From: Paenirhodobacter populi
GTDB lineage: Bacteria; Pseudomonadota; Alphaproteobacteria; Rhodobacterales; Rhodobacteraceae
DNA: 64,000 nucleotides
NCBI RefSeq assembly: GCF_004022215.1
Contig: NZ_SAUZ01000012.1
Coordinates: forward strand, 62,001-126,000
Direction of reading: 5' to 3'
The position numbers and the translations under genes were made by a program. Positions 1 to 64,000 of the stretch are shown here, piece after piece (the first letter of the stretch is position 1; each line of letters opens with the position of its first letter). The notes beneath the pieces are model-generated. The model did not search any database. It worked only from the letters and a program-made list of their open reading frames with translations, and had not been told where the DNA came from.

Positions 1-855
1 CGCGGTCAGCTGATCGTGACAACCGCAGGGGCAGGTCGGCTGCAGGGCTGCAATCATCTCCAGCGCAAGTCTTGAGGTCCGGGCCTGCAAACCTGACAGC
101 ACGTCCTGTTGCAACAACGCACCACTGGTCCGGTCGAGATAATCGTTCATCCCCGCGGTCACATAGGCAATCGGCACGAAACAGGCGCCGATCTCGCGTG
201 CCAGTGTCGCCTCGACGGCGAGCGAGTGGTTGATCACATCGGCCCCAAGCGAGCGAAAGGCCATGGCCTCGGCGGGAGTGGTCAGGCGGGGACCGTAGGA
301 ATGACCTGCAACCAACCCCTGCTCGATCCCATGCACCCGACGTCCTTCGGGCCAGTGCCGCCCGGCGGTCGCTGCAAGTATTGCCGCGCCGTCGGAGCAA
401 ATGATCCGCTTGCCGCTCGCGTCGAAACGCTGGCGCCCCGGCAGCAGCGAATAGGGGGTCTGGGTCAGTTCGATCACATCGGCGGGGATCACCAGATCGC
501 CCGGCTGGATCGCGCGGTTCACCGCACCAAGCGTGGAGCAGGCCACGATCCGGCGCACACCCGCCTGTTGCAGCACCCAGTAGGCACGACGGTGGCAGCT
601 ATGGTCGATCTCGTCACGCGGATTGCCGTGCGAATACATGCACAGCACTTGCCGATTCTGCCCGTCGGCAGTGATCGCGCCGTCGAACTCCATGAGTTTC
701 CAGTTGTTGCTTGGTCCCCAGGGGGTGGCATAGCTGAGATCCCGGGCGAGGAGGCGTACGCCTTCAACCCCGACATCTTCGGGCACGGCAATGCCCCAGT
801 TTGCCGATCCGGTGATGAGCGCGAAGTCCACCTGCGGAATCGTTGCACTTGTCAT
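1..855 (-). CDS. Nucleoside phosphorylase, MTAP/PNP family (partial, runs off left edge)
   Basis: The frame is open from the ATG at 855 to base 1, giving 285 residues without a stop. MTAP/PNP family proteins are about 290 residues, so nearly all of it is here. Family landmarks are CSTLGAVNRAIQPGDLVIP in mid-protein and TTPAEAMAFRSLGADVIN followed by VEATLAREIG near the C-terminus. These fit phosphorolysis of methylthioadenosine or a purine nucleoside to base plus sugar phosphate, in the cytosol. It starts 19 bp after the upstream permease gene, so it is the last gene of the transporter operon. The classical MTAP segment after GADVIN is altered here (HSLAVEATL), so the exact nucleoside is uncertain. 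The family is clear; the substrate is not. Confidence 0.8.
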   Translation of the reverse strand, partial: MTSATIPQVDFALITGSANWGIAVPEDVGVEGVRLLARDLSYATPWGPSNNWKLMEFDGAITADGQNRQVLCMYSHGNPRDEIDHSCHRRAYWVLQQAGVRRIVACSTLGAVNRAIQPGDLVIPADVIELTQTPYSLLPGRQRFDASGKRIICSDGAAILAATAGRHWPEGRRVHGIEQGLVAGHSYGPRLTTPAEAMAFRSLGADVINHSLAVEATLAREIGACFVPIAYVTAGMNDYLDRTSGALLQQDVLSGLQARTSRLALEMIAALQPTCPCGCHDQLTA

Positions 856-874
856 TCTGGTTGGTCTCCGAAGG

Positions 875-1666
875 TCAGGATTTCTGGCAGGTGTTCACGA
901 TCAGCACAATGGCGATGATAAACCCGGTCCAGAGTGTTGAAATCGCAGCGATAGTCGGGTCGATCTGGTCACGCAGCGACAAAAACATCAGCTTTGGCAA
1001 TGTGCTGTTTGCTCCGCCGGAGACGAAGATCGAAATGACCGCTTCGTCGAGCGACGTGAGAAAGGCCATCAGCGCCGCGGCAAGGAAAGAAAAGCGCAAC
1101 TGCGGCACCATGATTCCGGCAAGCCCCCTGAACCAGCCCGCACCAAGGCTGCGCGCCGCCATGACCTGTGCCCAGTCAAAGCGATTGACTGCGGGAGCAA
1201 GCACGATCACCACGACCGGAATGGCCAGAACCGCGTGACCGATCAACACACCCGCCACGGTGCCGATCAGCTTCATTTTGGCCAGCACGAAGAACAGGCC
1301 GATTGCAAGCAGGATGCCCGGCAGGATCGAGGGCATCAGGACATAGCCGTAGATCGCCCGCGACGCCTTACCGCTCAGCCGGTTCATTCCCACGCAGCAC
1401 AGGAAGCCCAGAGGCACCGCCACCATCGGGGTCAGCACGCCGAGGAGGATGCTGGTCCGGAGCGCCGCCATCCAGGCGCCGGACCCGAAGAAATTCTCAT
1501 ACCATCGCAAGGACAGGCTGCGTGGCGGGAACTCCAAGAGATTCGAGCCCGAGAAGGACAGGGGGATCACCACCAGCGTCGGCAGCACGAGGAAGGTCAG
1601 AACCAGTGCTGCGAGCAGCCACAACAGAAACCGGCCGAGACGATTGTCGGGATAGGCATCAAGCAT
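875..1666 (-). CDS. ABC transporter permease, PotC type
   Basis: 263-residue inner-membrane protein with about six hydrophobic segments, the first directly after a short basic N-terminus. The pattern is that of the second permease of spermidine/putrescine-type importers (PotC family), with the EAA-like loop around SLGAGWFRGLAGIMVPQL. It starts 3 bp after the preceding permease gene and is translated with it. Together with the permease at 1670-2548, the ATPase at 2545-3570 and the binding protein at 3597-4643 it forms one importer. The polyamine label is by family only. The co-transcribed nucleoside phosphorylase and the LacI regulator leave open a nucleoside or other cationic substrate. Confidence 0.85.
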   Translation of the reverse strand: MLDAYPDNRLGRFLLWLLAALVLTFLVLPTLVVIPLSFSGSNLLEFPPRSLSLRWYENFFGSGAWMAALRTSILLGVLTPMVAVPLGFLCCVGMNRLSGKASRAIYGYVLMPSILPGILLAIGLFFVLAKMKLIGTVAGVLIGHAVLAIPVVVIVLAPAVNRFDWAQVMAARSLGAGWFRGLAGIMVPQLRFSFLAAALMAFLTSLDEAVISIFVSGGANSTLPKLMFLSLRDQIDPTIAAISTLWTGFIIAIVLIVNTCQKS

Positions 1667-1669
1667 GAA

Positions 1670-2548
1670 TCATCCTCCGACGCGGTGGCGGCGCAGCAGG
1701 CGCATCGCACCAAACAGGGTGGCGGCAACTATGGCGACGAGAACCAGCAGCAATACTCCGAGCGCGCTGGCTGCGCCCCAGTTCTGGAAGGTGGAGAGAG
1801 TGCGCTCCATGCGGATGGCGATAGGCGCGACCTTGCCGCCGCCCAGGATCGCCGGGGTGATGAAGAAGCCGAGCGTGTAGATGAAGACAATCGTCCCGCC
1901 GGAAACGATGCCTCCCATGGACAGCGGCAGGATCACCGTCCAGAAGCTGTGCCAGAGGCTTGCGCCCATGCTGGCGGCGGCGCGGACCGCATTGGCGTCG
2001 ATGTCGCGCATCGCAGCGTAGGTCGGCAGAACGAAGAGCGGCAACATGTAATGCACCATGCCGATCAGGGTGCCGGTGAAATTGTAGATCAGCGGCAGCG
2101 GCTCCGACACGATGCCCGAGCCGATCAACGTCTTGTTCACCAGCCCGTCACTGCGGAGCAGCACCAGCCAGCCATAGGTCCGTACCAGAATCGAGGTCCA
2201 GAGCGGCAGCAGGATCAGCATCATCAGCCGGTTTGCGATCCTGGGGGGGGTCGACGCCAGGGCGAAGGCCAGTGGAATTCCCAGAACGATGCAGATCCCC
2301 AGCGTCGCCGCCGACAGTTCTATCGTAACGAACAGCGCCCGCCAGGTCAGCGAACTGGACAAAAGCTTCGCGTAGTTTTCCAGCGTGAAATCGCCGCCCA
2401 GGGTCTGGAAGGATTGCTGGATGATCCATGCTGCCGGGATCAGCGCGCCGATCCCGACCAGTACCATTGCGGGGAGCGACATCGACAGAAAGAATATCCT
2501 TTCGTATCGCGCATCGCGCATCAACTGCGCGGATCGGGGCGTGTTCAT
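1670..2548 (-). CDS. ABC transporter permease, PotB type
   Basis: 292-residue permease with a cytoplasmic N-terminus and about six membrane spans. The conserved coupling loop is seen around AAASMGASLWHSFWTVILPLS. It overlaps the ATPase gene by four bases, the usual translational coupling inside ABC operons. It should pair with the 875-1666 product to form the channel. Nothing odd is seen apart from a run of seven G (about 2246-2252 on the plus strand) that could cause sequencing slips, although the frame is intact through it. Confidence 0.85.
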   Translation of the reverse strand: MNTPRSAQLMRDARYERIFFLSMSLPAMVLVGIGALIPAAWIIQQSFQTLGGDFTLENYAKLLSSSLTWRALFVTIELSAATLGICIVLGIPLAFALASTPPRIANRLMMLILLPLWTSILVRTYGWLVLLRSDGLVNKTLIGSGIVSEPLPLIYNFTGTLIGMVHYMLPLFVLPTYAAMRDIDANAVRAAASMGASLWHSFWTVILPLSMGGIVSGGTIVFIYTLGFFITPAILGGGKVAPIAIRMERTLSTFQNWGAASALGVLLLVLVAIVAATLFGAMRLLRRHRVGG

Positions 2549-3570
2549 GTGGCGGCCTCTCTGGCGAAGACATGCAGATGATCACGCGCGGCCCAGGCGG
2601 TGATCTCGGACCCGGGCGTCAGCGCTTCGCAGCCCGCGGCGCGGGTGGCCGGAATGCTGAACAACACCTGTCTCTCGCCGGTGGTAACCTGCAACAACCA
2701 GTTCTCGCCCCGGAATGCCTTGGCGGTAAGCCGCCCGGTCAACGCGATCGTCTCGCCGGCCGGCGGTTCGAGATGGAAGCTTTCTGCCCGGATCATCACC
2801 ATGTCCGAGGCGGGGCGCGCACCCTCGCTGAAGGCATCGCCGGGCAGGATATTCGCTTCGCCCATGAACTCGGCGACAAACTGCGTGCGTGGGCGATGAT
2901 AGATCTCGTCCGGCGTATCGATCTGCTGGATGCGACCGGCGTTCATCACCGCGATCCGGTCGGACATGGTCAGCGCCTCGCGCTGGTCGTGGGTGACATA
3001 GATCGTGGTGATGCCCAGATCGTCATGCAGCTTGCGGATCTCGAACTGCATATGTTCGCGCAGGTTCTTGTCCAGCGCGGACAGCGGCTCGTCCATCAGC
3101 ATGACGCGCGGCTCGAAAACGATGGCCCGGGCCAATGCGACACGCTGGCGCTGCCCGCCCGACAGCGCCGCGATGTCGCGGTCGCCATACCCGTCGAGCT
3201 TGACCCGGGACAGCGCCGCCTGGGCACGCTCGTGCGCTTCGGCTTTCCGGATCTTCCGCAGGCGCAGGGGATACTCGACATTGGCCAGCACCGACATATG
3301 CGGAAACAGCGCATAGTTCTGGAAGACGATGCCGATGTCGCGTCGGTTCGGCGCAAGCCGCGTCACGTCACGTTCGCCGATCCGCAGATTGCCGTCATCG
3401 GGCCGGGTGAAGCCCGCGAGAGCCATCAGAAGCGTGGTCTTGCCCGAGCCTGACGGCCCGAGCAAGGTCAGGAACTCACCCGCGCGGATCTCCAGCGATA
3501 CATCGTCGAGCGCTATGTAATTGCCGTAAACCTTGCGGATGCGGTTGATCGAAATTGGCAGCGATGTCAT
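2545..3570 (-). CDS. ABC transporter ATPase, PotA type
   Basis: 341-residue nucleotide-binding subunit. Walker A GPSGSGKT lies near residues 38-45, the signature LSGGQRQRVALARA near 136, and Walker B MLMDEPLSALD near 156. The C-terminal ~100 residues form the TOBE-type regulatory domain typical of PotA/FbpC/MalK-like ATPases. All catalytic motifs are intact. It should energise uptake through the two permeases encoded immediately downstream. It begins 26 bp after the binding-protein gene, so the operon order is binding protein, ATPase, permease, permease, phosphorylase. Confidence 0.9.
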   Translation of the reverse strand: MTSLPISINRIRKVYGNYIALDDVSLEIRAGEFLTLLGPSGSGKTTLLMALAGFTRPDDGNLRIGERDVTRLAPNRRDIGIVFQNYALFPHMSVLANVEYPLRLRKIRKAEAHERAQAALSRVKLDGYGDRDIAALSGGQRQRVALARAIVFEPRVMLMDEPLSALDKNLREHMQFEIRKLHDDLGITTIYVTHDQREALTMSDRIAVMNAGRIQQIDTPDEIYHRPRTQFVAEFMGEANILPGDAFSEGARPASDMVMIRAESFHLEPPAGETIALTGRLTAKAFRGENWLLQVTTGERQVLFSIPATRAAGCEALTPGSEITAWAARDHLHVFAREAAT

Positions 3571-3596
3571 TGTTCTGGGGCTCCGCCTCGGCTGGA

Positions 3597-4643
3597 TCAG
3601 TTATTCATCATCTCGTCAAAGGCGATCTGCGCCTCCTCGCCATGCGCGGTCCACCAGTCGGCCCGGGAGAAGACCGAGCTGTCGAGATTGCCCGGCGCAG
3701 TAGCCAGCTGCTTCAACCGATCCCCGGGGATCAGCCCGCCCTCATAAGCGGCGGTATTGACCGGGCCATAGGCGATGTAATCGGTCAGCCTGGCTTCGCG
3801 CTCGGGAGTGGTCATCGCGGCGATCAGTTTCATCGCCGCGGCGATATTCGGTGCCCCCTTCGGTACGCCCAGACAATCGGTGCCAATGATCGAGCCCTTG
3901 AAGCTGTAGTCCACGCCGCCGCCATCATCGATGACGCTTTGCGCCCGACCGTTCCAGGTGATGACCAGATCGGCCTCGCCATCCTTCAGGAGTTGTGCGG
4001 ATTGCGCGCCTGAGGTCCACCAGACCGAAACCGCGGGTTTCAACTCGGCGAGCCGGGCAATCGCGCGCTCGATTCCGCCTTCTTCAGACAGAACGGTATA
4101 GACATCCGCCGGGGCCACGCCTTCGGACAGCAGGGCAATCTCGATCAGATCCTGCGCATTGGCACGCAGCGCGCGCTTGCCCGGAAATTTCTCCACATCC
4201 CAGAACTCGCCCCAGTTTGCGGGCCCCCCTTCTGGATAGGTCCTGGTGTTCCAGGCCATGACGGTGCCGTAGCTGTCGAAAGGATAGCAATGGTCGGAAT
4301 GGGCCCCTTCGGGCAACGCCTCGCCGTCAATCACCGAATAATCCAGCGGTTCCAGCAGGCCGAGTTCGGCAGCCTGCGCTCCTTCGGGCGAGCCGAGATG
4401 AACGACATCCGTGGTCACGCTGCCGGAGATCACCTGCATGCGGATCGCGGCCAGCCCGTCGCTCTGCGTCTCTTCGCGCACGTCAAGGCCAAGCTCGGCC
4501 GCGGCAGGTCCCCACATGGCCTCTTTCATCGCGGCGCCGTATTCGCCGCCCGCAGTGGTGATCGTTATGGATTGTGCATGGGCCGGCAGGCCAATCATCG
4601 CACCCGCAATCAAGGCGGTCGTGGTCTTCAGAATGGGTCTCAT
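3597..4643 (-). CDS. Periplasmic substrate-binding protein, PotD type
   Basis: 348 residues from the ATG at 4643. That start is chosen because it has a good ribosome-binding site (GGGGAGG, a few bases upstream) and gives a clean signal peptide (MRPILKTTTALIAGAMIGLPAHAQ) cleaved after AHA. A longer reading from 4763 would bury the signal peptide. The mature protein is an extracellular solute-binding protein of the PotD/spermidine-putrescine class. First gene of the minus-strand operon. Its start lies 59 bp from a perfect 20-bp palindrome that probably controls it. Confidence 0.85.
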   Translation of the reverse strand: MRPILKTTTALIAGAMIGLPAHAQSITITTAGGEYGAAMKEAMWGPAAAELGLDVREETQSDGLAAIRMQVISGSVTTDVVHLGSPEGAQAAELGLLEPLDYSVIDGEALPEGAHSDHCYPFDSYGTVMAWNTRTYPEGGPANWGEFWDVEKFPGKRALRANAQDLIEIALLSEGVAPADVYTVLSEEGGIERAIARLAELKPAVSVWWTSGAQSAQLLKDGEADLVITWNGRAQSVIDDGGGVDYSFKGSIIGTDCLGVPKGAPNIAAAMKLIAAMTTPEREARLTDYIAYGPVNTAAYEGGLIPGDRLKQLATAPGNLDSSVFSRADWWTAHGEEAQIAFDEMMNN

Positions 4644-4702
4644 GAGGCCTCCCCGGCGCTGAGTTGGGATCAGGATTTTCGTTCGGATTCGCAGTTTTTT
4701 CC

Positions 4703-4722
4703 AAATCGTAACGTTACGATTT
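4703..4722. promoter_or_regulatory. Probable LacI-family operator (perfect 20-bp palindrome)
   Basis: AAATCGTAACGTTACGATTT is its own reverse complement over all 20 bases, with the central CG step typical of LacI/PurR/GalR operators. It sits in the 261-bp divergent space between the binding-protein gene (starts at 4643, minus) and the LacI gene (starts at 4905, plus). That position allows control of the transport operon and perhaps of the regulator itself. Binding is inferred. Confidence 0.75.
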
Positions 4723-4904
4723 ACAGATTCGAGAAACCCGTCAACCTTATTGTTTGTCTGCAATCGATGTTTTCAGCCAGATCGCGAAACTGCCTGAAAA
4801 CTGATCATGACGTTCGACTTGCCGCTGATCGAGGCGCGTCATGTGCGCCGACGGATGACAAGCTGCTCGGCTGGGGATAGTCAGATCGAAAGACAATCGG
4901 AAGT

Positions 4905-5930
4905 ATGCGAATGACGGGGCGGAGCCGACCCAATCTGAAGCAGATCGCAAGCGCACTTGGCCTCTCGGTCACAACTGTTTCGCGCGCCTTGAAGGATGGG
5001 CCGGAAGTCCATCCCGAAACCATCGCCCGGGTCAAGGCCGCAGCGCTGGCGGCAGGATACAGCCCCAATCCGCACGGGCTCGCACTGCGCACCGGGCGCA
5101 GCAACACGCTGACGGTCGTCTTGCCGCTGGAGACCAATGCCTATCTTGCCGATATCGCCAAGGTTCCGCTGATCGAGGGGATGACGCTTGCGGCGCGCCA
5201 GGCGGGCTATACCTTGTCGATCTGCTCGGTCGGGCCGGACGAGGATCAACTCGATGTGCTGCGTCGTCTGCGCCTTTCGGGGGGAACCGATGGGGTGATT
5301 GTCACCCGTATCGTCGCAGATGATCCGCGTATCGCCTTCCTGCGCGAGCAGGACCTGCCCTATGTCACTTTTGGGCGCAGCGATAGCGGCATCGATCACG
5401 ACTATGTCGATATCGACAACGAGGCGATGTGTTACCACGCGGCGGCGACCCTTCTGGCTCAGGGTCACCGCCGCATTGCCCTTCAGCTTCTGTCGCGCGA
5501 CGATCTGATCGGTGTGGCGCGGGCGCATGGCTTTGCCCGCGCCCATGCCGAGGCCGATATCCCCGTGCTTGACCGTCTGATTGGTTATGGCCATTTTACC
5601 ATGGGCGAAAGCGAAGCACTCTTCACCCGGCTATTGTCGGAAACCGACCCGCCGACAGCGCTGATCTGTGCAAACGAACTGGGTTTGCTGGGCGCCGTCA
5701 GTGCACTGCGCAAGCGCAGTCTGGTCCCTGGACGGGATGTGGCTCTCGTCACACGCGACACCAGCCATATGAGCCGCTATCTGGCAGTGCCGGTGCTGGT
5801 GCATTTCGTTGATATGGCCGAAGTCGGGCAGGCCCTGATCAACACCTTGGTAAAGCGCCTCACAAGCCCGTCAAGCGCACCAATCCGGCTACTGCTGCAT
5901 GGGGGGGTCGAGCAACTCTCCGGTTACTGA
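4905..5930 (+). CDS. LacI-family transcriptional regulator
   Basis: 341 residues. The N-terminal helix-turn-helix is plain (LKQIASALGLSVTTVSRALK, about residues 11-30), followed by the hinge helix region and a periplasmic-binding-protein-like sensor domain (for example DGVIVTRIVADDPRIAFL and RSDSGIDHDYVDIDN). Length is normal for the family. It is divergent from the polyamine-type transporter operon, with the palindromic operator in between, so it is most likely the local repressor. The inducer is unknown; a nucleoside or polyamine-like ligand would fit the operon. Confidence 0.9.
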   Translation: MRMTGRSRPNLKQIASALGLSVTTVSRALKDGPEVHPETIARVKAAALAAGYSPNPHGLALRTGRSNTLTVVLPLETNAYLADIAKVPLIEGMTLAARQAGYTLSICSVGPDEDQLDVLRRLRLSGGTDGVIVTRIVADDPRIAFLREQDLPYVTFGRSDSGIDHDYVDIDNEAMCYHAAATLLAQGHRRIALQLLSRDDLIGVARAHGFARAHAEADIPVLDRLIGYGHFTMGESEALFTRLLSETDPPTALICANELGLLGAVSALRKRSLVPGRDVALVTRDTSHMSRYLAVPVLVHFVDMAEVGQALINTLVKRLTSPSSAPIRLLLHGGVEQLSGY

Positions 5931-6135
5931 TCGATACCCTTTCGCTGGAAATTCAGGCGGGTCACAATCGCGAACGCCCTCCTCGATACGGCGATCTCCC
6001 TGCATGCTCACCGGATCTCGATCCCAAGGAAATCAATCGACCGCTCACACGAACACGTCGCATTCGCAGTCTCATATCTGCCGCGCTGAAAGCACACCTC
6101 CGGTGCGTGGAGGCACGAACCTTCGACTGACTCAC

Positions 6136-6414
6136 TTAGGCTCCCGGCGACATCTGCAATCGGTTCACCCAAGAAGAATGCCGGACCTTCCGGACATAGG
6201 CTTCCTGAATGACGGCCGTCAGTGCCTTCCCTGCCGAGCGCCGAGGCTCGAGAAGGAGCGGGGCAGTCCGCGCGCAGGCGTGGAATGCGCAGCTCGACAC
6301 TGCCGTCACGGGTCTGCCAGTCCCGAGCGTGGTAGCCGTTGCGCAGGCCAGCCGCTCGTCACTCTTTTCGCCGTAGTCGGCGCCAGTCTTGGCACCAACC
6401 TCCATCTCCATCAT
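6136..6414 (-). pseudogene. IS256-family transposase fragment
   Basis: The minus-strand frame holds MEMEVGAKTGADYGEKSDERL and, further on, LEPRRSAGKALTAVIQEAYV. Both are blocks of IS256/Mutator-type transposases near their N-terminal third. The stretch between them reads correctly only after a frame change, and no DDE region follows. This is a dead internal fragment. It and the neighbouring IS3 remnant fill the space between the LacI gene and the amide operon. Confidence 0.7.
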
Positions 6415-6438
6415 CGCATCGAACTGAAGGGAGACAGC

Positions 6439-6510
6439 ATGCGCCGAAAAAGTGCCAAACCCGGATTGATCCAGACCGAAACCCCCGAAATCATCACCCA
6501 GGACGAATGA
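6439..6510 (+). CDS. Possible 23-residue ORF or truncated gene start
   Basis: A short reading frame (MRRKSAKPGLIQTETPEIIT, then QDE and stop) has a good Shine-Dalgarno sequence (AAGGGAGAC) just ahead of its ATG. It lies between the IS256 and IS3 remnants and resembles nothing I recognise. It could be the surviving start of a gene cut by IS insertion. Weak call. Confidence 0.2.
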   Translation: MRRKSAKPGLIQTETPEIITQDE

Positions 6511-6937
6511 CAGCAGCGCAAGGACCAGCCGTCGGACAATTGTCCGGGTTTTACTGAAACGGCTGTCCGGTTTTCCGAAATCTGAGTTGCTGCTGGTTTC
6601 GTAGACAGCGGCTTAAGCGCATAGCGCGGGCCTCGAACTCCTTTGGGCTGAGGTAGCACAGTTTCGAATGCCGCCTGCGCGGGGTGTAGAAGCGCTCGAT
6701 GTCGTCGAAGACGTCAGCACACGCTTCATTGCGGGTTCGATAACCCTTGATGGCTGTCCATTCGGTCTTCAGCGTTGAGAAGAAGCTTTCTATCGCGGAA
6801 TTATCCCAGACGTTACCCGCGCGGCTCATCGAGCAGGTAATTCCATTGTCGGCCAGAAGCCGTTGGAACTGTTCGCTTGTATATTGCGATCCCTGGTCTG
6901 AGAGATGGAGCGGAGCATCGGCTTTGCCGCGTCGTCA

Positions 6938-6977
6938 CTGAGCGGGGCAGTGCCACCGGTTCGAACGTGCCGCGAAG
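6938..6977 (+). repeat. Structured transposase-interrupting repeat, copy 1
   Basis: Loop GCCACCGGTTCGA with flanks CTGA and GAAGG. The outer arms GCGGGGC and GTGCCGC pair imperfectly. It interrupts the IS3 transposase between MDALRTA and RRGKAD, adding a stop. More diverged than the other copies. Confidence 0.55.
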
Positions 6978-7161
6978 GCCGTCCTCAGTGCATCCATGAC
7001 CAGTGATGCATCCCGATCGGCCTTCATGGACCAGCCCAAGGCGCGTCGGGAAAACAGGTCCAGAACGACTGCGACTTAGAACCAGCCTTCCACAGTCCAG
7101 ATGTAGGTGAAGTCGGCCAGCCATTCTGGTTCCGCCGGTCTGCCTGAAAGTTCCGGTCGAG

Positions 7162-7203
7162 CCTCGCCGGTTCCTTAGAACCGGTGGCAGTCACCGGCTC
7201 GAT
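7162..7203 (-). repeat. Structured transposase-interrupting repeat, copy 2
   Basis: Loop GCCACCGGTTCTA. The outer arms GCCGGT and ACCGGC pair perfectly. It sits between SVIAD and LDRNFQAD of the IS3 transposase, where related proteins have only about two residues. Confidence 0.65.
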
Positions 7204-7328
7204 GTCGGCGATGACCGACCGTTCCCCATCGTCCCCGGGCTTTCCCCGACGCCTGGGCCGCGTTCGTAGGGCATTGATCCGCATCAACCGTTCGATGCGA
7301 TGAAGCTCACGCTCCGTTCGGAGCCGGG

Positions 7329-7371
7329 CCTTCGCGCCGTTGCTCGAACCAGTGGCGCAGCCGTGCCGATC
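7329..7371 (-). repeat. Structured transposase-interrupting repeat, copy 3
   Basis: Loop GCCACTGGTTCGA closed by TGC/GCA, with 3' flank GAAGG. The outer stem is weak. It lies in the N-terminal part of the IS3 remnant. Confidence 0.5.
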
Positions 7372-7590
7372 TCCCGCCATCGCGGAAGTGTAGCTCGCAG
7401 GCGAGTTTCGATACACCCTCGGCCCACTGCTGACGGATCTGCACAATGAATAGTCATATTGGCACGAGAATGCCTGTTTTTCATCAGGTGGCAGGTCTTC
7501 CGAGTGCATGACTCCGGCTGCGCTTGACGCTGGGCGGACTCCACGCTGTAGTCGACAGATCATATATGGCAACCACGCCCGTCTTCTGTA

Positions 7591-7635
7591 AGCCGCATTC
7601 GCGGTGACCAGTTGGCGGGTTTTTTTGTTTTGAGG
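7591..7635 (+). promoter_or_regulatory. Leader of the amide operon with T-run (possible antitermination site)
   Basis: Just before amiC lie a short GC-rich inverted repeat (CCGC-attc-GCGG, with a second GCGG after it) and a run of seven T at 7620-7626, then the ribosome-binding site GAGG. CCGC can pair with either GCGG, so two exclusive folds are possible. In Pseudomonas, AmiR acts by antitermination at such a leader terminator. The stems here are short, so this is only suggestive. Confidence 0.35.
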
Positions 7636-7639
7636 CTTA

Positions 7640-8734
7640 ATGAAGCGGCGCATCAACATCGGCCTGCTCTACTCGCGTTCCGGCAGCTACTCGCTGATTG
7701 CAGATGCCTGCCGGATGGGTGTGCTGACAGCGGTAGCCGAGGTGAACGGCGATCAAGCGCTGGACCTGACCTTCGTGCTGACCGAGCGCGACCCGGGTGG
7801 CAATATCGACCTATATGGGCCGATGTGCGAGGAAATCCTGCACGACGGCGGCGCCCGCCACGTTTTCGGTTGCGTGACCTCATGGAGCCGGAAAGAGGTC
7901 ATCCCGGTGCTGGAGAGGGCGGGCGGCACGCTCTGGTACAACCAACCCTATGAGGGGTTCGAGGCATCGGACCATGTGGTCTATAGCCACGCTTGCCCAA
8001 ACCAGCACCTATTGCCGCTGCTTGGTTGGACCTTCGGACGCTTCGGCCGGCGCGGCTACCTGACGGGATCGAACTACATCTGGGGCTGGGAAATGAACCG
8101 GCTGGCTCGCGAACTGATCGCCGATGCGGGCGGCGAGACGCTGGGCGAGCGGTATCTTCCCATCGGATCAACCGAGGTCGATCGGATGATCGACGAAATC
8201 CGTGCGACCCGGCCGGATTTCATTCTGAACAACCTGATAGGTGCCTCACAGTATCGTTTTCTGAACGCCTATGCCGAGCTTGGCCGACAGGATAAGCATT
8301 TCAGCCCGGATCGTTGCCCTATCCTGTCCTGCAACCTCACGGAATGCGAGTTGCATGCCGTCGGGCCAGTGGCCGAAGGGCTGGTGGCAGCCGGGCCGTA
8401 TTTCCGCGACGCGCCTGGCCCTGCCGGTGTCGGGCGGTTCGGCTCGTCGCACGAGGCAGCGGGCTATGCCGCGGTATGGCGGCTGGCGCGCCTTCTGGCC
8501 GGGCGGCCGGGAGCCGAGAACGCGCCGCTGTCGGAGTTGCTCGCCTCAACAGCCGCGGCCGAAACCGGTATCGACCCCAAGACCCACCACACCGTGCTGC
8601 CGGTGCTGATCGCGCAGGCGGAGGGCGGCAGCTTCCGCGTGGTCAAGGACTGCGGCAGCGTCGCTGGCGATCCCTATCTCACCCGGGGCAGGGAACTGGC
8701 CTTGCCCGCCCCGCGTCTGAGGGTGGTGCCATGA
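7640..8734 (+). CDS. amiC: AmiC-like amide sensor / negative regulator
   Basis: 364 residues of the periplasmic-binding-protein fold (Leu/Ile/Val and urea type), with no signal peptide: the protein starts directly with the first beta strand (INIGLLYSRSGSYSLIADAC). That is the hallmark of AmiC, the cytosolic ligand sensor that holds AmiR inactive until an amide binds. Downstream blocks such as SWSRKEVIPVLERAGG and LWYNQPYEGFE match AmiC/UrtA relatives. It overlaps amiR by four bases (ATGA) and heads an operon with an ABC importer and a formamidase. The nearby IS remnant ends only a short way upstream, so the original promoter may have been altered. Confidence 0.85.
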   Translation: MKRRINIGLLYSRSGSYSLIADACRMGVLTAVAEVNGDQALDLTFVLTERDPGGNIDLYGPMCEEILHDGGARHVFGCVTSWSRKEVIPVLERAGGTLWYNQPYEGFEASDHVVYSHACPNQHLLPLLGWTFGRFGRRGYLTGSNYIWGWEMNRLARELIADAGGETLGERYLPIGSTEVDRMIDEIRATRPDFILNNLIGASQYRFLNAYAELGRQDKHFSPDRCPILSCNLTECELHAVGPVAEGLVAAGPYFRDAPGPAGVGRFGSSHEAAGYAAVWRLARLLAGRPGAENAPLSELLASTAAAETGIDPKTHHTVLPVLIAQAEGGSFRVVKDCGSVAGDPYLTRGRELALPAPRLRVVP

Positions 8735-9339
8735 AACGACGGGTCCGCAGCCAGAACCTTGGCGGGGCGCGAGCGATCCTGTTGCACCGCCCGCACCCGA
8801 CCGTTCAGGCGCTGGAACGTCAGCTTGCCGCCATTGGCCTTGCGGTCGAGCAATGCTGGCCCGACCTGCCCGCATCGGCCATCGCCGCCGATTTCATCTT
8901 TTTCGATGCAGACCACGGCCACGACAGCCAGTTCCCGTGGGAGCCCGGCAATCCCCCCATGCCGATGATCGCCCTGATCGGGTCCGAGGCGCCGGGGCGC
9001 ATCGAATGGGCGCTGAATGCGGGCGCGGATGCGCAGCTTTTAAAACCCGTGGGGGACGGCGGCGCCTTTTCCGCCCTTCTGACCGCCCGCGCTGCCTTTG
9101 AAGCGCGGCAAGCGCTGGCGGCAGAAGTCGCGGCGCTGCGGCAGCGGCTGGATCAGCGGCAGACGGTGGTGCGTGCCGTGGCCATGCTGATGGGCCTCGG
9201 CAAGACCGAGGACGAAGCCTATGCCCAGTTGCGCGCCATGGCGATGGCCTGGCGGATCAGCTTCGAGGGCGCGGCAGAACGGGTTGTCGCTGCGCAGCGC
9301 GGCCCGGACACGCAGGTGCGGGGCGGACGGGATGACTGA
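8731..9339 (+). CDS. amiR: AmiR-like ANTAR antitermination regulator
   Basis: 202 residues. An N-terminal receiver-like domain without the usual phospho-acceptor context (FIFFDADHGHD), a coiled-coil (about residues 120-145, ALAAEVAALRQRLDQRQ), and a C-terminal ANTAR RNA-binding domain (RAVAMLMGLGKTEDEAYAQL with AMAWRISFEGAAERV). AmiR releases a leader terminator when amide-bound AmiC lets it go. It overlaps amiC at its start and dppC-like at its end. The target should be the amiC leader or a hairpin within the operon. Family assignment is firm; the RNA target is inferred. Confidence 0.85.
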   Translation: MKRRVRSQNLGGARAILLHRPHPTVQALERQLAAIGLAVEQCWPDLPASAIAADFIFFDADHGHDSQFPWEPGNPPMPMIALIGSEAPGRIEWALNAGADAQLLKPVGDGGAFSALLTARAAFEARQALAAEVAALRQRLDQRQTVVRAVAMLMGLGKTEDEAYAQLRAMAMAWRISFEGAAERVVAAQRGPDTQVRGGRDD

Positions 9340-10216
9340 CGTTACCGCCTCCGCCACCAAGGCCCCTGCCGGCGCGTTGCGCCGTCTGCTGCGGCGGAAA
9401 CTGGCGATCCTCGGGTTGGCCATCATCGCGGTCGTGGTGCTGGGCGCCTTGTTTGCGCCATGGATCGCTCCCTACGCGCCCGAGGAACAGCTGTTCGACG
9501 GGCTGACGCTGGAGGGCGCGCCGCTTGCCCCCGATGCGACCTTCATCTTTGGCACCGACCTTCTGGGGAGGGACCTTTTCAGCCGGATGCTCTACGGCGC
9601 GCAAACCTCGCTGGTGATCGGCGTGGTGGCGAATGGGATCGCTTTGGCCATCGGCACATTGATCGGCGTCACCGCGGGGTTCTTTCGCGGCTGGATCGGC
9701 GGCGGACTGATGCGGCTGACCGATTTGATGATGGCCTTCCCCGCGCTGCTGCTGGCGATCTGCCTTGCCGCGATCTTCACCCCCTCGCTCTGGATCGTGG
9801 CCATGGTGATCGCGCTGGTGAACTGGGTGCAGACGGCGCGCGTCATCTATACGGAAACCACGGCGCTTGCCGAACGCGAGTTCATCGCGGCCGAGCGGAC
9901 ACTCGGCGCGGGCACGGGGCGGATCCTCTTTCGCCACATCCTGCCGCATCTGGTGCCGACGGTCATCGTCTGGGGCACGCTGGGTATCTCGACGACCGTG
10001 CTTCTGGAGGCGACGCTTTCCTTCCTTGGCGTCGGGGTGCAGCCGCCTACGCCCAGCTGGGGCAACATCATCTTCGAGAACCAGACCTATTTCCAGGCGG
10101 CGCCCTGGCTGGTCTTCATTCCCGGTGCGGCGATCGTCCTGCTGGCCCTTGCCTTCAACCTCGTGGGCGACGCCCTGCGAGATGTGCTGGACCCGACCCA
10201 AAGGGGACGTGACTGA
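9332..10216 (+). CDS. ABC transporter permease, DppC/OppC type
   Basis: 294 residues from the ATG at 9332, which overlaps the amiR stop. The N-terminal DppC domain (RRLLRRKLAILGLAIIAVVV), the conserved FGTDLLGRDLFSRMLYG block and the permease EAA loop (ERTLGAGTGRILFRHILPHL) identify it. About six membrane spans. Genes of the same importer follow in the order DppB, binding protein, formamidase, fused ATPase. The importer probably brings in formamide, another amide or a small amide-bearing peptide, judged from the flanking sensor and hydrolase. The unusual DppC-before-DppB order is also seen in some nickel and amide clusters. Confidence 0.9.
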   Translation: MTDVTASATKAPAGALRRLLRRKLAILGLAIIAVVVLGALFAPWIAPYAPEEQLFDGLTLEGAPLAPDATFIFGTDLLGRDLFSRMLYGAQTSLVIGVVANGIALAIGTLIGVTAGFFRGWIGGGLMRLTDLMMAFPALLLAICLAAIFTPSLWIVAMVIALVNWVQTARVIYTETTALAEREFIAAERTLGAGTGRILFRHILPHLVPTVIVWGTLGISTTVLLEATLSFLGVGVQPPTPSWGNIIFENQTYFQAAPWLVFIPGAAIVLLALAFNLVGDALRDVLDPTQRGRD

Positions 10217-11136
10217 TGGCCGCCTATCTTGCCCGCCGCCTGATCCAGTCGGTCCTGATCCTTCTGGGCGTCAGCTTCATCACCTTCCTGCTGCTCTATG
10301 TCCTGCCGGCCGATCCGGTCCGCCAGATCGCGGGCCGCGCGGCCACCGCCCAAACGGTGGAGAATATCCGCCAGCAACTGGGCCTCGACCAGCCGTTCCT
10401 CGTGCAATACGGGCGGTATCTCGGAAACCTGCTGCACGGCGATCTTGGCCGCAGCTATCTGCAAAAGACCGATGTGGCCGAACTGATCTGGTCGCGCCTG
10501 CCTGCCTCGCTGCTGTTGATGGCGGGGGGCATCGCGTGCGAGCTGGTGCTCGGCCTGACTCTGGGCGTGATCGCCGCGCTGTGGCGGGGCCGCGCGCTGG
10601 ATCAGGGGCTGATGGTCGGCAGCTTTGTCGCCGTTTCGGCACCGCAGTTCGTAGTCGGACTGCTTCTCCTCTATGTCTTTGCGGTGCGGCTGGGGTGGTT
10701 TCCCATCGGCGGCTACGGCACATTCGCGCATCTGGTCCTGCCCGCGCTTACGCTGGGGATACTCGGATCGGGCTGGTATAGCCGCATGATGCGCTCCTCG
10801 ATGATCGAGGTGCTGCGCGCAGACTATATCCGCACGGCCCGCGCCAAGGGGCTGGACCGCGCCCGTGTCATCCTGCGCCATGCCCTGCCCAATGCGATCC
10901 TGCCCATCGTCGCCATGATCGGCATCGACATCGGTATCTTCATGGGCGGGATCGTCGTCGTCGAAAGCGTGTTCGGCTGGCCCGGCATGGGGCAGCTCGC
11001 CTGGCAGGCGATCCAGCGCGTCGACATCCCGATCATCATGGGCGTCACGCTGGTGTCTGCCACCGCAATCGTTCTGGGCAACCTGCTGGCCGATCTGATC
11101 GCGCCACTGGTCGACCCGCGCATCAAACTACGCTGA
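10216..11136 (+). CDS. ABC transporter permease, DppB/OppB type
   Basis: 306 residues. It starts on the last base of the previous stop codon (TGATG), so the two are translationally coupled. It begins with the classic MAAYLARRLIQSVLILLGVS first span, has QLGLDQPFLVQYGRYLGNLL in the periplasmic loop, and the EAA motif around RTARAKGLDRARVILRHAL. Inner-membrane partner of the DppC-type subunit. Confidence 0.9.
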   Translation: MAAYLARRLIQSVLILLGVSFITFLLLYVLPADPVRQIAGRAATAQTVENIRQQLGLDQPFLVQYGRYLGNLLHGDLGRSYLQKTDVAELIWSRLPASLLLMAGGIACELVLGLTLGVIAALWRGRALDQGLMVGSFVAVSAPQFVVGLLLLYVFAVRLGWFPIGGYGTFAHLVLPALTLGILGSGWYSRMMRSSMIEVLRADYIRTARAKGLDRARVILRHALPNAILPIVAMIGIDIGIFMGGIVVVESVFGWPGMGQLAWQAIQRVDIPIIMGVTLVSATAIVLGNLLADLIAPLVDPRIKLR

Positions 11137-11163
11137 ACAACAAAAACCGACAGGAGAGATAAG

Positions 11164-12774
11164 ATGAAACACTGGCTTGCCTCTACCGCGCTTGCGCTTT
11201 GCCTTGCCGTTCCGGCGCTGGCGCAGGACTATACGCCCGATCCGAACGCCAAACCCGGCGGGGCCATCGTGATCACCTACAAGGACGATGTGGCGACGCT
11301 TGACCCTGCCATCGGCTATGACTGGCAGAACTGGTCGATGATCAAGTCGATCTTCGACGGACTGATGGACTACGTCCCCGGCTCCACCGCCCTGCGCCCC
11401 GGTCTGGCCGAAAGCTATGACCTGTCAGAGGACGGGCTGACCTTCACCTTCCACCTGCGCCCGGGCGTCAAGTTCCACAACGGTCGCGAGATGACTGCCG
11501 AGGACGTGAAATATTCGCTGGACCGCGTCACCAACCCCGAAACGCAATCGCCCGGCGCGGGCTTCTTCGGTTCGATCGAAGGGTTCGAGAATGCGGGGCC
11601 GGACGGCCTCTCGGGCGTCAAGATCATCGATCCGCTGACGGTCGAGATCAAGCTGTCCCGGCCCGATGCGACCTTCCTGCATGTGATGGCGCTGAACTTC
11701 GCCTCGGTCGTGCCGAAAGAGGCGGTGGATGAATACGGCGCCGATTTCGGCAAGCATCCTGTCGGCACCGGCGCCTATTCGCTCGCCGAATGGACCATCG
11801 GGCAGCGTCTTGTCTTCGCCAGGAACGAGACCTACTGGCGCGCCGGCGTGCCCTATCTGGACCAGATCACCTTCGAGGTCGGGCAAGAGCCGGTCGTGGC
11901 CCTGCTTCGCCTGCAGAAGGGCGAGGTCGATGTGCCCGGCGACGGCATTCCGCCGGCGAAATTCACCGAAGTGATGGCCAACCCGGATGAGGCATCGCGC
12001 GTGGTCGAGGGCGGGCAGCTCCACACCGGCTATATCACCATGAACGTGACGCAGCCGCCCTTCGACAAGGTCGAGGTGCGTCGTGCGGTCAACATGGCGC
12101 TGAACAAGGAGCGGATCGTCCAGATCATCAACGGGCGCGCCGTGCCTGCGAACCAGCCGTTGCCGCCCTCGATGCCCGGCTATGCCAAGGACTACAAAGG
12201 CTATGCCCACGATCCCGAAGGGGCGAAGAAGCTGCTGGCCGACGCGGGATATCCCGACGGGTTCGAAACCGAGCTTTACGTGATGAACACGGACCCGAAC
12301 CCGCGGATCGCGCAGGCGATCCAGCAGGATCTGGCGGCCATCGGCATCAAGGCCTCGCTGCAGAACCTTGCGCAGGCCAACGTGATCGAGGCCGGCGGCG
12401 CGGGCACCGCGCCGATGGTCTGGTCGGGCGGCATGGGCTGGATCGCCGACTTCCCTGATCCGTCGAACTTCTATGGCCCGATCCTCGGCTGCGCGGGCGC
12501 GGGGGAGGGCGGCTGGAACTGGTCGAAATACTGCAACGAGGCGCTGGATGCCGAGGCGGTCAAGGCCGACAGCTTCAAGGACCCCTCGGATCCTGCGCGC
12601 CTTGCGATGTGGTCCGACATCTATGTGAAAATCATGGACGATGCCCCCTGGGCGCCGGTCTTCAACGAACAGCGCTATACGATGAAATCGCCCCGCATGG
12701 GCGGCGAGGATGCGCTCTATGTCGATCCGGTTTCGATCCCGATCAACTATGACTATGTTTTCATAAAGGAATAA
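11164..12774 (+). CDS. Periplasmic binding protein, family 5 (DppA/OppA)
   Basis: 536 residues with a clear signal peptide (MKHWLASTALALCLAVPALA, cut before QD). Family 5 landmarks are DGLMDYVPGSTALRPGLAES, the FTFHLRPGVKFHNGREMTAEDV block and GTGAYSLAEW. A ribosome-binding site (AGGAGAG) lies just before the ATG. It delivers the substrate to the DppB/DppC channel. Family 5 members bind peptides, nickel, glutathione or opine-like molecules; here the formamidase four bases downstream suggests an amide. Specificity cannot be read from sequence. Confidence 0.9.
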   Translation: MKHWLASTALALCLAVPALAQDYTPDPNAKPGGAIVITYKDDVATLDPAIGYDWQNWSMIKSIFDGLMDYVPGSTALRPGLAESYDLSEDGLTFTFHLRPGVKFHNGREMTAEDVKYSLDRVTNPETQSPGAGFFGSIEGFENAGPDGLSGVKIIDPLTVEIKLSRPDATFLHVMALNFASVVPKEAVDEYGADFGKHPVGTGAYSLAEWTIGQRLVFARNETYWRAGVPYLDQITFEVGQEPVVALLRLQKGEVDVPGDGIPPAKFTEVMANPDEASRVVEGGQLHTGYITMNVTQPPFDKVEVRRAVNMALNKERIVQIINGRAVPANQPLPPSMPGYAKDYKGYAHDPEGAKKLLADAGYPDGFETELYVMNTDPNPRIAQAIQQDLAAIGIKASLQNLAQANVIEAGGAGTAPMVWSGGMGWIADFPDPSNFYGPILGCAGAGEGGWNWSKYCNEALDAEAVKADSFKDPSDPARLAMWSDIYVKIMDDAPWAPVFNEQRYTMKSPRMGGEDALYVDPVSIPINYDYVFIKE

Positions 12775-12778
12775 GGCC

Positions 12779-13738
12779 ATGTGCAAGGCCTGCAACTATA
12801 CCATCCACGGCGCGCAGCATCACTTTGGCTGGGACAATTCATTTGTTCCGGTCGAAAGGGTGGCGCCGGGATCGACCATTCTCTTTCACTGTCACGATTC
12901 CTCGGCGGGCCAGCTTGGCCCGTCGTCGAAACTGGCCGATGTGGCGGCGCTGGACTTCGGCAAGATCAACCCGGTTTCCGGCCCGATCTTCGTTGATGGT
13001 GCCGAGCCGGGCGATGCGCTGAAGGTCACCATAGACAGCTTTGCTCCGCAGGCGGTTGCAGGGCGTGGGTGGGGATGGACCGCGAACATCCCGGGTTTCG
13101 GCCTTCTGGCCGACCAGTTCACCGATCCGTCGCTGATCGTCTGGGACTTTGATCCGGCAACGTTGGCGCCTGCTCTCTGGTCCAGTCAGGCGAAGATCCC
13201 GTTGAAGCCCTTTGCCGGCACAATCGGCTGCGCACCGGCCGAGCCGGGGCATCACTCGGTTGTCCCGCCCCGGCGGGTAGGCGGCAATCTTGACATCCGC
13301 GATCTGGCGGCGGGCACCACTCTCTACCTGCCGGTCGAGGTGGCGGGGGCGCTCTTCAGCGTTGGCGACACCCATGCCGCCCAAGGCGATGGAGAGGTCT
13401 GCGGCACGGCCATCGAAAGCCCGATGGATGTAGTCCTGAAGCTTGATCTGGTGAAGGGCGCCAATCTGAAACTGCCGCGCTTCACGACACCCGGGCCGGT
13501 CACCACCCATCTCGACGCCAAGGGCTATGAGGTCACGACCGGGATCGGTCCCGATTTGATGAGCGGCGCGCGCGATGCGGTGGCGGGGATGGTCGACCTT
13601 CTGACCGCCACGCACGGCATGTCGGCGGTCGAGGCCTATATGCTCTGTTCCACCTGCGGCGACCTGCGGATATCCGAGATCGTCGACATGCCAAACTGGG
13701 TGGTCAGCTTCTACTTCCCTCGCGCCGTTTTCGAATGA
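12779..13738 (+). CDS. fmdA: Acetamidase/formamidase
   Basis: 319 residues of the FmdA/AmdA family (Pfam FmdA_AmdA), which hydrolyses formamide or acetamide to ammonia and the acid. Characteristic blocks are VPVERVAPGSTILFHCHDSS near the N-terminus, GTIGCAPAEPGHHSVVPPR in mid-protein, GDTHAAQGDGEVCGTAIE, and the C-terminal EAYMLCSTCGDLRISEIVD. Cytosolic. It starts four bases after the binding-protein gene and overlaps the ABC ATPase gene by four. Its place inside a transporter operon headed by amiC-amiR makes it the likely catabolic enzyme for the imported amide. Family members from 300 to 450 residues are normal. Confidence 0.9.
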   Translation: MCKACNYTIHGAQHHFGWDNSFVPVERVAPGSTILFHCHDSSAGQLGPSSKLADVAALDFGKINPVSGPIFVDGAEPGDALKVTIDSFAPQAVAGRGWGWTANIPGFGLLADQFTDPSLIVWDFDPATLAPALWSSQAKIPLKPFAGTIGCAPAEPGHHSVVPPRRVGGNLDIRDLAAGTTLYLPVEVAGALFSVGDTHAAQGDGEVCGTAIESPMDVVLKLDLVKGANLKLPRFTTPGPVTTHLDAKGYEVTTGIGPDLMSGARDAVAGMVDLLTATHGMSAVEAYMLCSTCGDLRISEIVDMPNWVVSFYFPRAVFE

Positions 13739-15501
13739 CCGAGGGGAGGCCATCGGCAGGCGCAGGGGCGCCGGTTCTTTCGGTGAGGGGCCTGACCGTC
13801 TCGATCGGGCACAAGCCGCTGGTCGAGGGGCTGTCTTTCGATCTTGCCCGCGATGAAACCCTCGCCATCGTGGGCGAGAGCGGGTCGGGCAAGTCGATCA
13901 CCTCGCTGGCGGTTATGGGCCTGCTGCCCCCGCAGGTGCGCGCGACCGCCGGGCAGGTGCTGTTCGACGGCCGCGATCTGCTGGCCCTTCCCGAAAGCGC
14001 GCTGCGGCCCATCCGCGGTGGGCGTATCGCGATGATCTTTCAGGAGCCGATGACCAGCCTCAACCCTGTGATGACCGTGGGCGCGCAACTGGTCGAAGCC
14101 ATCACGGCGCATGAGCCGCTGCGGCGGGGCGAGGCACGCGCCCGTGCGGTTGCGGCGTTGAAATCGGTGCGGATCTCGCAGGCGGAACGACGGTTGGCGC
14201 AGTATCCGCACGAGTTGTCGGGCGGGATGCGCCAACGGGTGATGATCGCCATGGCGCTGGCGCTGAAACCCGATGTGCTGATCTGCGACGAGCCCACGAC
14301 CGCGCTGGATGTGACGGTTCAGCGCGAGGTGCTGGATCTGCTGCGTGACCTTCAGCGCCAGACCGGGACCGCGCTGATCCTGATCACGCATGACATGGGC
14401 GTTGTCGCCGAAATGGCAGACCGGGTGATCGTGATGAAATCCGGGCAGATGGTCGAGGGAGGCTCCATTGCCAGCATCTTCGCCGCGCCTCGCGCACAGT
14501 ATACCCGTGATCTTCTGGCGGCGGTGCCGCGGATGGGCGATGGCTCGGGCGCGATCCCGGTCGCCAAGGCGCCGCCGGTTGCGCGGCTGCATGACGTGCA
14601 GGTCGGCTTCGACATTCGGGGCGGTATCCTTCAGCGCGTGACCCACCGCGTCCATGCCGTCGAACATGTCAGCCTCGAGATCCTGCCGGGCGAGACCTTC
14701 GCAATCGTCGGCGAGAGCGGCTGCGGCAAGTCCACGCTTGCCAGGGCCATCGCTGGCCTTGTCCCCCATCAGGGGCATATCGAGGTCGCGGGAAAGCCAC
14801 TGGCGGGGCTGACGGTCGAGGGGCGGCGCGCCATTTGCCGCGACGTGCAGATGGTGTTTCAGGATCCGATGGCCGCGCTCGACCCCCGGATGCGCGTCGG
14901 CGATCTGGTGGCGGAGCCGCTGGTGATCCACGGGATCGGCAGCCCCATGGAACGCCGCGAGCGCACCGAAGACCTCTTTGACCGCGTGGGCCTGCCCCGC
15001 GACACACTGGACCGCTATCCGCACGAGTTCTCGGGCGGCCAGCGTCAGCGGATCTGCATCGCCCGAGCACTGGCCCTGAAGCCAAAGCTGATCATCTGCG
15101 ATGAAAGCGTCTCGGCCTTGGACGTTTCGGTCCAGGCCCGGGTGCTGGCGCTTCTGAACGAGCTGAAGGCCGAATTCGGGCTTTCTTATCTTTTCATCAG
15201 CCATGACATGGCGGTGGTGGAGAATATCGCCGATCGGGTTGGCGTCATGTATCTGGGTCAGATCGTCGAAACCGGTACCCGGGCGCAGGTGTTCGGCAAT
15301 CCGCAGCATCCTTACACCCGCCGTCTGATCGAGGCGGTGCCGGTTCCTGACCCAGCATATCGGCGTATGCCCGCAGCTCGGCTGACAGGAGAGGTGCCAA
15401 GCCCCATCCTTCCGGTGGGAGTGTCATCCGTTCGGGTCTCTCTAGCGGATATCGGGGGCGGCCATCTGGTCGCGATAGATGAAGGGGGACCGGGCCAATA
15501 G
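13735..15501 (+). CDS. Fused dipeptide-type ABC ATPase (DppD-DppF)
   Basis: 588 residues holding two complete ABC domains. First half: Walker [10 protein letters not shown] near 44, signature [15 protein letters not shown], Walker [13 protein letters not shown]. Second half: Walker [10 protein letters not shown] near 328, signature [15 protein letters not shown], Walker [14 protein letters not shown], where the usual DEPVS is DESVS. Each half ends with the oligopeptide-type C-terminal tail ([15 protein letters not shown]). Fusion of DppD and DppF in one chain is common in alphaproteobacteria. Last gene of the amide operon. The Pro-to-Ser change in the second Walker B is conservative. Confidence 0.9.
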
Positions 15502-15504
15502 CCT

Positions 15505-15623
15505 GTCCGGCACGCAGAAGAAGACCCGACTAGGTGTTTGATCCCATGGTGTGATGGTGCGATCCTTTCTCCGGAATGGCAGGAAGCATCATGGGCCAGG
15601 TTCGTCACGGGAGCGCCACAACC
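15505..15623 (+). mobile_element. IS481-family left-end fragment
   Basis: The start of an IS481-type transposase, MGQVRHGSATT (ATG at 15591), is preceded by non-coding sequence like the left end of such elements. It stops abruptly at about 15623, where a response-regulator remnant on the other strand begins. Only the first 11 codons remain. Recognition rests on memory of that conserved N-terminus. Confidence 0.55.
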
Positions 15624-15897
15624 TCGGCTCGCCAAGCCCGCGCAGGGTGGCAATCTCGACGGCCGCACCGTCGATATTCTTGCGTAACCGGTGAACGTAA
15701 ATCTCGATCGCGCTTGGATCTGTCTCTGCGCCAAGGCCGAAGATGCTGCCCGACAGTGCCGATTTGGTGACGGTGCGCCCGGTCTTGAGAATGGGATATT
15801 CGAGCACGGCATATTCGCGCGGGGTCAACGCGAGCGGCGCCTCCGCCAGCCGGAATTGCCGTGTCGTGGTATCGAGCAAGAGATCGCCCACCGCCAC
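15604..15897 (-). pseudogene. OmpR-type response regulator, DNA-binding domain fragment
   Basis: The minus-strand frame reads VGDLLLDTTTRQFRLAEAPL, then LTPREYAVLEYPILKTGRTV and DPSAIEIYVHRLRKNID. This is the winged-helix output domain of OmpR/TctD-like regulators. The receiver domain is absent and the C-terminus is replaced by IS481 sequence at ATLRGLG. Upstream (to about 16020) an unrecognised fragment (FNFSNRLLLNAPQLLADVLR) continues in another frame. A dead remnant. Confidence 0.7.
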
Positions 15898-16314
15898 TTC
15901 GGGAGGGCGGCGGCCTCCGCTGAGGCCTTGCGCAACACATCAGCCAGAAGCTGTGGCGCGTTGAGCAAGAGCCTGTTGCTGAAGTTGAAACGGCTGGTTT
16001 GAAAGGCTCCGGCCTCCATGTCCGCGCCAAGCTAGACGTAGCCCCCACGCATCGCAAGGAAGGCCGACTTTGGAAAGGGGATTGTCCGGCCGCCATCGCT
16101 CGCGACAGTATCCTCCAGGGGGCTAGGTGCTTCCTCGCCGCGGGATATGAGGCCGATTAAATGCTACACGCTCTAATGCGGTATGGCCTCTTTGTGTTCT
16201 GTTTTTCGCAACACGAAGCTTCGCACTCTCGACTACGTCCTCCATGGCCAGAGGGGCATGATGGTCCCGAACTATCGGAGTGCCGCCGGATATGGGCGGC
16301 ATGTGAGGATTGAC

Positions 16315-17121
16315 ATGCCCAGTATCGCGACCAATGGAATCCAGACCCATTTCGAAATGAAAGGGGAGGGTGCGCCTGTCGTTCTGGTCTCGGGGCTGGG
16401 GGGGACGGGCGCTTACTGGGGGCCGCAGATCGAGGCATTGTCGAGGCAGTATCAGGTCATCACTTATGATCAGCGTGGCGCGGGCGGCTCGGATCATCCC
16501 GACATGGCCTACAGCATCGAGATGCTGGCCGATGATTTGGAGGCGCTGATTTCTGCGCTCGGTGTTGAACGTCCGGCGCTGATCGGTCATTCGACCGGCG
16601 GCGCGATCGGCCAGATTCTGGCCGCGCGCGGCCCCGATATGCTGCGCGGCATGGTGCAATATGCCAGCTGGTCCAAGTCTGATGCGCATTTCAACTGGGT
16701 TTTCCGGCTGCGCCGCGCACTGTTGGCAAATGCCCCGATAGAGGAATATGTCCACGGCTCGGCCCTGTTCCTTTACCCGCCCGAGCATGTGCAACAGGGT
16801 GGAGTGGCGCTGTCCGAGCGGCTGCTCGATTCGGTCAGGACCTTTCCAGATCCCGCGATCATCATGCGCCGGATCGATGCGATCACGGCCCATGACGCGA
16901 TGGCGGTTCTTGGCCGCATCCGTATCCCGACCCTTGTGATCTGCGCCAATGACGACATTCTGACACCGCCCTATCAGGCCCGCATTCTGGCTGAGGCCAT
17001 CCCGGGGGCCGAGCTGCAGGTGTTGCCTGAGGGTGGACACAGCCTGTCGGAAACGCAGCCCGAAATCTTTAACCGTATTGTGCTGGACTTTCTGGCCAGC
17101 ATCACGGCAACCGCAGCCTGA
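16315..17121 (+). CDS. Alpha/beta hydrolase, RutD-like
   Basis: 268 residues from the ATG at 16315, chosen for its ribosome-binding site (TGAGGA, about seven bases upstream) and because the protein then starts directly with the fold. The oxyanion segment LVSGLGGTGAYWGPQI, nucleophile elbow GHSTGG (Ser near 98), acid near CANDDILTP and histidine in EGGHSL are all present. The closest named relative is RutD, which speeds aminoacrylate hydrolysis in uracil breakdown. The next two genes are RutA-like and RutC-like, supporting a ring-cleavage pathway. There are no RutB, RutE or RutF relatives nearby, so it is not the standard rut operon. Confidence 0.8.
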   Translation: MPSIATNGIQTHFEMKGEGAPVVLVSGLGGTGAYWGPQIEALSRQYQVITYDQRGAGGSDHPDMAYSIEMLADDLEALISALGVERPALIGHSTGGAIGQILAARGPDMLRGMVQYASWSKSDAHFNWVFRLRRALLANAPIEEYVHGSALFLYPPEHVQQGGVALSERLLDSVRTFPDPAIIMRRIDAITAHDAMAVLGRIRIPTLVICANDDILTPPYQARILAEAIPGAELQVLPEGGHSLSETQPEIFNRIVLDFLASITATAA

Positions 17122-17147
17122 ACCGCCACAGTCAAAGGTAGAAGACC

Positions 17148-18266
17148 ATGCTCGACACCAGCGAAAAAACCACTGAACTGGGGGTGTTCCTTCCCGTCGG
17201 CAACGGCGGCTGGATCACCTCGACCACCAGCCCGCAACTGCCTGCGACCTATGACTACAATAAGCAAGTGGCGATCCTTGCCGAAGAGATGGGCTTTGAC
17301 TTCGCCCTCGCAATGGCAAAATGGCGCGGTTACGGCGGCCCGTCGAAACATTGGGACATCACCCTTGAAAGCATGACCGCCATGGCTGGCATCGCCGAGG
17401 CCACCAGCCGCATCGGTGTCTGGGGCACGGTGCACACCATGGTCTTCCATCCGGCAGTGGTGGCGAAGATGACGGCCGTCATCGACCAGATCTCGAAAGG
17501 GCGCTTTGGGCTCAACATCGTGTCGGGCTCGAACCCGTCGGATCAGGGACAGATGGGGCTGTGGATGGACCTTGACCATGCCGAGCGCTACGAACTGGCG
17601 GAGGAATGGCTCAGCGTGCTCAAGCGGCTGTGGACCGAAGAACGGGTCGACCACAAAGGCAAGCATTACGAGCTGATCGACTGCATGTCGAACCCGAAAC
17701 CCTCGGTTCAGCCGCCGATCATCTGCGCCGGCGCCTCGGATCGCGGGTTCCTGTTCACGATGGAGCATTGCACCGGCAGTTTCATGCTGGGCTCGGACCA
17801 CGATGACTTCATCAAGACCGGCCTGCGCGCCAAAGAGCTTGCCGCTCAGCAGGGTAAGCCCGGTTTCAAGACCTATGGGCTGTTCACCATCGTTCCCGGT
17901 GCCACCGATGCCGAGGCGCGCGAGCGCGTGGCCTATTATGACAGTGGTGTCGACACGATCGCGCTCGACAACCAGACGCGGGAATATTCCGGCGACAAGA
18001 GCTTCAAACAGAACACCATGGCGCAGCGTTTCGTTTCGCAGGGCGAGAGCCGTAACTCCATGACGCGCGCCGCGCTTGTCGGCTCGTCCGAGACGATCGG
18101 GCGCAAGCTGGCCGAGATCGTCAAGGGTGCACAGCTCGACGGCGTGACGGTGATCGTGCCCGACTTCATCGATGACCTGCGCACCGTCGGCACCGAAGTG
18201 GTCGAGGTTCTGGCCCAGAACGGCGTGATGACCAACGCCTATACCCACCAGAAGGCCGCCCAATGA
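17148..18266 (+). CDS. RutA-like flavin-dependent monooxygenase (LLM class)
   Basis: 372 residues, matching RutA length (about 360-380). Blocks LGVFLPVGNGGWITS at the N-terminus, FDFALAMAKWRGYGGPSKHW, RFGLNIVSGSNPSDQGQMG and PSVQPPIICAGASDRG are those of the bacterial-luciferase-fold pyrimidine monooxygenases that open the uracil ring with FMN and O2. Cytosolic. It overlaps the following Rid gene by four bases. No flavin reductase gene (RutF) is adjacent, so reduced FMN must come from elsewhere. With a nucleoside-type ABC importer downstream, the natural substrate is probably a pyrimidine or related N-heterocycle, but not necessarily uracil. Confidence 0.85.
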   Translation: MLDTSEKTTELGVFLPVGNGGWITSTTSPQLPATYDYNKQVAILAEEMGFDFALAMAKWRGYGGPSKHWDITLESMTAMAGIAEATSRIGVWGTVHTMVFHPAVVAKMTAVIDQISKGRFGLNIVSGSNPSDQGQMGLWMDLDHAERYELAEEWLSVLKRLWTEERVDHKGKHYELIDCMSNPKPSVQPPIICAGASDRGFLFTMEHCTGSFMLGSDHDDFIKTGLRAKELAAQQGKPGFKTYGLFTIVPGATDAEARERVAYYDSGVDTIALDNQTREYSGDKSFKQNTMAQRFVSQGESRNSMTRAALVGSSETIGRKLAEIVKGAQLDGVTVIVPDFIDDLRTVGTEVVEVLAQNGVMTNAYTHQKAAQ

Positions 18267-18667
18267 CCGATCATCCGCAAGGCCCGTTCAATCCCGCCGG
18301 GTTGAAACAGCAAAGCTATTACAACCACGCCATTCTGCGCCCCGGCCAGCCGGTCTTTCTGACCGGCCAGGTTGCCTGGGACGAGGCGGGGGAGGTGGTG
18401 GGCATAGGCGACATCGACGCCCAGGCCCGCAAGATCTGGGAGAACATCGGCCATGCCCTCAAGGGTCTGGGCGTTGGTCCCGAGGCGGTGGTCAAACTGA
18501 CCACCTTCGCAGTGTCGCGCGATGCAATCCCGGCACTGCACCGTGCCCGCGAGGCCTTCTTCGCCGGCTATGATCTGCCTGCCTCGACCTTCGTCATGGT
18601 GGCGGGATTGGCCGAGCCCGAGCTGCTGGCCGAAATCGAGGCGACAGTGATGCTGCCGCAGGGTTGA
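18263..18667 (+). CDS. Rid/YjgF family protein (RutC-like), first copy
   Basis: 134 residues of the Rid (YjgF/YER057c/UK114) fold, a trimer-forming small enzyme that in the RidA branch deaminates reactive enamines/imines; RutC is the rut member. Landmarks are VFLTGQVAWDEAGEVVGIGD and the C-terminal EIEATVMLPQG. The catalytic arginine of the RidA branch, normally two or three residues before the final strand pair, is replaced (DLPASTFVMV). This copy therefore belongs to a Rid subgroup without the classical deaminase residue. Translationally coupled to the monooxygenase gene. Confidence 0.85.
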   Translation: MTDHPQGPFNPAGLKQQSYYNHAILRPGQPVFLTGQVAWDEAGEVVGIGDIDAQARKIWENIGHALKGLGVGPEAVVKLTTFAVSRDAIPALHRAREAFFAGYDLPASTFVMVAGLAEPELLAEIEATVMLPQG

Positions 18668-18751
18668 TCCACTTCACGCGTCCGCCCTTCTGCCCCAATA
18701 AAACTATCGAAACAGCCGCCATCAAAGGCGGCGTCACAGGGAGACTGACCA

Positions 18752-19717
18752 ATGAAAACCAACACCTTTCTTGCCACACTGGCTGCGGGCGCCCTGGCGC
18801 TGGCCTCGGCCGCAGCTGCGCAGGATGCCCCACCCCGCGTCGCGGGCCTCTTCACCCAGACCGTCACTCAGGGCTCGTGGGACGTAGCCGGTTACGCCGG
18901 GTTCAAAGCGATGGCCGAAGCTCAGGGCTTCAACGCCAGCTATCTTGAGCATGTGACCTACGAATCCGCGCCGGCCGCATTGCGCCAGCTGGCCTCGGAC
19001 GGTGTGGCGATGATCATCGCCCATTCCTCGGGCTATTCGGCCGCGATCAAGGAGGTGGCGCCGTCGTTCCCCGATACGCAGTTCGTCCTTTATTCCTATG
19101 AGGGTTCGACGGACGGGCTGAAGAACTATTCCGCATGGTCGGTAGACTGGGACGAATACGGATTTGTCCTTGGCGTTCTGGCGGCTTCGGCGAGCAAGTC
19201 GGGCCATATCGCGGTGATCGGCGGCGAGCCCATCCCTTCGGCCGAGCGCACGATGGAGTTCATCAAGAAGGGTGCGGCCTATGTCGACCCGGCCGTTACG
19301 GTCGAGACCGCCTATGTCGGCTCGTTCAGCGATGTCGCCCGGGCCAAGGAAATCGCAACCGGCCTGATTGCGCGGGGCGCGGACTTCCTGATCCCCTCGG
19401 CCGATACCGCCGATGCGGGCATTCAACAGGCGGCTGACGAAGAGGGCGCGCTGACGATCGGTTCGTATTCCGATCAGTCGGCTGCCTATCCCAACGCGGT
19501 GATGACCTCGACGGTGATGAACTTCGCCAAATCCTATGGCGAGATCGGCGCCGAGTTCACCGCCAAGACGCTGGGCGACAAGATCGTGACCGAGAACCTT
19601 GCCTCGTCGGGCTGGACTCTGTCGCAGCCGTTCCAGCATGTTGATGCCGCGGTCGAGGCCAAGGTCTTTGCCGTCATCGACGAGCTGAAGGCCGGCAAGA
19701 TCGACCTGTACAAGTAA
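18752..19717 (+). CDS. BMP-family periplasmic nucleoside-binding protein
   Basis: 321 residues with a signal peptide (KTNTFLATLAAGALALASAAAAQ). The mature part has the BMP/PnrA lipoprotein-family pattern: RVAGLFTQTVTQGSWDVAGY, VAMIIAHSSGYSAAIKEVA, FVLGVLAASASKSGHIAVIGG and VARAKEIATGLIARGADFL. The family binds nucleosides or related heterocycles. No lipobox cysteine is seen, as usual in Gram-negative bacteria. First of four consecutive genes of one importer (19723, 21209, 22282). Confidence 0.9.
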   Translation: MKTNTFLATLAAGALALASAAAAQDAPPRVAGLFTQTVTQGSWDVAGYAGFKAMAEAQGFNASYLEHVTYESAPAALRQLASDGVAMIIAHSSGYSAAIKEVAPSFPDTQFVLYSYEGSTDGLKNYSAWSVDWDEYGFVLGVLAASASKSGHIAVIGGEPIPSAERTMEFIKKGAAYVDPAVTVETAYVGSFSDVARAKEIATGLIARGADFLIPSADTADAGIQQAADEEGALTIGSYSDQSAAYPNAVMTSTVMNFAKSYGEIGAEFTAKTLGDKIVTENLASSGWTLSQPFQHVDAAVEAKVFAVIDELKAGKIDLYK

Positions 19718-19722
19718 GCGCC

Positions 19723-21216
19723 ATGTCCGCCCCGATCATCAAATGTGACCATGTCTCGAAACGCTATCCCAACGGGTTTCTGGCGCTTGAGAATGTCACG
19801 GTGGACCTATATCCCGGTGAGATCCACGCCTTGCTGGGCGAGAACGGGGCGGGCAAATCCACGCTCATGAACATCCTTTACGGGGTTCATGAACCCACGG
19901 GCGGCGGGCTGCTGCTCAATGGACGCGAGGTGCGCCACACCCGGCCGGGCGACGCGATCGCCAACGGGATCGGCATGGTGCACCAGCATTTCAAACTGGT
20001 CATGCCCTTCACCGTAGCCGAAAATCTGGCGCTGGTCGCAAAGGGAGCGGCCCGGGCCCGGCTGCGCCGTCATGCGGATGTGCGCACCTTCATGGCCGAA
20101 TTCGGGATCGAGCTCGACCCGGGGGCGGTGTTGGGCGATCTGCCGCTGGCACTGCAACAAAGGGTCGAGATTCTCAAGGCGCTGGTCAATGAAAGCCGCA
20201 TTCTGCTGCTGGACGAGCCCTCGACGATTCTGGCCCCGTCTGAAGTGGGGGCGCTTTACGACACGCTGCGCCGGATCCGCGACCGCGGCACCGCGGTGGC
20301 GGTGGTTACCCACAATGTCGACGAGGTACTGGCCAATGCCGACCGCTATACCGTGCTGCGCCGCGGACGCACCGTCGGCACAGGGCATATTGCCGGGGCT
20401 GATGCCGACGCGCTGGTCGAGCTGATCGTGGGGCGCAGCGTGGCCACCGGCAGCCGGATCGGGCCGTATCGGACGGGCGGTGAACCGCGGCTGGTGCTCG
20501 CTGGGGTGAGCATCAGGCCAGGCCGCGGCTCTCCGGGGCTGAGCAATGTCGATCTTGAGTTGCGCGCAGGCGAAGTCGTGGGGGTGGCGGGCGTCGAGGG
20601 CAATGGACAGACCGAACTTTTCGAGTTGCTGGCGGGTCAGCGCCTGCCAGATCAGGGACGTATTACCCTTCCCAAGGCGGTGGCACTGGTCCCGCAGGAC
20701 CGGCACCACGAGGGGCTGTCGCTCGATCTGCCGGTGTCGCAGAATCTGCTCTACTCTGAGATCATGCGCAGGCGGTACCGGCGTGCGGGACTGCTGGATC
20801 ATGCGGCCATCGGCAACCGGGCCGAGGCGATGATCGAGGCCGCCGACATCCGCACCAGATCGCATGCCACGCCTGCCCGCGCGCTGTCGGGCGGCAATCA
20901 ACAAAAGATCGTTCTGGCCCGCGCCATGGCCGAGGATGCGCCGGTCATCGCCGTCTATCAGCCGACGCGTGGCCTTGATGTCGCGGCGGCCGAGGCGGTG
21001 CTGGCCCGGCTGGCTGAGGCGGCCGACCGCGGCACTACAGTGGTGATGATTTCGTCCAATATCGAAGAGCTGATCCGGGTTTCGGACCGCATCGTCGTCC
21101 TGAACGGGGGGCGCGTCACCGGCGAGGTTTCGGGTGCGGGCATGGTGATCGAGAAGATCGGGCCGCTGATGACGCGGGCGGTTGCGCCCGGGAAAGAGGG
21201 GGTGGCACATGGCTGA
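19723..21216 (+). CDS. ABC transporter dual ATPase, nucleoside/BMP type, degenerate N-half signature
   Basis: 497 residues with two ABC domains in the RbsA/YufO style. N-half: intact Walker A GENGAGKST near 42 and Walker B ILLLDEPST, but the signature that should read LS-G-QQR is LPLALQQRVEILKAL, lacking the SG pair. C-half: degenerate Walker A (GVEGNGQTE), as normal in this class, a full signature LSGGNQQKIVLARAM and Walker B VIAVYQPTRGLDV. In this family each composite ATP site uses one half's Walker A and the other's signature. Losing LSGG in the N-half while keeping Walker A there leaves one site complete. Starts 5 bp after the binding protein gene. Confidence 0.9.
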   Translation: MSAPIIKCDHVSKRYPNGFLALENVTVDLYPGEIHALLGENGAGKSTLMNILYGVHEPTGGGLLLNGREVRHTRPGDAIANGIGMVHQHFKLVMPFTVAENLALVAKGAARARLRRHADVRTFMAEFGIELDPGAVLGDLPLALQQRVEILKALVNESRILLLDEPSTILAPSEVGALYDTLRRIRDRGTAVAVVTHNVDEVLANADRYTVLRRGRTVGTGHIAGADADALVELIVGRSVATGSRIGPYRTGGEPRLVLAGVSIRPGRGSPGLSNVDLELRAGEVVGVAGVEGNGQTELFELLAGQRLPDQGRITLPKAVALVPQDRHHEGLSLDLPVSQNLLYSEIMRRRYRRAGLLDHAAIGNRAEAMIEAADIRTRSHATPARALSGGNQQKIVLARAMAEDAPVIAVYQPTRGLDVAAAEAVLARLAEAADRGTTVVMISSNIEELIRVSDRIVVLNGGRVTGEVSGAGMVIEKIGPLMTRAVAPGKEGVAHG

Positions 21217-22300
21217 ACCGATGGCAGACCAGATGGGCGCGGCACTTGGCCTGATCCGGCGGGCTCTCTCGGTGCCGCTTTCGATGCGGGTCACGCTGGC
21301 GGCCTTTGCCGGATCGCTGGTGATCGGGCTGATGCTCATCGGGCTCTTGGGCGTGCCGCTCGGGGCTGCGGCGCGGGTGGCTGCGGCGGGGGCATTTGGC
21401 GATATGCGCGCCATCAGCGATACGCTCGTGTTCATGACGCCACGGCTGCTGGTGGCACTGGGCGCATTGGTGGCGATCCGCGGCGGCATGTTCAACCTTG
21501 GTGGCGAGGGCCAGCTGCAGATGGGAGCCATCGGCGCCATGCTGCCCTTTCTGGCCTTCGGCGACATCGGCGTTGCGCTTCTGCCGCTGGCCATCCTGTC
21601 GGGGGCGATCTGCGGCGGGATCTGGGCCACGATCCCGGCGCTGCTCAAACTGTGGCGCGGCGCGGATGAGGTGATCGTGACGCTGCTGATGAACTTCATC
21701 GCGATCTTCTTCCTGAAATACCTTGTTCAGGGGCCGATGCAGCCCGTGGGGTCGAACTTCAACATGTCGGCGCAGCTGCCCAGTGCAGGCACTCTTCCGT
21801 TGCTGATCGAGGGGACGCGGCTGCATCTGGGAGTGGTCCTGGCTTTGGTCGTGGCATTCGGTGTCTGGGTGATGCTGCAGCACACGGCCTTTGGCCTTGC
21901 GCTGCGTGCCAGCGGTGCAAGCCCGGGATTTGTCCGCCTGCAGGGCCAGTCGGCCGGGCGCATGATCGTCTCGAGCATGGCGATTTCCGGCATGATCGGC
22001 GGGCTGGCCGGAGCTTTCGAGGTCTTGGGCGTGCAATACCGGCTGATCGACGGCTTTTCGGCAGGCCTCGGCTTCGAGGGGTTGGCGGTGGCTTTCCTTG
22101 CCGGGCTTGAACCCATGGGGGCGGTGGTCGTCTCGCTCTACTTCGGGGCGATCAACAGCGCGACGCTCTCTCTGCAAAGCCAGCTGTCGATTCCCTCGGC
22201 ACTGGCCGAGATCCTCAGCGGCCTGCCCATCATCCTGCTTGCCGTGATCAGCGGCGTCCTGCTTGCGAAAGGGAGGCCTGTATGGACTTCGACGCGGTAA
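21209..22300 (+). CDS. ABC transporter permease, nucleoside/BMP type (first)
   Basis: 363 residues from the ATG at 21209, which has a good ribosome-binding site (AAAGAGGGGG) and overlaps the ATPase stop by eight bases. About eight to ten hydrophobic spans. The landmark RGGMFNLGGEGQLQMGAIGA is typical of the YufP/BmpC family (BPD_transp_2). Forms the channel with the next permease. Confidence 0.9.
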   Translation: MAEPMADQMGAALGLIRRALSVPLSMRVTLAAFAGSLVIGLMLIGLLGVPLGAAARVAAAGAFGDMRAISDTLVFMTPRLLVALGALVAIRGGMFNLGGEGQLQMGAIGAMLPFLAFGDIGVALLPLAILSGAICGGIWATIPALLKLWRGADEVIVTLLMNFIAIFFLKYLVQGPMQPVGSNFNMSAQLPSAGTLPLLIEGTRLHLGVVLALVVAFGVWVMLQHTAFGLALRASGASPGFVRLQGQSAGRMIVSSMAISGMIGGLAGAFEVLGVQYRLIDGFSAGLGFEGLAVAFLAGLEPMGAVVVSLYFGAINSATLSLQSQLSIPSALAEILSGLPIILLAVISGVLLAKGRPVWTSTR

Positions 22301-23223
22301 CCATCGCGCTGTTTCTGGCGGCGGGTGTCCGGCTGTGTCTGCCCGTTGCACTGGCCGCACTTGGCGAGGCGGTGTCCGAGCGGGCGGGCGTCTTCACCAT
22401 CGGGCTTGAAGGGCTGATGCTGTTCGGTGCGGTCGCTTCGGCTGTTGGGCTGGCCATGACCGGCTCACCCCTCATGGCGCTGGTCATCGGGACGGGCGGG
22501 GGAGCGGCTGCGGCATTCGTCCTGGCGCTCGGCACAGTGCTGGCGCGCGCGAACCAGATCGTCATGGGGATAGGTTTCAACCTGCTGGCCATCGGGGCGA
22601 CCTCGCTCATCCGGCAGCTGGTGCTGACGAATGCACCGCCCACGGGCTCTTTGCGGACGGTCACGATGATGAAGTTGCCGTGGCTTGCCGATCTTCCGGT
22701 GGTGGGACGGGCGTTCTTTTCGCAAAGTCCGGTCTTCTATCTGGCCGTGGTGATCGCGGTTCTGCTGTGGGCGATGCTGCGCTACAGCCGTCTTGGGCTG
22801 GTGCTGCGTGCGGTGGGCGAAAATGCGGCCGCCACTGATGCCGCCGGCCTGCCGGTCCTGCCGATACGGATGGGGGCTGCCGTCTTTACCGGGGTGATGG
22901 CGGGGCTGGGGGGAGCCACGCTTTGCATCGTCGCTTCGGGCGGCACGTTCGTCGACAACATGACGGCCGGGCGCGGCTATCTGGCCATCGCCATCGCGAT
23001 CTTTGCCCGCTGGAAGCCCGTCCGGGTGATGCTCGTGGCCTTTGTCCTTGGTCTGCTCGAGGCGCTGCAGTTCCAGGGCCAGTACCTTGGCATCCAGATC
23101 GCCACTCCCCTTTTGATGGCGGCCCCTTTCGTGGTGGCGCTTATCGCCTGGATCGCCATTGGGCGCGCGGGTGCCGCGCCGGCCGATCTGGGCCGACCCT
23201 TCCTGCGCGGCGAGCTGCGCTGA
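22282..23223 (+). CDS. ABC transporter permease, nucleoside/BMP type (second)
   Basis: 313 residues, overlapping the first permease by 19 bases with a strong ribosome-binding site (AAAGGGAGG). About eight membrane spans. Family landmarks are LGEAVSERAGVFTIGLEGLM near residue 28 and GLVLRAVGENAAATDAAGL in the cytoplasmic loop (YufQ/BPD_transp_2). Completes the importer; four genes in the standard order binding protein, ATPase, permease, permease. Confidence 0.9.
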   Translation: MDFDAVTIALFLAAGVRLCLPVALAALGEAVSERAGVFTIGLEGLMLFGAVASAVGLAMTGSPLMALVIGTGGGAAAAFVLALGTVLARANQIVMGIGFNLLAIGATSLIRQLVLTNAPPTGSLRTVTMMKLPWLADLPVVGRAFFSQSPVFYLAVVIAVLLWAMLRYSRLGLVLRAVGENAAATDAAGLPVLPIRMGAAVFTGVMAGLGGATLCIVASGGTFVDNMTAGRGYLAIAIAIFARWKPVRVMLVAFVLGLLEALQFQGQYLGIQIATPLLMAAPFVVALIAWIAIGRAGAAPADLGRPFLRGELR

Positions 23224-23274
23224 AATCCATACCCAAGGGGCACATCCTGTGCCTCGAAATCCAGGAGACTGACA

Positions 23275-23676
23275 ATGAACCAAGCAATCAATCCCGAAGG
23301 TTGGACCATCGGCAAGACCGCGACCGGCCTGAACCACCTGAACTGGGGTATGAAGGCAGGCAACCACGTCTATGTCGCAGGCATGTTGTCGACCGATCCG
23401 GTCGACGGTTCGATCATCGGCGTGGGCGACATCGAGGTGCAGACGCACCGTGTTCTAGACAGCATCAAGGTGGTGCTTGAAGCCGCAGGTTCGAGCATGG
23501 ACCATGTGGTGATGAATCAGATCTTCCTGCGGGACATGAACGACTATCACAAGTTCAACAACATCTACGTCACCTATTTCCCGAACCTGCTGCCGGCCCG
23601 CTTCTGCGTCAAGCTCGAGATGGTGCGCCCCGAATTCCTGGTCGAGATCGCGACCACGGCCGTCATTCCGGCCTGA
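23275..23676 (+). CDS. Rid/YjgF family protein, second copy
   Basis: 133 residues of the Rid fold. Landmarks are HVYVAGMLSTDPVDGSIIGV, the LPARFCVKLEMVRPEFLVEI strand pair and a C-terminal AVIPA. Unlike the first copy (18263-18667) it has an arginine in the expected catalytic region (PARFCV), so enamine/imine deaminase activity is possible. Ribosome-binding site AGGAGA precedes the ATG. It lies 51 bp after the permease gene and before the aldo/keto reductase. Two different Rid proteins in one operon suggest two reactive imine-like intermediates. Confidence 0.85.
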   Translation: MNQAINPEGWTIGKTATGLNHLNWGMKAGNHVYVAGMLSTDPVDGSIIGVGDIEVQTHRVLDSIKVVLEAAGSSMDHVVMNQIFLRDMNDYHKFNNIYVTYFPNLLPARFCVKLEMVRPEFLVEIATTAVIPA

Positions 23677-23746
23677 TGCGCCGGGACGCCGGGGCCTGTG
23701 TCCCGGCGTCGCCCCCAAGGCCCGAAAGAACAAGGACAACAGGACC

Positions 23747-24754
23747 ATGGATTACAGATACCTCGGCCGCAGTGGCCTCAAGGTCTCCGAGCTGTGCCTC
23801 GGAACGATGATGTTCGGCGGTGCGACGGATGAGGCGGAGTCGGGACGCATCATTGCCGCTGCGCGCGATCGCGGCGTGAATTTCATCGACACCGCCGATA
23901 TCTACAACGGTGGCGAGTCCGAGCGCGTCGTCGGCCGCGCCATTTCGGCCGAGCGCGACCACTGGGTTCTTGCCACCAAGGTCGGCAACCCCATGGGCTC
24001 GGGCCCCAACCAATCGGGCATGTCGCGCAAATGGATCCGCGAGGCGACCCATGGCTCGCTCAGGCGATTGGGGACCGATTTCATCGACATCCTCTACATG
24101 CACAAGGCTGATTTCAATGCCCCTCTGGAAGAGATGGTGCTGGCCTTTGCCGAGCTGATCCGCGAGGGCAAGATCGGTTATTTCGCCGTTTCGAACTTCA
24201 AGGCCTGGCGCCTGGCCGAGACCGCCCGTATCGCGCGGGATGCCGGCATCACTGGCCCCGTCGCCTCGCAGCCGCTCTATAACCTCGTCAACCGCGAGGC
24301 CGAGGTCGAGCATTTCCCCGCCGCCGCCCATTTCGGTGTGGGGACGGTCTGCTACAGCCCGCTGGCCCGTGGCATCCTGACCGGGAAATATCGCCCCGGT
24401 GTGGCGCCCGATGCCACCACCCGCGCAGGCCGCGCCGACCCCCGGATGCTCGAGGCAGAGTGGCGCCCGGAATCGTTGGAGCTGGCTGCCAAGCTGGCCG
24501 ACTATGCGGTCTCGACCGGGCGGCATCCCGCGCATTTGGCCCAGGCCTGGGTTATGCGCAACCGCCTTGTCACCAGCACGCTGGTCGGACCGCGCACCTT
24601 CGCGCAATGGGAAGACGGCCTGGCCGCGCTCGATACCCCGTGGTCGGCTGAGGACGAGGCCTTCTGTGACGCGCTCGTCTCGCCCGGCAAGGGGTCCAGC
24701 CTCGGCCCGGTCGATCCGCATCATCCGATCGAGGGGCGTATCGCGCGCCTGTAA
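23747..24754 (+). CDS. Aldo/keto reductase
   Basis: 335 residues of the AKR TIM barrel. The catalytic tetrad is visible: Asp and Tyr in FIDTADIYNGGESE, Lys in VLATKVGNP, His in ILYMHKADF. It resembles the YghZ/YajO branch that reduces or oxidises small aldehydes with NADPH. Last gene of the operon, followed by two hairpins. In a ring-cleavage pathway it could reduce a semialdehyde, as RutE does with malonic semialdehyde in the rut pathway, although RutE is an unrelated fold. Confidence 0.9.
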   Translation: MDYRYLGRSGLKVSELCLGTMMFGGATDEAESGRIIAAARDRGVNFIDTADIYNGGESERVVGRAISAERDHWVLATKVGNPMGSGPNQSGMSRKWIREATHGSLRRLGTDFIDILYMHKADFNAPLEEMVLAFAELIREGKIGYFAVSNFKAWRLAETARIARDAGITGPVASQPLYNLVNREAEVEHFPAAAHFGVGTVCYSPLARGILTGKYRPGVAPDATTRAGRADPRMLEAEWRPESLELAAKLADYAVSTGRHPAHLAQAWVMRNRLVTSTLVGPRTFAQWEDGLAALDTPWSAEDEAFCDALVSPGKGSSLGPVDPHHPIEGRIARL

Positions 24755-24760
24755 CGATAT

Positions 24761-24778
24761 GGTGGGAGCTCTCCCACC
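24761..24778 (+). terminator. Hairpin after the aldo/keto reductase gene
   Basis: GGTGGGA-gctc-TCCCACC, a seven-base-pair stem with a four-base loop, seven bases after the stop codon. No T-run follows, so it probably works with the next hairpin. Confidence 0.5.
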
Positions 24779-24790
24779 CTAAAACGGAAA

Positions 24791-24828
24791 AGCCCCCCAT
24801 TCTTGCCAGAAGGGGGGCTCTTCTCTTG
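24791..24828. terminator. Strong terminator, probably bidirectional
   Basis: AGCCCCCC at 24791-24798 pairs with GGGGGGCT at 24812-24819. CTTCTCTT follows on the plus strand, and the minus strand runs into CTTTTCCGTTTT. It separates the plus-strand heterocycle operon from the convergent transporter operon. Confidence 0.8.
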
Positions 24829-24839
24829 GCCATATGGCC
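24828..24839. promoter_or_regulatory. Palindrome GGCCATATGGCC (shared with LysR promoter region)
   Basis: A 12-base perfect palindrome between the terminator and the end of the ThiY-like gene. The same core lies in an 18-bp palindrome at 32553-32570, ahead of the LysR gene. Function unknown. Confidence 0.3.
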
Positions 24840-24905
24840 CGCGGGTTATGGGGTCACGGATTGGGGGGAGCCAGAGGGGGATATGTCCTGAGAACCCCTA
24901 AGTGA

Positions 24906-25853
24906 TCACTCGGTCTCGACGGCATAATCCATCACGTTGACATCCTCGCCGATCAGCTTGTGCTCCTTGAGGAAGGCACCATATGCCTCGTACCGTTCGA
25001 CATCGAGCTTGCCGGGATCATTGGCAAAGAAGGGCAGAGTGTCGATCCACGCGGTCTTGTAAAGGTCGGTGTTCATGTCGGGGTAATCCTTGATGAACCG
25101 CTCCCAGGTCTCTTGCGGATGGGCGCGCAGGTATTCGGTGCCCTTCTTGAGCGCCGCGACAAAGGCCTTGATCTTGGGATCGTCGGACTTGTCGGCCGCC
25201 GACAGCACGATCAGTTCATCATACATCGGTGTGCCATGCTCTTCGACCGGGAATATGATGGGCGTGGCGCCCTGTTCCCGGATCTCGGTCGCCTCGAAGT
25301 TGCGATAGCCGCCGATCACCGCATCGACCTGACCCGTCAGCAGGCCCGCGACCAACTGAAAGTTCACGTTGACCATCTCGACGTCGTCAAGGCTCAGGCC
25401 GGCCGAGGAGAGCATGCCGCCAAGCGTGGCCTCTTCGACGCCGCTGACCGAAAAGCCAACCTTCTTGCCCTTGAGATCCTCAAGGCTGGTGATGCCCTTG
25501 CCCTCGACGGTTGCCAGCACGTTCAGCGGCTGGTCGACCAGCGTGGCCACCCGCTTCACCGGCAGCTGTTCTTGCGCCAGCATGTAAAGCTGCGGCTGAT
25601 AGCTGATGGCGATGTCGCCCTGACCGGCCGCGACCAGGCGCGGCGGCATCGAGGGATCCGAGGGCTGGATGATCTCGACATCGAGGCCCGCATCCTTGAA
25701 GGCACCGATCTGCTCGGCCACGATCAGCGGTGCATGGTCAGGGTTGATGAACCAGTCGAGCAGGACGGTCAGTTTTTCCTGTGCATAGACCGGGGCGGCG
25801 GTCATCAGCATCGCCGCACAGCCCAGTATCGGCAGGCTTTTTCTCAGTTTCAT
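24906..25853 (-). CDS. thiY: ThiY-like pyrimidine-binding periplasmic protein
   Basis: 315 residues from the ATG at 25853, picked because it gives a clean signal peptide (MKLRKSLPILGCAAMLMTAA, cut after VYA) and has AAGGGAAG upstream. The mature start LTVLLDWFINPDHAPL is the signature of THI5/NMT1-type proteins that bind formylaminopyrimidine or hydroxymethylpyrimidine, the pyrimidine half of thiamine. Further blocks: DIAISYQPQLYMLAQEQLPV and GGYRNFEATEI. Last gene of a minus-strand importer operon. The family also includes binders of other aromatic or sulphonate ligands, but DWFxNPDHAPL favours pyrimidines. Confidence 0.85.
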   Translation of the reverse strand: MKLRKSLPILGCAAMLMTAAPVYAQEKLTVLLDWFINPDHAPLIVAEQIGAFKDAGLDVEIIQPSDPSMPPRLVAAGQGDIAISYQPQLYMLAQEQLPVKRVATLVDQPLNVLATVEGKGITSLEDLKGKKVGFSVSGVEEATLGGMLSSAGLSLDDVEMVNVNFQLVAGLLTGQVDAVIGGYRNFEATEIREQGATPIIFPVEEHGTPMYDELIVLSAADKSDDPKIKAFVAALKKGTEYLRAHPQETWERFIKDYPDMNTDLYKTAWIDTLPFFANDPGKLDVERYEAYGAFLKEHKLIGEDVNVMDYAVETE

Positions 25854-25887
25854 CTGTGCTTCCCTTGTTGGTTGTTGTGGATCGAAT

Positions 25888-26652
25888 TCAGTTGGCGGAG
25901 CTGTCGGGCACCCAGTAGAGGATCCGCTTGAGGAACAGATCGACCCCCTGCCACAGCAGCACCGCGACGAGTGCCAGGATGAACAGCGCGGCGAATGCGG
26001 TATCCGTCTGCATCCGCGCATTGGCGTTCAGCATCATGAAGCCGAGACCGGCCGAGGCGCCGACCCATTCACCGATCACCGCCCCGATGGGCGCGACCGC
26101 CGCCGCCACCCGCAACCCCGAGCCAAAGGCGGGCAGCGCCGCGATCAGGCGAACGTGGCGCATCTCTGCGTAGGGTGTGGCCCCCATGGTGCGGGCAAGG
26201 TCGAGCCAGCCCTTGTCGGTCCGCCGCAACCCGTCATAAAACGCCGCGACGACGGGAAAGAAGATGATCAGCACGGCCATGACCACCTTCGACGCCATGC
26301 CAAAACCGAACCACAGCACCAGCAGCGGGGCCATGGCAAAGACCGGGATCGACTGCGATACCACGATCACCGGCATCAGCCAGCTTTGCAGCGTCTTCGA
26401 CAGGATCATGGCCAGCGCCAGCACCGCGCCAAAGGCCAGACCGAAGCCCAGACCCAGCACGATTTCGCTCAGCGTGACCAGGGTGTGATGCGTCAGCATG
26501 GCGCGCTGAACCCATATGGCCTGCGCGACCGAGGCGGGACTGGGCAACATGAATTTCGGAATGCCGCTCAGCGCGGTCACCGCCCACCAGATGGCGATCA
26601 GGCCGACAAAGATCAAAAGGCCGCGCAGCCGCGACAGGTTCGAGGATTTCAC
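25888..26652 (-). CDS. thiX: ABC permease, ThiX/SsuC type
   Basis: 254 residues, about six membrane spans. The EAA loop is seen at ARTMGATPYAEMRHVRLIAAL. It overlaps the ATPase gene by four bases and lies 34 bp ahead of the binding-protein gene. Single permease, so the channel would be a homodimer, as in ThiX, SsuC and TauC. Assignment to thiamine-precursor transport follows from its ThiY-like partner. Confidence 0.85.
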   Translation of the reverse strand: MKSSNLSRLRGLLIFVGLIAIWWAVTALSGIPKFMLPSPASVAQAIWVQRAMLTHHTLVTLSEIVLGLGFGLAFGAVLALAMILSKTLQSWLMPVIVVSQSIPVFAMAPLLVLWFGFGMASKVVMAVLIIFFPVVAAFYDGLRRTDKGWLDLARTMGATPYAEMRHVRLIAALPAFGSGLRVAAAVAPIGAVIGEWVGASAGLGFMMLNANARMQTDTAFAALFILALVAVLLWQGVDLFLKRILYWVPDSSAN

Positions 26653-27416
26653 GACTGCAACTCCTGGAATCGGCGCAAGAGCGCGGCCTGCGCCGCGACG
26701 ACATGCGGTTCGTCCTGATGGCGCGGGATCGCACCGGGGATGACCATCGGCGCGTCCAGCTTGGCCGGGCCGCCCGAGAGCACCAGAAGCACCTTGCCGA
26801 GGCGGCAGGCTTCCATTGGATCATGCGTGATCAGCAAGGCGGTCGCATCGGCCAGAAGCTCGGCTGCAAGATCCTGAACGCTTGCCCGTGTGATGGCGTC
26901 AAGCGCCGAAAAGGGCTCGTCCATCAGCACGATCTGCTTGCGTTCGTAAAGGGTGCGGGCAATGGCCGCGCGCTGGCGCATTCCGCCCGACAGCATCATC
27001 GGCAATGCATCGCGCCGTTTGGTCAGCCCGACGCGCTCGATCAGGTGATCGGCCCAGTCGAGGTCGGGCTTTTCGCCGCGCAGCCGCGCCCCCAGCGTCA
27101 CGTTCTGGCGCAAGGTGAGCCAAGGATACAGCAGGTCCTGCTGACCCATATAGGCGATGCGCCCGGGGACGGGGCCACCGTCGGTGGCGGTGACGCTGCC
27201 GGCACTGGGGCTTTGCAGGCCGGCGATGATCTTGAGCAGGCTGCTTTTGCCGACGCCGCTTGAGCCGAGCAGGGCCACGAACTGCCCCGGCTCGATATCG
27301 AAGGAAAGGTTTTCAAAGATCACGTGCCTGTGGAAGCGCAGGGCAAGATCACGCACCCGGATCCCGATTTGTCCCGCTTTTCCCGGCGTGGCGTCCGCTA
27401 CGGCTGGTTTGTTCAA
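26649..27416 (-). CDS. thiZ: ABC ATPase, ThiZ/SsuB type
   Basis: 255 residues. Walker A GSSGVGKSS near residue 51, signature [15 protein letters not shown] near 147, Walker B VLMDEPFSALDAITR near 167, and a Q-loop at YMGQQDLLYPW. All ATPase motifs are intact. First gene of the importer operon; its promoter must lie in the 347-bp divergent gap shared with the amidohydrolase gene. Confidence 0.85.
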   Translation of the reverse strand: MNKPAVADATPGKAGQIGIRVRDLALRFHRHVIFENLSFDIEPGQFVALLGSSGVGKSSLLKIIAGLQSPSAGSVTATDGGPVPGRIAYMGQQDLLYPWLTLRQNVTLGARLRGEKPDLDWADHLIERVGLTKRRDALPMMLSGGMRQRAAIARTLYERKQIVLMDEPFSALDAITRASVQDLAAELLADATALLITHDPMEACRLGKVLLVLSGGPAKLDAPMVIPGAIPRHQDEPHVVAAQAALLRRFQELQS

Positions 27417-27763
27417 TGGTCATCCTCGCAGTGATCCCCGCAGGATTGACGGCCTTTGCGACTGGCCTGCCGGGGCTGATGGGCGGATGTTATGCCGAGG
27501 CGTCGGGATGGCTCAGACGCGTTATTGAGACTACGCGTTGCCGATTTTGCAACAACATGCGGAATATCTTCACGCAAGCAGACCATGATGCCGTCTGACG
27601 GCAAGCGATGTTGATCTAAATAGCGCTTGCGTTCTTATTCTGGCAACGCACCGGCATTTCTTTTCGAGCGGTGCATGCTGAAATCGCTGGTTATTCTCGA
27701 CGCCGATGAACCCGCCGCGGCCCCGACGGCCATAAGCAGGGGGCGAACAACGAGGGAATAAGC
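27417..27763. promoter_or_regulatory. Divergent control region with three GCAAGC boxes; no TPP riboswitch
   Basis: The gap between the thiZ-like gene and the amidohydrolase gene holds CGCAAGC (27573-27579), GCAAGCG (27601-27607) and its inverse CGCTTGCG (27624-27631); the last two form a 7-bp dyad with 16 bases between arms. A weak promoter-like pair for the plus strand is TTGATC (27611) and TTATTC (27635). I looked for the TPP riboswitch (THI box) expected before thiamine salvage genes and found none. Confidence 0.4.
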
Positions 27764-29092
27764 ATGTCACGTCTGATCTTGAAAAATGGTATGGTCCTGA
27801 CGCTGGACGAGGCGGGAACCTATCACGAAGAGGGCTCGGTCATCATCGAGGCCGACCGCATCACCGCTATCGTGCCGGGCCATGACTCCGTTGCCCCTCA
27901 GGCGGGCGACAGGGTGATCGACGCCACCGACAAGATCATCATGCCGGGCCTGATCGACCTGCATTACCACACCGCGATCGGCAAGGGCTACAATGACCAC
28001 ATGCCGCTGTGGGAATACCTCGACGAATGCTGGTACCCGCTGGTGCGCGCGCTGGACCCCGAGGCGGCCTATTGGGCGGCCATGGCCTCTTACGCGGAAT
28101 CGATCAAATCCGGCGTGACCACGGTCAACGACATGTACCGTCAGCTTGACAGCCTGGCCGATGCCGCTTGCGACATCGGTATGCGCGCGGTGCTGTGCAA
28201 CGATGTGGCTCTGCCCGAGCACGACCTTGACACGCTCGAGACCAACAAGGATGCCTTCCACAAGAACCACGGCCGTGGCAATGGGCTGATCGAGGTGCGG
28301 GTGGGTATCGAATGGGTGCCGCTGTCCTCGCCCGGGCTGCTGCGTGATGCCCGCGCGCTGGCGAACGATCTGGGCGCGGGGCTGCACATCCACCTCAATG
28401 AATCAAAGACCGAGGTCGAGTTCTCGCTTAAGCAATTCGGCAAGCGGCCGACGGAACTGGCCTATGAGGCGGGTTTTCTTGGTCCCGATTGTGTCGCCGC
28501 CCACTGCGTGCACCTCAGCGACGACGAGATTCGCATGATCGCCGAGACCGGCACGCATATCTCGCACAACCCCAACTCGAACGCCAAGCTCGGCAACGGC
28601 GTGGCACGCCTGCCCGAGTTCCTGGCGGCCGGCATCAACGTGGGCCTTGGTCATGATGCGGTCGAGTGCAACAACTCGGCCGATATGTTCGAGGTGATGA
28701 AATGGGCCTCGCTTGTGCATCGCGCGCACCGGGCCGATGCCAGTCTGTGCCAGGCGGCCGATGTCTTGCGCATGGCTACGAACAACGGCGCCCGTGCCCT
28801 TGGTCACCAGACCGGGGCTCTGAAAGTGGGTAACAAGGCCGACATCATCCTGATCGAGACCCAGTCGCCGATCTTTACGCCGCTATTGCGCGACACGCCG
28901 GTCCAGATGACGAGCCATCTGGTCTTTGCCTCGAACAGTAGCGTCGTCGACACTACGATCATCAATGGCGAAGTCGTGATGCAAGGCCGCGTGCTGACCC
29001 GCGCCAACGAACGCGAGATCGTTCAAAAGGCCAATGCGGCCTTTGTGCGGATGAAAGAGAAAATGGTCGTCGTGCGTCGCGCGCAGGCCTGA
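27764..29092 (+). CDS. Amidohydrolase / deaminase of the TrzA-AtzB-SAH deaminase group
   Basis: 442 residues. Metal ligands are visible: HYH in GLIDLHYHTAIG, His of LHIHLNESKTEVEF, His of AAHCVHLSD, Asp of GLGHDAVECNNSADM. This is the cytosine deaminase-like amidohydrolase superfamily, whose members hydrolyse amino or chloro groups from N-heterocycles (SAH/MTA deaminase, guanine deaminase, triazine hydrolases). Ribosome-binding site GAGGGAA precedes the ATG. It leads an operon with TenA and an M20 amidase and is divergent from a pyrimidine importer, so deamination of an aminopyrimidine is a reasonable guess. Confidence 0.85.
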   Translation: MSRLILKNGMVLTLDEAGTYHEEGSVIIEADRITAIVPGHDSVAPQAGDRVIDATDKIIMPGLIDLHYHTAIGKGYNDHMPLWEYLDECWYPLVRALDPEAAYWAAMASYAESIKSGVTTVNDMYRQLDSLADAACDIGMRAVLCNDVALPEHDLDTLETNKDAFHKNHGRGNGLIEVRVGIEWVPLSSPGLLRDARALANDLGAGLHIHLNESKTEVEFSLKQFGKRPTELAYEAGFLGPDCVAAHCVHLSDDEIRMIAETGTHISHNPNSNAKLGNGVARLPEFLAAGINVGLGHDAVECNNSADMFEVMKWASLVHRAHRADASLCQAADVLRMATNNGARALGHQTGALKVGNKADIILIETQSPIFTPLLRDTPVQMTSHLVFASNSSVVDTTIINGEVVMQGRVLTRANEREIVQKANAAFVRMKEKMVVVRRAQA

Positions 29093-29115
29093 AAATACCA
29101 AAATTGGGAATGACG

Positions 29116-29817
29116 ATGACTGAGATTGATTTCTCCGCCGGCCTGTTCGGCAAATTGCGCGCGGGTGCGGGCCAGATCTGGGAAAGCTATGTCGACCATG
29201 AATTTGTGCGCGTACTGGGCACGGGCGAGCTGCCGGAGGCCTGCTTCCGCCGCTTTCTGGTGCAGGACTACTTGTTCCTGAAGCATTTCGCGCGGGCATA
29301 TGGCTTGGCGGTCTATAAATCGCAGACCGTCAGCGACATTCGTGCCGCCAATGCCGCGCTGCAGGGCATCTTGCAAGAGGTGCCGCTGCATGTGACCTAT
29401 TGCGCCAGTTGGGGCCTTTCCGAAGCCCAGATGCAATACGAACCCGAGGCGAATGCGACGATCACCTATACCCGCTATGTCAATGATATTGGCAATTCGG
29501 GTGACCTGCTCGACCTGCTGGTCGCGCTGATGCCCTGCGTGGCAGGCTATGCCGAGATCGGCCAGCGGCTGCTTGCCGCGTCCACCACCCGGATCGAGGG
29601 CAACCCCTACGGCAGTTGGATCGAGAACTACAAGGGCGAGGAATACCACGAGATGGTCGCGGCCTCGTTGTGCAAGTTCGAGGACATCGGCCAGCGCTAT
29701 GGCGGCGAGACACGTCTTGCCCGCCTGCAAGAGATCTTCACCACGGCTTCGCGGCTCGAAGCGGATTTCTGGCAGATGGGTATGGATGCCGATCCGCGCC
29801 GCAAAACGGGAGCCTGA
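29116..29817 (+). CDS. tenA: TenA-family thiaminase II / aminopyrimidine aminohydrolase
   Basis: 233 residues from the ATG at 29116 (GGGA six bases upstream; earlier TTG and ATG codons lack good spacing). The all-helical TenA fold is clear: FRRFLVQDYLFLKHFARAYG, ITYTRYVNDIGNSGDLLDLL, and the catalytic cysteine in ALMPCVAGYAEIG (Cys about 141), with glutamates in ENYKGEEYHEMV. TenA converts aminomethylpyrimidine from degraded thiamine to hydroxymethylpyrimidine, or cleaves thiamine. It lies 23 bp after the amidohydrolase gene and just before the M20 gene, matching the salvage logic ThiXYZ, deformylase, TenA. Confidence 0.9.
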   Translation: MTEIDFSAGLFGKLRAGAGQIWESYVDHEFVRVLGTGELPEACFRRFLVQDYLFLKHFARAYGLAVYKSQTVSDIRAANAALQGILQEVPLHVTYCASWGLSEAQMQYEPEANATITYTRYVNDIGNSGDLLDLLVALMPCVAGYAEIGQRLLAASTTRIEGNPYGSWIENYKGEEYHEMVAASLCKFEDIGQRYGGETRLARLQEIFTTASRLEADFWQMGMDADPRRKTGA

Positions 29818-29823
29818 TACAAC

Positions 29824-31095
29824 ATGGATATCGACAGCCTGATCGGCGCGGTCGAGAGGCGGCAGGACGAGCTTCTCGCCCTTCTGTCCGACCTTGTGCG
29901 CTTTGAAACCCCCGCGCCGCCCGCCCGCAACACTGACGCCGCGCAGGACCATATCGAGGGCCTGCTGAAGGGGCTTGGCTTTTCCACCGACCGTTGGGAA
30001 CTGCACCCCGGCGACAGCAACGTCGTGGGCACGCTCAAGGGCTCAGCCCCCGGTAGCCACCGCAGCCTGATCGTCAATGGCCATGTCGATGTGGCCGAGG
30101 TCCACGAGGACGAGCCGTGGGAGACCGGCCCCTTCGATCCCTTCATCCGCGACGGGCGCATCTTTGGCCGCGGCACCTCGGACATGAAGGGGGGGATCGC
30201 TGGCGTTCTCTTCGCGCTGAAGCTTTTGCGTGAGGCGGGATGGGCGCCGAAAGGAGACCTGTTTTTTGAGGCCGTCACGGGGGAAGAGGTCGGCGAGCCC
30301 GGCACGCTCGAATGCCATGAGCATGGCTACAAGGCCGATTATGCCGTGGTGGTGGACACCTCGGACCTGGTTCTGCAGGGGCAGGGGGGAGTGATCACCG
30401 GCTGGGTCACGGTGCGCTCGAAGGCGACGCACCATGACGGCACCCGCGCGCAGATGATCCACGCCGGTGGCGGGCTGAAAGGCGCCAGTGCCATCGAAAA
30501 GATGATGAAGATCATCGCGGGCCTGCAGGAACTCGAACGGCACTGGGCGGTGACCAAGTCCTTCCCCGGCATGGCGCCGGGCTCGAACACCATCAATCCC
30601 GCCGTGATCGAGGGGGGGCGGCACGCGGCTTTTGTCGCTGATGAATGCCGGTTGTGGATCACTGTCCACTTCCTGCCCGATGAGCGCCACGAGGACATCG
30701 TGGCCGAGATCGAGGCGCATCTGGCCGCCGTTGCCGCCGCTGATCCCTGGCTGCGCGAGAACCCGCCCGTGTTCGAATGGGGAGGGCGATCGATGATCAT
30801 CGACCGGGGCGAGATCTTCCCGGCGCTGAACCTCGACCGCGGGCATGCGGCAACGCAGCTGCTGTCGGCGACCCATCAGGCGGTGCTGGCCCAGTCCGCC
30901 AGTTTTGGCATTTCGCCAAGCGTCAGCGATGGCGGCTGGTTCGGCCATGTGGGAATCCCGGCTGTTGTCTATGGTCCGGGCACGTTGAAAGAGGCGCATG
31001 CCGTCAATGAATCGGTCGAGATCGCGCAGTTGATCGACTTCACCAAGGTGATGCTGCGCTTCATGGTCGAATGGCTCGACCAGCCCAAGAGCTGA
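29824..31095 (+). CDS. M20-family amidase / deacylase (YlmB-like)
   Basis: 423 residues of the ArgE/DapE/ACY1 M20 family. Metal-site residues appear in NGHVDVAEVHED, GRGTSDMKGG and GEEVGEPGTLECHEHG, with the last His in EAHAVNESVE. Two zinc or cobalt ions hydrolyse an N-acyl or N-formyl amide. In Bacillus, the M20-like YlmB removes the formyl group from formylaminopyrimidine before TenA acts. The position directly after tenA and opposite ThiXYZ makes that the best hypothesis. Other N-acyl substrates are possible. Confidence 0.85.
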   Translation: MDIDSLIGAVERRQDELLALLSDLVRFETPAPPARNTDAAQDHIEGLLKGLGFSTDRWELHPGDSNVVGTLKGSAPGSHRSLIVNGHVDVAEVHEDEPWETGPFDPFIRDGRIFGRGTSDMKGGIAGVLFALKLLREAGWAPKGDLFFEAVTGEEVGEPGTLECHEHGYKADYAVVVDTSDLVLQGQGGVITGWVTVRSKATHHDGTRAQMIHAGGGLKGASAIEKMMKIIAGLQELERHWAVTKSFPGMAPGSNTINPAVIEGGRHAAFVADECRLWITVHFLPDERHEDIVAEIEAHLAAVAAADPWLRENPPVFEWGGRSMIIDRGEIFPALNLDRGHAATQLLSATHQAVLAQSASFGISPSVSDGGWFGHVGIPAVVYGPGTLKEAHAVNESVEIAQLIDFTKVMLRFMVEWLDQPKS

Positions 31096-31104
31096 ACCGT
31101 GAAG

Positions 31105-31138
31105 GAAACGGCGGGCCATCTGGCCCGCCTGTTTCTTC
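31105..31138 (+). terminator. Terminator after the M20 gene
   Basis: GGCGGGCC (31110-31117) pairs perfectly with GGCCCGCC (31122-31129) around ATCT. The stem extends through GAAA/TTTC with a small bulge, then TTTCTT. Strong rho-independent signal. Confidence 0.85.
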
Positions 31139-31695
31139 GCGAGTTTGTTCTGGTGCAGCAGTGGCAGGTGTGGCCTGACAGACCGCTGAAAAGAATTTCG
31201 ATTGGCCAAGCTGGGGAAGCTGTCCTCATTCCAGGGAAATGGCGCGGAAACCGGGTGGTCCGGGCAGATTTAAGGTCGATTTCCTGCCTTCAGCCTCGGT
31301 TGGTGCTGACGCACAGGATTTTCCCGCAACCTGCTCTCATGATTTCTGGCAAGGCATTGTTCTATGGAATATCCGGCTCGGCCGGGCACGGTTCAGTGTA
31401 GGTGCATGCCATCGAAAGCCAGCGCCGATATGCTTCCGTCTACCTCCTCCTAGCCTGTCGCCGTGCAGGATCAGTGCGGAACATGTCAGCCGGTTCCAGC
31501 TTTTGCCGGGGCATGTTCGGCGCAGATCAACCACGACCGAAATCATTGCCTTGCACATAGCAAGTCAGACAAACCTGCCGTCTCTTGTATCTGGTCTCTT
31601 CCCCATTCTTGACGCTCGGCACCAGCCAATTCTGGTGCACCCCTCGAACGGAGAACGCCGCGGGAGAGGCCGCCGGCCCAATCCGTTCACAGCCA
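31139..31695. other. Intergenic region without recognised genes
   Basis: About 560 bases without a convincing coding frame. A dyad GAACATG (31479-31485) / CATGTTC (31512-31518) encloses CCGGTTCCA. A short minus-strand frame around it (31337-31558) matches nothing I know. Could be decayed coding DNA. Confidence 0.4.
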
Positions 31696-32280
31696 TCATG
31701 GCGTCTGAAGCCGGGCCAGCGCCTCGGTCAGGGCCGCATGGTCGGCAATTCGCAGTCGGGCCAACTGGCCAAGTGCTGGATGAGCCTCCAGCGCCTCAGC
31801 GCTGCACGCGCCGCCTTCCCTCCCAAGACAGGGACAGACGAGCATCTGCTCGGGCAGTCCCGCCACCTGCGCCAGCGCGATGGCCAGCGTGGCAATCTCG
31901 GCCGCATCCTTCGCGGCTTCGGTGCAAAGCTCGGGCAGGGGCGCGGTCGCTTCCTTGGCGGTATCCGGGGCTGGATCATCGGCCAGCACGCTGGCAATGC
32001 CGAGGCGTGCGAAAAGCGCGCTCAGGGCGGTGGCGCTGGCCTGGGCCGCCATATCACCCGCGCTGCGCACTAGTGCCATGGCACCGCCCGCGTCCCGGGT
32101 CATCGCCGCGACCTTGCCCGCACTGGCGAAGGCCGCCGGAAGCACCAGCCAGAAGTGGCCATGGCCGTCCTCGATCACCACCCGCTCGACGAGGCGCAGC
32201 CGCCGGATACAGTCGGCCAGCGTATTGGCTTGTCGATCCGGGTGTGTCGGCAGGGCGGCGCGGGGGGGCGCCCTCAGCAT
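31696..32280 (-). CDS. Hypothetical protein, alanine-rich
   Basis: 194 residues, not recognised. The N-terminal half contains VVIEDGHGHFWLVLPAAFAS followed by a long alanine-rich helical stretch (AAMTRDAGGAMALVRSAGDM). Near the C-terminus is LPEQMLVCPCLGREGGACS with three cysteines. No signal peptide or membrane span. Codon use is strongly GC in third positions, as in neighbouring genes, which supports it being real. It is divergent from the LysR gene and convergent with the M20 operon terminator, so its link to the heterocycle genes is unclear. Confidence 0.55.
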   Translation of the reverse strand: MLRAPPRAALPTHPDRQANTLADCIRRLRLVERVVIEDGHGHFWLVLPAAFASAGKVAAMTRDAGGAMALVRSAGDMAAQASATALSALFARLGIASVLADDPAPDTAKEATAPLPELCTEAAKDAAEIATLAIALAQVAGLPEQMLVCPCLGREGGACSAEALEAHPALGQLARLRIADHAALTEALARLQTP

Positions 32281-32552
32281 ACCGAGGCCTTTGGCCGCAG
32301 CATGAGCAGTGCAAAGGGGGCTAAAGCAATTTTCATTTTCGCATGATTTTCGGTCGATATGAACATAAATTCCGCAAGTGCCGTATTCCTGATAGTCCTT
32401 TCAACGCCAAGGCTAGCCATACCGCCCGGTTGCGGTGTAGCCCCATTTTCCAGCTCGTGCGTTGCCGGATTGATAACGGCCAGATTGATCTCGGTACGTC
32501 ACGACGCCGACAGCGAACCGACAGGCGGCCCGCCCCGCGGACTGATCCGACA

Positions 32553-32570
32553 TCGGGCCATATGGCCCGA
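32553..32570. promoter_or_regulatory. 18-bp perfect palindrome upstream of LysR
   Basis: TCGGGCCATATGGCCCGA reads the same on both strands. It lies 71 bp before the LysR start, inside the 361-bp gap to the hypothetical gene. LysR regulators commonly bind dyads near their own promoters. Core GGCCATATGGCC recurs at 24828. Confidence 0.45.
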
Positions 32571-32641
32571 CCGTTCGGGCCCGCCTCTGGGCCGCCGGAT
32601 GCCTTTACCCATGACGACTTCGCTGGCCCAAGAGACCTCAG

Positions 32642-33547
32642 ATGAACTTTGTCGCCTTTCGCTATTTCAACGAGGTCGCCAAGACCAAGGCCATTCGCCG
32701 CGCAGCAGACCGGTTGCATGTTGCGCCCTCGGCTGTCAGCCGACAGCTGGCGATGCTTGAACATTCCTTTGGGGCGCCGCTGCTCGAGCGGACCAACACC
32801 GGTGTCGAACTGACCCCCGCGGGCGTATTGCTCGAGCGCTATACCCGTAACATGTTCCGGGAACTTGACCAGGTAAAGGACAGCATCTCGGGGTTCAGGT
32901 CGCTACGTCAGGGCGAGGTCAAGATCCATGTGATGGAGGGGGTGCTGTCGAGCATGCTGCCCGAGGTGATCGCGGGTTTCAGCAGCCGCTTTCCCGGCAT
33001 TCGCTTTTCAGTATCGAGCAACGCCAGCGATGCCATAGTCGAGGCGCTGATCAAGAACCAGACCGACATTGGCATCACCTATAACGCCTCGTTGCGGCCC
33101 GAGCTCGAGATCGTGGTCGAGCGCGCCGATCCGGTGATGTGCCTTGTCGCCACCAACCACCCGCTGGCCCAGAATGCGACCGTCCGGCTTGACGAGATCT
33201 GTCAGAACCGGCTTGCGTTGCCGCACCGTGGCTTTGGCCTGCGTCAGCTGTTCGACAGCGCGGTCGAGGCCCGACGTCTGCAGCCTGACTATGTCGTCGA
33301 GACCAACAACATCGAGCTGCCTCGCGCCATGGCCGCGACCGGAAATTGCGTGACGCTCGGCCCCGTGTTAGCAGCCTTCCGAGAGATCCAGATGGGCCTG
33401 CTGGTGGCCATTCCGATCGATGTCCCGACCTTTTTGATGGTGCGTTCGTCGGTCTGCGTGCACCGCGACCGCAAGCTGTCCTTTGCGGCGCATGAGTTCA
33501 TCAAGATGCTGCGGATGGGTTTTTCCCAATCCGGGATTGCGGCCTGA
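32642..33547 (+). CDS. LysR-family transcriptional regulator
   Basis: 301 residues. The N-terminal winged helix is clear (FRYFNEVAKTKAIRRAADRL then HVAPSAVSRQLAMLE, residues 6-40), followed by an effector domain of the type I periplasmic fold. Typical length. It stands alone after the heterocycle region and before IS debris, so it is the best local candidate to control the amidohydrolase, transporter or rut-like operons. No effector can be predicted. Confidence 0.85.
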   Translation: MNFVAFRYFNEVAKTKAIRRAADRLHVAPSAVSRQLAMLEHSFGAPLLERTNTGVELTPAGVLLERYTRNMFRELDQVKDSISGFRSLRQGEVKIHVMEGVLSSMLPEVIAGFSSRFPGIRFSVSSNASDAIVEALIKNQTDIGITYNASLRPELEIVVERADPVMCLVATNHPLAQNATVRLDEICQNRLALPHRGFGLRQLFDSAVEARRLQPDYVVETNNIELPRAMAATGNCVTLGPVLAAFREIQMGLLVAIPIDVPTFLMVRSSVCVHRDRKLSFAAHEFIKMLRMGFSQSGIAA

Positions 33548-33674
33548 GCAGGGTGTCGGGTTTTGTCAAGGGAGATGTCACATCAACCTGGACGCGGGTT
33601 TCTGGTCGACGTAGCGCAGTTGCTTTATCGCGCGATGGGAAGCTCGTGGATGAAACGGCTTTTCATCTGTGCAA

Positions 33675-33931
33675 GGGGCTGTTGAAGAAAGTCTATCTCC
33701 AGCAGGATGCCCAAGGCGAATCCATGCTGTTAGACTTCTGTCATGAGTAAACCTGAGCCTGCCCGCTACCGCACGACGAACTGGAAGTCTTGCAAATGAG
33801 CCATTGAGGCGCCACTGGTTCAAGCCTGATGGCGAATGCGCTGAAGCGACGAGGCTCCCTGCTGATCTGACTGGACAAGGGATATGGTCTGGCGAACTGC
33901 GAGAGCCGGGCGCAATGGCCGACCGCCTGTC
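33675..33931 (+). mobile_element. IS5-family 5' fragment, interrupted by a structured repeat
   Basis: A left-end-like sequence (GGGGCTGTTGAAGAAAGTCT) is followed by the start of an IS5 transposase: MSKPEPARYRTTNW at 33744, then the ~42-bp repeat, then NALKRRGSLL in another frame and ARAGRNGRPPV. It ends at about 33931, exactly where ftrA coding sequence begins. So the element inserted into ftrA and most of it was then deleted. Confidence 0.75.
33796..33838 (+). repeat. Structured transposase-interrupting repeat, copy 4
   Basis: ATGA-GCCATT ... GATGGC-GAATG with inner pair GGC/GCC closing the loop GCCACTGGTTCAA. It interrupts the IS5 transposase between RTTNW and NALKRRG. Confidence 0.75.
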
Positions 33932-34850
33932 TCGGCCGGAGATGGGCGAAAGCTGGTATCGCTGCATGACCGTCGCCGCAGAGCCCGGCCCGATCCACGC
34001 CGCAGGCGGATTGCGGGTCGAGCCGGATGGCGGTCTGGAGTTGCTTCCCCGGGCGGATACGGTTGTCCTTCCCGGCTGGCGGGGGATGGACGAGCCCGCG
34101 CCTGCCGGGCTTCTGTCGGCCTTGTGCGATGCCCATGCGGCGGGGTCACGGATCGTTTCGATCTGCGGCGGAGCCTTTGTGCTGGCGCAATGCGGGCTGC
34201 TCGACGGGAAACGAGCCACGACGCACTGGCATCACGCCGCGCGGCTCGCCGCCCGGTTTCCGAAGATCACCGTTCTGCCGGATGCGCTTTACGTCGATGA
34301 GGGGGCGGTGATGACCTCGGCCGGCAGTTCGGCGGGGCTCGATCTGTGTATCTATCTGGTGCGCCGCGATTATGGCGCACAGGCCGCGAACCGCGTGGCG
34401 CGGCGTCTGGTGATCGCGGCCCACCGCGATGGCGGCCAGTCGCAGTTCATCGAGCGCCCCCTGCCGACGCCGTCGGGCACGCGTGTCGCGGGACTGCTCG
34501 ACAGGATCAGGGCGCATCTGGACGAGGACTGGAGCATCGTGCGCATGGCGGGAGAGGCGCATGTCAACTCGCGTAGCATTCAGAGTCATATCCGCGATGC
34601 GACCGGGTTGGCGCCGGGGGAATGGCTGCTGCGCGAACGGTTGTCACTGGCGAAGGAGCTGCTCGAAGGCTCCTCGCGCTCCGTCGGCGAAATCGCTGCG
34701 CTTTGCGGTCTCGGCAGCGCGACGAACTTCCGCGAGCATTTCCGGGCGGCGATGGGCCTGCCGCCCTCTGTCTATCGCGCAAGGTTCCCGGCTGGGGCGG
34801 GGCAACCGGAAGAGAGGACGGACGACCGGATCAGGCCTGCGCCGCGCTGA
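33915..34850 (+). pseudogene. ftrA: FtrA/GlxA-type AraC regulator, 5' end replaced by IS5
   Basis: A DJ-1/PfpI sensor domain (PEMGESWYRC, then DTVVLPGWRGMD, ISICGG-type nucleophile elbow in IVSICGGAFVLAQCG) and a C-terminal AraC DNA-binding domain (VRMAGEAHVNSRSIQSHIRD and SVGEIAALCGLGSATNFREH). Intact FtrA proteins begin about 25 residues earlier; here those are replaced by IS5 sequence up to about 33931. Translation could still start at the ATG at 33915 within the IS remnant, so 311 residues might be made, but the first strand of the sensor domain is missing. Its original promoter is lost. Confidence 0.75.
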
Positions 34851-35280
34851 TCCGGTCGAGGATGGCCGCCCGCGCGTGCCGTGATGGTGCCAGCCTTTCC
34901 CGGGCCGCGGCAAGCACGGCGGCAGGCGCGGTCTCCGGGTTCCCGCCTGAAACGGCGGTGCCGGGGCGTATTCGAGCGACAGCTGCACGGTTTCCGCCTC
35001 GGCCTGCCCGGGCAGTTCGGCGAGCACCGCAAGCCCGAAGTCGATCCCCGAAGTCACCCCGCCCGCTGAGATCAGCGTGCCATCCCGTACGATCCGCCCC
35101 TCGACCGGAATGGCGCCGAAACGGGCAAGGAAATCATGCGCGTTCCAATGCGTCGTCGCCCGTCGCCCGCGCAGCATCCCCGCCGCGCCGAACACCAGCG
35201 ACCCGGTTACGACCCGGAAGCTCTCCGGTTCGGCGGTGATGCGATCCATCACCCCGTTTGACCCGGGCGCGGGGCGTGTT
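34831..35280 (-). pseudogene. DJ-1/PfpI family protein, truncated and frameshifted
   Basis: The minus-strand frame reads FRVVTGSLVFGAAGMLRGRR, ATTHWNAHDFLARFGAIPVE and GVTSGIDFGLAVLAELPGQA, the C-terminal two thirds of an isonitrile-hydratase-like DJ-1 protein. After PPFQAG a one-base loss shifts the frame. The true C-terminus (PAAVLAAARERLAPSRHARA) reads in the next frame to a stop at 34831. The N-terminal third is absent and the nucleophile elbow reads VVTGSL rather than VCTGSL, losing the cysteine. Convergent with ftrA, overlapping by 20 bases; this regulator/DJ-1 pair is a common arrangement. Confidence 0.7.
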
Positions 35281-35287
35281 CGCATTT

Positions 35288-35309
35288 GCTCGGGGCCATG
35301 GCCCCGAGC
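35288..35309. repeat. 22-bp perfect palindrome
   Basis: Eleven-base arms beginning GCTCGGGGCCA meet at the centre with no spacer, followed by TTTGG. It lies just upstream of the broken DJ-1 gene. It could form a cruciform or hairpin, or be a dimer site; no family recognised. Confidence 0.5.
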
Positions 35310-35617
35310 TTTGGCCATCCTCAGGCGAGCAGATCAACGGTCCATCACGCTGAGAGCGGGGCTGGCCTGTATGAAGCTCCCGTTCCGTTTCGAGACCCTC
35401 GCGCGGTTGCGTTCCTTTTGCGGCGATCTGTCGTCGTGCCGTGCATGATCTTTCGGGCCTATGCGTCCAATCAGCCGATCAATCCAGACTTCAGACTTCG
35501 GAAACGGACTCATCCCCGCCAAGCGGCTTTGCACAGATGTGACCAACTGGCAGGTGCGACATGCGCGTCCGATCTTCTTCCCGATGCCGATGCGATTACT
35601 GTTCGTCGCGCGCAGCG
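35310..35617. other. Intergenic region, no recognised gene
   Basis: About 300 bases between the DJ-1 remnant and fahA (minus strand). Only short frames on both strands, no family motif. Probably decayed sequence at the edge of the ftrA rearrangement. Confidence 0.4.
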
Positions 35618-36949
35618 TCACGACGCCGCCGCAACGACCCCGGAGCAATCGCCGAAACCGATCGGGGCAAAGCCTTCGCGGCGGCAAAACCCTTTCAGCG
35701 TGACTTCGTCCCCGTCCTCCAGATAGCTGCGCATCTCGCCATTCGGTAGCCTGACGGGCTGTTGCCCGTTCACGGTCAGCTCAAGCAGGCTGCCGAGCTG
35801 ATCATCGACCGGCCCCGAGATCGTGCCCGTGCCGATCAGGTCGCCAGCCTCCATCTGGCAACCCGAAGAGGCGTGATGCGTCAGCAGTTGCTGCGGTGTC
35901 CAGTAAAGATGCCGCATGTTCGAGGTGATGATGGTCACCGCATCCTCGCCGGCGGAGAGCATCCTGCGGGTCCGCAGCTTCACCTCCAGCGCGATGTCGA
36001 ACGTTCCCGCCGCCTGATCCTGCGCAGAATGGAGATAGGGCAGGGGTTGCGGATCCTCCGCATCGCGCGGAGCCATGGGAACCCGGAACGGTGCAAGCGC
36101 ATAGGGCGTCAGCACCCAGGGCGAAACGGTCGTGCCGAAATTCTTTGCCAGGAACGGGCCAAGGGGCTTCATCTCCCACCGCTGGATGTCGCGTGCCGAC
36201 CAGTCGTTCAAAAGCCCGTAGCCCGCGATATGTTCACCGGCCTCGGCGATTGCGATCGTCTCTCCCCAGGCGGAAGGCTTGCCCAGATAGACCGCCATTT
36301 CCAGTTCGAGGTCCAGCTCGCGGCAGGGGCCGAAGCTGGGCGTGCCATTGCCCTGCGCCGCCATCAGCTGACCGCTTGGCCGGCGGACCGCCATGCCCGA
36401 GACCTTTACCGTCGAGGCGCGGCCATGATAGCCGATCGGCACCCATTTGTAGTTGTCGGGCAGGGGGTTCTCGGGCTGCAGGAGGGAGCCCGCGCGCACG
36501 GCGTGATGAATGCCGGCATAGAAGTCGGTGTAGTTCCCCACCCGCGTCGGGCGGTGCATCACGACATTCGTCTGCGGGTGGAGCAACTCCGCGCCATGCC
36601 GCGCCGCATCGCGGGGATCTGCCTCGTTCAGCAGTGCGAAGACAGCGTGGCGGAGCGCAATGCCAGTGGTGTGACCCGCGGCGAAAAAAGTGTTGAGGCT
36701 ATCGGTCGCAAGCAGATCGCGCGGGACCGCATTGCCCAGCAGCCCCATGTCATGCGCCGTCACGAGGTCGAGGACCTGATCGCCGATCGCCACGCCCACA
36801 TGCGTCTTCCCCTCTTCGGTTGAAAAGACGCCGAGTGGCAGATTCTGGATCGGAAATTCGGTATCGGGCGCATTCGCGCTCGGGACCCAGCTTTTCTGAG
36901 CAATGTCATGGGTGTGATCAATATCGAGGTACAAGGCCATCAAATCCAT
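35618..36949 (-). CDS. fahA: Fumarylacetoacetase
   Basis: 443 residues (an ATG three codons in, at 36940, is an alternative start). FAH motifs are plain: VGNYTDFYAGIHHAV with the catalytic His region and a Ca/Mg ligand, YHGRASTVKVSG, ELDLELEMAVYLG and NDWSARDIQRWEMKPLG. The enzyme cleaves fumarylacetoacetate to fumarate plus acetoacetate at the end of tyrosine catabolism. No homogentisate dioxygenase or maleylacetoacetate isomerase gene is adjacent. Instead the neighbours are a short-chain fatty acid carrier and a hydroxyacyl-CoA dehydrogenase, so the true substrate may be another acylpyruvate or diketone. Confidence 0.9.
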   Translation of the reverse strand: MDLMALYLDIDHTHDIAQKSWVPSANAPDTEFPIQNLPLGVFSTEEGKTHVGVAIGDQVLDLVTAHDMGLLGNAVPRDLLATDSLNTFFAAGHTTGIALRHAVFALLNEADPRDAARHGAELLHPQTNVVMHRPTRVGNYTDFYAGIHHAVRAGSLLQPENPLPDNYKWVPIGYHGRASTVKVSGMAVRRPSGQLMAAQGNGTPSFGPCRELDLELEMAVYLGKPSAWGETIAIAEAGEHIAGYGLLNDWSARDIQRWEMKPLGPFLAKNFGTTVSPWVLTPYALAPFRVPMAPRDAEDPQPLPYLHSAQDQAAGTFDIALEVKLRTRRMLSAGEDAVTIITSNMRHLYWTPQQLLTHHASSGCQMEAGDLIGTGTISGPVDDQLGSLLELTVNGQQPVRLPNGEMRSYLEDGDEVTLKGFCRREGFAPIGFGDCSGVVAAAS

Positions 36950-37096
36950 CCTGCGTTAGGTTCGGTCCGGGCCGATCCGCAAGCGCATCGGCGAAGTAAA
37001 CCTCCCCGGATGCCACCCGCTTGGCGGCTCCCGGAGAGGAGGCCCGCCGATACCGCGCACAGGCGGCGGAACCGGCGGGTCATCGGTATGGCTCCC

Positions 37097-38476
37097 CTAG
37101 AAGAATCTCGGGATCACGAGGAGCGCGACAGAGGTCACGACGAACCAGATGCACCACAGGAACGCCATGTAACCCCAGACATCCCTGAGCCGCATTCCCA
37201 CCACCGCCAGCGCGGGAATGACATAGAGCGGCTGCAGCAGATTGGTGGCCTGATCGCCGTAGACGAAGGCATTCACCACCAGGTTCAGATCCGCGCCCAG
37301 AAGCATCGCGGCATCGACCGTCATATCCCCCTGAACGATCCACTGTCCGCCTTGGGACGGGATGAACAGGTTCACGAAGGAGGTGGCGTAGTAGGTGTAA
37401 AGCGGCATCGTCTCGGCGGTCGAAAGCGAGGTGAAGAAACCGACCACCGCCACCGCCATGCCCGACTGGGCCATCATCCCCGCGATTCCGCCATAGAACG
37501 GAAACTGGATCATCACATCCGTCGCAAGCTTCAGGTTGTCGCGGTATGCGGTGATGAACTTCTCCGGCGTGTTGTAGAGAAAGAAGTTCAGGATGAGAAA
37601 GACGAAGATCACGAAGTTCAGCGTCAACGAGGAAAAGAGGCCGTTCGACACGATCGTGTAGACGATCATGGTCACGCCAAGCAGCCCCATCGCCCACATG
37701 ATCAACCGGCTGCCGTTCATCCGATCGGCAAGAGATTCCCCGGTGGAATCCAGCCTGGCCGCGGATGGTGGGGCAGGGGCCGCTTCGCTCCGGAACTCCA
37801 CTACCTGATGCGTCGGCGGCAGGGCCATGACCGCGATCAGCACGGTGATGGAGGCAAGGATCACCCAGATGACGATATTCGCCGGATTGTAGGTGGTCTC
37901 CGTCTGCGGAATGACGCCGATCTTGCCGGCAAGGAAATGCTCCGGGCTGGCCAGCAGCGCAAAGACGGTTCCCGTCGGGCTGAGGCACTGGCCAAGGATC
38001 ATCGTCGAATATCCCGCCGCGATCAGCATCGGAAAATGCAGTCCGGGGATCCGCTTGCTGAGCGCCATGGCCAGCACCGGCGTCACGATCAGCGCAAAGG
38101 CCCAGTTCACGAAACTGGCCAGATAGCCGAAGACCATCAGCAGCAGCACCGCCGAGATCGGGGTCCGCGCGAGTCCCGCCAGACGGTCGAGCCCGGCCGC
38201 GATCTGCGGCGAGCGCGCCGCGACCGCGCAGCAGACCACCATGAACGACATCTGGAAGGCGAAGGCGATCTGCGACCAGATGCCGTCATACCAGTATTGC
38301 GCCATGTCGAGCGGCGTGCTGCCGGTGAAAAGCACGCCGCAGACGAACAGGACCAGCGTGAAGATCAGGCAGAATACCAGCGGATCCGGAATGATCTTTT
38401 CTGCCGCGAAGTCGAATTTCTTGCTTAGTCGCCACAGGAATGAGCCGCCGCCCATCTGTCTCGTGTCGGTAATCAT
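37097..38476 (-). CDS. atoE: Short-chain fatty acid transporter, AtoE family
   Basis: 459 residues with about twelve hydrophobic spans. The family-specific blocks ARTPISAVLLLMVFGYLASF, NWAFALIVTPVLAMALSKRI and NLFIPSQGGQWIVQGDM are present. AtoE carries acetoacetate or butyrate into the cell. It lies between fahA and the 3-hydroxyacyl-CoA dehydrogenase gene, all on the minus strand, with 147 and 25 bp gaps. Since FahA releases acetoacetate, an acetoacetate carrier in the same cluster is coherent. Confidence 0.9.
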   Translation of the reverse strand: MITDTRQMGGGSFLWRLSKKFDFAAEKIIPDPLVFCLIFTLVLFVCGVLFTGSTPLDMAQYWYDGIWSQIAFAFQMSFMVVCCAVAARSPQIAAGLDRLAGLARTPISAVLLLMVFGYLASFVNWAFALIVTPVLAMALSKRIPGLHFPMLIAAGYSTMILGQCLSPTGTVFALLASPEHFLAGKIGVIPQTETTYNPANIVIWVILASITVLIAVMALPPTHQVVEFRSEAAPAPPSAARLDSTGESLADRMNGSRLIMWAMGLLGVTMIVYTIVSNGLFSSLTLNFVIFVFLILNFFLYNTPEKFITAYRDNLKLATDVMIQFPFYGGIAGMMAQSGMAVAVVGFFTSLSTAETMPLYTYYATSFVNLFIPSQGGQWIVQGDMTVDAAMLLGADLNLVVNAFVYGDQATNLLQPLYVIPALAVVGMRLRDVWGYMAFLWCIWFVVTSVALLVIPRFF

Positions 38477-38501
38477 GGTTCTCTCCTCCCCTGGAACCGG
38501 T

Positions 38502-39449
38502 TCAGTTCTGCTCCGTGACCGCGAGCTGGCGGATCAGACGGATATGGAAATCGCGCGTCACCTGGCTCCTGCGATCATCGGCATAGGCAAAGAACCCCTC
38601 GCCGGTCTTGAGGCCGAGCTTGTTCTCGGCGATCTTCTGGCGAAGAAGGTCACTCGCCTTCTGTGCGCTGCTGATGGCCGGCAGAAGATTGTCGCCCACC
38701 GTGCACCAGATATCGAGGCCGCCGAAATCCGCGATTTCGAGCTGGCCGGTCGTCGCATAACGAAAGGCCGGGCCGTATTTCAGGGCGGCGTCGATATCCT
38801 CGGGCGAAGCGGCGCCCATCTCGATGAGCGAGAATACCTCTCGCGCGATGCCTTGCTGAATGCGGTTGGCGATCAGGCCGGGAATGTTCGCAAGCACGCG
38901 GATCGTCTTCTTGCCGATGCCGGTGAACAGCCTTTCGACCCGTTCGAGCGCGTCATCGGGCATGTTCCCGAACTGCGAAAGCTCGACCAGCGGCACCAGA
39001 TGCGCCGGATTATACCAGTGGCAGATCAGGCAGCTTTTCACCCGCTCCGGGCGCACCCCGTCGATCATGTCGAAAAGATCGAGGCTTGAGGTATTGCTCG
39101 CCAGAATGGTTCCCGGGTCGCAAAGTGCGTCGAGCGCGCGGAACAGGTCCCGCTTCATCCCGATGTCCTCGGGTATGGCCTCGATGACAAAATCGCTGCC
39201 CTTCACCGTGCTGGCCAGATCCTCGCAAAAGGTGATCCGCCCAAGAATCTGGTCGATCGAAGCGGTCTCGATCCTGCCCATCTCGGCCAGAAGACCCAGT
39301 TCTTCGGCGATGCTCGCCAGGGCCTTTTCCTGCGTGGCCCGGAACTTTTCGTAAACCCGGACCTCATATCCAAAGCGCGCGAAGGTTTCCGCGATGCCGT
39401 GGCCCATTGTCCCGGCACCGATGATCGCAATATCCCTGATTTCCGTCAT
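38502..39449 (-). CDS. 3-hydroxyacyl-CoA dehydrogenase family protein
   Basis: 315 residues from the ATG at 39449, which has a strong ribosome-binding site (GGGAGGAGG) and starts right at the Rossmann fold. Dinucleotide motif AIIGAGTMGHGIAETFARFG near 7-26, the NAD-side VIEAIPEDIGMKRDLF, the active-site region ILASNTSSLDL and HWYNPAHLVPLVEL (His) are visible. The family oxidises 3-hydroxybutyryl-CoA or related 3-hydroxyacids (including carnitine and gulonate types). First gene of a minus-strand operon with atoE and fahA. Confidence 0.85.
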   Translation of the reverse strand: MTEIRDIAIIGAGTMGHGIAETFARFGYEVRVYEKFRATQEKALASIAEELGLLAEMGRIETASIDQILGRITFCEDLASTVKGSDFVIEAIPEDIGMKRDLFRALDALCDPGTILASNTSSLDLFDMIDGVRPERVKSCLICHWYNPAHLVPLVELSQFGNMPDDALERVERLFTGIGKKTIRVLANIPGLIANRIQQGIAREVFSLIEMGAASPEDIDAALKYGPAFRYATTGQLEIADFGGLDIWCTVGDNLLPAISSAQKASDLLRQKIAENKLGLKTGEGFFAYADDRRSQVTRDFHIRLIRQLAVTEQN

Positions 39450-39656
39450 GTCGTCCTCCTCCCTTGCAGTGCGGGTGCGCGAAGCCATTCCCCCGGAACA
39501 TGTTCCGGGCGGCAGCACCGCTCTGCTTTGACATTTCTCTCCCATCTCCGGCCCTGAGGGGCCGAAGTCCCGGCGCAGCCTCAGCTATCGCCACTTCTTG
39601 GGCCGCTACGGCCCCGTCACGCTACCTCCTCCGGAACCTCCCACAGCGCTTTCTGG

Positions 39657-40337
39657 TCAGGGCCTCTCCCGATCAGGATAGACATTGGCCAGGGTGGAAT
39701 TCAGATGTTCATGCAGCAGCTCCAGCGCGCGTGTCTCATCGCGGCTCAGGGCGGCATGCGCCAGAACCCGGTGCATCTGCATGAAGTCGTCGGCGTCGAT
39801 CAACCTGCGCATGTTGGAGCGCCGATACCGATAGGCCTGATTGTAAAGATCGCGCGCCAGTTCGGTGAGACGCGGAGAACCGGACCCACCGATCAGCTTG
39901 GCGTGGAACTGGTGATGCAGTTGGTCGAACTGCTCTCCGCCCGCGCCGAAATTCGATCCGGCCCGTTCGACGTAAAGCTGCAAACGGTGCAGTGAGGCGA
40001 CCAGCTCTCCTTCCCATTCGTCACCGCCCTGCCGCATCGACAGACGCAGGGCCTCTTGCTCGACAAGAAAGCGGACACGGGTGATGTCGTGCAGATCCTC
40101 ATAGTTCATGCCGCGCACATGAAAGCCGCGCCGCCCGACCGCAGCGACAAGATTCTGCGACGTCAGACGCGACAACGCCTCGCGGATGGGCGTGGCCCCG
40201 ATGCCATATCGTTCGGAAAGGTCGATGACCGCCAGCCTTGCTCCCGGCTCAAGAACGCCCTGAAGGATCTCGCGCTGCAGCAACTGCGCAGCCTTCTCGG
40301 TCAGGGTTCCTTCCTCTGGCGCAGCCTTGTTTGTCAC
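39657..40337 (-). CDS. GntR-family regulator (FCD type)
   Basis: 226 residues beginning with a GTG at 40337, preceded by GGAGAGGAGGGG. Winged helix at residues 12-75 (LLQREILQGVLEPGARLAVI, YGIGATPIREALSRLTSQNL). The C-terminal FCD helical domain has metal-site histidines in LHHQFHAKLIGG and HRVLAHAAL. Same strand and 207 bp upstream of the dehydrogenase-atoE-fahA genes, so it probably controls them in response to an acid ligand. Confidence 0.9.
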   Translation of the reverse strand: MTNKAAPEEGTLTEKAAQLLQREILQGVLEPGARLAVIDLSERYGIGATPIREALSRLTSQNLVAAVGRRGFHVRGMNYEDLHDITRVRFLVEQEALRLSMRQGGDEWEGELVASLHRLQLYVERAGSNFGAGGEQFDQLHHQFHAKLIGGSGSPRLTELARDLYNQAYRYRRSNMRRLIDADDFMQMHRVLAHAALSRDETRALELLHEHLNSTLANVYPDRERP

Positions 40338-40369
40338 CAGCCCCTCCTCTCCGATATGCAGCCCGTGCG

Positions 40370-40430
40370 ACGATGTTATTTTTCATTCTATATATAAAAA
40401 TCGATTCTGTGCAAAAATAAAATCTGGGAG
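40370..40430. promoter_or_regulatory. AT-rich control region upstream of the GntR gene
   Basis: A sharply AT-rich patch in GC-rich surroundings, with ATTTTT (40378-40383) and AAAAAT (40396-40401) forming an imperfect dyad around TCTATATA. Good place for promoter and GntR autoregulation. Confidence 0.4.
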
Positions 40431-40569
40431 GGCGGTTCGTGCCGCTTTCTGCTCATCAGGTCCTGACCTGTGCAGAAAGACGTTGTTGCGGAAGTCGGGC
40501 GTGATCGGGCACGCCCTTTTCCCCGTTGAGTTCAGAGCGCCGGTAGACTTCACGCAGCCATCCTCGGTT

Positions 40570-41030
40570 TCTGGGCGGGTAGCCGATCGCTTCGTCCGGC
40601 GAGCCGAAGGGATTGATGATCGCGAGCGGTCAGAAGGGTTCGGTCTTCAGGACATCTGCCTCATCCGGCAGGTCCGCAAACACCGTCGGCGGGAAAAAAT
40701 AGCCCTCGCGGTTCAGCCGCTTGCCGCCACACAGCAGTCTGGCGCCCTTGGCCTCGGCGCCCGCGGTCAAGGCCTCCAGCGCATCGACGCGGCGGTGGTC
40801 GGCAACGGGACCCATCTGCGCGTCGGGATCCATCCCGTCCCCCACGCGGATCGACCGGGCCTTTTCAAGGAAGGCTTCGGTGAACGGCCGGCAAAGACTT
40901 TCAGCACGAAGAACCGGGTGGGCGCAGTGCAAACCTGCCCAGAATTGCGGTATTTCCGCGTCGCACAGGCCAGCCCCGCCGCCACCGGATCGGCATCCTC
41001 GGCGACGATCATATCATCCCCCCAACGGCG
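40570..41030 (-). pseudogene. Aldehyde dehydrogenase C-terminal fragment
   Basis: Minus-strand pieces read DDMIVAEDADPVAAGLACAT, RNSGQVCTAPTRFFVLKVF (catalytic cysteine of NSGQVC), then after a frame change FTEAFLEKARSIRVGDGMDP, AQMGPVADHRRVDALEALTA, GYFFPPTVFADLP and KTEPF. A stop interrupts EPF-PLAIINPFGSPDEAIG, after which the sequence decays. This is the middle of a succinate-semialdehyde-type dehydrogenase with the N-terminal half and the end missing. It lies directly downstream of the LysR gene (41037-41930). Confidence 0.8.
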
Positions 41031-41036
41031 GAAGCG

Positions 41037-41930
41037 CTACATTGCCCGCATGGAGACCTGAGCCGCCGCCTGAAGTGCGCGTTCCAACTGGAATACGGCG
41101 GCCCGTTGCGGACGGCCCACTGGTTGTTCGAGGTAGTAATTGCCCGGCCCCGGCGTCCTCGGGACCAGCGGGCAGACCTGCAGGCCCAGAGCCTTGGCCA
41201 GCGGCGCGCAGACGGGGTAATGGCCGATCGCCAGCCCCATGCCCTGACTGACCATGACGAGCGCAAGAGGCGTCGTGTCGACGATCTCGATTCTGAGGTG
41301 CCGGTCCGGCATCGGTCCGAAATTGTGGTGGAGCAGCGCGGCCCAGCCCATCACATGCGGGGCAAGGTCGAACAGCCGGAATGACGACAGCAGGTCGTCA
41401 AGGCTGTCGAGCCGGGCGACATCTTCCGCCCGTCCGAGGACCACATGGCTCATCCCCATCAGCCAGCCCGGATGGCGCACCAGCCGCGGCTCATCGCCGA
41501 AGCGTATGGCCAGATCCGGCGCATCGCCCCGGCTGACCCCCTCCATGACGACATCGACACGGATCAAGGGATTGTCGCGCTCGAAATCGGCGATGACACG
41601 GGGTAGCCAGCTCATCGCCATCAGCTGACTGGCAAGCAGGGTGATCCGCTCGACACGCTGCCGCGCGAAGAGGAGGGAGGCCTTGCTTTCGATCGTCGCG
41701 AGGGACACCTGAACCGTGGGGAGGAAATCGCTTCCCTCGGTCGTCAGGGTCACGCGATTGGGCGCGCGCTCGAACAGCGGCCGGCCAAGCGAGGTTTCCA
41801 GCGCAAGGACCTGCTGGCTGACGGCGGCGGCCGACATGTTCAGCTCCTGCGCGGCTCTGGCGAAGCTCTGATGCCGTGCGGCAGCCTCGAACACGCGGAG
41901 CCAGTTCAGGGAGGGAATGAGCGATGACAT
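41037..41930 (-). CDS. LysR-family regulator, GcvA-like
   Basis: 297 residues. N-terminal winged helix SLNWLRVFEAAARHQSFARA with AQELNMSAAAVSQQVLALE; effector domain of the GcvA/AmpR type, ending in QLERALQAAAQVSMRAM. It is divergent from an opine-type transport and oxidation cluster with a 138-bp gap, the standard arrangement for LysR activators such as OccR and NocR. The gap includes a possible T-N11-A box (ACTGTATCCATAAACC) but no strong dyad. Confidence 0.85.
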   Translation of the reverse strand: MSSLIPSLNWLRVFEAAARHQSFARAAQELNMSAAAVSQQVLALETSLGRPLFERAPNRVTLTTEGSDFLPTVQVSLATIESKASLLFARQRVERITLLASQLMAMSWLPRVIADFERDNPLIRVDVVMEGVSRGDAPDLAIRFGDEPRLVRHPGWLMGMSHVVLGRAEDVARLDSLDDLLSSFRLFDLAPHVMGWAALLHHNFGPMPDRHLRIEIVDTTPLALVMVSQGMGLAIGHYPVCAPLAKALGLQVCPLVPRTPGPGNYYLEQPVGRPQRAAVFQLERALQAAAQVSMRAM

Positions 41931-42068
41931 CGGCTTTCAGCATAAGCTCAGCTTGGTCTCAGATCAAACAGATACTGTATCCATAAACCTCGATCGAGCC
42001 GCTAAGGAAAAAGGGCTTCGGTCCGGACTGCCGGCCCGTCGACAAAACAAACAAAAGGAAACAGGGAA

Positions 42069-42911
42069 ATGCTTGCACGTCACATGACGCTTGCGCTTGC
42101 GATTCTGCCTCTCATTGCCGGGGCGGCCGCCGCGCAGAACCTGCCGGAACGCATCACCATCGCGACCGAGGGGGCCTATCCCCCGTGGAACTATTCTGCC
42201 GCCGACGGCTCTCTCGTCGGCTATGAGATCGACCTGATCCCGATCCTGTGTGAACGGATGAAGATCGAATGCACCGTGGTCGCGCAGGAATGGAACGGCA
42301 TCATTCCCGGCCTGACCGTCGGGCGATACGACGCGATCATGGCCTCGATGGGCGTGACCGAGGAACGCACCAAGGTCGTCGCCTTCTCCCGGCCCTATGC
42401 CAAGGCGCCGAACGGATTTCTGGCGATGGGCGACACCAGCCTTGCGGAACTGCCGGATACGGGTCTGTCCTTCGATCTGACGAATGCACCTGACGAGGCG
42501 TCCAGCGCCATCGACACGCTGAAGGCGGGTCTGGCCGGCAAGGTGATCGGCGTGCAGACCGGCTCGACCGCGGCGAGCTTCGTCTCGGAATATTTCAAGG
42601 GCCTGAACATCCGCGAATATCCGTCGTTCGAGCAGCTTGGCCTTGAACTCTCCGCCGGGCGCATCGACGTCGCCGTGGCCAATGTCACCGCCTTCAAGGC
42701 CGTCATCGACGCGAACCCGGCGCTGGTCTTCACCGGCCCGACCTTCTCGGGCGGGGTGCTGGGTATGGGCACGACCAACGTCGCCCTGCGCAAGGGTGAC
42801 GACGCGCTGCGCGAGGCCTTCGACGATGCCATCACGGCGGTCAACGAGGATGGCACCAACAAGGCGCTGACCGAAAAGTGGTTCGGCGTCGACATTTCCA
42901 TCCACGAGTGA
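42069..42911 (+). CDS. Amino-acid/opine-type periplasmic binding protein
   Basis: 280 residues with a signal peptide (HMTLALAILPLIAGAAAAQ). Family 3 pattern: ERITIATEGAYPPWNYSAAD at the mature start, LVGYEIDLIPILCERMKIEC, VAQEWNGIIPGLTVGRYDAI and MASMGVTEERTKVVAFSRPY. Such proteins bind lysine/arginine/ornithine, histidine, octopine or nopaline. Good ribosome-binding site (AAAGGAAACAGGG). Encoded ahead of an oxidase and two permeases plus ATPase on the same strand, as in the occ and noc opine operons. Confidence 0.9.
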   Translation: MLARHMTLALAILPLIAGAAAAQNLPERITIATEGAYPPWNYSAADGSLVGYEIDLIPILCERMKIECTVVAQEWNGIIPGLTVGRYDAIMASMGVTEERTKVVAFSRPYAKAPNGFLAMGDTSLAELPDTGLSFDLTNAPDEASSAIDTLKAGLAGKVIGVQTGSTAASFVSEYFKGLNIREYPSFEQLGLELSAGRIDVAVANVTAFKAVIDANPALVFTGPTFSGGVLGMGTTNVALRKGDDALREAFDDAITAVNEDGTNKALTEKWFGVDISIHE

Positions 42912-42994
42912 CGCGGCCTCCCCTCCCTGCGGGGAGGGGACCTCCCCCCGGTCGCGTTGCTGCGATCCGACCCCATCCACAGACAGGTGCCGAC

Positions 42995-43297
42995 ATGTTT
43001 ACGCCCATCGGGTCCGCCGAGGCGACGATAACCATTTTCATGGACGACACGCCGATCCCGGCCCGCCCGGGGGAGACGATCGCGGCATGCCTGCTGCGGG
43101 CCGGCCTGTCCCGCTTCCGCACCACGCCGGTCAGCGGGGCGCCGAGGCTGCCCTATTGCATGATCGGGCATTGCTTCGACTGTCTGGTGGAGATCGACGG
43201 CGTCGGAAGCCGTCAGGCCTGCCTCTCGCCGGTCTCGGATGGGATGCGGGTCCGCACGCAGCAGGGCGCGGCCACGATCGACGGAGTCTCCCCGTGA
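42995..43297 (+). CDS. 2Fe-2S small subunit of a three-part amine oxidase/dehydrogenase (HcnA/OoxA-N type)
   Basis: 100 residues from the ATG at 42995. Ferredoxin-like Fer2_4 domain with cysteines in YCMIGHCFDC and in RQACLSPV, spaced for one [2Fe-2S] cluster. Equivalent to the gamma subunit of hydrogen cyanide synthase, D-hydroxyproline dehydrogenase and opine oxidases. Its stop overlaps the next start (TGATG), so subunits are made together. Confidence 0.85.
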   Translation: MFTPIGSAEATITIFMDDTPIPARPGETIAACLLRAGLSRFRTTPVSGAPRLPYCMIGHCFDCLVEIDGVGSRQACLSPVSDGMRVRTQQGAATIDGVSP

Positions 43298-44772
43298 TGA
43301 ACGCCCTGTCCTTCGGAGCGCCCGCCGCCGATGCGGATGTGATCGTCATCGGGGCCGGCCCGGCCGGCATGTCGGCGGCCATCGACCTCGCGGCTGCCGG
43401 GAGGCGGGTCATCGTCCTCGACATGCAACCCGCGCCGGGCGGCCAGATCTTCCGCGCGCTCGAGGCGAATTTCGCGGATCCGGAAACCGGGGCGCTTCTG
43501 GCGGCGCTCGGCCCCGCCTACAGCGCGGGCAAGGCGCTGATGCAGGCCTTTCGCGCAACGCCGGGGATCGACTATCGGCCCGAGACGACGGTCTGGGACC
43601 TGCGCGCCGATGGCACGGTCGGCTGGCTCCGGGGCGGCGCGGCGGGCTATCTGCGCGCCCCGCAGGTCGTGCTTGCAAGCGGCGCGATGGAACGGCCGAC
43701 GCCCTTTCCGGGCTGGACCCTGCCCGGCGTGATGACCGCCGGCGCGGTGCAGACGCTGATCAAGGCCGGGCGCCTGAGGCCCGAGGGGCGCATCGTCCTT
43801 GCGGGCACGGGGCCGCTGATCTTCCTTCTGGCGGAACAGTTGCGACGCCTCGGCGTGAAGCCGGCGCTGATCGCGCGCACGGACCGCCTGCGCGACAAGA
43901 TCGCCGCGCTGGCACAGCTGCGCCCCGCCGCCTTGCCCGCCGTCGTCAAGGGGCTGGACTGGCTCGCGCGTCTGCGGCTGGCGGGCATCCCGATGCGCAC
44001 GGGCATCACCGAACTGGCGGCGAAAGGGACGGAGCGGGTCGAGGCCGTGAGCATGAAGGTCTCGGGCAAGACGCTGGACCTGCCCTGCGACCTGCTGGTG
44101 GTCCATGACGGCATCGTGCCCTCGGTCGATCTGGCGCATTGCGCCGGGCTGGCGCTCGAATGGCGGGATTCGGAGGCAAGCTGGCGGCCGAGGACATCGC
44201 CCGATGGCCGGGCGGAGCTGGTGCCCGGGCCGTCCCTGACGGCAGGGCCGTGCCGCATCCGGATATCGGGCGATGCCCGGCGGATCGGCGGGGCCGAGGC
44301 CGCCATCGCGCATGGGCGGCATGTCGCGGCGGCGATCCTGGGGGCCGCGGCCTCGGACACCGCCGCCGACGTCCGGCAAGCGATGGCCGCGCGGGGCTTC
44401 ATCGACGCGGCCTTTCCGCCCGGACTGGCGAAACATCTGCCCGCTGACACAACCACCGTCTGCCGCTGCGAAGAGATCACCGCCGGCACGCTGCGCACAC
44501 AGATCCGTGCCGGAGCGACCGAGATGAACCAGATCCGCGGGATCACGCGCTGCGGCATGGGGCCGTGTCAGGGGCGGAACTGCGCCGTCACATTGGCCCG
44601 CATCCTTGAAGCTGAATGTTCCGCGCCGCCCGTTCCCTTCCATGCCCGCCCCCCGGTTCGGCCGCTGCCGCTCGGCGCGCTGGCGGGTTTGACGGGGCTG
44701 GATCCTGAACTCGCGCAAGTCGTGTCGCTCGAAGACAAGCCCGTTGCCGCCGGAGATGATGCCGATGAATAG
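43297..44772 (+). CDS. FAD/NAD-binding large subunit of amine oxidase (HcnB/OoxA type)
   Basis: 491 residues. FAD motif VIVIGAGPAGMSAAIDLAAA at residues 14-33, a second nucleotide motif near IVLAGTGPLIFLLAEQL, and a C-terminal BFD-type iron-sulphur site with VCRCEEITAG and CGMGPCQGRNC. This layout marks the alpha subunit that passes electrons between the substrate flavin (next gene) and the cluster, in octopine/nopaline oxidase or D-hydroxyproline dehydrogenase. The start at 43297 is forced by the overlap with the upstream stop and by the flavin motif position. Confidence 0.85.
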   Translation: MNALSFGAPAADADVIVIGAGPAGMSAAIDLAAAGRRVIVLDMQPAPGGQIFRALEANFADPETGALLAALGPAYSAGKALMQAFRATPGIDYRPETTVWDLRADGTVGWLRGGAAGYLRAPQVVLASGAMERPTPFPGWTLPGVMTAGAVQTLIKAGRLRPEGRIVLAGTGPLIFLLAEQLRRLGVKPALIARTDRLRDKIAALAQLRPAALPAVVKGLDWLARLRLAGIPMRTGITELAAKGTERVEAVSMKVSGKTLDLPCDLLVVHDGIVPSVDLAHCAGLALEWRDSEASWRPRTSPDGRAELVPGPSLTAGPCRIRISGDARRIGGAEAAIAHGRHVAAAILGAAASDTAADVRQAMAARGFIDAAFPPGLAKHLPADTTTVCRCEEITAGTLRTQIRAGATEMNQIRGITRCGMGPCQGRNCAVTLARILEAECSAPPVPFHARPPVRPLPLGALAGLTGLDPELAQVVSLEDKPVAAGDDADE

Positions 44773-45928
44773 TCCCTCGGACGTCCTGATCATCGGCGGC
44801 GGGCTGCATGGCTGCGCGGCCGCCCTGTTCCTCGCACGCGCGGGGCGCCGGGTGACGGTGATCGAAAAGAACATCGCTGGACGCCATGCCTCCAGCGTGA
44901 ATGCGGGCGGGCTCCGGCTGCTGATGCGCGACGTGCGGGAATATCCGCTTTCCCTCCGCGCGATGGAGATGTGGGAAAACCTCGCCGATATCGTCGGCGC
45001 GGAAGCGGCCGAAACTTGTGAGATCCGTCTGGGGGTCTCGCAGATCGCCGTGGCGATGGAGGCGGCGGAGCTGCAATGGATCCATGCCCGCGTGCAGGAC
45101 ATGCAGCGCCGCGGGATCCTGTCGGAAGAGGTCGTCGAGCCGCGGGAGCTGCACCGGCTCTTGCCGGGGCTCGCGCCCTCGGCCCTCGGCGGGCTCATCT
45201 CGCGGCGCGACGGGCATGCGAACCCGGCCAATGCCGCCCGCGCCTTCCGGCTGGCGGCCGAGGCGGCGGGGGTGCGCATCATCGAGGGCTGTTCCCTGCG
45301 CGACCTGACACCACAGGCCGCAGGGCATTGGCGCGCGGAAACGGATGCCGGGCCGATGGAGGCGGAACAGGTCGTCAACTGCGCCGGCGCATGGGGCGCG
45401 CAGGTGGCCGAGAGCGTGGGTGAAACCCTGCCGCTCGACGTTCTGGCGCTGTCGATGATGGTGACGGCCCGCGTCAAACCGCTCTTCGCGCCGGTGGTGA
45501 TCGGCATCGACCAGCCGCTGTCGTTCAAGCAAAGCGCGGTCGGATCGCTCGTCATCGGCGGCGGCATATCGGGCAAGCCCTGCCTCGACCGCAACACCTC
45601 CTTCGTGGTGATGGACCGCATGGCGTCGAGCGCCGCCGCCACCGTCGCGGCCTTTCCGGCGCTGGCGCGGGTCCCCGTCGTGCGGACATGGACCGGGCTT
45701 GAAGGCAAAACACCGGACGGCATCTCGTTCATCGGCCCGAGCAGCCTGCACCCCGGCCTCTGGCATGTCTTCGGCTTCTGCGGCCACGGCTTCCAGCTCG
45801 CCCCCGCCGTGGGCGAGATCGTCGCGCAGTCGATCGTCACGGGCCGCCCCGATCCGCGGCTCGCCCCTTTCGCCACGGACCGTTTCGTCCGTCCCGATCA
45901 CCGCCCGATGTCAAGGAGCTCCGCATGA
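44765..45928 (+). CDS. FAD-dependent amine oxidase catalytic subunit (DAO family; OoxB/HcnC type)
   Basis: 387 residues from the ATG at 44765 (GGAG nine bases upstream; two earlier ATGs are too close to it). The N-terminal FAD motif is VLIIGGGLHGCAAALFLARA. The DAO-family end GLWHVFGFCGHGFQLAPAVG is present. It oxidatively splits a secondary amine such as an opine or an imino acid. It overlaps the large subunit gene by 8 bases. Octopine or nopaline oxidation is the classic role of this set, but D-hydroxyproline or sarcosine-like substrates share the fold, so specificity is open. Confidence 0.85.
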   Translation: MNSPSDVLIIGGGLHGCAAALFLARAGRRVTVIEKNIAGRHASSVNAGGLRLLMRDVREYPLSLRAMEMWENLADIVGAEAAETCEIRLGVSQIAVAMEAAELQWIHARVQDMQRRGILSEEVVEPRELHRLLPGLAPSALGGLISRRDGHANPANAARAFRLAAEAAGVRIIEGCSLRDLTPQAAGHWRAETDAGPMEAEQVVNCAGAWGAQVAESVGETLPLDVLALSMMVTARVKPLFAPVVIGIDQPLSFKQSAVGSLVIGGGISGKPCLDRNTSFVVMDRMASSAAATVAAFPALARVPVVRTWTGLEGKTPDGISFIGPSSLHPGLWHVFGFCGHGFQLAPAVGEIVAQSIVTGRPDPRLAPFATDRFVRPDHRPMSRSSA

Positions 45929-46638
45929 CGCCAGGCACTTTTGAACTACTGGGCTTCGGACCGCAGGGATGGGGATTCCTGCTGCTGAAAGCCGCCGGAA
46001 CGACCATCGCCGCCGCGATCTGCGGCTTCTTTCTGGGAAGCCTGTTCGGGCTTCTCGGCGCGGCCCTGAAACTTTCGTCCCTGCTCGCCCCGAGGATGAT
46101 CGGCCAGTTCTACACCACGATCTTCCGTGGCGTGCCGGAGATTCTCATCGTCTATCTGCTGTTCTTCGGCGGAAGCGTCGCCGTGACGCAGGTGATGAAC
46201 CTTGGCGGCTTTCCCGGATTTTACTCGCTGCCGGTGTTCGTCATCGGCGTGATCGCCATCGGCCTCGTCTCCGGCGCCTATCAGACCGAGGCCTACCGGT
46301 CGGCCTTCCTGCGCCTCAATCGCGGCCAGATCGAGGCGGGCGCCGCCTGCGGCATGCCGCGGCACCTGCTGCTGCGCCGGATCATCGCACCGCAGACCCT
46401 GCGCTTCGCGCTGCCCGCGCTCGGCAACATCTGGCAATCGGTGCTCAAGGAAACCTCGCTGCTTTCCGTCATCGGATTGACCGAGCTGTTGCGTCAGGCC
46501 GGCACGGCGGCCGGTTCCACCCGCCAGCCGCTGCTGTTCTACGGGATCGCCGCCATCCTGTTCCTGATCATCGGACGCATGACCGGCGCGGCCCTCGGCG
46601 GGCTGGAACGCCATCTCGCAAAACCGTGGAGCCGCTAG
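45925..46638 (+). CDS. ABC permease, amino-acid/opine type (HisQ/OccQ-like)
   Basis: 237 residues, about five membrane spans. Family landmarks FYTTIFRGVPEILIVYLLFF and the EAA loop EAGAACGMPRHLLLRRIIAP. It overlaps the oxidase gene by four bases, so uptake and oxidation genes are one transcript. Pairs with the next permease. Confidence 0.9.
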   Translation: MTPGTFELLGFGPQGWGFLLLKAAGTTIAAAICGFFLGSLFGLLGAALKLSSLLAPRMIGQFYTTIFRGVPEILIVYLLFFGGSVAVTQVMNLGGFPGFYSLPVFVIGVIAIGLVSGAYQTEAYRSAFLRLNRGQIEAGAACGMPRHLLLRRIIAPQTLRFALPALGNIWQSVLKETSLLSVIGLTELLRQAGTAAGSTRQPLLFYGIAAILFLIIGRMTGAALGGLERHLAKPWSR

Positions 46639-46640
46639 TC

Positions 46641-47333
46641 ATGGATTGGCCCTTTCTCATCGACGTCGCGCGCCAGCTCCTGTCGGGCGTTCCGCTCACC
46701 CTGCAACTCGCCGGTTCCGGCCTTCTGGCGGGGGGCGTGCTGGCCGTGCTGGTCGCCTCCGCCGCCGCCAGCGGGATCGCCCCCCTGCGGTGGATCGCGC
46801 TCGCCCATGTCGAGGTGTTTCGCGGCACCCCGCTGCTGGTGCAGATCTTTCTCATCTACTACGGCCTCGGCCAGATCCCCGAGCTGCGGGACTCCTTCCT
46901 CTGGCCGTTCCTGCGCGAGCCCTACTGGTGCGCGATCCTGGCGCTGGCGCTGAACACCTCGGCCTATACCGCCGAGATCATCCGGGGCGCGCTGCAGGCC
47001 GTACCGGAAGGTGAGGTCGAGGCCGCGCGCGCTGCCGGCATGTCGGGGGTCCTGCTGCGCCGCCGGATCACCTGGCCCATCGCCCTGCGCCACGGCATCG
47101 CCCTTTACGGCAGCGAGGTCATCCTCATGGTCAAGGCGACCTCGCTCGCCAGCGTGATCACCGTGGCCGAGGTCACCAACATCTCCTACCGGCTGATTTC
47201 CTCGACCTATCGCGCGCTTGAGGTCTTCGTCGTCGCCGGTGCGATCTATCTGGCGCTGACCTTCCTCGTCAGCCTGGCCGTCGCCCTGGTCGAACGGCGG
47301 CTGAACGCCCATCACGCCCATCGCCGCACCTGA
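46641..47333 (+). CDS. ABC permease, amino-acid/opine type (HisM/OccM-like)
   Basis: 230 residues from the ATG at 46641, two bases after the previous stop. Landmarks EVFRGTPLLVQIFLIYYGLG and EAARAAGMSGVLLRRRITWP. About five spans. Longer readings in this frame have no family support ahead of this ATG. Confidence 0.9.
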   Translation: MDWPFLIDVARQLLSGVPLTLQLAGSGLLAGGVLAVLVASAAASGIAPLRWIALAHVEVFRGTPLLVQIFLIYYGLGQIPELRDSFLWPFLREPYWCAILALALNTSAYTAEIIRGALQAVPEGEVEAARAAGMSGVLLRRRITWPIALRHGIALYGSEVILMVKATSLASVITVAEVTNISYRLISSTYRALEVFVVAGAIYLALTFLVSLAVALVERRLNAHHAHRRT

Positions 47334-47357
47334 ACCCCCCACAGGATTGGAAATGCC

Positions 47358-48158
47358 ATGACTTCCCCCATGCAAGCAAACACCGCGAATACGAGCCCGG
47401 TCATCGCGACCGAGGGCCTGCGCAAGCACTTCGGAACCGTCGAGGTCCTGAAAGGGATAGATTTCAGCGCGAGGGATGGCGAGGTCATCTCGATCCTCGG
47501 CGCCTCGGGTTCGGGAAAATCGACATTCCTGCGCTGCCTCAATCTTCTGGAAATGCCGTCGGCGGGCCGGCTGCACATCTTTGGCGAAGAGGTCGGGCTG
47601 CGGGCCGGCAAGGACAGGCTGCGGATCGCCAATCGCCGGCAGGTCGATCGTCTGCGCACGCAGGTGGCGATGGTCTTCCAGAACTTCTGCCTCTGGAGCC
47701 ACATGACCGTGCTCGAAAACCTGATGGAGGCGCCCGTCCACGTGCAGGGGCGCAGCCGGGCCGAGATCCGGGAAGAGGCGGAGGCCATGCTGGCGCGCGT
47801 CGGCCTGACCGCGCGGCGCGATGCCTATCCGGCGCAGCTTTCCGGCGGGCAGCAGCAGCGCGCCGCGATCGCGCGGGCGCTGGTCATGAAGCCGCGGGTG
47901 CTGCTGTTCGACGAACCGACCTCCGCGCTCGACCCGGAACTGGTCGGCGAGGTGCTGAAGGTCATGCGCGATCTGGCGGACGAAGGGCGGACGATGCTCA
48001 TCGTGACGCATGAGATGGCCTTCGCGCGCGACGTCTCAAGCCGGATCCTGTTTCTCGACCAGGGGCAGATCGGCGCCGAGGGCACGCCGCAACAGCTCTT
48101 CGGTGGCGGCCACAACCCGAGGTTCGACCAGTTCGTTTCCCGGTTCAATCAGGGCTGA
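47358..48158 (+). CDS. ABC ATPase, amino-acid/opine type (HisP/OccP-like)
   Basis: 266 residues. Walker [10 protein letters not shown] near 51, the polar-amino-acid family insert around [20 protein letters not shown], signature [15 protein letters not shown] near 160, Walker [17 protein letters not shown] near 180 and H-loop [12 protein letters not shown]. Complete. Last gene of the opine-type cluster; the IS graveyard begins just beyond. Confidence 0.9.
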
Positions 48159-48326
48159 AGCGATGATTTGCCGTCGCGTCGCTGGATGATGATTGCGTCG
48201 CATGCGGTGGCTGCCGGAGCGACGCTGGAAGAGATTTTCCAGCTTGTCCCTGCTCCGCTGAAGGCGGAAAGCCGGATAGATCCCGGCGGGACAGCAACCC
48301 GATGCAAGGGCTGCAACAGCGGCTTG

Positions 48327-48927
48327 TCAGATCACTATCTGGAGCGAATGTCGGTATCGGTAGCTGCACGCCCCCGCAACTACCGTTTCAGGCATGCCCG
48401 CGGATAACACCGCGGGTTTTGTCGTTTTGGACGCCTTTCCAATAGCTTGCCGATCGGTCCATTCGAGGATCGTCCGCAGTTCGCCATGCAATGTGGCGTA
48501 GATTTCCCACATTCTGGGCCGGAGTGAGCACGATCTTCTCGATCAGCATCCGCAAAGCCTCGGCCGCCTGCGGCCGTTCGTCGGGTCGGGCCAGCGCTCC
48601 GGTGAGGACCGCGACCATCTTCGCATAGACCGCCGATGCGCTCGGTAGGATGTCCGGCCCATCATCCGGCCCATCGGCCAAAAGCTCCGCCAGTTCCTTC
48701 TTGCGCGCTTCCAGCTCCGTCATCTCGCCCTTCATGCTCTCATGGAGCATGCCGGCCTTGATCGCCTCGATGATGCCCCTGATCTGCTTCCCGACCTTCA
48801 CCAGTTCCGCCTTCCAGGCGTCGCCGTTCGAGTGGCGCTCCCGGTTCAGCCGGTTGGTCTCCTCGGCATAGGCGCGCATGGCCTCGGCGGCGATCTCGGG
48901 CGACATCATCCTGTTCTTGAGGCCGGC
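48327..48927 (-). pseudogene. Large serine recombinase, C-terminal fragment
   Basis: Minus-strand sequence [60 protein letters not shown] and [19 protein letters not shown] is the coiled-coil C-terminal part of resolvase/invertase-type large serine recombinases. A shift at about 48510 moves the last part ([20 protein letters not shown]) to another frame. The IS3 element at 48928 cuts off everything upstream. In the current DNA the IS3 transposase frame runs on into this fragment, making an artificial chimera. Confidence 0.75.
48397..48428 (+). terminator. Rho-independent terminator
   Basis: CCCGCGG (48397-48403), loop ATAACA, CCGCGGG (48410-48416), then TTTTGTCGTTTT. It points along the plus strand, 238 bp after the ABC ATPase stop. 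It may end the opine operon. Confidence 0.65.
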
Positions 48928-49379
48928 TGACGTGCCACTGAACCTTCTTCCAGCGGCGATTAGAGCCTCGTCTGTTACTGTCACGCCCTGAGGCGCGGGA
49001 TGAGCAACCGGATTGGCGGTTGCGGCGAGAAGCCCGGCGAAGGCCGCCGGGGTTTGATAGCCACGCGAGGAGTGGGGCCTCGTCGTATTGGGATCCTCCA
49101 CCCATTCGACGATGGCACTGCGGGCATGGGCGAGGCCGGAGAACAGGATCTCGTTCAAGAGCTCATCGCGCATCCGCCCATTGAAGCTCTCGACAGAGCC
49201 ATTCTGCATCGGCTTGCCGGGCGCGATATCGTGCCGCTCGACACGATGATCCTTCGACCAGGTCAGGATCGCGTTCGAAGTGAGCTCCGTGCTGTGATCG
49301 GACACGATCATCCCCGGTTTGCTGCGACGATCGATCAGGTCGGTCAGTTTCCGAGCAACACGCCTGCCGGAGATCGAGG

Positions 49380-49422
49380 GTGAGCCATCGAGCCGCCATC
49401 GGTTCGAGGCCGATGGTAAACG
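49380..49422 (+). repeat. Structured transposase-interrupting repeat, copy 5
   Basis: GTGA-g-CCATCG-A-GCC-loop GCCATCGGTTCGA-GGC-CGATGG. A nine-pair hairpin with a single bulged A. It separates ECLAAIP from SISGRRVA of the IS3 transposase. Confidence 0.75.
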
Positions 49423-49470
49423 GGATTGCGGCAAGACATTCCCGCGTCACGTCATCGACGATGTTCAGCA

Positions 49471-49513
49471 ATGAGCCGTTGAGGCGCCATTGGTGCGCGC
49501 CTAACGGCGAATG
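49471..49513 (+). repeat. Structured transposase-interrupting repeat, copy 6
   Basis: ATGA-GCCGTT-GA-GGC-loop GCCATTGGTGCGC-GCC-T-AACGGC-GAATG. Both stems perfect. It separates ACGRRF from LNIVDDV of the IS3 transposase. Confidence 0.75.
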
Positions 49514-50411
49514 AACCGCCGCCCGCAGGCAAACTGGTCATGCACGAAGTCCGGCGACCATCGAGCGTTTGCTTTTGCCTCAACCAGGATCGGAGCCCAT
49601 GTGCCGACGGCTCGCCGTCGGGCTCGACGCTTGCGAACCGTCAGTCCTTCCTCCCGGTAGAGACGATAGAGGCGATTGACCCCCGATGGTTCGCCCTCCC
49701 GCCGCAGCAGGATGAACCGCTGACGATAACCGAAGCGGCGCCGCGCGTTGGCGAGATCCCCTGGCGCGCAGCTCCGTCTCTGGCGGACGGCACGACTGGT
49801 AGCGCACCCTCTTCCGGTCCGCTCCGGCGATGGAACAAGCCCGCCGTTCTGACAGGCCCATGACGGCCCGCAGATGCGCGACGGCTTCGCGCTTCACGGC
49901 AGGCCCTGCCATTTTTGACAGAAGCTTCTTAAGCGCCGCAGCGTCCAGCATCTGGCCGGCCAACAGCTTCTTAAGATTCGTGTTCTCGTCTTCCAGAGCG
50001 TTCAGGCGCTTGGCGTCGGACACGTCCATCCCGCCATACTTCGCCTTCCCATTATACAGCGTCGCCTAGCTGATCCCGTGCTTGCGGGCCAGCTCGCCTG
50101 CCTTCGCACCGGCCTCGTACTCCCGCAGCACCGCGATGATCTGCTCTTCCGTAAATCGTTTCCGCTTCATCTGTTCGTCCTCCAATCAAGACCGGACTCC
50201 AATCTCAGTTGGAGGAAAATTCAGTGGCTCGTCAAAAGTGTTTGAACCGGCATAGAAAACTGCCTCCTTACACTGATGGTCATGATGCCCCCGTGGTCAT
50301 CGGGGGGGTGCAGTGCGGGATGTTGGTTGTGGAGATGACTGCGAAGATCCGTCGGGCGTATTTCCAGGAGAAGAAGACGATCAAGCAGATATGCCGGGAG
50401 TTGCGGATCTC

Positions 50412-50458
50412 GTGGAGTGCGGCGTGAGCCGCCACCGGTTCAAGGCCACGCCGAACGG
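50412..50458 (+). repeat. Structured transposase-interrupting repeat, copy 7
   Basis: CGGCGT-GA-GCC-loop GCCACCGGTTCAA-GGC-C-ACGCCG-AACGG. Both stems perfect with sequences unlike other copies. It lies in istA between ELRISW and VRRVIRSG. Confidence 0.75.
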
Positions 50459-50876
50459 TGCGGAGAGTGATCCGATCCGGTGTGACGGAACTGACCTATG
50501 AACGGACAATCCAGCCGCTGCCGAAGATCGGCCCCTGGAAAACAAGCTCGACGGGATGCTGGCGGCAAACGCCCTGAAACCGAAGCGCGAGCGCCTGACC
50601 CTGATCAGGGTTTTCGAGGAACTCCGGTCCCTCGGCTATGACGGTGGCTACGATGCTGTCCGGCGCTACGCGGGCTCGTGGTCCAAGGAGGAACGGGAGG
50701 CTTCGGCCGTCGCCTATGTGCCGTTGATCTTCGATCCGGGCGAGGCTTATCAGTTCGACTGGAGCCACGAGATCGTGGTGATCGATGGGGCGACCACCAC
50801 AGTGAAGGTTGCGCATGTCCGCCTCTGCCACAGCCGGATGCTGTTTGTCCGGGCCTATCCGCGCGAGACGCAGGAG

Positions 50877-50915
50877 CCTCAGCCATCGGGCTCGGACCGA
50901 TGGCGCTACGATGGC
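50877..50915 (-). repeat. Structured transposase-interrupting repeat, copy 8
   Basis: On the minus strand: GCCATCG ... loop GCCATCGGTCCGA ... CGATGGC-TGAGG; seven-pair outer stem. It lies in istA between ETQE and the FD-HDKAFAFF segment. Confidence 0.7.
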
Positions 50916-50985
50916 TTCGATCTTCGACGCCATGACAAGGCCTTCGCCTTCTTCGGGGGTGCCTGCGCTCGGGGGATCTACGACA

Positions 50986-51027
50986 GTGAGGCTGGGCCGC
51001 CATGGGTCTGAGGCCAAGCCGAACGAA
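50986..51027 (+). repeat. Structured transposase-interrupting repeat, copy 9
   Basis: GTGA-GGCTGG-GCC-loop GCCATGGGTCTGA-GGC-CAAGCC-GAACG. The outer stem has one mismatch, the inner pair is perfect. It lies in istA between GIYD and KTAADTIFVG. Confidence 0.7.
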
Positions 51028-51114
51028 AACGGCGGCGGATACGATTTTCGTTGGCCGCGACCGCGCCTACAATCGCCGTTTCCAGCAGATGTGCGGGCGC
51101 TATCTGGTCGATCC

Positions 51115-51155
51115 GCCGTCCATTGGGCTTGAACCAATGGCGCCTCGATGAACGG
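51115..51155 (-). repeat. Structured transposase-interrupting repeat, copy 10
   Basis: On the minus strand: CCGTTCAT-CGA-GGC-loop GCCATTGGTTCAA-GCC-CA-ATGGACGG. Eight-pair outer stem with one G-T pair. It lies in istA between LVDP and CTPASGWEKG. Confidence 0.75.
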
Positions 51156-52554
51156 CCCTGCACCCCTGCCTCTGGCTGGGAGAAGGGACAGGTCAAGAAC
51201 CAGGTCGGCGTTGTCCGGCGGCGGTTCTTCGTGTCTCGACCGAAGTTCAAAAGCCACGCCGAACTCAGTGCGTGGCTCAAGGATCGCTGTGTTGCCTGGG
51301 CCAGATCCCATCCGCACCCCGAGCTGCGCGAGCGCACGATCTGGGAGGTGTTCCAGGACGAGCGTGCGAGTCTGGTGCCCTATGTCGGTCCCTTCGATGG
51401 CTTCCATGCCGTGCCGGCCTCGGTCTCCAAGACCTGTCTCGTCCGGTTCGACAAGAACCGCTACTCGGTGGACGGTCGCGCTGTAGGTCGACCGGTCGAG
51501 ATCCGCGCATATGCCGAGCGTCGAGTTCTGGCAGGACGGCAAGATCGTCGGGCAGCACGAACGCGCCTTCGGTCGCGACAAGGCCATCTACGATCCGCTG
51601 CACTATATTCCGGTTCCGGCCCGCAAGCCCGGCGCCCTTCGGAACGGAGCTCCCTTCAAGGAATGGGAACTGCCGCCAGCGATCAGGCGCGTTCAGCGCA
51701 AGCTGGGCAAGGTGCTGGACGCGATGGGCCAGCGGAAGCTCTACGGCATGAAAGCCGCCTACGATGAGATCATCGCCACGGCAGTGAAGCGACAGCACGA
51801 GCCGCAGCAGATCGTCGGCGACCTGCTGAACGCGGAGATCAGCGAGAAGCAGGCACGCTCGATCAAATACCAGATGACGATCGCACGGCTTCCCTTGGCC
51901 AAGGAGATCGACGAGTTCGCCTTCGAGGAAACGCCCGTGAACGAGACGCTGGTGCGAGATCTGGCCAGCGGGGAGTTCCTCGACCAGCAGCGCAACATCG
52001 TGCTGATCGGCGGGACCGGCACCGGGAAGTCCCACCTTGCCGTCAGCATCGCCCGGTCGTGTATCCGGCGTGGAAAACGAGGCCGCTTCTTCAACGTCGT
52101 GGACCTGGTGAACAAGCTCGATGCTGAAGCCCGCGCCGACCGCCAGGGACGCACCGCGGATCTGCGGTGCCGGCTCGACTTCCTGATCCTCGACGAACTC
52201 GGCTATCTGCCCTTCGCCCAGACCGGCGGGCAACTGCTGTTCCTCCTCATCAGCCGCCTCTACGAGCGCATTTCCATCATCGTGACGACAAACCTCGACT
52301 TCGGCGAATGGCCGTCGGTCTTCGGCGACGCCAAGATGACCACCGCTCTCCTCGATCGCCTCACCCATCACTGCGACAGTGTCGAGACCGGCAACGAGAG
52401 CTGGCGCTTCAAGATCAGGGAATAACCGAAACCCCGCTGGCCCGATACGGCTGCGCTGTGGGGAGGCTACACCGCATCGGGTCAGCTACCTGTGCGACAA
52501 GCAGGGGGTCATTTTTGGACGCCTATAGGGGGTTCCGTGCCGATGACGTAATTG

Positions 52555-53364
52555 CTTCGGTCATTTCCTGAAACGTCCAATGCGAGCAGGCTTTCGGTTC
52601 GAATGAACAAAAGCGATGAAAACGACGCGCGCGGCCTGGCCGAGCTGGTACGGATCGGCTGGTGTCGCGAGGTGGCGGTGAAGAGCGCGGCCAGTCAACA
52701 GGTGCGTTCCCTTCTTGTGGCCCGGTCACGGCTGGTTGCCGTCCGATGCGATCTGGAAAACCAGGTGCGGTCGATGCTCAAGGAATACGGCCTGATCTTT
52801 CCACGCTCGGTCGCCGGGTAGTTCCAGCGTCGCGTCATCGAATTGACGGATGAAGGTCACGTGTTGTGGTGCGTTTTACAACCGCTGCTTTCCGTCCATG
52901 CCCACGTCTGTGGTGAACTCGGGGGGGGGGCGATCAGCAGGTCCGTCACTTGGCCAGAGGGGACGAGACGACTCGCCGATTGATGAGCGTTCCCGGCATC
53001 GGAATGGTGACTGCCCTGACATTCCGGCACACCATTGATGATCCCGCCCGCTTTCGGAGTGCCACGACCGTCGGCGCCTATCTCGGCCTCACCCCGCGGC
53101 GAAAGCAACTGGGGCAAACGGATACAAAGGGCCATGTCTCACGCTGCGGAGATCGGTTGCTGCGCACCTATCTGTTCGAGGCGGCGAGCGTTCTGCTTCA
53201 CCGGACAAGGCAATGGTGCGGGCAAAGCCTGGGGTCTGCGGTTGGCCAGACGAAACGGCATGAAGAAAGCCCAGGTCGCGGTGGCGCGAAAACTGGCGGT
53301 CATCCCCCACTGCATCTGGGTCGACGGCACCTCGTTTGAATGGGGAAGAGAAATGCCGGCGTAA
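52555..53364 (+). pseudogene. IS110-family transposase, truncated and frameshifted
   Basis: Blocks in order: [163 protein letters not shown]. This is an IS110 (DEDD) transposase lacking its N-terminal third. There is a stop at about 52820 and shifts at a run of ten G (about 52921-52930) and near 53218. Confidence 0.8.
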
Positions 53365-53374
53365 CCCATCAAAG

Positions 53375-53655
53375 TCCAACCCCGAGATCGCAGGGCTGAA
53401 GCCAGGCCTGTGATGTCCCCACATTCGCCATGGGCCTTGAACCCGTGGCGGCACCATGGCTCATCCCGCAGCAGAATGACATGGTCGAGCGCGTGATCCG
53501 GACGCTGAAAGAGTAATGCGTCCATCGCCAACGCATCGACAGCATCCGGCATGCGACCCGCGCTATCGGTGACTGGATCAGCTTCTAAAACAACCGCCGC
53601 CCTCACCAGGCGCTTGCAATGCGCACGCCTGCCGAGGCATTCAGATTGGCCGCTT
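53375..53655 (+). pseudogene. IS3-family transposase C-terminal fragment
   Basis: GLKPGL, then a structured repeat, then PQQNDMVERVIRTLKE, CVHRQRIDSIRHATRAIGDW, NNRRPHQALAMRTPAEAF and RLAA stop. This is the end of an IS3-type OrfB, different from the element at 48.9-50.2 kb. Two in-frame stops. Confidence 0.75.
53422..53464 (-). repeat. Structured transposase-interrupting repeat, copy 11
   Basis: On the minus strand: ATGA-GCCATGG-T-GCC-loop GCCACGGGTTCAA-GGC-CCATGGC-GAATG. Ten pairs, one bulge. It lies between CPH and PQQNDMVERV of the IS3 fragment. Confidence 0.75.
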
Positions 53656-53708
53656 AACCGGGGCAGATTCCGCTGGGTCGATACAACATGGCGATGGCTG
53701 TCCTCAAC

Positions 53709-53750
53709 GGATTATAGTGGGGGGACTATGGATTATAGTGGGGGGACTAT
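53709..53750. repeat. Two exact 21-bp tandem repeats, each a G-loop hairpin
   Basis: Two identical units side by side (53709-53729, 53730-53750). Each contains ATAGT-GGGGGG-ACTAT, a five-pair stem with a six-G loop. They lie between the IS graveyard and the dipeptide transporter operon. The rest of 53656-53971 shows no gene; a dyad GCCCGTGA (53873-53880) / TCACGGGC (53904-53911) is present. Confidence 0.7.
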
Positions 53751-53971
53751 ATTGTGATCCGCACCATTGGTGAAGCCATGGACTGGATCGAGACACCGCA
53801 GCAGGCGGACTCGCGGTCATTGTCTCCGGTGGCGATGGAACCCCAAACGGGATCTCGGGGACGGCAAGACAGGCCCGTGAAACCACGCAGACATCATCGC
53901 GGCTCACGGGCGAAAAGCCGGGTTCCGGGCGCGGTCCGGGGAAGCGGCCCTTGGCGCCACCGTCCAGCTCA

Positions 53972-55684
53972 TCAGATGCCGGGAACCCGGGCGATATCGA
54001 AGCCCGGACGCGGGATCGCCTCCAGCAGCATCCGGGTATAGGCCTCTTTCGGCGCGCCGAAGATCTGCGCGGCGCTGCCCTCTTCGATGATCTCGCCGTG
54101 GCGCATGACGATGACCCGGTCGCAGAGATGATGCACCACCGACAGGTCATGGCTGATGAACAGCAGTGTCAGGTTGAGGTGGCGGCGCAGCTCCATCAGC
54201 AGGTTGATCACCTGCGCCTGGATCGACACGTCGAGCGAGGCGACAGGCTCGTCGCAGATGATCACCTCGGGCTGCATCGCCAGCGCCCGCGCGATGGCGA
54301 TGCGCTGCCGCTGCCCGCCCGAGAACTGATGCGGGTAGCGGTCCGCCAGCGCCGGATCGAAGGCCACGGCGCGCAGCCAGCGATCGACATAGGCGCGCGC
54401 CTCGCCGCGTGTGCAGAAGCCATGCACGACGGGGCCTTCGGCGACGGATTGAAAGATCGTCCGGCGCGGATCGAGCGAGGCGAAGGGATCCTGAAAGATC
54501 ATCTGGACCTTCGTGCCGTGCTTGCGGTTGCCGTCCATCACCGGCGCGCCGCCGACGGTGACGCGCCCGTCGGTGGGCGGGGTGATGCCGCACAGGATGC
54601 GCCCGAGCGTCGATTTCCCCGAACCGGATTCGCCGACGAGACCAAGGATCTCGCCCCGCGCGATGGTCAGCGAGGCGGAGCTGACCGCCCGCACCGGCAC
54701 CGGCGGTCTGGCCAGCCCGCAGCGGATCGCGAAACGTCGGAGCGCGCCCGCTTGGGCCAGGAAGATCTTGTCCACGCCGCGCGCCTCGACGAAGGCGGGG
54801 TCGGGCGGCGCGCCGATGGCCGCGCCGCCGAGACCGGAGAAATCCATCTTCCCCGCCGCCTCGGTCGCGTTCGAGGCCAGCAACTCCCCCGGCCGCGAGC
54901 GCGAGGGCAGGGCGTCCAGCAGCCCCTGCGTATAGGGATGCTCGGGCGTTTCCAGCACCCTGCGCACGGGGCCGGCCTCGACGATCTTGCCGCGCCGCAT
55001 CACGGCGATGCTGTCGGCGATCGAGGAAACCGTCGCCAGATCGTGGCTGATCCAGATCAGCGAGGTGCCCATTTCGGCCACGAGGCTCTTCACCTCCTTC
55101 AGGATTTCGGCCTGCACGGAGACGTCGAGCGCGGTCGTCGGCTCATCCGCGATGACCAGCCGCGGGCGGTGCAGCAGCGCGATGGCGATCGCCACCCGCT
55201 GGCGCATGCCGCCGGAAAATTCATGCGGATACTGATCGACCTTGTGGGCCGGATCGACGATGCGGACGCGGGCCAGCGCCTCGACCGCGCGGCGGCGCAC
55301 CTCGGCGTCCGAGGCGGGTTCATGCGCGCGGATCGCCATGCCGATCTGGTCGATGATCTTCACCACCGGGTTCAGCGTCATCATCGGGTCCTGAAAGACC
55401 ATCGATATGTCCTTGCCGCGGATGCGGCGCAGCTGGCGTTCCTCCATGCCGACGAGTTCGCGCCCGTCGAAGCGGATCGAGCTGCCGTCCTCGATCCGGC
55501 CGGGCCGGTCGATCAGCCCGATCAGGGAAAAGCCGGTGATCGACTTGCCCGAGCCGGATTCGCCCACAAGGCCCATGACCTCGCCGCGCTCCAGCGTGAA
55601 GGAAATGCCGTCGACCGATCTGACGATGCCGCGGTCGGTATGGAACCAGGTGCGCAGGTCGCGGACGTTCAGAAGATGGGTCAT
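53972..55684 (-). CDS. Fused dipeptide-type ABC ATPase (DppD-DppF)
   Basis: 570 residues from the ATG at 55684, which overlaps the permease stop (ATGA). A longer upstream reading is only the permease in another frame. Half one: Walker [10 protein letters not shown] near 41, signature [15 protein letters not shown], Walker [14 protein letters not shown]. Half two: [37 protein letters not shown], with the oligopeptide tail AYTRMLLEAIPRPGF. Complete in both halves. Last gene of the minus-strand operon creatininase, DppB, DppC, ATPase. The binding protein is on the divergent strand (59110). Confidence 0.9.
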   Translation of the reverse strand: MTHLLNVRDLRTWFHTDRGIVRSVDGISFTLERGEVMGLVGESGSGKSITGFSLIGLIDRPGRIEDGSSIRFDGRELVGMEERQLRRIRGKDISMVFQDPMMTLNPVVKIIDQIGMAIRAHEPASDAEVRRRAVEALARVRIVDPAHKVDQYPHEFSGGMRQRVAIAIALLHRPRLVIADEPTTALDVSVQAEILKEVKSLVAEMGTSLIWISHDLATVSSIADSIAVMRRGKIVEAGPVRRVLETPEHPYTQGLLDALPSRSRPGELLASNATEAAGKMDFSGLGGAAIGAPPDPAFVEARGVDKIFLAQAGALRRFAIRCGLARPPVPVRAVSSASLTIARGEILGLVGESGSGKSTLGRILCGITPPTDGRVTVGGAPVMDGNRKHGTKVQMIFQDPFASLDPRRTIFQSVAEGPVVHGFCTRGEARAYVDRWLRAVAFDPALADRYPHQFSGGQRQRIAIARALAMQPEVIICDEPVASLDVSIQAQVINLLMELRRHLNLTLLFISHDLSVVHHLCDRVIVMRHGEIIEEGSAAQIFGAPKEAYTRMLLEAIPRPGFDIARVPGI

Positions 55685-56577
55685 TTGCGCAGCCTCGGGT
55701 TCAACTGGTCGCGGATCTGGTCGCCGGTGAGGTTGATCGCCATGATCAGGACGATCAGCGCCACCCCGGGATAGATCGCGATCCAGTAGCGGCCGGACAT
55801 CAGGTATTGAAAGCCATTCGCGATCAGCATGCCGAGCGAGGGCTCCGTGGCGGGCAGGCCGACACCGAGGAAGGACAGCGTCGCTTCGAGCGAGATGGCC
55901 GAGGCGACCTGCACCGTCGCCACCACGATCAGCGGCGGCAGGGAATTCGGCAGGATGTGGCGGGTGATGACGAACCAGCCGCCCATCGGCACGGAAAGCG
56001 CGGCCTGCACGTAATCCTTCTGCCGCTCGGCCGCCGCCGCGCCATGCGCCGTGCGCACGAAATAGGCGTATTGCGCAAAGACCAGCGCGAGGATCAACTG
56101 CCCCTTGCCCTGCCCGAGGATCGCCGCCACCACGAAGGCCAGAAGGATCGCCGGGAACGAGAGCTGCACATCCACGATGCGCATGATCAGCGCCTCGATC
56201 CGGCCGCCGAGATAGGCGGCGCTGCACCCCACCACCGCGCCGATGGCAAAGGCGATGGCGCCGGCCATCAGCCCCATCTCGAGCGAAATCCTCAGGCCGT
56301 AGACGATCGCCGAAAGCAGGTCGCGCCCCTGGCTGTCGGTGCCCAGCAGATGCAGCATCCCGTCGCGCCCGACATATCCCGGCGGGCGGCGGGCATCGCG
56401 CAGCACCAGCGACTTGAGGTCATAGGGATCCTGCGGCACGACGAACGGCGCAAACACCGCCAGCAGGATGATCGCCACCACCACGGCCAGCGCGACGACC
56501 GCCACCCTGTTGCGGCGGAAGTCACGCCAGAAGGCCGCCAGCGGCGAAACGGATTGCAGGGGCCGGGCCTCGGACAT
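55681..56577 (-). CDS. ABC permease, DppC type
   Basis: 298 residues from the ATG at 56577, one base after the DppB stop codon. N-terminal AAFWRDFRRNRVAVVALAVV, the LLGTDSQGRDLLSAIVYGLR block, EAA loop QAALSVPMGGWFVITRHILP and SLEATLSFLGVGLP near the end. About six spans. Confidence 0.9.
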   Translation of the reverse strand: MSEARPLQSVSPLAAFWRDFRRNRVAVVALAVVVAIILLAVFAPFVVPQDPYDLKSLVLRDARRPPGYVGRDGMLHLLGTDSQGRDLLSAIVYGLRISLEMGLMAGAIAFAIGAVVGCSAAYLGGRIEALIMRIVDVQLSFPAILLAFVVAAILGQGKGQLILALVFAQYAYFVRTAHGAAAAERQKDYVQAALSVPMGGWFVITRHILPNSLPPLIVVATVQVASAISLEATLSFLGVGLPATEPSLGMLIANGFQYLMSGRYWIAIYPGVALIVLIMAINLTGDQIRDQLNPRLRK

Positions 56578-56578
56578 C

Positions 56579-57550
56579 TCAGCGCCTCCCGTGACGCAGG
56601 CGGGGATCCAGAACCACATAGGCCAGATCCACGCACAGGTTGATGACCACGAACAGCGCCGAGACCAGCATCAGATAGGCGACCATCACCGGCCGGTCGA
56701 GCGAGGTGATCGAATCCACGATCAGCTTGCCGAGGCCGGGCCAGCTGAAGATCGTCTCCGTCACCAGCGCGAAGGCGAGGGTGGACCCCAGTTCCAGTCC
56801 GAACACCGTCACCAGCGGGATCGAGATCAGCTTCAGCACATGCCGGCGCAGGATCGTCGCCTCGGAAATCCCGGCGGCGCGGGCGAATTTGATCGTGTCG
56901 GTCAGCATCACCTCGCGCGTGCCCGAGGCGGCAAGACGGCACATCATCGACATCTTGAACAGCGACAGGTTCAGCGCGGGCAGGATCAGATGCGCCCAGC
57001 CGTCGGCGGTCAGGAAGGAAAACGGCACGCCGAACAGGGTCCGCGTCTCGCCCCGGCCGCCGGCGGGCAGGATGCCAAGCTGCACCGCAAAGACCATGAT
57101 AAGCATCAGCCCGATCCAGAAGGTCGGCACGGAAAAGCCCAGCACCGAGACCGCCATGATCACGCGTGCGGCGATGCTATCAGGTCGATAGCCCGCGTAA
57201 ATGCCGAGCGGCACCCCCACGGCCGAGGCGAACAGCACCGCGATCAGCGTCAGTTCCAGCGTCGCGGGCAGTTTTTGCGCGATCAGCGTGCCCACCTGCA
57301 TGTTGAATACGAAGGACGTGCCCAGATCACCGCTCAGCAGGCGTCGCAGGAAATGCAGGTATTGGTCCCACAGCGGCAGGTCGAGCCCGTATTGCGCGAT
57401 CACCTGCCGCCGGATTTCCTGCGTCGCATCGGGCGAGATCAGCACGTCAACCGGATTGCCGATCACAAAGACACCCGCGAAGACGAGCATCGACATGACC
57501 AGCAGCACGACCAGCGCCTGCCCGAGTCTGCGGATGATGAAGGATGCCAT
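56579..57550 (-). CDS. ABC permease, DppB type
   Basis: 323 residues. N-terminal MASFIIRRLGQALVVLLVMS span, YGLDLPLWDQYLHFLRRLLS, EAA loop RAAGISEATILRRHVLKLIS. Starts 27 bp after the creatininase-family gene in the same operon. Confidence 0.9.
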   Translation of the reverse strand: MASFIIRRLGQALVVLLVMSMLVFAGVFVIGNPVDVLISPDATQEIRRQVIAQYGLDLPLWDQYLHFLRRLLSGDLGTSFVFNMQVGTLIAQKLPATLELTLIAVLFASAVGVPLGIYAGYRPDSIAARVIMAVSVLGFSVPTFWIGLMLIMVFAVQLGILPAGGRGETRTLFGVPFSFLTADGWAHLILPALNLSLFKMSMMCRLAASGTREVMLTDTIKFARAAGISEATILRRHVLKLISIPLVTVFGLELGSTLAFALVTETIFSWPGLGKLIVDSITSLDRPVMVAYLMLVSALFVVINLCVDLAYVVLDPRLRHGRR

Positions 57551-57577
57551 GCCAGTCTCCGGAAGGGAAAGCCGTTG

Positions 57578-58279
57578 TCAGTGCCAGCCGTGCTCGATCT
57601 CGTGCCGGGTTTCCTCGACGCCGACCTGCCAGATCGCCAGCATGTCCTCGTCCGGGCGCTGGAACAGGCCGTGGTAGTTGCCCTCGGCGATCCGTTCGCG
57701 CTTGCGCCAGGCGTCGACGCGGGCGGTGGCGGCGAAGTCGATGCGCTCCTTGCGGTCGTTCGGAATCGGCGCGCCCTCGATGCGGGTCCAGGGAAAGTTC
57801 TCCATCCAGCTCGCATGCGAGGCGGCCGGGTCGATCTCCTGCACCTTGGCCATGGTCTTCGGTGCGCGCCACCAGTCATGCAGTTTGACCGAGGCGTCGC
57901 GGTGCGCGTTCATCCATTCGCTCAGCAGCGGGTTGACCGGCGTGTTGCCGCCATGGCCGTTGACAATGAGAATGCGCCGGAAGCCGGAGCGGTAGACGCT
58001 GTCGAGCAGATCCTCGATCACCGCGAGATAGGTCCGCAGCCGCAGCGACATGGTGCCCGGGAAGGCCGCGAAGGTCGAGGCCATGCCGAACGGCAGGCAG
58101 GGATAGACCGGCACGCCAAGCGGCTCCGCCGCCTCGACCGAGACCCGCTCCGCCAGGATCGTGTCGGTGGCGAGGCTCAGATAGGCGTGCTGTTCGACCG
58201 ATCCGATCGGCAGGACGCAGCGGTCGTCCTCTTTCACGCGCGCCTCGACCTGGCTCCAGTTCATGTCCTGAATCCGCAT
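57578..58279 (-). CDS. Creatininase-family amidohydrolase
   Basis: 233 residues from the ATG at 58279, picked for GGAAGG about nine bases upstream and family-like start (MRIQDMNWSQVEARV); an ATG at 58321 is possible. Metal ligands lie in LPIGSVEQHAYLSLATDT (Glu, His, Asp) and VNGHGGNTPVN. The family opens lactams or hydrolyses formamides, for example creatinine and the formamide of riboflavin-type intermediates. First gene of a dipeptide-type importer operon and divergent from MarR. It may act on the imported compound, perhaps a cyclic dipeptide-like lactam. Confidence 0.85.
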   Translation of the reverse strand: MRIQDMNWSQVEARVKEDDRCVLPIGSVEQHAYLSLATDTILAERVSVEAAEPLGVPVYPCLPFGMASTFAAFPGTMSLRLRTYLAVIEDLLDSVYRSGFRRILIVNGHGGNTPVNPLLSEWMNAHRDASVKLHDWWRAPKTMAKVQEIDPAASHASWMENFPWTRIEGAPIPNDRKERIDFAATARVDAWRKRERIAEGNYHGLFQRPDEDMLAIWQVGVEETRHEIEHGWH

Positions 58280-58364
58280 TTCCCAGTCCTTCCGCAGAAT
58301 CTTATCGGCGGGATGCGGCATGCGCCCCCCGCCGACCGGCCAAAGGGGCCGTTCGCCTTTATTC

Positions 58365-58434
58365 GGTTCCATAGGGAACAAAAAACAGGGATTGACGCAA
58401 GATATTTTTCAGAGATACCGTCCCAAATGGAACC
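58365..58434. promoter_or_regulatory. Divergent promoter region with GGTTCCAT/ATGGAACC arms
   Basis: GGTTCCAT (58365-58372) and ATGGAACC (58427-58434) are inverted copies flanking a promoter-like pair TTGACG (58392) and GATACC (58414) with a 16-base spacer. A second short dyad GTTCC-atag-GGAAC lies at 58366-58379. Suits MarR control of itself and the creatininase-dpp operon. Confidence 0.5.
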
Positions 58435-58457
58435 ACTGATGAAAACAGAGGCACCTT

Positions 58458-59030
58458 ATGGATGACGCGATGCGGCAGGCTCTTTTCGAGGGGCGGGCAG
58501 GGCGGGACGAACCTCTCGTCGCGCCCGATATCGCCGACGACAGCCTTTTGCACGTCAAGTTGTGGGGCAATCCGTGCTGGTTCTCATTCCGGCTGAACTA
58601 TCTGGCGCTGCATTTCAACAATCCGGTCTACGGGTTCGTGCAGGACCGTCTGGGCCTGCTGCGTCCGGATTTCGTGGTGCTGTGGTCGCTCTATCTGGGC
58701 GGGCCGTCGACGCTGACGGACGTGGTGCGGTCTTCGGGATTTCCGAAGAACACGCTCAGCCGCGCCGCCTCCAAGGTGCATCAGCGCGGCATGATCGACC
58801 GGGAGGTGGACGCGGCCGATCAGCGCCGGGTCACCCTGTTCCTGACCGACAGGGGGCGGCAGGCGGTGGAGGAGGTGAAGGCCGAGATGATCGAACAGGA
58901 ACGCCGGATGCTCGAATGCCTCAGCCCCGCCGAAAGGCTGAGCCTGTCCGAAATTCTGACCAAGCTTGTCACGGCTTCGGGACAATGGCCGCAGTCGCTT
59001 GGCGACGGTCAGGCCGATGAGGGGCCGTGA
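58458..59030 (+). CDS. MarR-family regulator
   Basis: 190 residues, GAGG six bases before the ATG. Winged-helix core around LWSLYLGGPSTLTDVVRSSG, FPKNTLSRAASKVHQRGMID and the wing VDAADQRRVTLFLTDRG. The N-terminal extension (about 35 residues) is longer than in small MarR proteins. Divergent from the creatininase-transporter operon and followed by its binding protein, so it most likely senses the transported compound or its product. Confidence 0.85.
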   Translation: MDDAMRQALFEGRAGRDEPLVAPDIADDSLLHVKLWGNPCWFSFRLNYLALHFNNPVYGFVQDRLGLLRPDFVVLWSLYLGGPSTLTDVVRSSGFPKNTLSRAASKVHQRGMIDREVDAADQRRVTLFLTDRGRQAVEEVKAEMIEQERRMLECLSPAERLSLSEILTKLVTASGQWPQSLGDGQADEGP

Positions 59031-59109
59031 CCGGCGCGCAACCAGAACAGACCGGCGCGAAGCCGGCATGCAATCCTTGGCCCAAGGGCTATTGTCTGAG
59101 AGGGAATGA

Positions 59110-60690
59110 ATGAAACTGACACCCATTCTGCGCGCGGCATTCCTTGCGACCGCGCTGGCATCCCCGATCCCGGCGCTGGCCGCGGATCTGGTGATCGCGA
59201 CGAAAACCGGCCCCGCTTCGATGGACCCGCATTTCACCGCCACGGCGGCCAATGCCGAGGCGACGAAGCAGATCTTCGATACGCTGCTGAAATCGGGCAA
59301 CGATCTGCAGATCGAACCATCGCTGGCCACCGAATGGAAGGCGCTGGACGACACGACCTGGGAATTCACCCTGCGCAAAGGGGTGAAGTTCCACGACGGG
59401 TCCGATTTCACCGCCGAGGATGTGAAATTCTCGATCGAGCGGATCCCGAACGTCACCGGCCCGAACCCGACGACGATCTATGTGCGCCGTGTCGCGGAGG
59501 TCGAGATCGTGGACGACTATACCATCCGGGTGAAGACGAACGGGCCGGCGCCGACCCTGCCCAACGATTTCGTGCGCCTGTTCATTGTTTCCCATCAGGC
59601 GGCGGCGGAGTATTCGACGCAGGAGACCTCGGCCGAAGGGTTCAACTCGGGCAAGGCCACGATCGGCACCGGCCCCTATAAATTCGTCTCCTGGGCGCCG
59701 ACGCAGGATCTGGTGCTGGAGAAATTCGACGGCTACTGGGACGGCGCGCAGCCCTGGGACAAGGTTGTCCGCAAGGAAATCCCGAACGATGCCGCCCGCG
59801 TCGCGCAGCTCAGGGCCGGGCAGGTGGATATCATCTCGAAGGTGCCGGCGACCGACATCGACAGCATCGAATCCGACAAGGACCTTGAGGTGATCAAGTC
59901 GCCCTCGGTCTACATCCCCTATCTGGAATTCGACTTCCGCGAGGATTCGCCGCAGGTGTGGGACAATGCGGGCAAGAAGCTCGACAAAAACCCCTTCCTC
60001 GACCCGCGCGTGCGGGAGGCGTTCGACCTCGCGCTCGACCGCGAGACGATCGTGGAATTCGCGCTTGAGGGGATGGGCGAGGTTTCCACACAGCTCGTTT
60101 CGCCCAATATCTTCGGTTACAACAAGGACATTCCGGCGCCGGTCTTCGATGTCGAAAAGGCCCATGCCCTGATGGCCGAGGCGGGATATCCCGAAGGGTT
60201 CAAGGTCACGCTCGCCTATGCGAACGACCGGATGCCGACGGAGCTTGGGCCGACGGTCGCGCAGCTTCTGGCGGCGATCGACGTGACGGTCAACGTGCAG
60301 GGCGTGCCTGCCGCGGTGTTCAATCCGGCCAAGACGCGCGGTGAGTATTCGCTGTACATGGCCTCCTGGGGCACGCTGACCGGCGAGTCGAACTATATGC
60401 TGTCGTCGCTGATGCACACGAACGACAAGGAAAAGTCGCTTGGCGCGTTCAACGTGCGCGGCTATTCCAACCCGAAGATGGATGAACTGATCGAGGCTGC
60501 CGCCGTCGAGATGGACGAGGCGAAGCGCCGCGACCTGCTGGAACAGGCCAACATGCTGGTCGCGACGGACCGGCCCGACCTGCCGCTGGCGGTCAATCTG
60601 TCGGCCTGGGGCGCGAAGAAGGACAAGTTGACCTACGATCCGCGCTCGGACGAGGATACGCTGGCCACGGACATCCATCCGAAACAATGA
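59110..60690 (+). CDS. Periplasmic binding protein, family 5 (DppA/OppA)
   Basis: 526 residues, GAGAGGG ahead of the ATG, signal peptide MKLTPILRAAFLATALASPI to ALA. Family 5 landmarks: TKTGPASMDPHFTATAANAE, TWEFTLRKGVKFHDGSDFTA, GTGPYKFVSWAPTQDLVLEK. Binds the substrate for the importer encoded on the opposite strand (53972-57550). The next gene overlaps closely, tying the binding protein to an isoaspartyl peptidase. Confidence 0.9.
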   Translation: MKLTPILRAAFLATALASPIPALAADLVIATKTGPASMDPHFTATAANAEATKQIFDTLLKSGNDLQIEPSLATEWKALDDTTWEFTLRKGVKFHDGSDFTAEDVKFSIERIPNVTGPNPTTIYVRRVAEVEIVDDYTIRVKTNGPAPTLPNDFVRLFIVSHQAAAEYSTQETSAEGFNSGKATIGTGPYKFVSWAPTQDLVLEKFDGYWDGAQPWDKVVRKEIPNDAARVAQLRAGQVDIISKVPATDIDSIESDKDLEVIKSPSVYIPYLEFDFREDSPQVWDNAGKKLDKNPFLDPRVREAFDLALDRETIVEFALEGMGEVSTQLVSPNIFGYNKDIPAPVFDVEKAHALMAEAGYPEGFKVTLAYANDRMPTELGPTVAQLLAAIDVTVNVQGVPAAVFNPAKTRGEYSLYMASWGTLTGESNYMLSSLMHTNDKEKSLGAFNVRGYSNPKMDELIEAAAVEMDEAKRRDLLEQANMLVATDRPDLPLAVNLSAWGAKKDKLTYDPRSDEDTLATDIHPKQ

Positions 60691-60743
60691 TGCGAAAGGG
60701 GGCGCCCGGCGATGGCGCCCCCGTTTCGACGACGGAGACGATC

Positions 60744-61709
60744 ATGACCGGATTTGCGCTTGCCATTCATGGCGGCTGTGGAGTGATGGCGAAGCTCGAT
60801 CTGAGCGAGGCCGAATGGCAGGCTGCCCGCAACGATCTGGGGCGTGCGCTCGTGGCGGGCCATGCGGTGCTGGCGGCGGGGGGACGGTCGCTCGACGCGG
60901 TGCAGGCGGCGGTGATGGTGATGGAGGACAGCCCGCATTTCAACGCGGGCCACGGCGCCGCGCTGAACGAGAACGGCATCCACGAGCTTGACGCCTCGAT
61001 CATGGATGGCGAGACGCTGGCGGCGGGGGCGGTCTGCGCGGCGCAGCATATCCGCAATCCGGTCGCCGCGGCGCGGGCGGTTCTGGATCATGGCGATGCG
61101 GTCCTGCTGGCCGGAGCCGCCGCCGACCGCTTTGCCGCGCGCATGGGCCTGCCGACCGAGCCGCAGGAGTATTTCACCACGGAACGCCGCAAACAGGCGC
61201 TGGCCGCGATGAAGGCGCATGTCGCCGCAGGCACCGAGGCCGGGGCGAAAGAGGCGGAAAAGCACGGCACCGTTGGCGCGGTGGCGCTGGATCTGCACGG
61301 GCATCTGGCGGCGGCGACCTCGACCGGCGGCTACAACAACAAGCCGGACGGCCGGGTCGGCGACAGCCCCGTCATCGGCGCGGGCACCTATGCGCGCGAC
61401 GGCGTCTGCGCGGTCTCGGGCACCGGCAAGGGTGAATATTTCATCCGCCATGTCGTCGGCCACGAGATCGCCGCCCGCATGGCCTACCTGGGCGAGGATC
61501 TGTCGACGGCGGCCGGGCGCGTGGTGATGGAGGATCTGAAGCCCCACAATATCGGCGCGGGGCTGGTGGCCGTGGCCGCCAACGGCGACATCGCCGCGCC
61601 CTACAACACCGACGGAATGTTCCGCGGCTGGGTGACGGCGGACGGGCGGTTCCATGTCGCGTCGCATGCCGAGGTCTTTGAATATGTCCCGAAGGACGAT
61701 CCTGCCTGA
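60744..61709 (+). CDS. iaaA: Isoaspartyl peptidase / L-asparaginase, Ntn-hydrolase
   Basis: 321 residues from the ATG at 60744 (GGAG about seven bases upstream; the reading from 60687 adds no family sequence). N-terminal FALAIHGGCGVM, SLDAVQAAVMVMEDSPHFNA, GHGAALNENG, and the self-cleavage site KHGTVGAVALD with Thr about 176 as nucleophile; the second subunit has PHNIGAGLVAV. The enzyme removes beta-aspartyl residues from isoaspartyl dipeptides and hydrolyses asparagine. Encoded just after the binding protein, so the importer probably handles isoaspartyl or related peptides. Confidence 0.9.
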   Translation: MTGFALAIHGGCGVMAKLDLSEAEWQAARNDLGRALVAGHAVLAAGGRSLDAVQAAVMVMEDSPHFNAGHGAALNENGIHELDASIMDGETLAAGAVCAAQHIRNPVAAARAVLDHGDAVLLAGAAADRFAARMGLPTEPQEYFTTERRKQALAAMKAHVAAGTEAGAKEAEKHGTVGAVALDLHGHLAAATSTGGYNNKPDGRVGDSPVIGAGTYARDGVCAVSGTGKGEYFIRHVVGHEIAARMAYLGEDLSTAAGRVVMEDLKPHNIGAGLVAVAANGDIAAPYNTDGMFRGWVTADGRFHVASHAEVFEYVPKDDPA

Positions 61710-61785
61710 AGCCACGCTATCCGACGCAGATCCACATCCCGGCATGACGGGCAGACCGGTGCCGGGACCGAAGGTTTCGCGCAGG

Positions 61786-61905
61786 TCAATTCCCGGTCAG
61801 ACTATCGGTCGTCGCCGGGGCGTTGGCCGTGATCGGCCCTATCCCGGGCATGGATTGCACCTCCGCGCGGTCTCGTCCGCCCGGAGCAAGCCGCGCAACT
61901 GGGCG
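61786..61905 (-). pseudogene. IS110-family transposase scrap
   Basis: Two adjacent minus-strand frames give LLRADETARR and EVQSMPGIGPITANAPATT, which together match the LARxD-x-RRL-x-xPGIGPITA motif of IS110 transposases. Only this short piece is recognisable. Confidence 0.5.
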
Positions 61906-62495
61906 CGCGTTGGGTGCTCTCCCGCAGGCTGCTATCGTGGGGCAGGGCGGGATGATTGCTTTGGACATCGCGAAACAATGTGTGGATCATGCCCCCGCAA
62001 CCAGCCCCGACGCCACGGTCTCCAACGATAGCCTGAAGCTGCGATTTCCTGCGACGGGGCGCTACGCCTGCCTGCTTTGTTGCGCGTATTTCCGAGGCGT
62101 AGTTTCGATGCGGATTTTGCGTCGTGAGCGCGCAGACGATCCATCCCCCGTCGGGAATCCCATCTCGCGGGCCTGCGCGATCCGGATGACCCGCAGGTCG
62201 CGGTCGATCCGGATGCCGGCAAATTCGGCATCCGCCAGCATTCGCGCAACACCCTTGGTGTTCAGTCATTGAAACAGGCCGGGCTGGGGGGCGATCTTCG
62301 CGCTCCAACTGTCCGGCTTCGGGGATACCTTCCGCAGGAAATATCTATTACTGAAATAACACTAATATATTTTACTTATTTTTCTTCGCGATCCATCTTG
62401 CGGTCCAGAGGACGGTTGACGGGAGGAGTCGTCAGCCGACGGAGTGCCGCTGCCGGAGGCGCGCGGTATTTCCCGATCAGTGGAGGAGGAACGCC
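61906..62495. other. Intergenic / decayed region ahead of the CitMHS gene
   Basis: About 590 bases without an intact gene. A minus-strand stretch near 62140-62270 reads like coding DNA (ARMLADAEFAGIRIDRDLRV) but I do not recognise it. An AT-rich patch at 62340-62395 is the likely promoter zone for the carrier gene. Confidence 0.4.
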
Positions 62496-63812
62496 ATGCT
62501 TGCACTTGCAGGCTTGTTGACTGTTGTCTTGGTTCTGGCTGGGATCATCTCGAAGAAGCTGTCGCCGATGGCGGCACTGGTGGTGATTCCGATCATCACC
62601 GCGCTGTTCGCCGGTTTCAGCTTTGAGGACACGTCGAAATTCGCCATTTCCGGCATCCAGAAGCTTGCCCCCGTCGTCGGCATGTTCATTTTCGCGATCC
62701 TGTTCTTTGGCATCATCAAGGATGCGGGAACGCTTGAGCCGATTATCGGTGGCACCTTGCGGCTTGTCGGGTTGCGGCCATCGCGGATCGTGCTTGGCAC
62801 GGCGGTTCTGGCGATGATCGTGCATCTTGATGGGTCCGGCGCGGTGACCTTTTTGGTCACCGTTCCGGCGATGCTGCCGCTGTTCGATCGCCTCGGGATG
62901 GATCGCCGGATCCTCGCCTGCGTCATTGCGATGGCGGCGGGCACGGCGAACATGCTGCCCTGGGGTGGGCCGACGTTGCGTGCGGCCAGCGCGCTGCAGA
63001 TTCCTGTCGGCGACCTTTATCTGCCGATGATCCCGGCGCAGGCCGCCGGGCTGGCGTTCGTTCTGCTCTGCGCCTGGTATCTGGGGCTGCGCGAGGAACG
63101 CAGGCTGGGGCTGGGCGGGGGTGCCGCGGCGCCCGGGGGCGCGAACGAGACCCATCGGCGCGATCTGCCGGAGGAGGAGCGCGCGCTGATGCGGCCCGGG
63201 ATGTTCTGGGTGAACTGCGCTCTGGTCGTTGCCGTTCTGGCGGCGATGATCGCCGAACTGGCCCAGCCGGTGCTGTGCTTCATGATCGGCACCATTGCGG
63301 CCCTGCTGCTGAACTATCCGTCCGTTGCCGAACAGCGCCGCCGCATCGACAGCCATGCCAAGGCGGCCCTGATGATGGCGACAATCCTTCTGGCGGCGGG
63401 CGTCTTTACCGGGATCATGAGCGGGACCAACATGCTTTCGGCCATGGCGGATTACGCGGCGGCGCATATCCCCTCGGAAAACGCCAAGCATATGCCGATC
63501 GTGCTGTCGCTGCTGTCGATGCCGCTGAGCCTGCTGTTCGATCCGGATTCGTTCTATTTCGGCATTCTTCCGGTCCTGTCCGAGGCGGGAGGCGCACTTG
63601 GCGTCGACCCGATCAACATGGGCCGCGCGGCCATCGTCGGACAGATGACGACGGGCTTCCCGATCAGTCCGCTGACCCCTGCGACCTTCCTGCTCGTCGG
63701 GCTGTGCCGGATCGAGCTGGGCGATCACCAGAGGTTCACGTTCGGCTTCCTCTGGGCGACGTCCATCGTGATGACCGTCGTCGCCGTCCTGACCGGCGCC
63801 ATCACGCTCTGA
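62496..63812 (+). CDS. CitMHS-family citrate/H+ (or Mg-citrate) symporter
   Basis: 438 residues, about twelve spans. Family landmarks: KLSPMAALVVIPIITALFAG, FAILFFGIIKDAGTLEPIIG, HLDGSGAVTFLVTVPAMLPL, NMLPWGGPTLRAASAL, FTGIMSGTNMLSAMADYAA and LSLLFDPDSFYFGILPVLSE. GGAGGA precedes the ATG. It moves citrate or a related carboxylate with metal or protons. The next gene, 16 bp on, is AtuA-like, so the two form an operon, and the substrate may be a hydroxy-carboxylate handled by that pathway. Confidence 0.9.
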   Translation: MLALAGLLTVVLVLAGIISKKLSPMAALVVIPIITALFAGFSFEDTSKFAISGIQKLAPVVGMFIFAILFFGIIKDAGTLEPIIGGTLRLVGLRPSRIVLGTAVLAMIVHLDGSGAVTFLVTVPAMLPLFDRLGMDRRILACVIAMAAGTANMLPWGGPTLRAASALQIPVGDLYLPMIPAQAAGLAFVLLCAWYLGLREERRLGLGGGAAAPGGANETHRRDLPEEERALMRPGMFWVNCALVVAVLAAMIAELAQPVLCFMIGTIAALLLNYPSVAEQRRRIDSHAKAALMMATILLAAGVFTGIMSGTNMLSAMADYAAAHIPSENAKHMPIVLSLLSMPLSLLFDPDSFYFGILPVLSEAGGALGVDPINMGRAAIVGQMTTGFPISPLTPATFLLVGLCRIELGDHQRFTFGFLWATSIVMTVVAVLTGAITL

Positions 63813-63828
63813 CGAGAAAGGGAGTATC

Positions 63829-64000
63829 ATGAAAACCATTCGTATCGGATCGGGCGCCGGCTATTCCGGCGATCGCATCGAACCGGCGGTGGAACTCGCG
63901 CAGAAGGGCGGGATCGACTACCTCGTCTTCGAGTGTCTGGCGGAGCGCACGATCGCCATAGCGCAGCGCGCCCGGCTTGCGGATCCGGAGGCAGGCCATG
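63829..64000 (+). CDS. AtuA-family (DUF1446) protein, partial at right edge
   Basis: 57 residues before the window ends. The start KTIRIGSGAGYSGDRIEPAV with GIDYLVFECLAERTIAIAQ is characteristic of the acyclic terpene utilisation AtuA / DUF1446 family. GGGAG lies just upstream of the ATG. In other genomes AtuA-like genes sit with carboxylate carriers and small acyl-transfer partners. Function of this branch is uncertain. Confidence 0.75.
   Translation, partial: MKTIRIGSGAGYSGDRIEPAVELAQKGGIDYLVFECLAERTIAIAQRARLADPEAGH

Follow-up and report, generated by a model that had tools for sequence, protein, structure and literature searches.

Bacteria commonly carry small palindromic repeats, yet these are rarely caught in the act of moving. 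GTAG REPs that occur with a RAYT are called REPINs. The nearest known elements to the hairpins described here are the Rickettsia palindromic elements (RPEs) and the CGTC REPs, but the tested features differ. RPEs are described as 105–146 bp long and as lying in varied metabolic genes (PMC2229807, PMC10969869); like our hairpins, they are small palindromic insertions of alphaproteobacteria, often in frame inside protein genes, with no known mobiliser. Unlike them, the hairpins measure about 42–44 nt, have a near-constant loop and covarying arms, often sit in transposases, replace 5–6 bp and are mostly out of frame. The original prediction named RPEs as the nearest idea, which was fair in that two in-frame copies have now been shown; the two kinds differ, though, in their length, their layout and the genes that host them. 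CGTC REPs (Di Nocera 2013, PMC3733652) have an 8–9 bp stem with complementary AT at its first two positions and a loop of 4–5; these nearest relatives are likewise small, mostly alphaproteobacterial palindromes without a known or dedicated transposase, and resemble the intergenic subtype of our family, whereas the hairpins have a loop of 13, no AT start and are mostly IS-borne. With GTAG REPs they share a hairpin with a conserved tag and a non-autonomous nature (PMC3733652). The translational bypassing inserts of Magnusiomyces mitochondria (PMC5009743) are similarly numerous, short and frame-breaking, but the hairpins differ from them in lying in both orientations and also in decaying genes.

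The window, that is the whole 64,000-nucleotide stretch of Paenirhodobacter populi DNA that was analysed (contig NZ_SAUZ01000012.1, positions 62,001 to 126,000), bears all eleven segments originally proposed as a family of structured repeats. The typical layout is N-Y-G-A, a 7-nt arm, a linker, 3 nt, the loop GCCAYNGGTYCRA, 3 nt, the second arm and G-A-R-N'-G, and covariance-model hits are mostly 40–45 nt long. The flank formerly read as GAANG is GA-R-N', in which N' forms a pair with the element's first base. Allowing at most one mismatch, the window contains the loop GCCAYNGGTTCRA 14 times where 1.72 are expected, a count reached in none of 100 shuffles of the window, which rules out chance occurrence; in the whole genome the exact loop is found 40 times versus 6 for the reversed pattern. 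Across the eleven copies it is exact in seven and has one mismatch at 7162 and 50877 and two at 49471 and 50986; the other five loop matches in the window (21213, 22107, 23482, 26631, 55692) gave no covariance-model hit at E ≤ 0.1. The model, whose training set included five of the eleven copies (33796, 49380, 49471, 50877, 53422), recovers all of them at 25.2–62.5 bits, the six from outside that set scoring 44.9, 39.5, 30.5, 28.7, 26.7 and 25.2 bits.

Seven of the eleven copies lie in a cluster of rve/IS3-, IS21- and IS110-type transposase remnants at 48391..53654 (by tblastn and Pfam; tblastn blocks 48391–50096, 51012–51764 and 52917–53654). The hairpin at 49380..49422 (plus strand, GTGA..AAACG, 62.5 bits) occupies an rve-type transposase region, in an ORF (48388–49434) that matches rve_3, and has a same-site homologue in locus L201 and an empty site in L172. 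Antisense in the same region lies 49471..49513 (plus, ATGA..GAATG, 56.1 bits), with empty sites in L223 and L227. For the copy at 50417..50457 (plus, arm CGGCGTG/CACGCCG, 44.9 bits), 18 queries gave no transposase match within 150 nt. Near an IS21-type remnant are 50877..50919 (minus, 52.4 bits), whose same-site homologue in L148, a locus not selected for this hairpin, has 82% identical flanks, and 50986..51025 (plus, GTGAGGCTGG..CCAAGCCGAACG, 30.5 bits), while 51114..51156 (minus, GCCGTTCATCG..CAATGGACGGCG, 39.5 bits), in which a paired base replaces the tandem G.A, falls inside an IS21-type open frame (51012–51764) matching Mu-transpos_C_2. At an IS3-like remnant, 53422..53464 (minus, ATGA..GAATG, 62.5 bits) shares the hairpin and one flank (53417–53686), but not the second flank, with L030 and L033; the empty sites CAATG/CAGTG were found for those two loci, not for this copy itself. 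The hairpin at 33796..33838 (plus, ATGA..GAATG, 62.3 bits) lies inside an IS5-like transposase remnant whose protein match (33743–33931) contains four stops, and has empty sites in L016, L032 and L047 with a net gain of 37/38.

These eight copies are convincing, and the remaining three are diverged: 6938..6978 (plus, CTGA..GAAGG, 28.7 bits), adjoining an IS3-like remnant at 6118–7165; 7161..7202 (minus, TCGAGCCGGTG..GAACCGGCGAGG, 26.7 bits), with a same-site homologue in L120 (flanks 82% identical, hairpin 12% different); and the most diverged, 7329..7370 (minus, 25.2 bits, E 0.003), which is doubtful and has no transposase match within 150 nt. When RNA folding was compared with shuffles, the copies at 7329 (z +1.33) and 6938 (z +0.24) folded no better than chance, whereas six of the other nine had z of −1.4 to −3.0 and three fell below −3.2; in the best fold of 7161, which differs from the proposed one, the left arm pairs with the loop. 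Rfam covariance models gave no match at the gathering threshold in the whole window and none at E ≤ 1 in 49300–49600, and no tRNA or other known RNA was found; as far as Rfam goes, this supports the earlier impression that no described element has this form. CTGANGA, the hammerhead core motif, is absent from the copies examined, and a hammerhead-like core was therefore rejected. Among open-licence PMC papers listed by literature searches, none describes such an element in its title or abstract opening, a weak negative.

In 136 covariance-model hits (119 distinct rows, model-aligned) the covariation score was 0.645, compared with 0.161 after shuffling and no more than 0.079 when the structure was slid. 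The arms, the inner stem and the outermost pair all covary, and they do so even with a search pattern that put no constraint on the right half. Pairing was checked in 106 hits of a pattern with first base and right half unconstrained: at least six of the seven arm pairs formed in 81 of them at the usual offset and in 101 when the most favourable of four offsets was taken, and pairing was perfect in 64, against 23.2 with shuffled partners. Among the 81, the two free arm positions were paired in 79 and 74 (plus 3 wobble), the inner stem positions in 77 (plus 2 wobble) and 78, and the outermost pair N1–N1' in 76 (plus 2 wobble). A measure of further pair types in the 136-hit set did not rise above shuffles (36 versus 33.9, equalled in 97 of 500). 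In the arm, the first pair is mostly G-C (91 of 119 rows) and the second mostly C-G (95 of 119). Compensatory change in a conserved fold is thus borne out, both by the covariation score and by the pairing in the unconstrained right half. That covariation implies selection on the fold is true only in part: the compensatory change is real, but identical hairpins at unrelated sites mean that much of the covariation is divergence between mobile lineages, not selection per locus. Selection on the fold, as RNA or single-stranded DNA, is nevertheless the likeliest cause.

The P. populi genome holds 36 copies, and at least 104 of 248 Rhodobacteraceae genomes surveyed have matches; among viral contigs, one stretch matched. 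Identical 39-mers recur at two or more unrelated sites (16 of 224 distinct 39-mers, five sites at most), and at six loci one hairpin is nested within the loop of another. Of 27 identical 38-nt cores that recur with at least two different flanks, 12 have different, mutually complementary ends. The two ends of the hairpin thus seem to be renewed jointly whenever it inserts, which would point to a possible foldback-templated insertion mechanism, of which, to our knowledge, no description exists.

Homologous IS without a hairpin at the matching site were found for 57 of 136 elements, and for 120 of 219 in a larger set; the hairpins are therefore not part of the transposase. At the empty sites the replaced target is mostly 5 or 6 nt. 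The cleanest filled/empty pair consists of two IS5 copies of the P. populi genome, on contigs C40 and C21, with 1039 of 1059 aligned bases identical (98%), each bearing a hairpin that is missing from its partner; both hairpins put 42 bp in place of 6 bp, in frame and with no target duplication. The target site duplication of a classical MITE is absent, 5–6 bp being replaced instead. Two IS5 copies, L238 and L259, bear in-frame (+36) hairpins in open frames of 325 aa; in a third long open IS5 gene, L260, the model also scores a hit, but the gene aligns in a different frame around the hairpin. Of the remaining copies that have an empty counterpart, the majority are out of frame. In 75 filled/empty pairs no simple rule emerged by which N1 would be copied from the target bases that were lost; for the signals at −4, gap base 1 and +1, with z reaching 5.6, repeated sites and a single end type are confounders. 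A tree of 32 IS5 copies (28 tips after removal of duplicates) had hinted at several gains at the same site or close to it, but it was dropped because its label asked for no more than TGAGCCA in the neighbouring columns.

Judged by their Pfam domains, the host genes encode transposases of several families, and hairpins occur in them in either orientation; 25 open frames span empty sites, and all 12 that were scanned match transposase domains (one below the Pfam cut-off). Of NNGA-type elements, 126 of 176 have a transposase match no more than 100 nt away, versus 159 of 2482 control positions, an enrichment that is not independent because the host queries came from the same loci; 50 of the 176, and 28 of 43 other elements, have no transposase match. 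The association with transposons could partly stem from survival in dispensable DNA. Calling orientation by the longest open frame proved unreliable (an Azospirillum case was called antisense) and was replaced; among 42 confident rows, several at shared sites, 19 are sense and 23 antisense to the host gene, which speaks against a role in host mRNA alone. Same-site hairpins diverge less than their flanks (9.0% versus 21.9% in 24 pairs with 75–80% flank identity), in a sample where most loci were picked by hairpin similarity and many partners (L206–L237) were fetched by the same pattern. Pairs not selected for the compared hairpin are few, such as L075:2862/L179 (0 of 43 differences) and L119:1968/L175 (2 of 42). 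Lower divergence in the hairpin than in its flanks is unexpected for a dead insertion.

We propose that the repeats are probably a miniature palindromic mobile element of about 42–44 nt that would move as a folded single strand. Single-stranded DNA seems likelier than RNA as the moving form, given orientation-blind insertion and the failure of reverse transcriptase to track the copies: PF00078 occurs in 9 of 18 genomes without following hairpin copy number, is missing from G016, G009 and G011 (23, 13 and 8 hairpins) and is present in G010, G015 and G000 (a single domain there, interrupted by a stop), and was rejected as mobiliser on that distribution. Unlike GTAG REP/RAYT systems, the hairpins carry no GTAG tag, and PF01797, the RAYT domain, had no match in the 18 genus genomes in a search that was positive in 5 of 14 control genomes, and RAYT mobilisation was rejected on that result. 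The folded strand may enter DNA by strand exchange or template switching, skipping 5–6 nt, with transposon DNA as the preferred, or best tolerated, landing place. What is recognised would be the fold and not the arm sequence, so that the arms may drift while still pairing. Copies of +36 would leave a transposase of near-normal length, and those of +37 and +38 would break its frame.

The hairpins might also be passengers that are rendered harmless once transcribed, or that are cut out of the DNA precisely, the transposases staying at work with one or several of them, which we regard as rather unlikely. The narrower idea of a mini-intron or translational bypass, in which the message loses the hairpin or the ribosome jumps over it, is unlikely too, and slightly more so. 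It draws on four of 24 same-site pairs, in which nonsynonymous codon changes are at most half the synonymous ones on both flanks of a frame-shifting hairpin (7:18 and 3:18 in Azospirillum L162/L181; 13:49 and 12:46 in L191/L193; 3:14 and 9:38 in L132/L198; 2:7 and 3:15 in L033/L030), and on a second Azospirillum paralogue that keeps the hairpin 43/43 with flanks 86% identical. Uneven codon phase at insertion (phase 1 for 14 of the 19 sense rows and phase 2 for 14 of the 23 antisense ones, with some rows sharing a site) also counts in its favour, and is not explained by frame-blind insertion. However, copies lie in both orientations, and L191/L193 and L033/L030 are themselves antisense; L162 and L137 each have one stop in the N half, of which 23 residues are kept in L278 and none in L279; the other 20 pairs fail the codon comparison, many with indels; the low level of change may be older than the insertion; and the long open IS5 genes L238 and L259 bear their hairpin in frame.

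Membership in the known CGTC-REP/RPE superfamily would fit palindromes that are alphaproteobacterial, lack a known transposase and are in frame in some copies, and the second, mostly intergenic subtype (GTCG..CGACG), read backwards, begins with CGTC; at that place IS-borne copies mostly read CGTTC, CATTC or CCTTC (104 of 153). However, the arm usually opens G-C, C-G and the loop has 13 nt, where CGTC REPs have an A-T start and 4–5, and RPEs are far longer than 40–45 nt, so that we regard membership as unlikely. That the segments are normal transposase parts, or owe their likeness to shared ancestry without constraint on the fold, can hardly be right: several copies do share a site in related IS, but 120 of 219 elements have empty homologues, identical 39-mers stand at unrelated sites, the arms covary, and the C40/C21 pair speaks decisively against normal parts. 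The outcome named beforehand as refuting, that intact homologues carry the segments as ordinary transposase sequence, did not occur.

With so many filled and empty sites at hand, among them those of a transposon pair 98% identical, both the insertion rule, 5–6 bp out and about 42–44 in, and the covarying fold are directly testable. Were the passenger reading true, the hairpins would form a class of mini-introns or bypass elements in bacteria that colonises transposons. A parasite of transposons across several IS families would, if true, be a new layer of mobile-DNA interaction.

The hairpin segments are insertions. When homologous insertion sequences (IS) are compared flank to flank, copies without the hairpin segment exist, and such an empty site mostly holds 5 or 6 nt in place of the roughly 42-44 of a filled one; an empty partner is known for 120 of the 219 catalogued elements. 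The cleanest case is that of two IS5 copies on contigs C40 and C21 of this genome, identical at 1039 of 1059 aligned bases: the C40 copy carries at codon 173 a hairpin of 42 nt replacing GCCCCG and lacks the hairpin of C21, and the C21 copy, at codon 233, carries a different and oppositely oriented hairpin (42 nt replacing six) and lacks that of C40. Each gene is open across 325 codons, and the target is not duplicated. At six loci one copy is nested within the loop of an older copy, which in L034 and L075 is also seen without the nested hairpin. Of 224 distinct 39-mers, 16 recur unchanged at two or more unrelated sites, the maximum being five.

On the motif strand, the typical element runs N1-Y2-G-A, a 7-nt arm, a single linker base, 3 nt, the loop GCCAYNGGTYCRA, 3 nt, the 7-nt arm' and G-A-R-N1'-G, with GCC/GGU pairs often added within the loop upon folding; covariance model matches are mostly 40-45 nt long. 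G-A follows the first two bases in 153 of the 190 copies with distinct flanks, and a G-A/G-A step separates the outer pair (N1-N1') from the arm in the majority of copies, a paired base replacing it in the window copy at 51114 and in an intergenic subtype. The original observation of compensatory change in the stems is borne out in the arms and the inner positions, and the N1-N1' pair covaries as well, even where the search pattern left the right half free. Across the 119 distinct rows given by 136 model hits, pairing holds in 92.4% of cells. The covariation score of 0.645 compares with 0.161 when partners are shuffled and with no more than 0.079 when the structure is slid; of the five measures, that of further pair types did not exceed shuffles (36 versus 33.9). 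Since this alignment was fitted to the covariance model, more weight is carried by a freer test, whose pattern fixed the left arm and loop and left the first base and right half free. Among the matches listed, 106 pattern hits have distinct flanks; 81 of these form at least six of the seven arm pairs at the usual offset, 101 do so at the best of four offsets, and 5 form five or fewer. Within the 81, one free arm position is TA in 64, GC in 15 and other in 2, another is TA in 45, CG in 23, GC in 6, TG in 3 and other in 4, and N1-N1' is GC in 53, AT in 13, CG in 10, wobble in 2 and other in 3; Watson-Crick pairs fill the two inner positions in 77 (plus 2 wobble) and 78.

All eleven segments named originally are present in the window, where the loop with at most one mismatch has 14 matches versus 1.72 expected; genome-wide, the exact loop occurs 40 times and the reversed pattern 6 times. 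The covariance model, built from 15 copies whose rows were picked for pairing, finds 36 copies in this genome at E<=0.001. It matches 20 of 61 genomes (its own included), every one in the same family, and none of 24 genomes from other families of the class; the search of family genomes that had been proposed indeed gave many matches, in 104 of 248 under stricter filters. A pattern search of named genomes gave at least 112 stretches. Among the 80 matches listed, three bear Azospirillum titles (L137, L162, L181) and one Enemella; nearly all other listed titles we take to be Rhodobacteraceae or unplaced alphaproteobacteria. L203, titled Enemella evansiae, and L124, from a genome of the window's own family (G019), are the same DNA with 100% identical flanks, and an error in the Enemella title or in the assembly is possible. 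A viral collection holds one hairpin match, on IMG/VR contig L268.

Other palindromic inserts accompany these elements. A second family in the same IS5 genes (L024:3786, L069:1883, L020:175, L019:1475 and others) has the core ACAGTCCNNNGGACTGT and ends near ATGAGG and CCCGACGA; it has 9 sites in this genome, versus 0 for the reversed control. A third insert of about 47 nt, with the same GTGA..GAAC ends and a different inside, occupies one IS5 site in L069, L107 and L110, from two genomes. L017, L019, L020 and L022 hold further inserts of the form CGTCGGG-CGATCCTTCC..GGAAGGATCG-CTGATCC, whose stems may covary too, since L019 has a variant with different arms. A GTCG/GTTG/GCCG..CG subtype with the same loop (L086-L102, L104, L105, L072, L073, L115, L125) lies mostly outside IS, flanked by CGGGG- and GGGC..CCCC-like sequence, several copies being between convergent open frames.

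The hosts are largely transposase genes. Open frames across empty sites were found in 25 cases, and all 12 that were scanned match transposase domains (DDE_Tnp_1, rve/HTH_21, Y2_Tnp, DUF772, IS66), one below Pfam's cut-off. Fragments beside pattern hits mostly match nothing because the longest open frame is often wrong; the matches are mostly transposase domains, with a few others such as ABC_tran, BPD_transp_2 and GLUCM-like_C. A search with 18 transposase queries placed a match no further than 100 nt from 126 of 176 elements of the NNGA type, from 15 of 43 others and from 159 of 2482 control positions; since the queries derive from the same loci, this enrichment is no independent estimate. 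Transposase matches make up 6.6% of the window, and 9 of its 11 copies are found no more than 150 nt away from one. Of 30 IS5 loci retrieved through their protein alone, 11 contain hairpins that the model finds at E<=0.001. The 116 analysable elements gave 42 confident rows, several of which share a site: 19 are sense and 23 antisense to the host gene; in these filled/empty rows insertion is at phase 1 in 14 of the 19 sense cases and at phase 2 in 14 of the 23 antisense cases.

The moving form favoured here is a folded single strand, DNA being likelier than RNA, because the fold is kept as the arms change, orientation is irrelevant, the RAYT domain (PF01797) was not found in 18 genomes of the genus, and the presence of reverse transcriptase (PF00078) is unrelated to hairpin copy number. 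The uneven codon phase counts against this reading. Alternatively, the hairpin could be removed or bypassed with the host gene still working, as would fit the few amino-acid changes on both sides of a frame-shifting hairpin in 4 of 24 pairs, and an Azospirillum paralogue with flanks that are 86% identical and a hairpin unchanged at every base. However, a full-length N half is present in three Azospirillum copies and contains a stop in two of them, further copies lack most of that half, antisense hairpins exist, and many other same-site pairs decay freely. A further point against the favoured reading is that same-site hairpins are less diverged than their flanks, but most of these loci had been picked by hairpin similarity.

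The hairpin matches no Rfam family, and our literature search of open PMC papers found no published description of it. Rickettsia palindromic elements, originally offered as the nearest idea, are indeed, with CGTC-tagged palindromic repeats, the nearest described things, but their length, loop and stem rules fail for this hairpin. Under the favoured reading, a folded single strand would be joined into DNA with the loss of 5-6 nt. In filled/empty pairs, no simple derivation of the ends from the replaced target bases was found. Identical 38-nt cores bear different yet mutually matching ends: 27 cores recur beside at least two flanks, and 12 of these show more than one end type; N1-N1' in this set is Watson-Crick in 145 of 179, T.G in 26 and other in 8. 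Such ends on identical cores would be accounted for if, as the element inserts, one end were copied from its partner.
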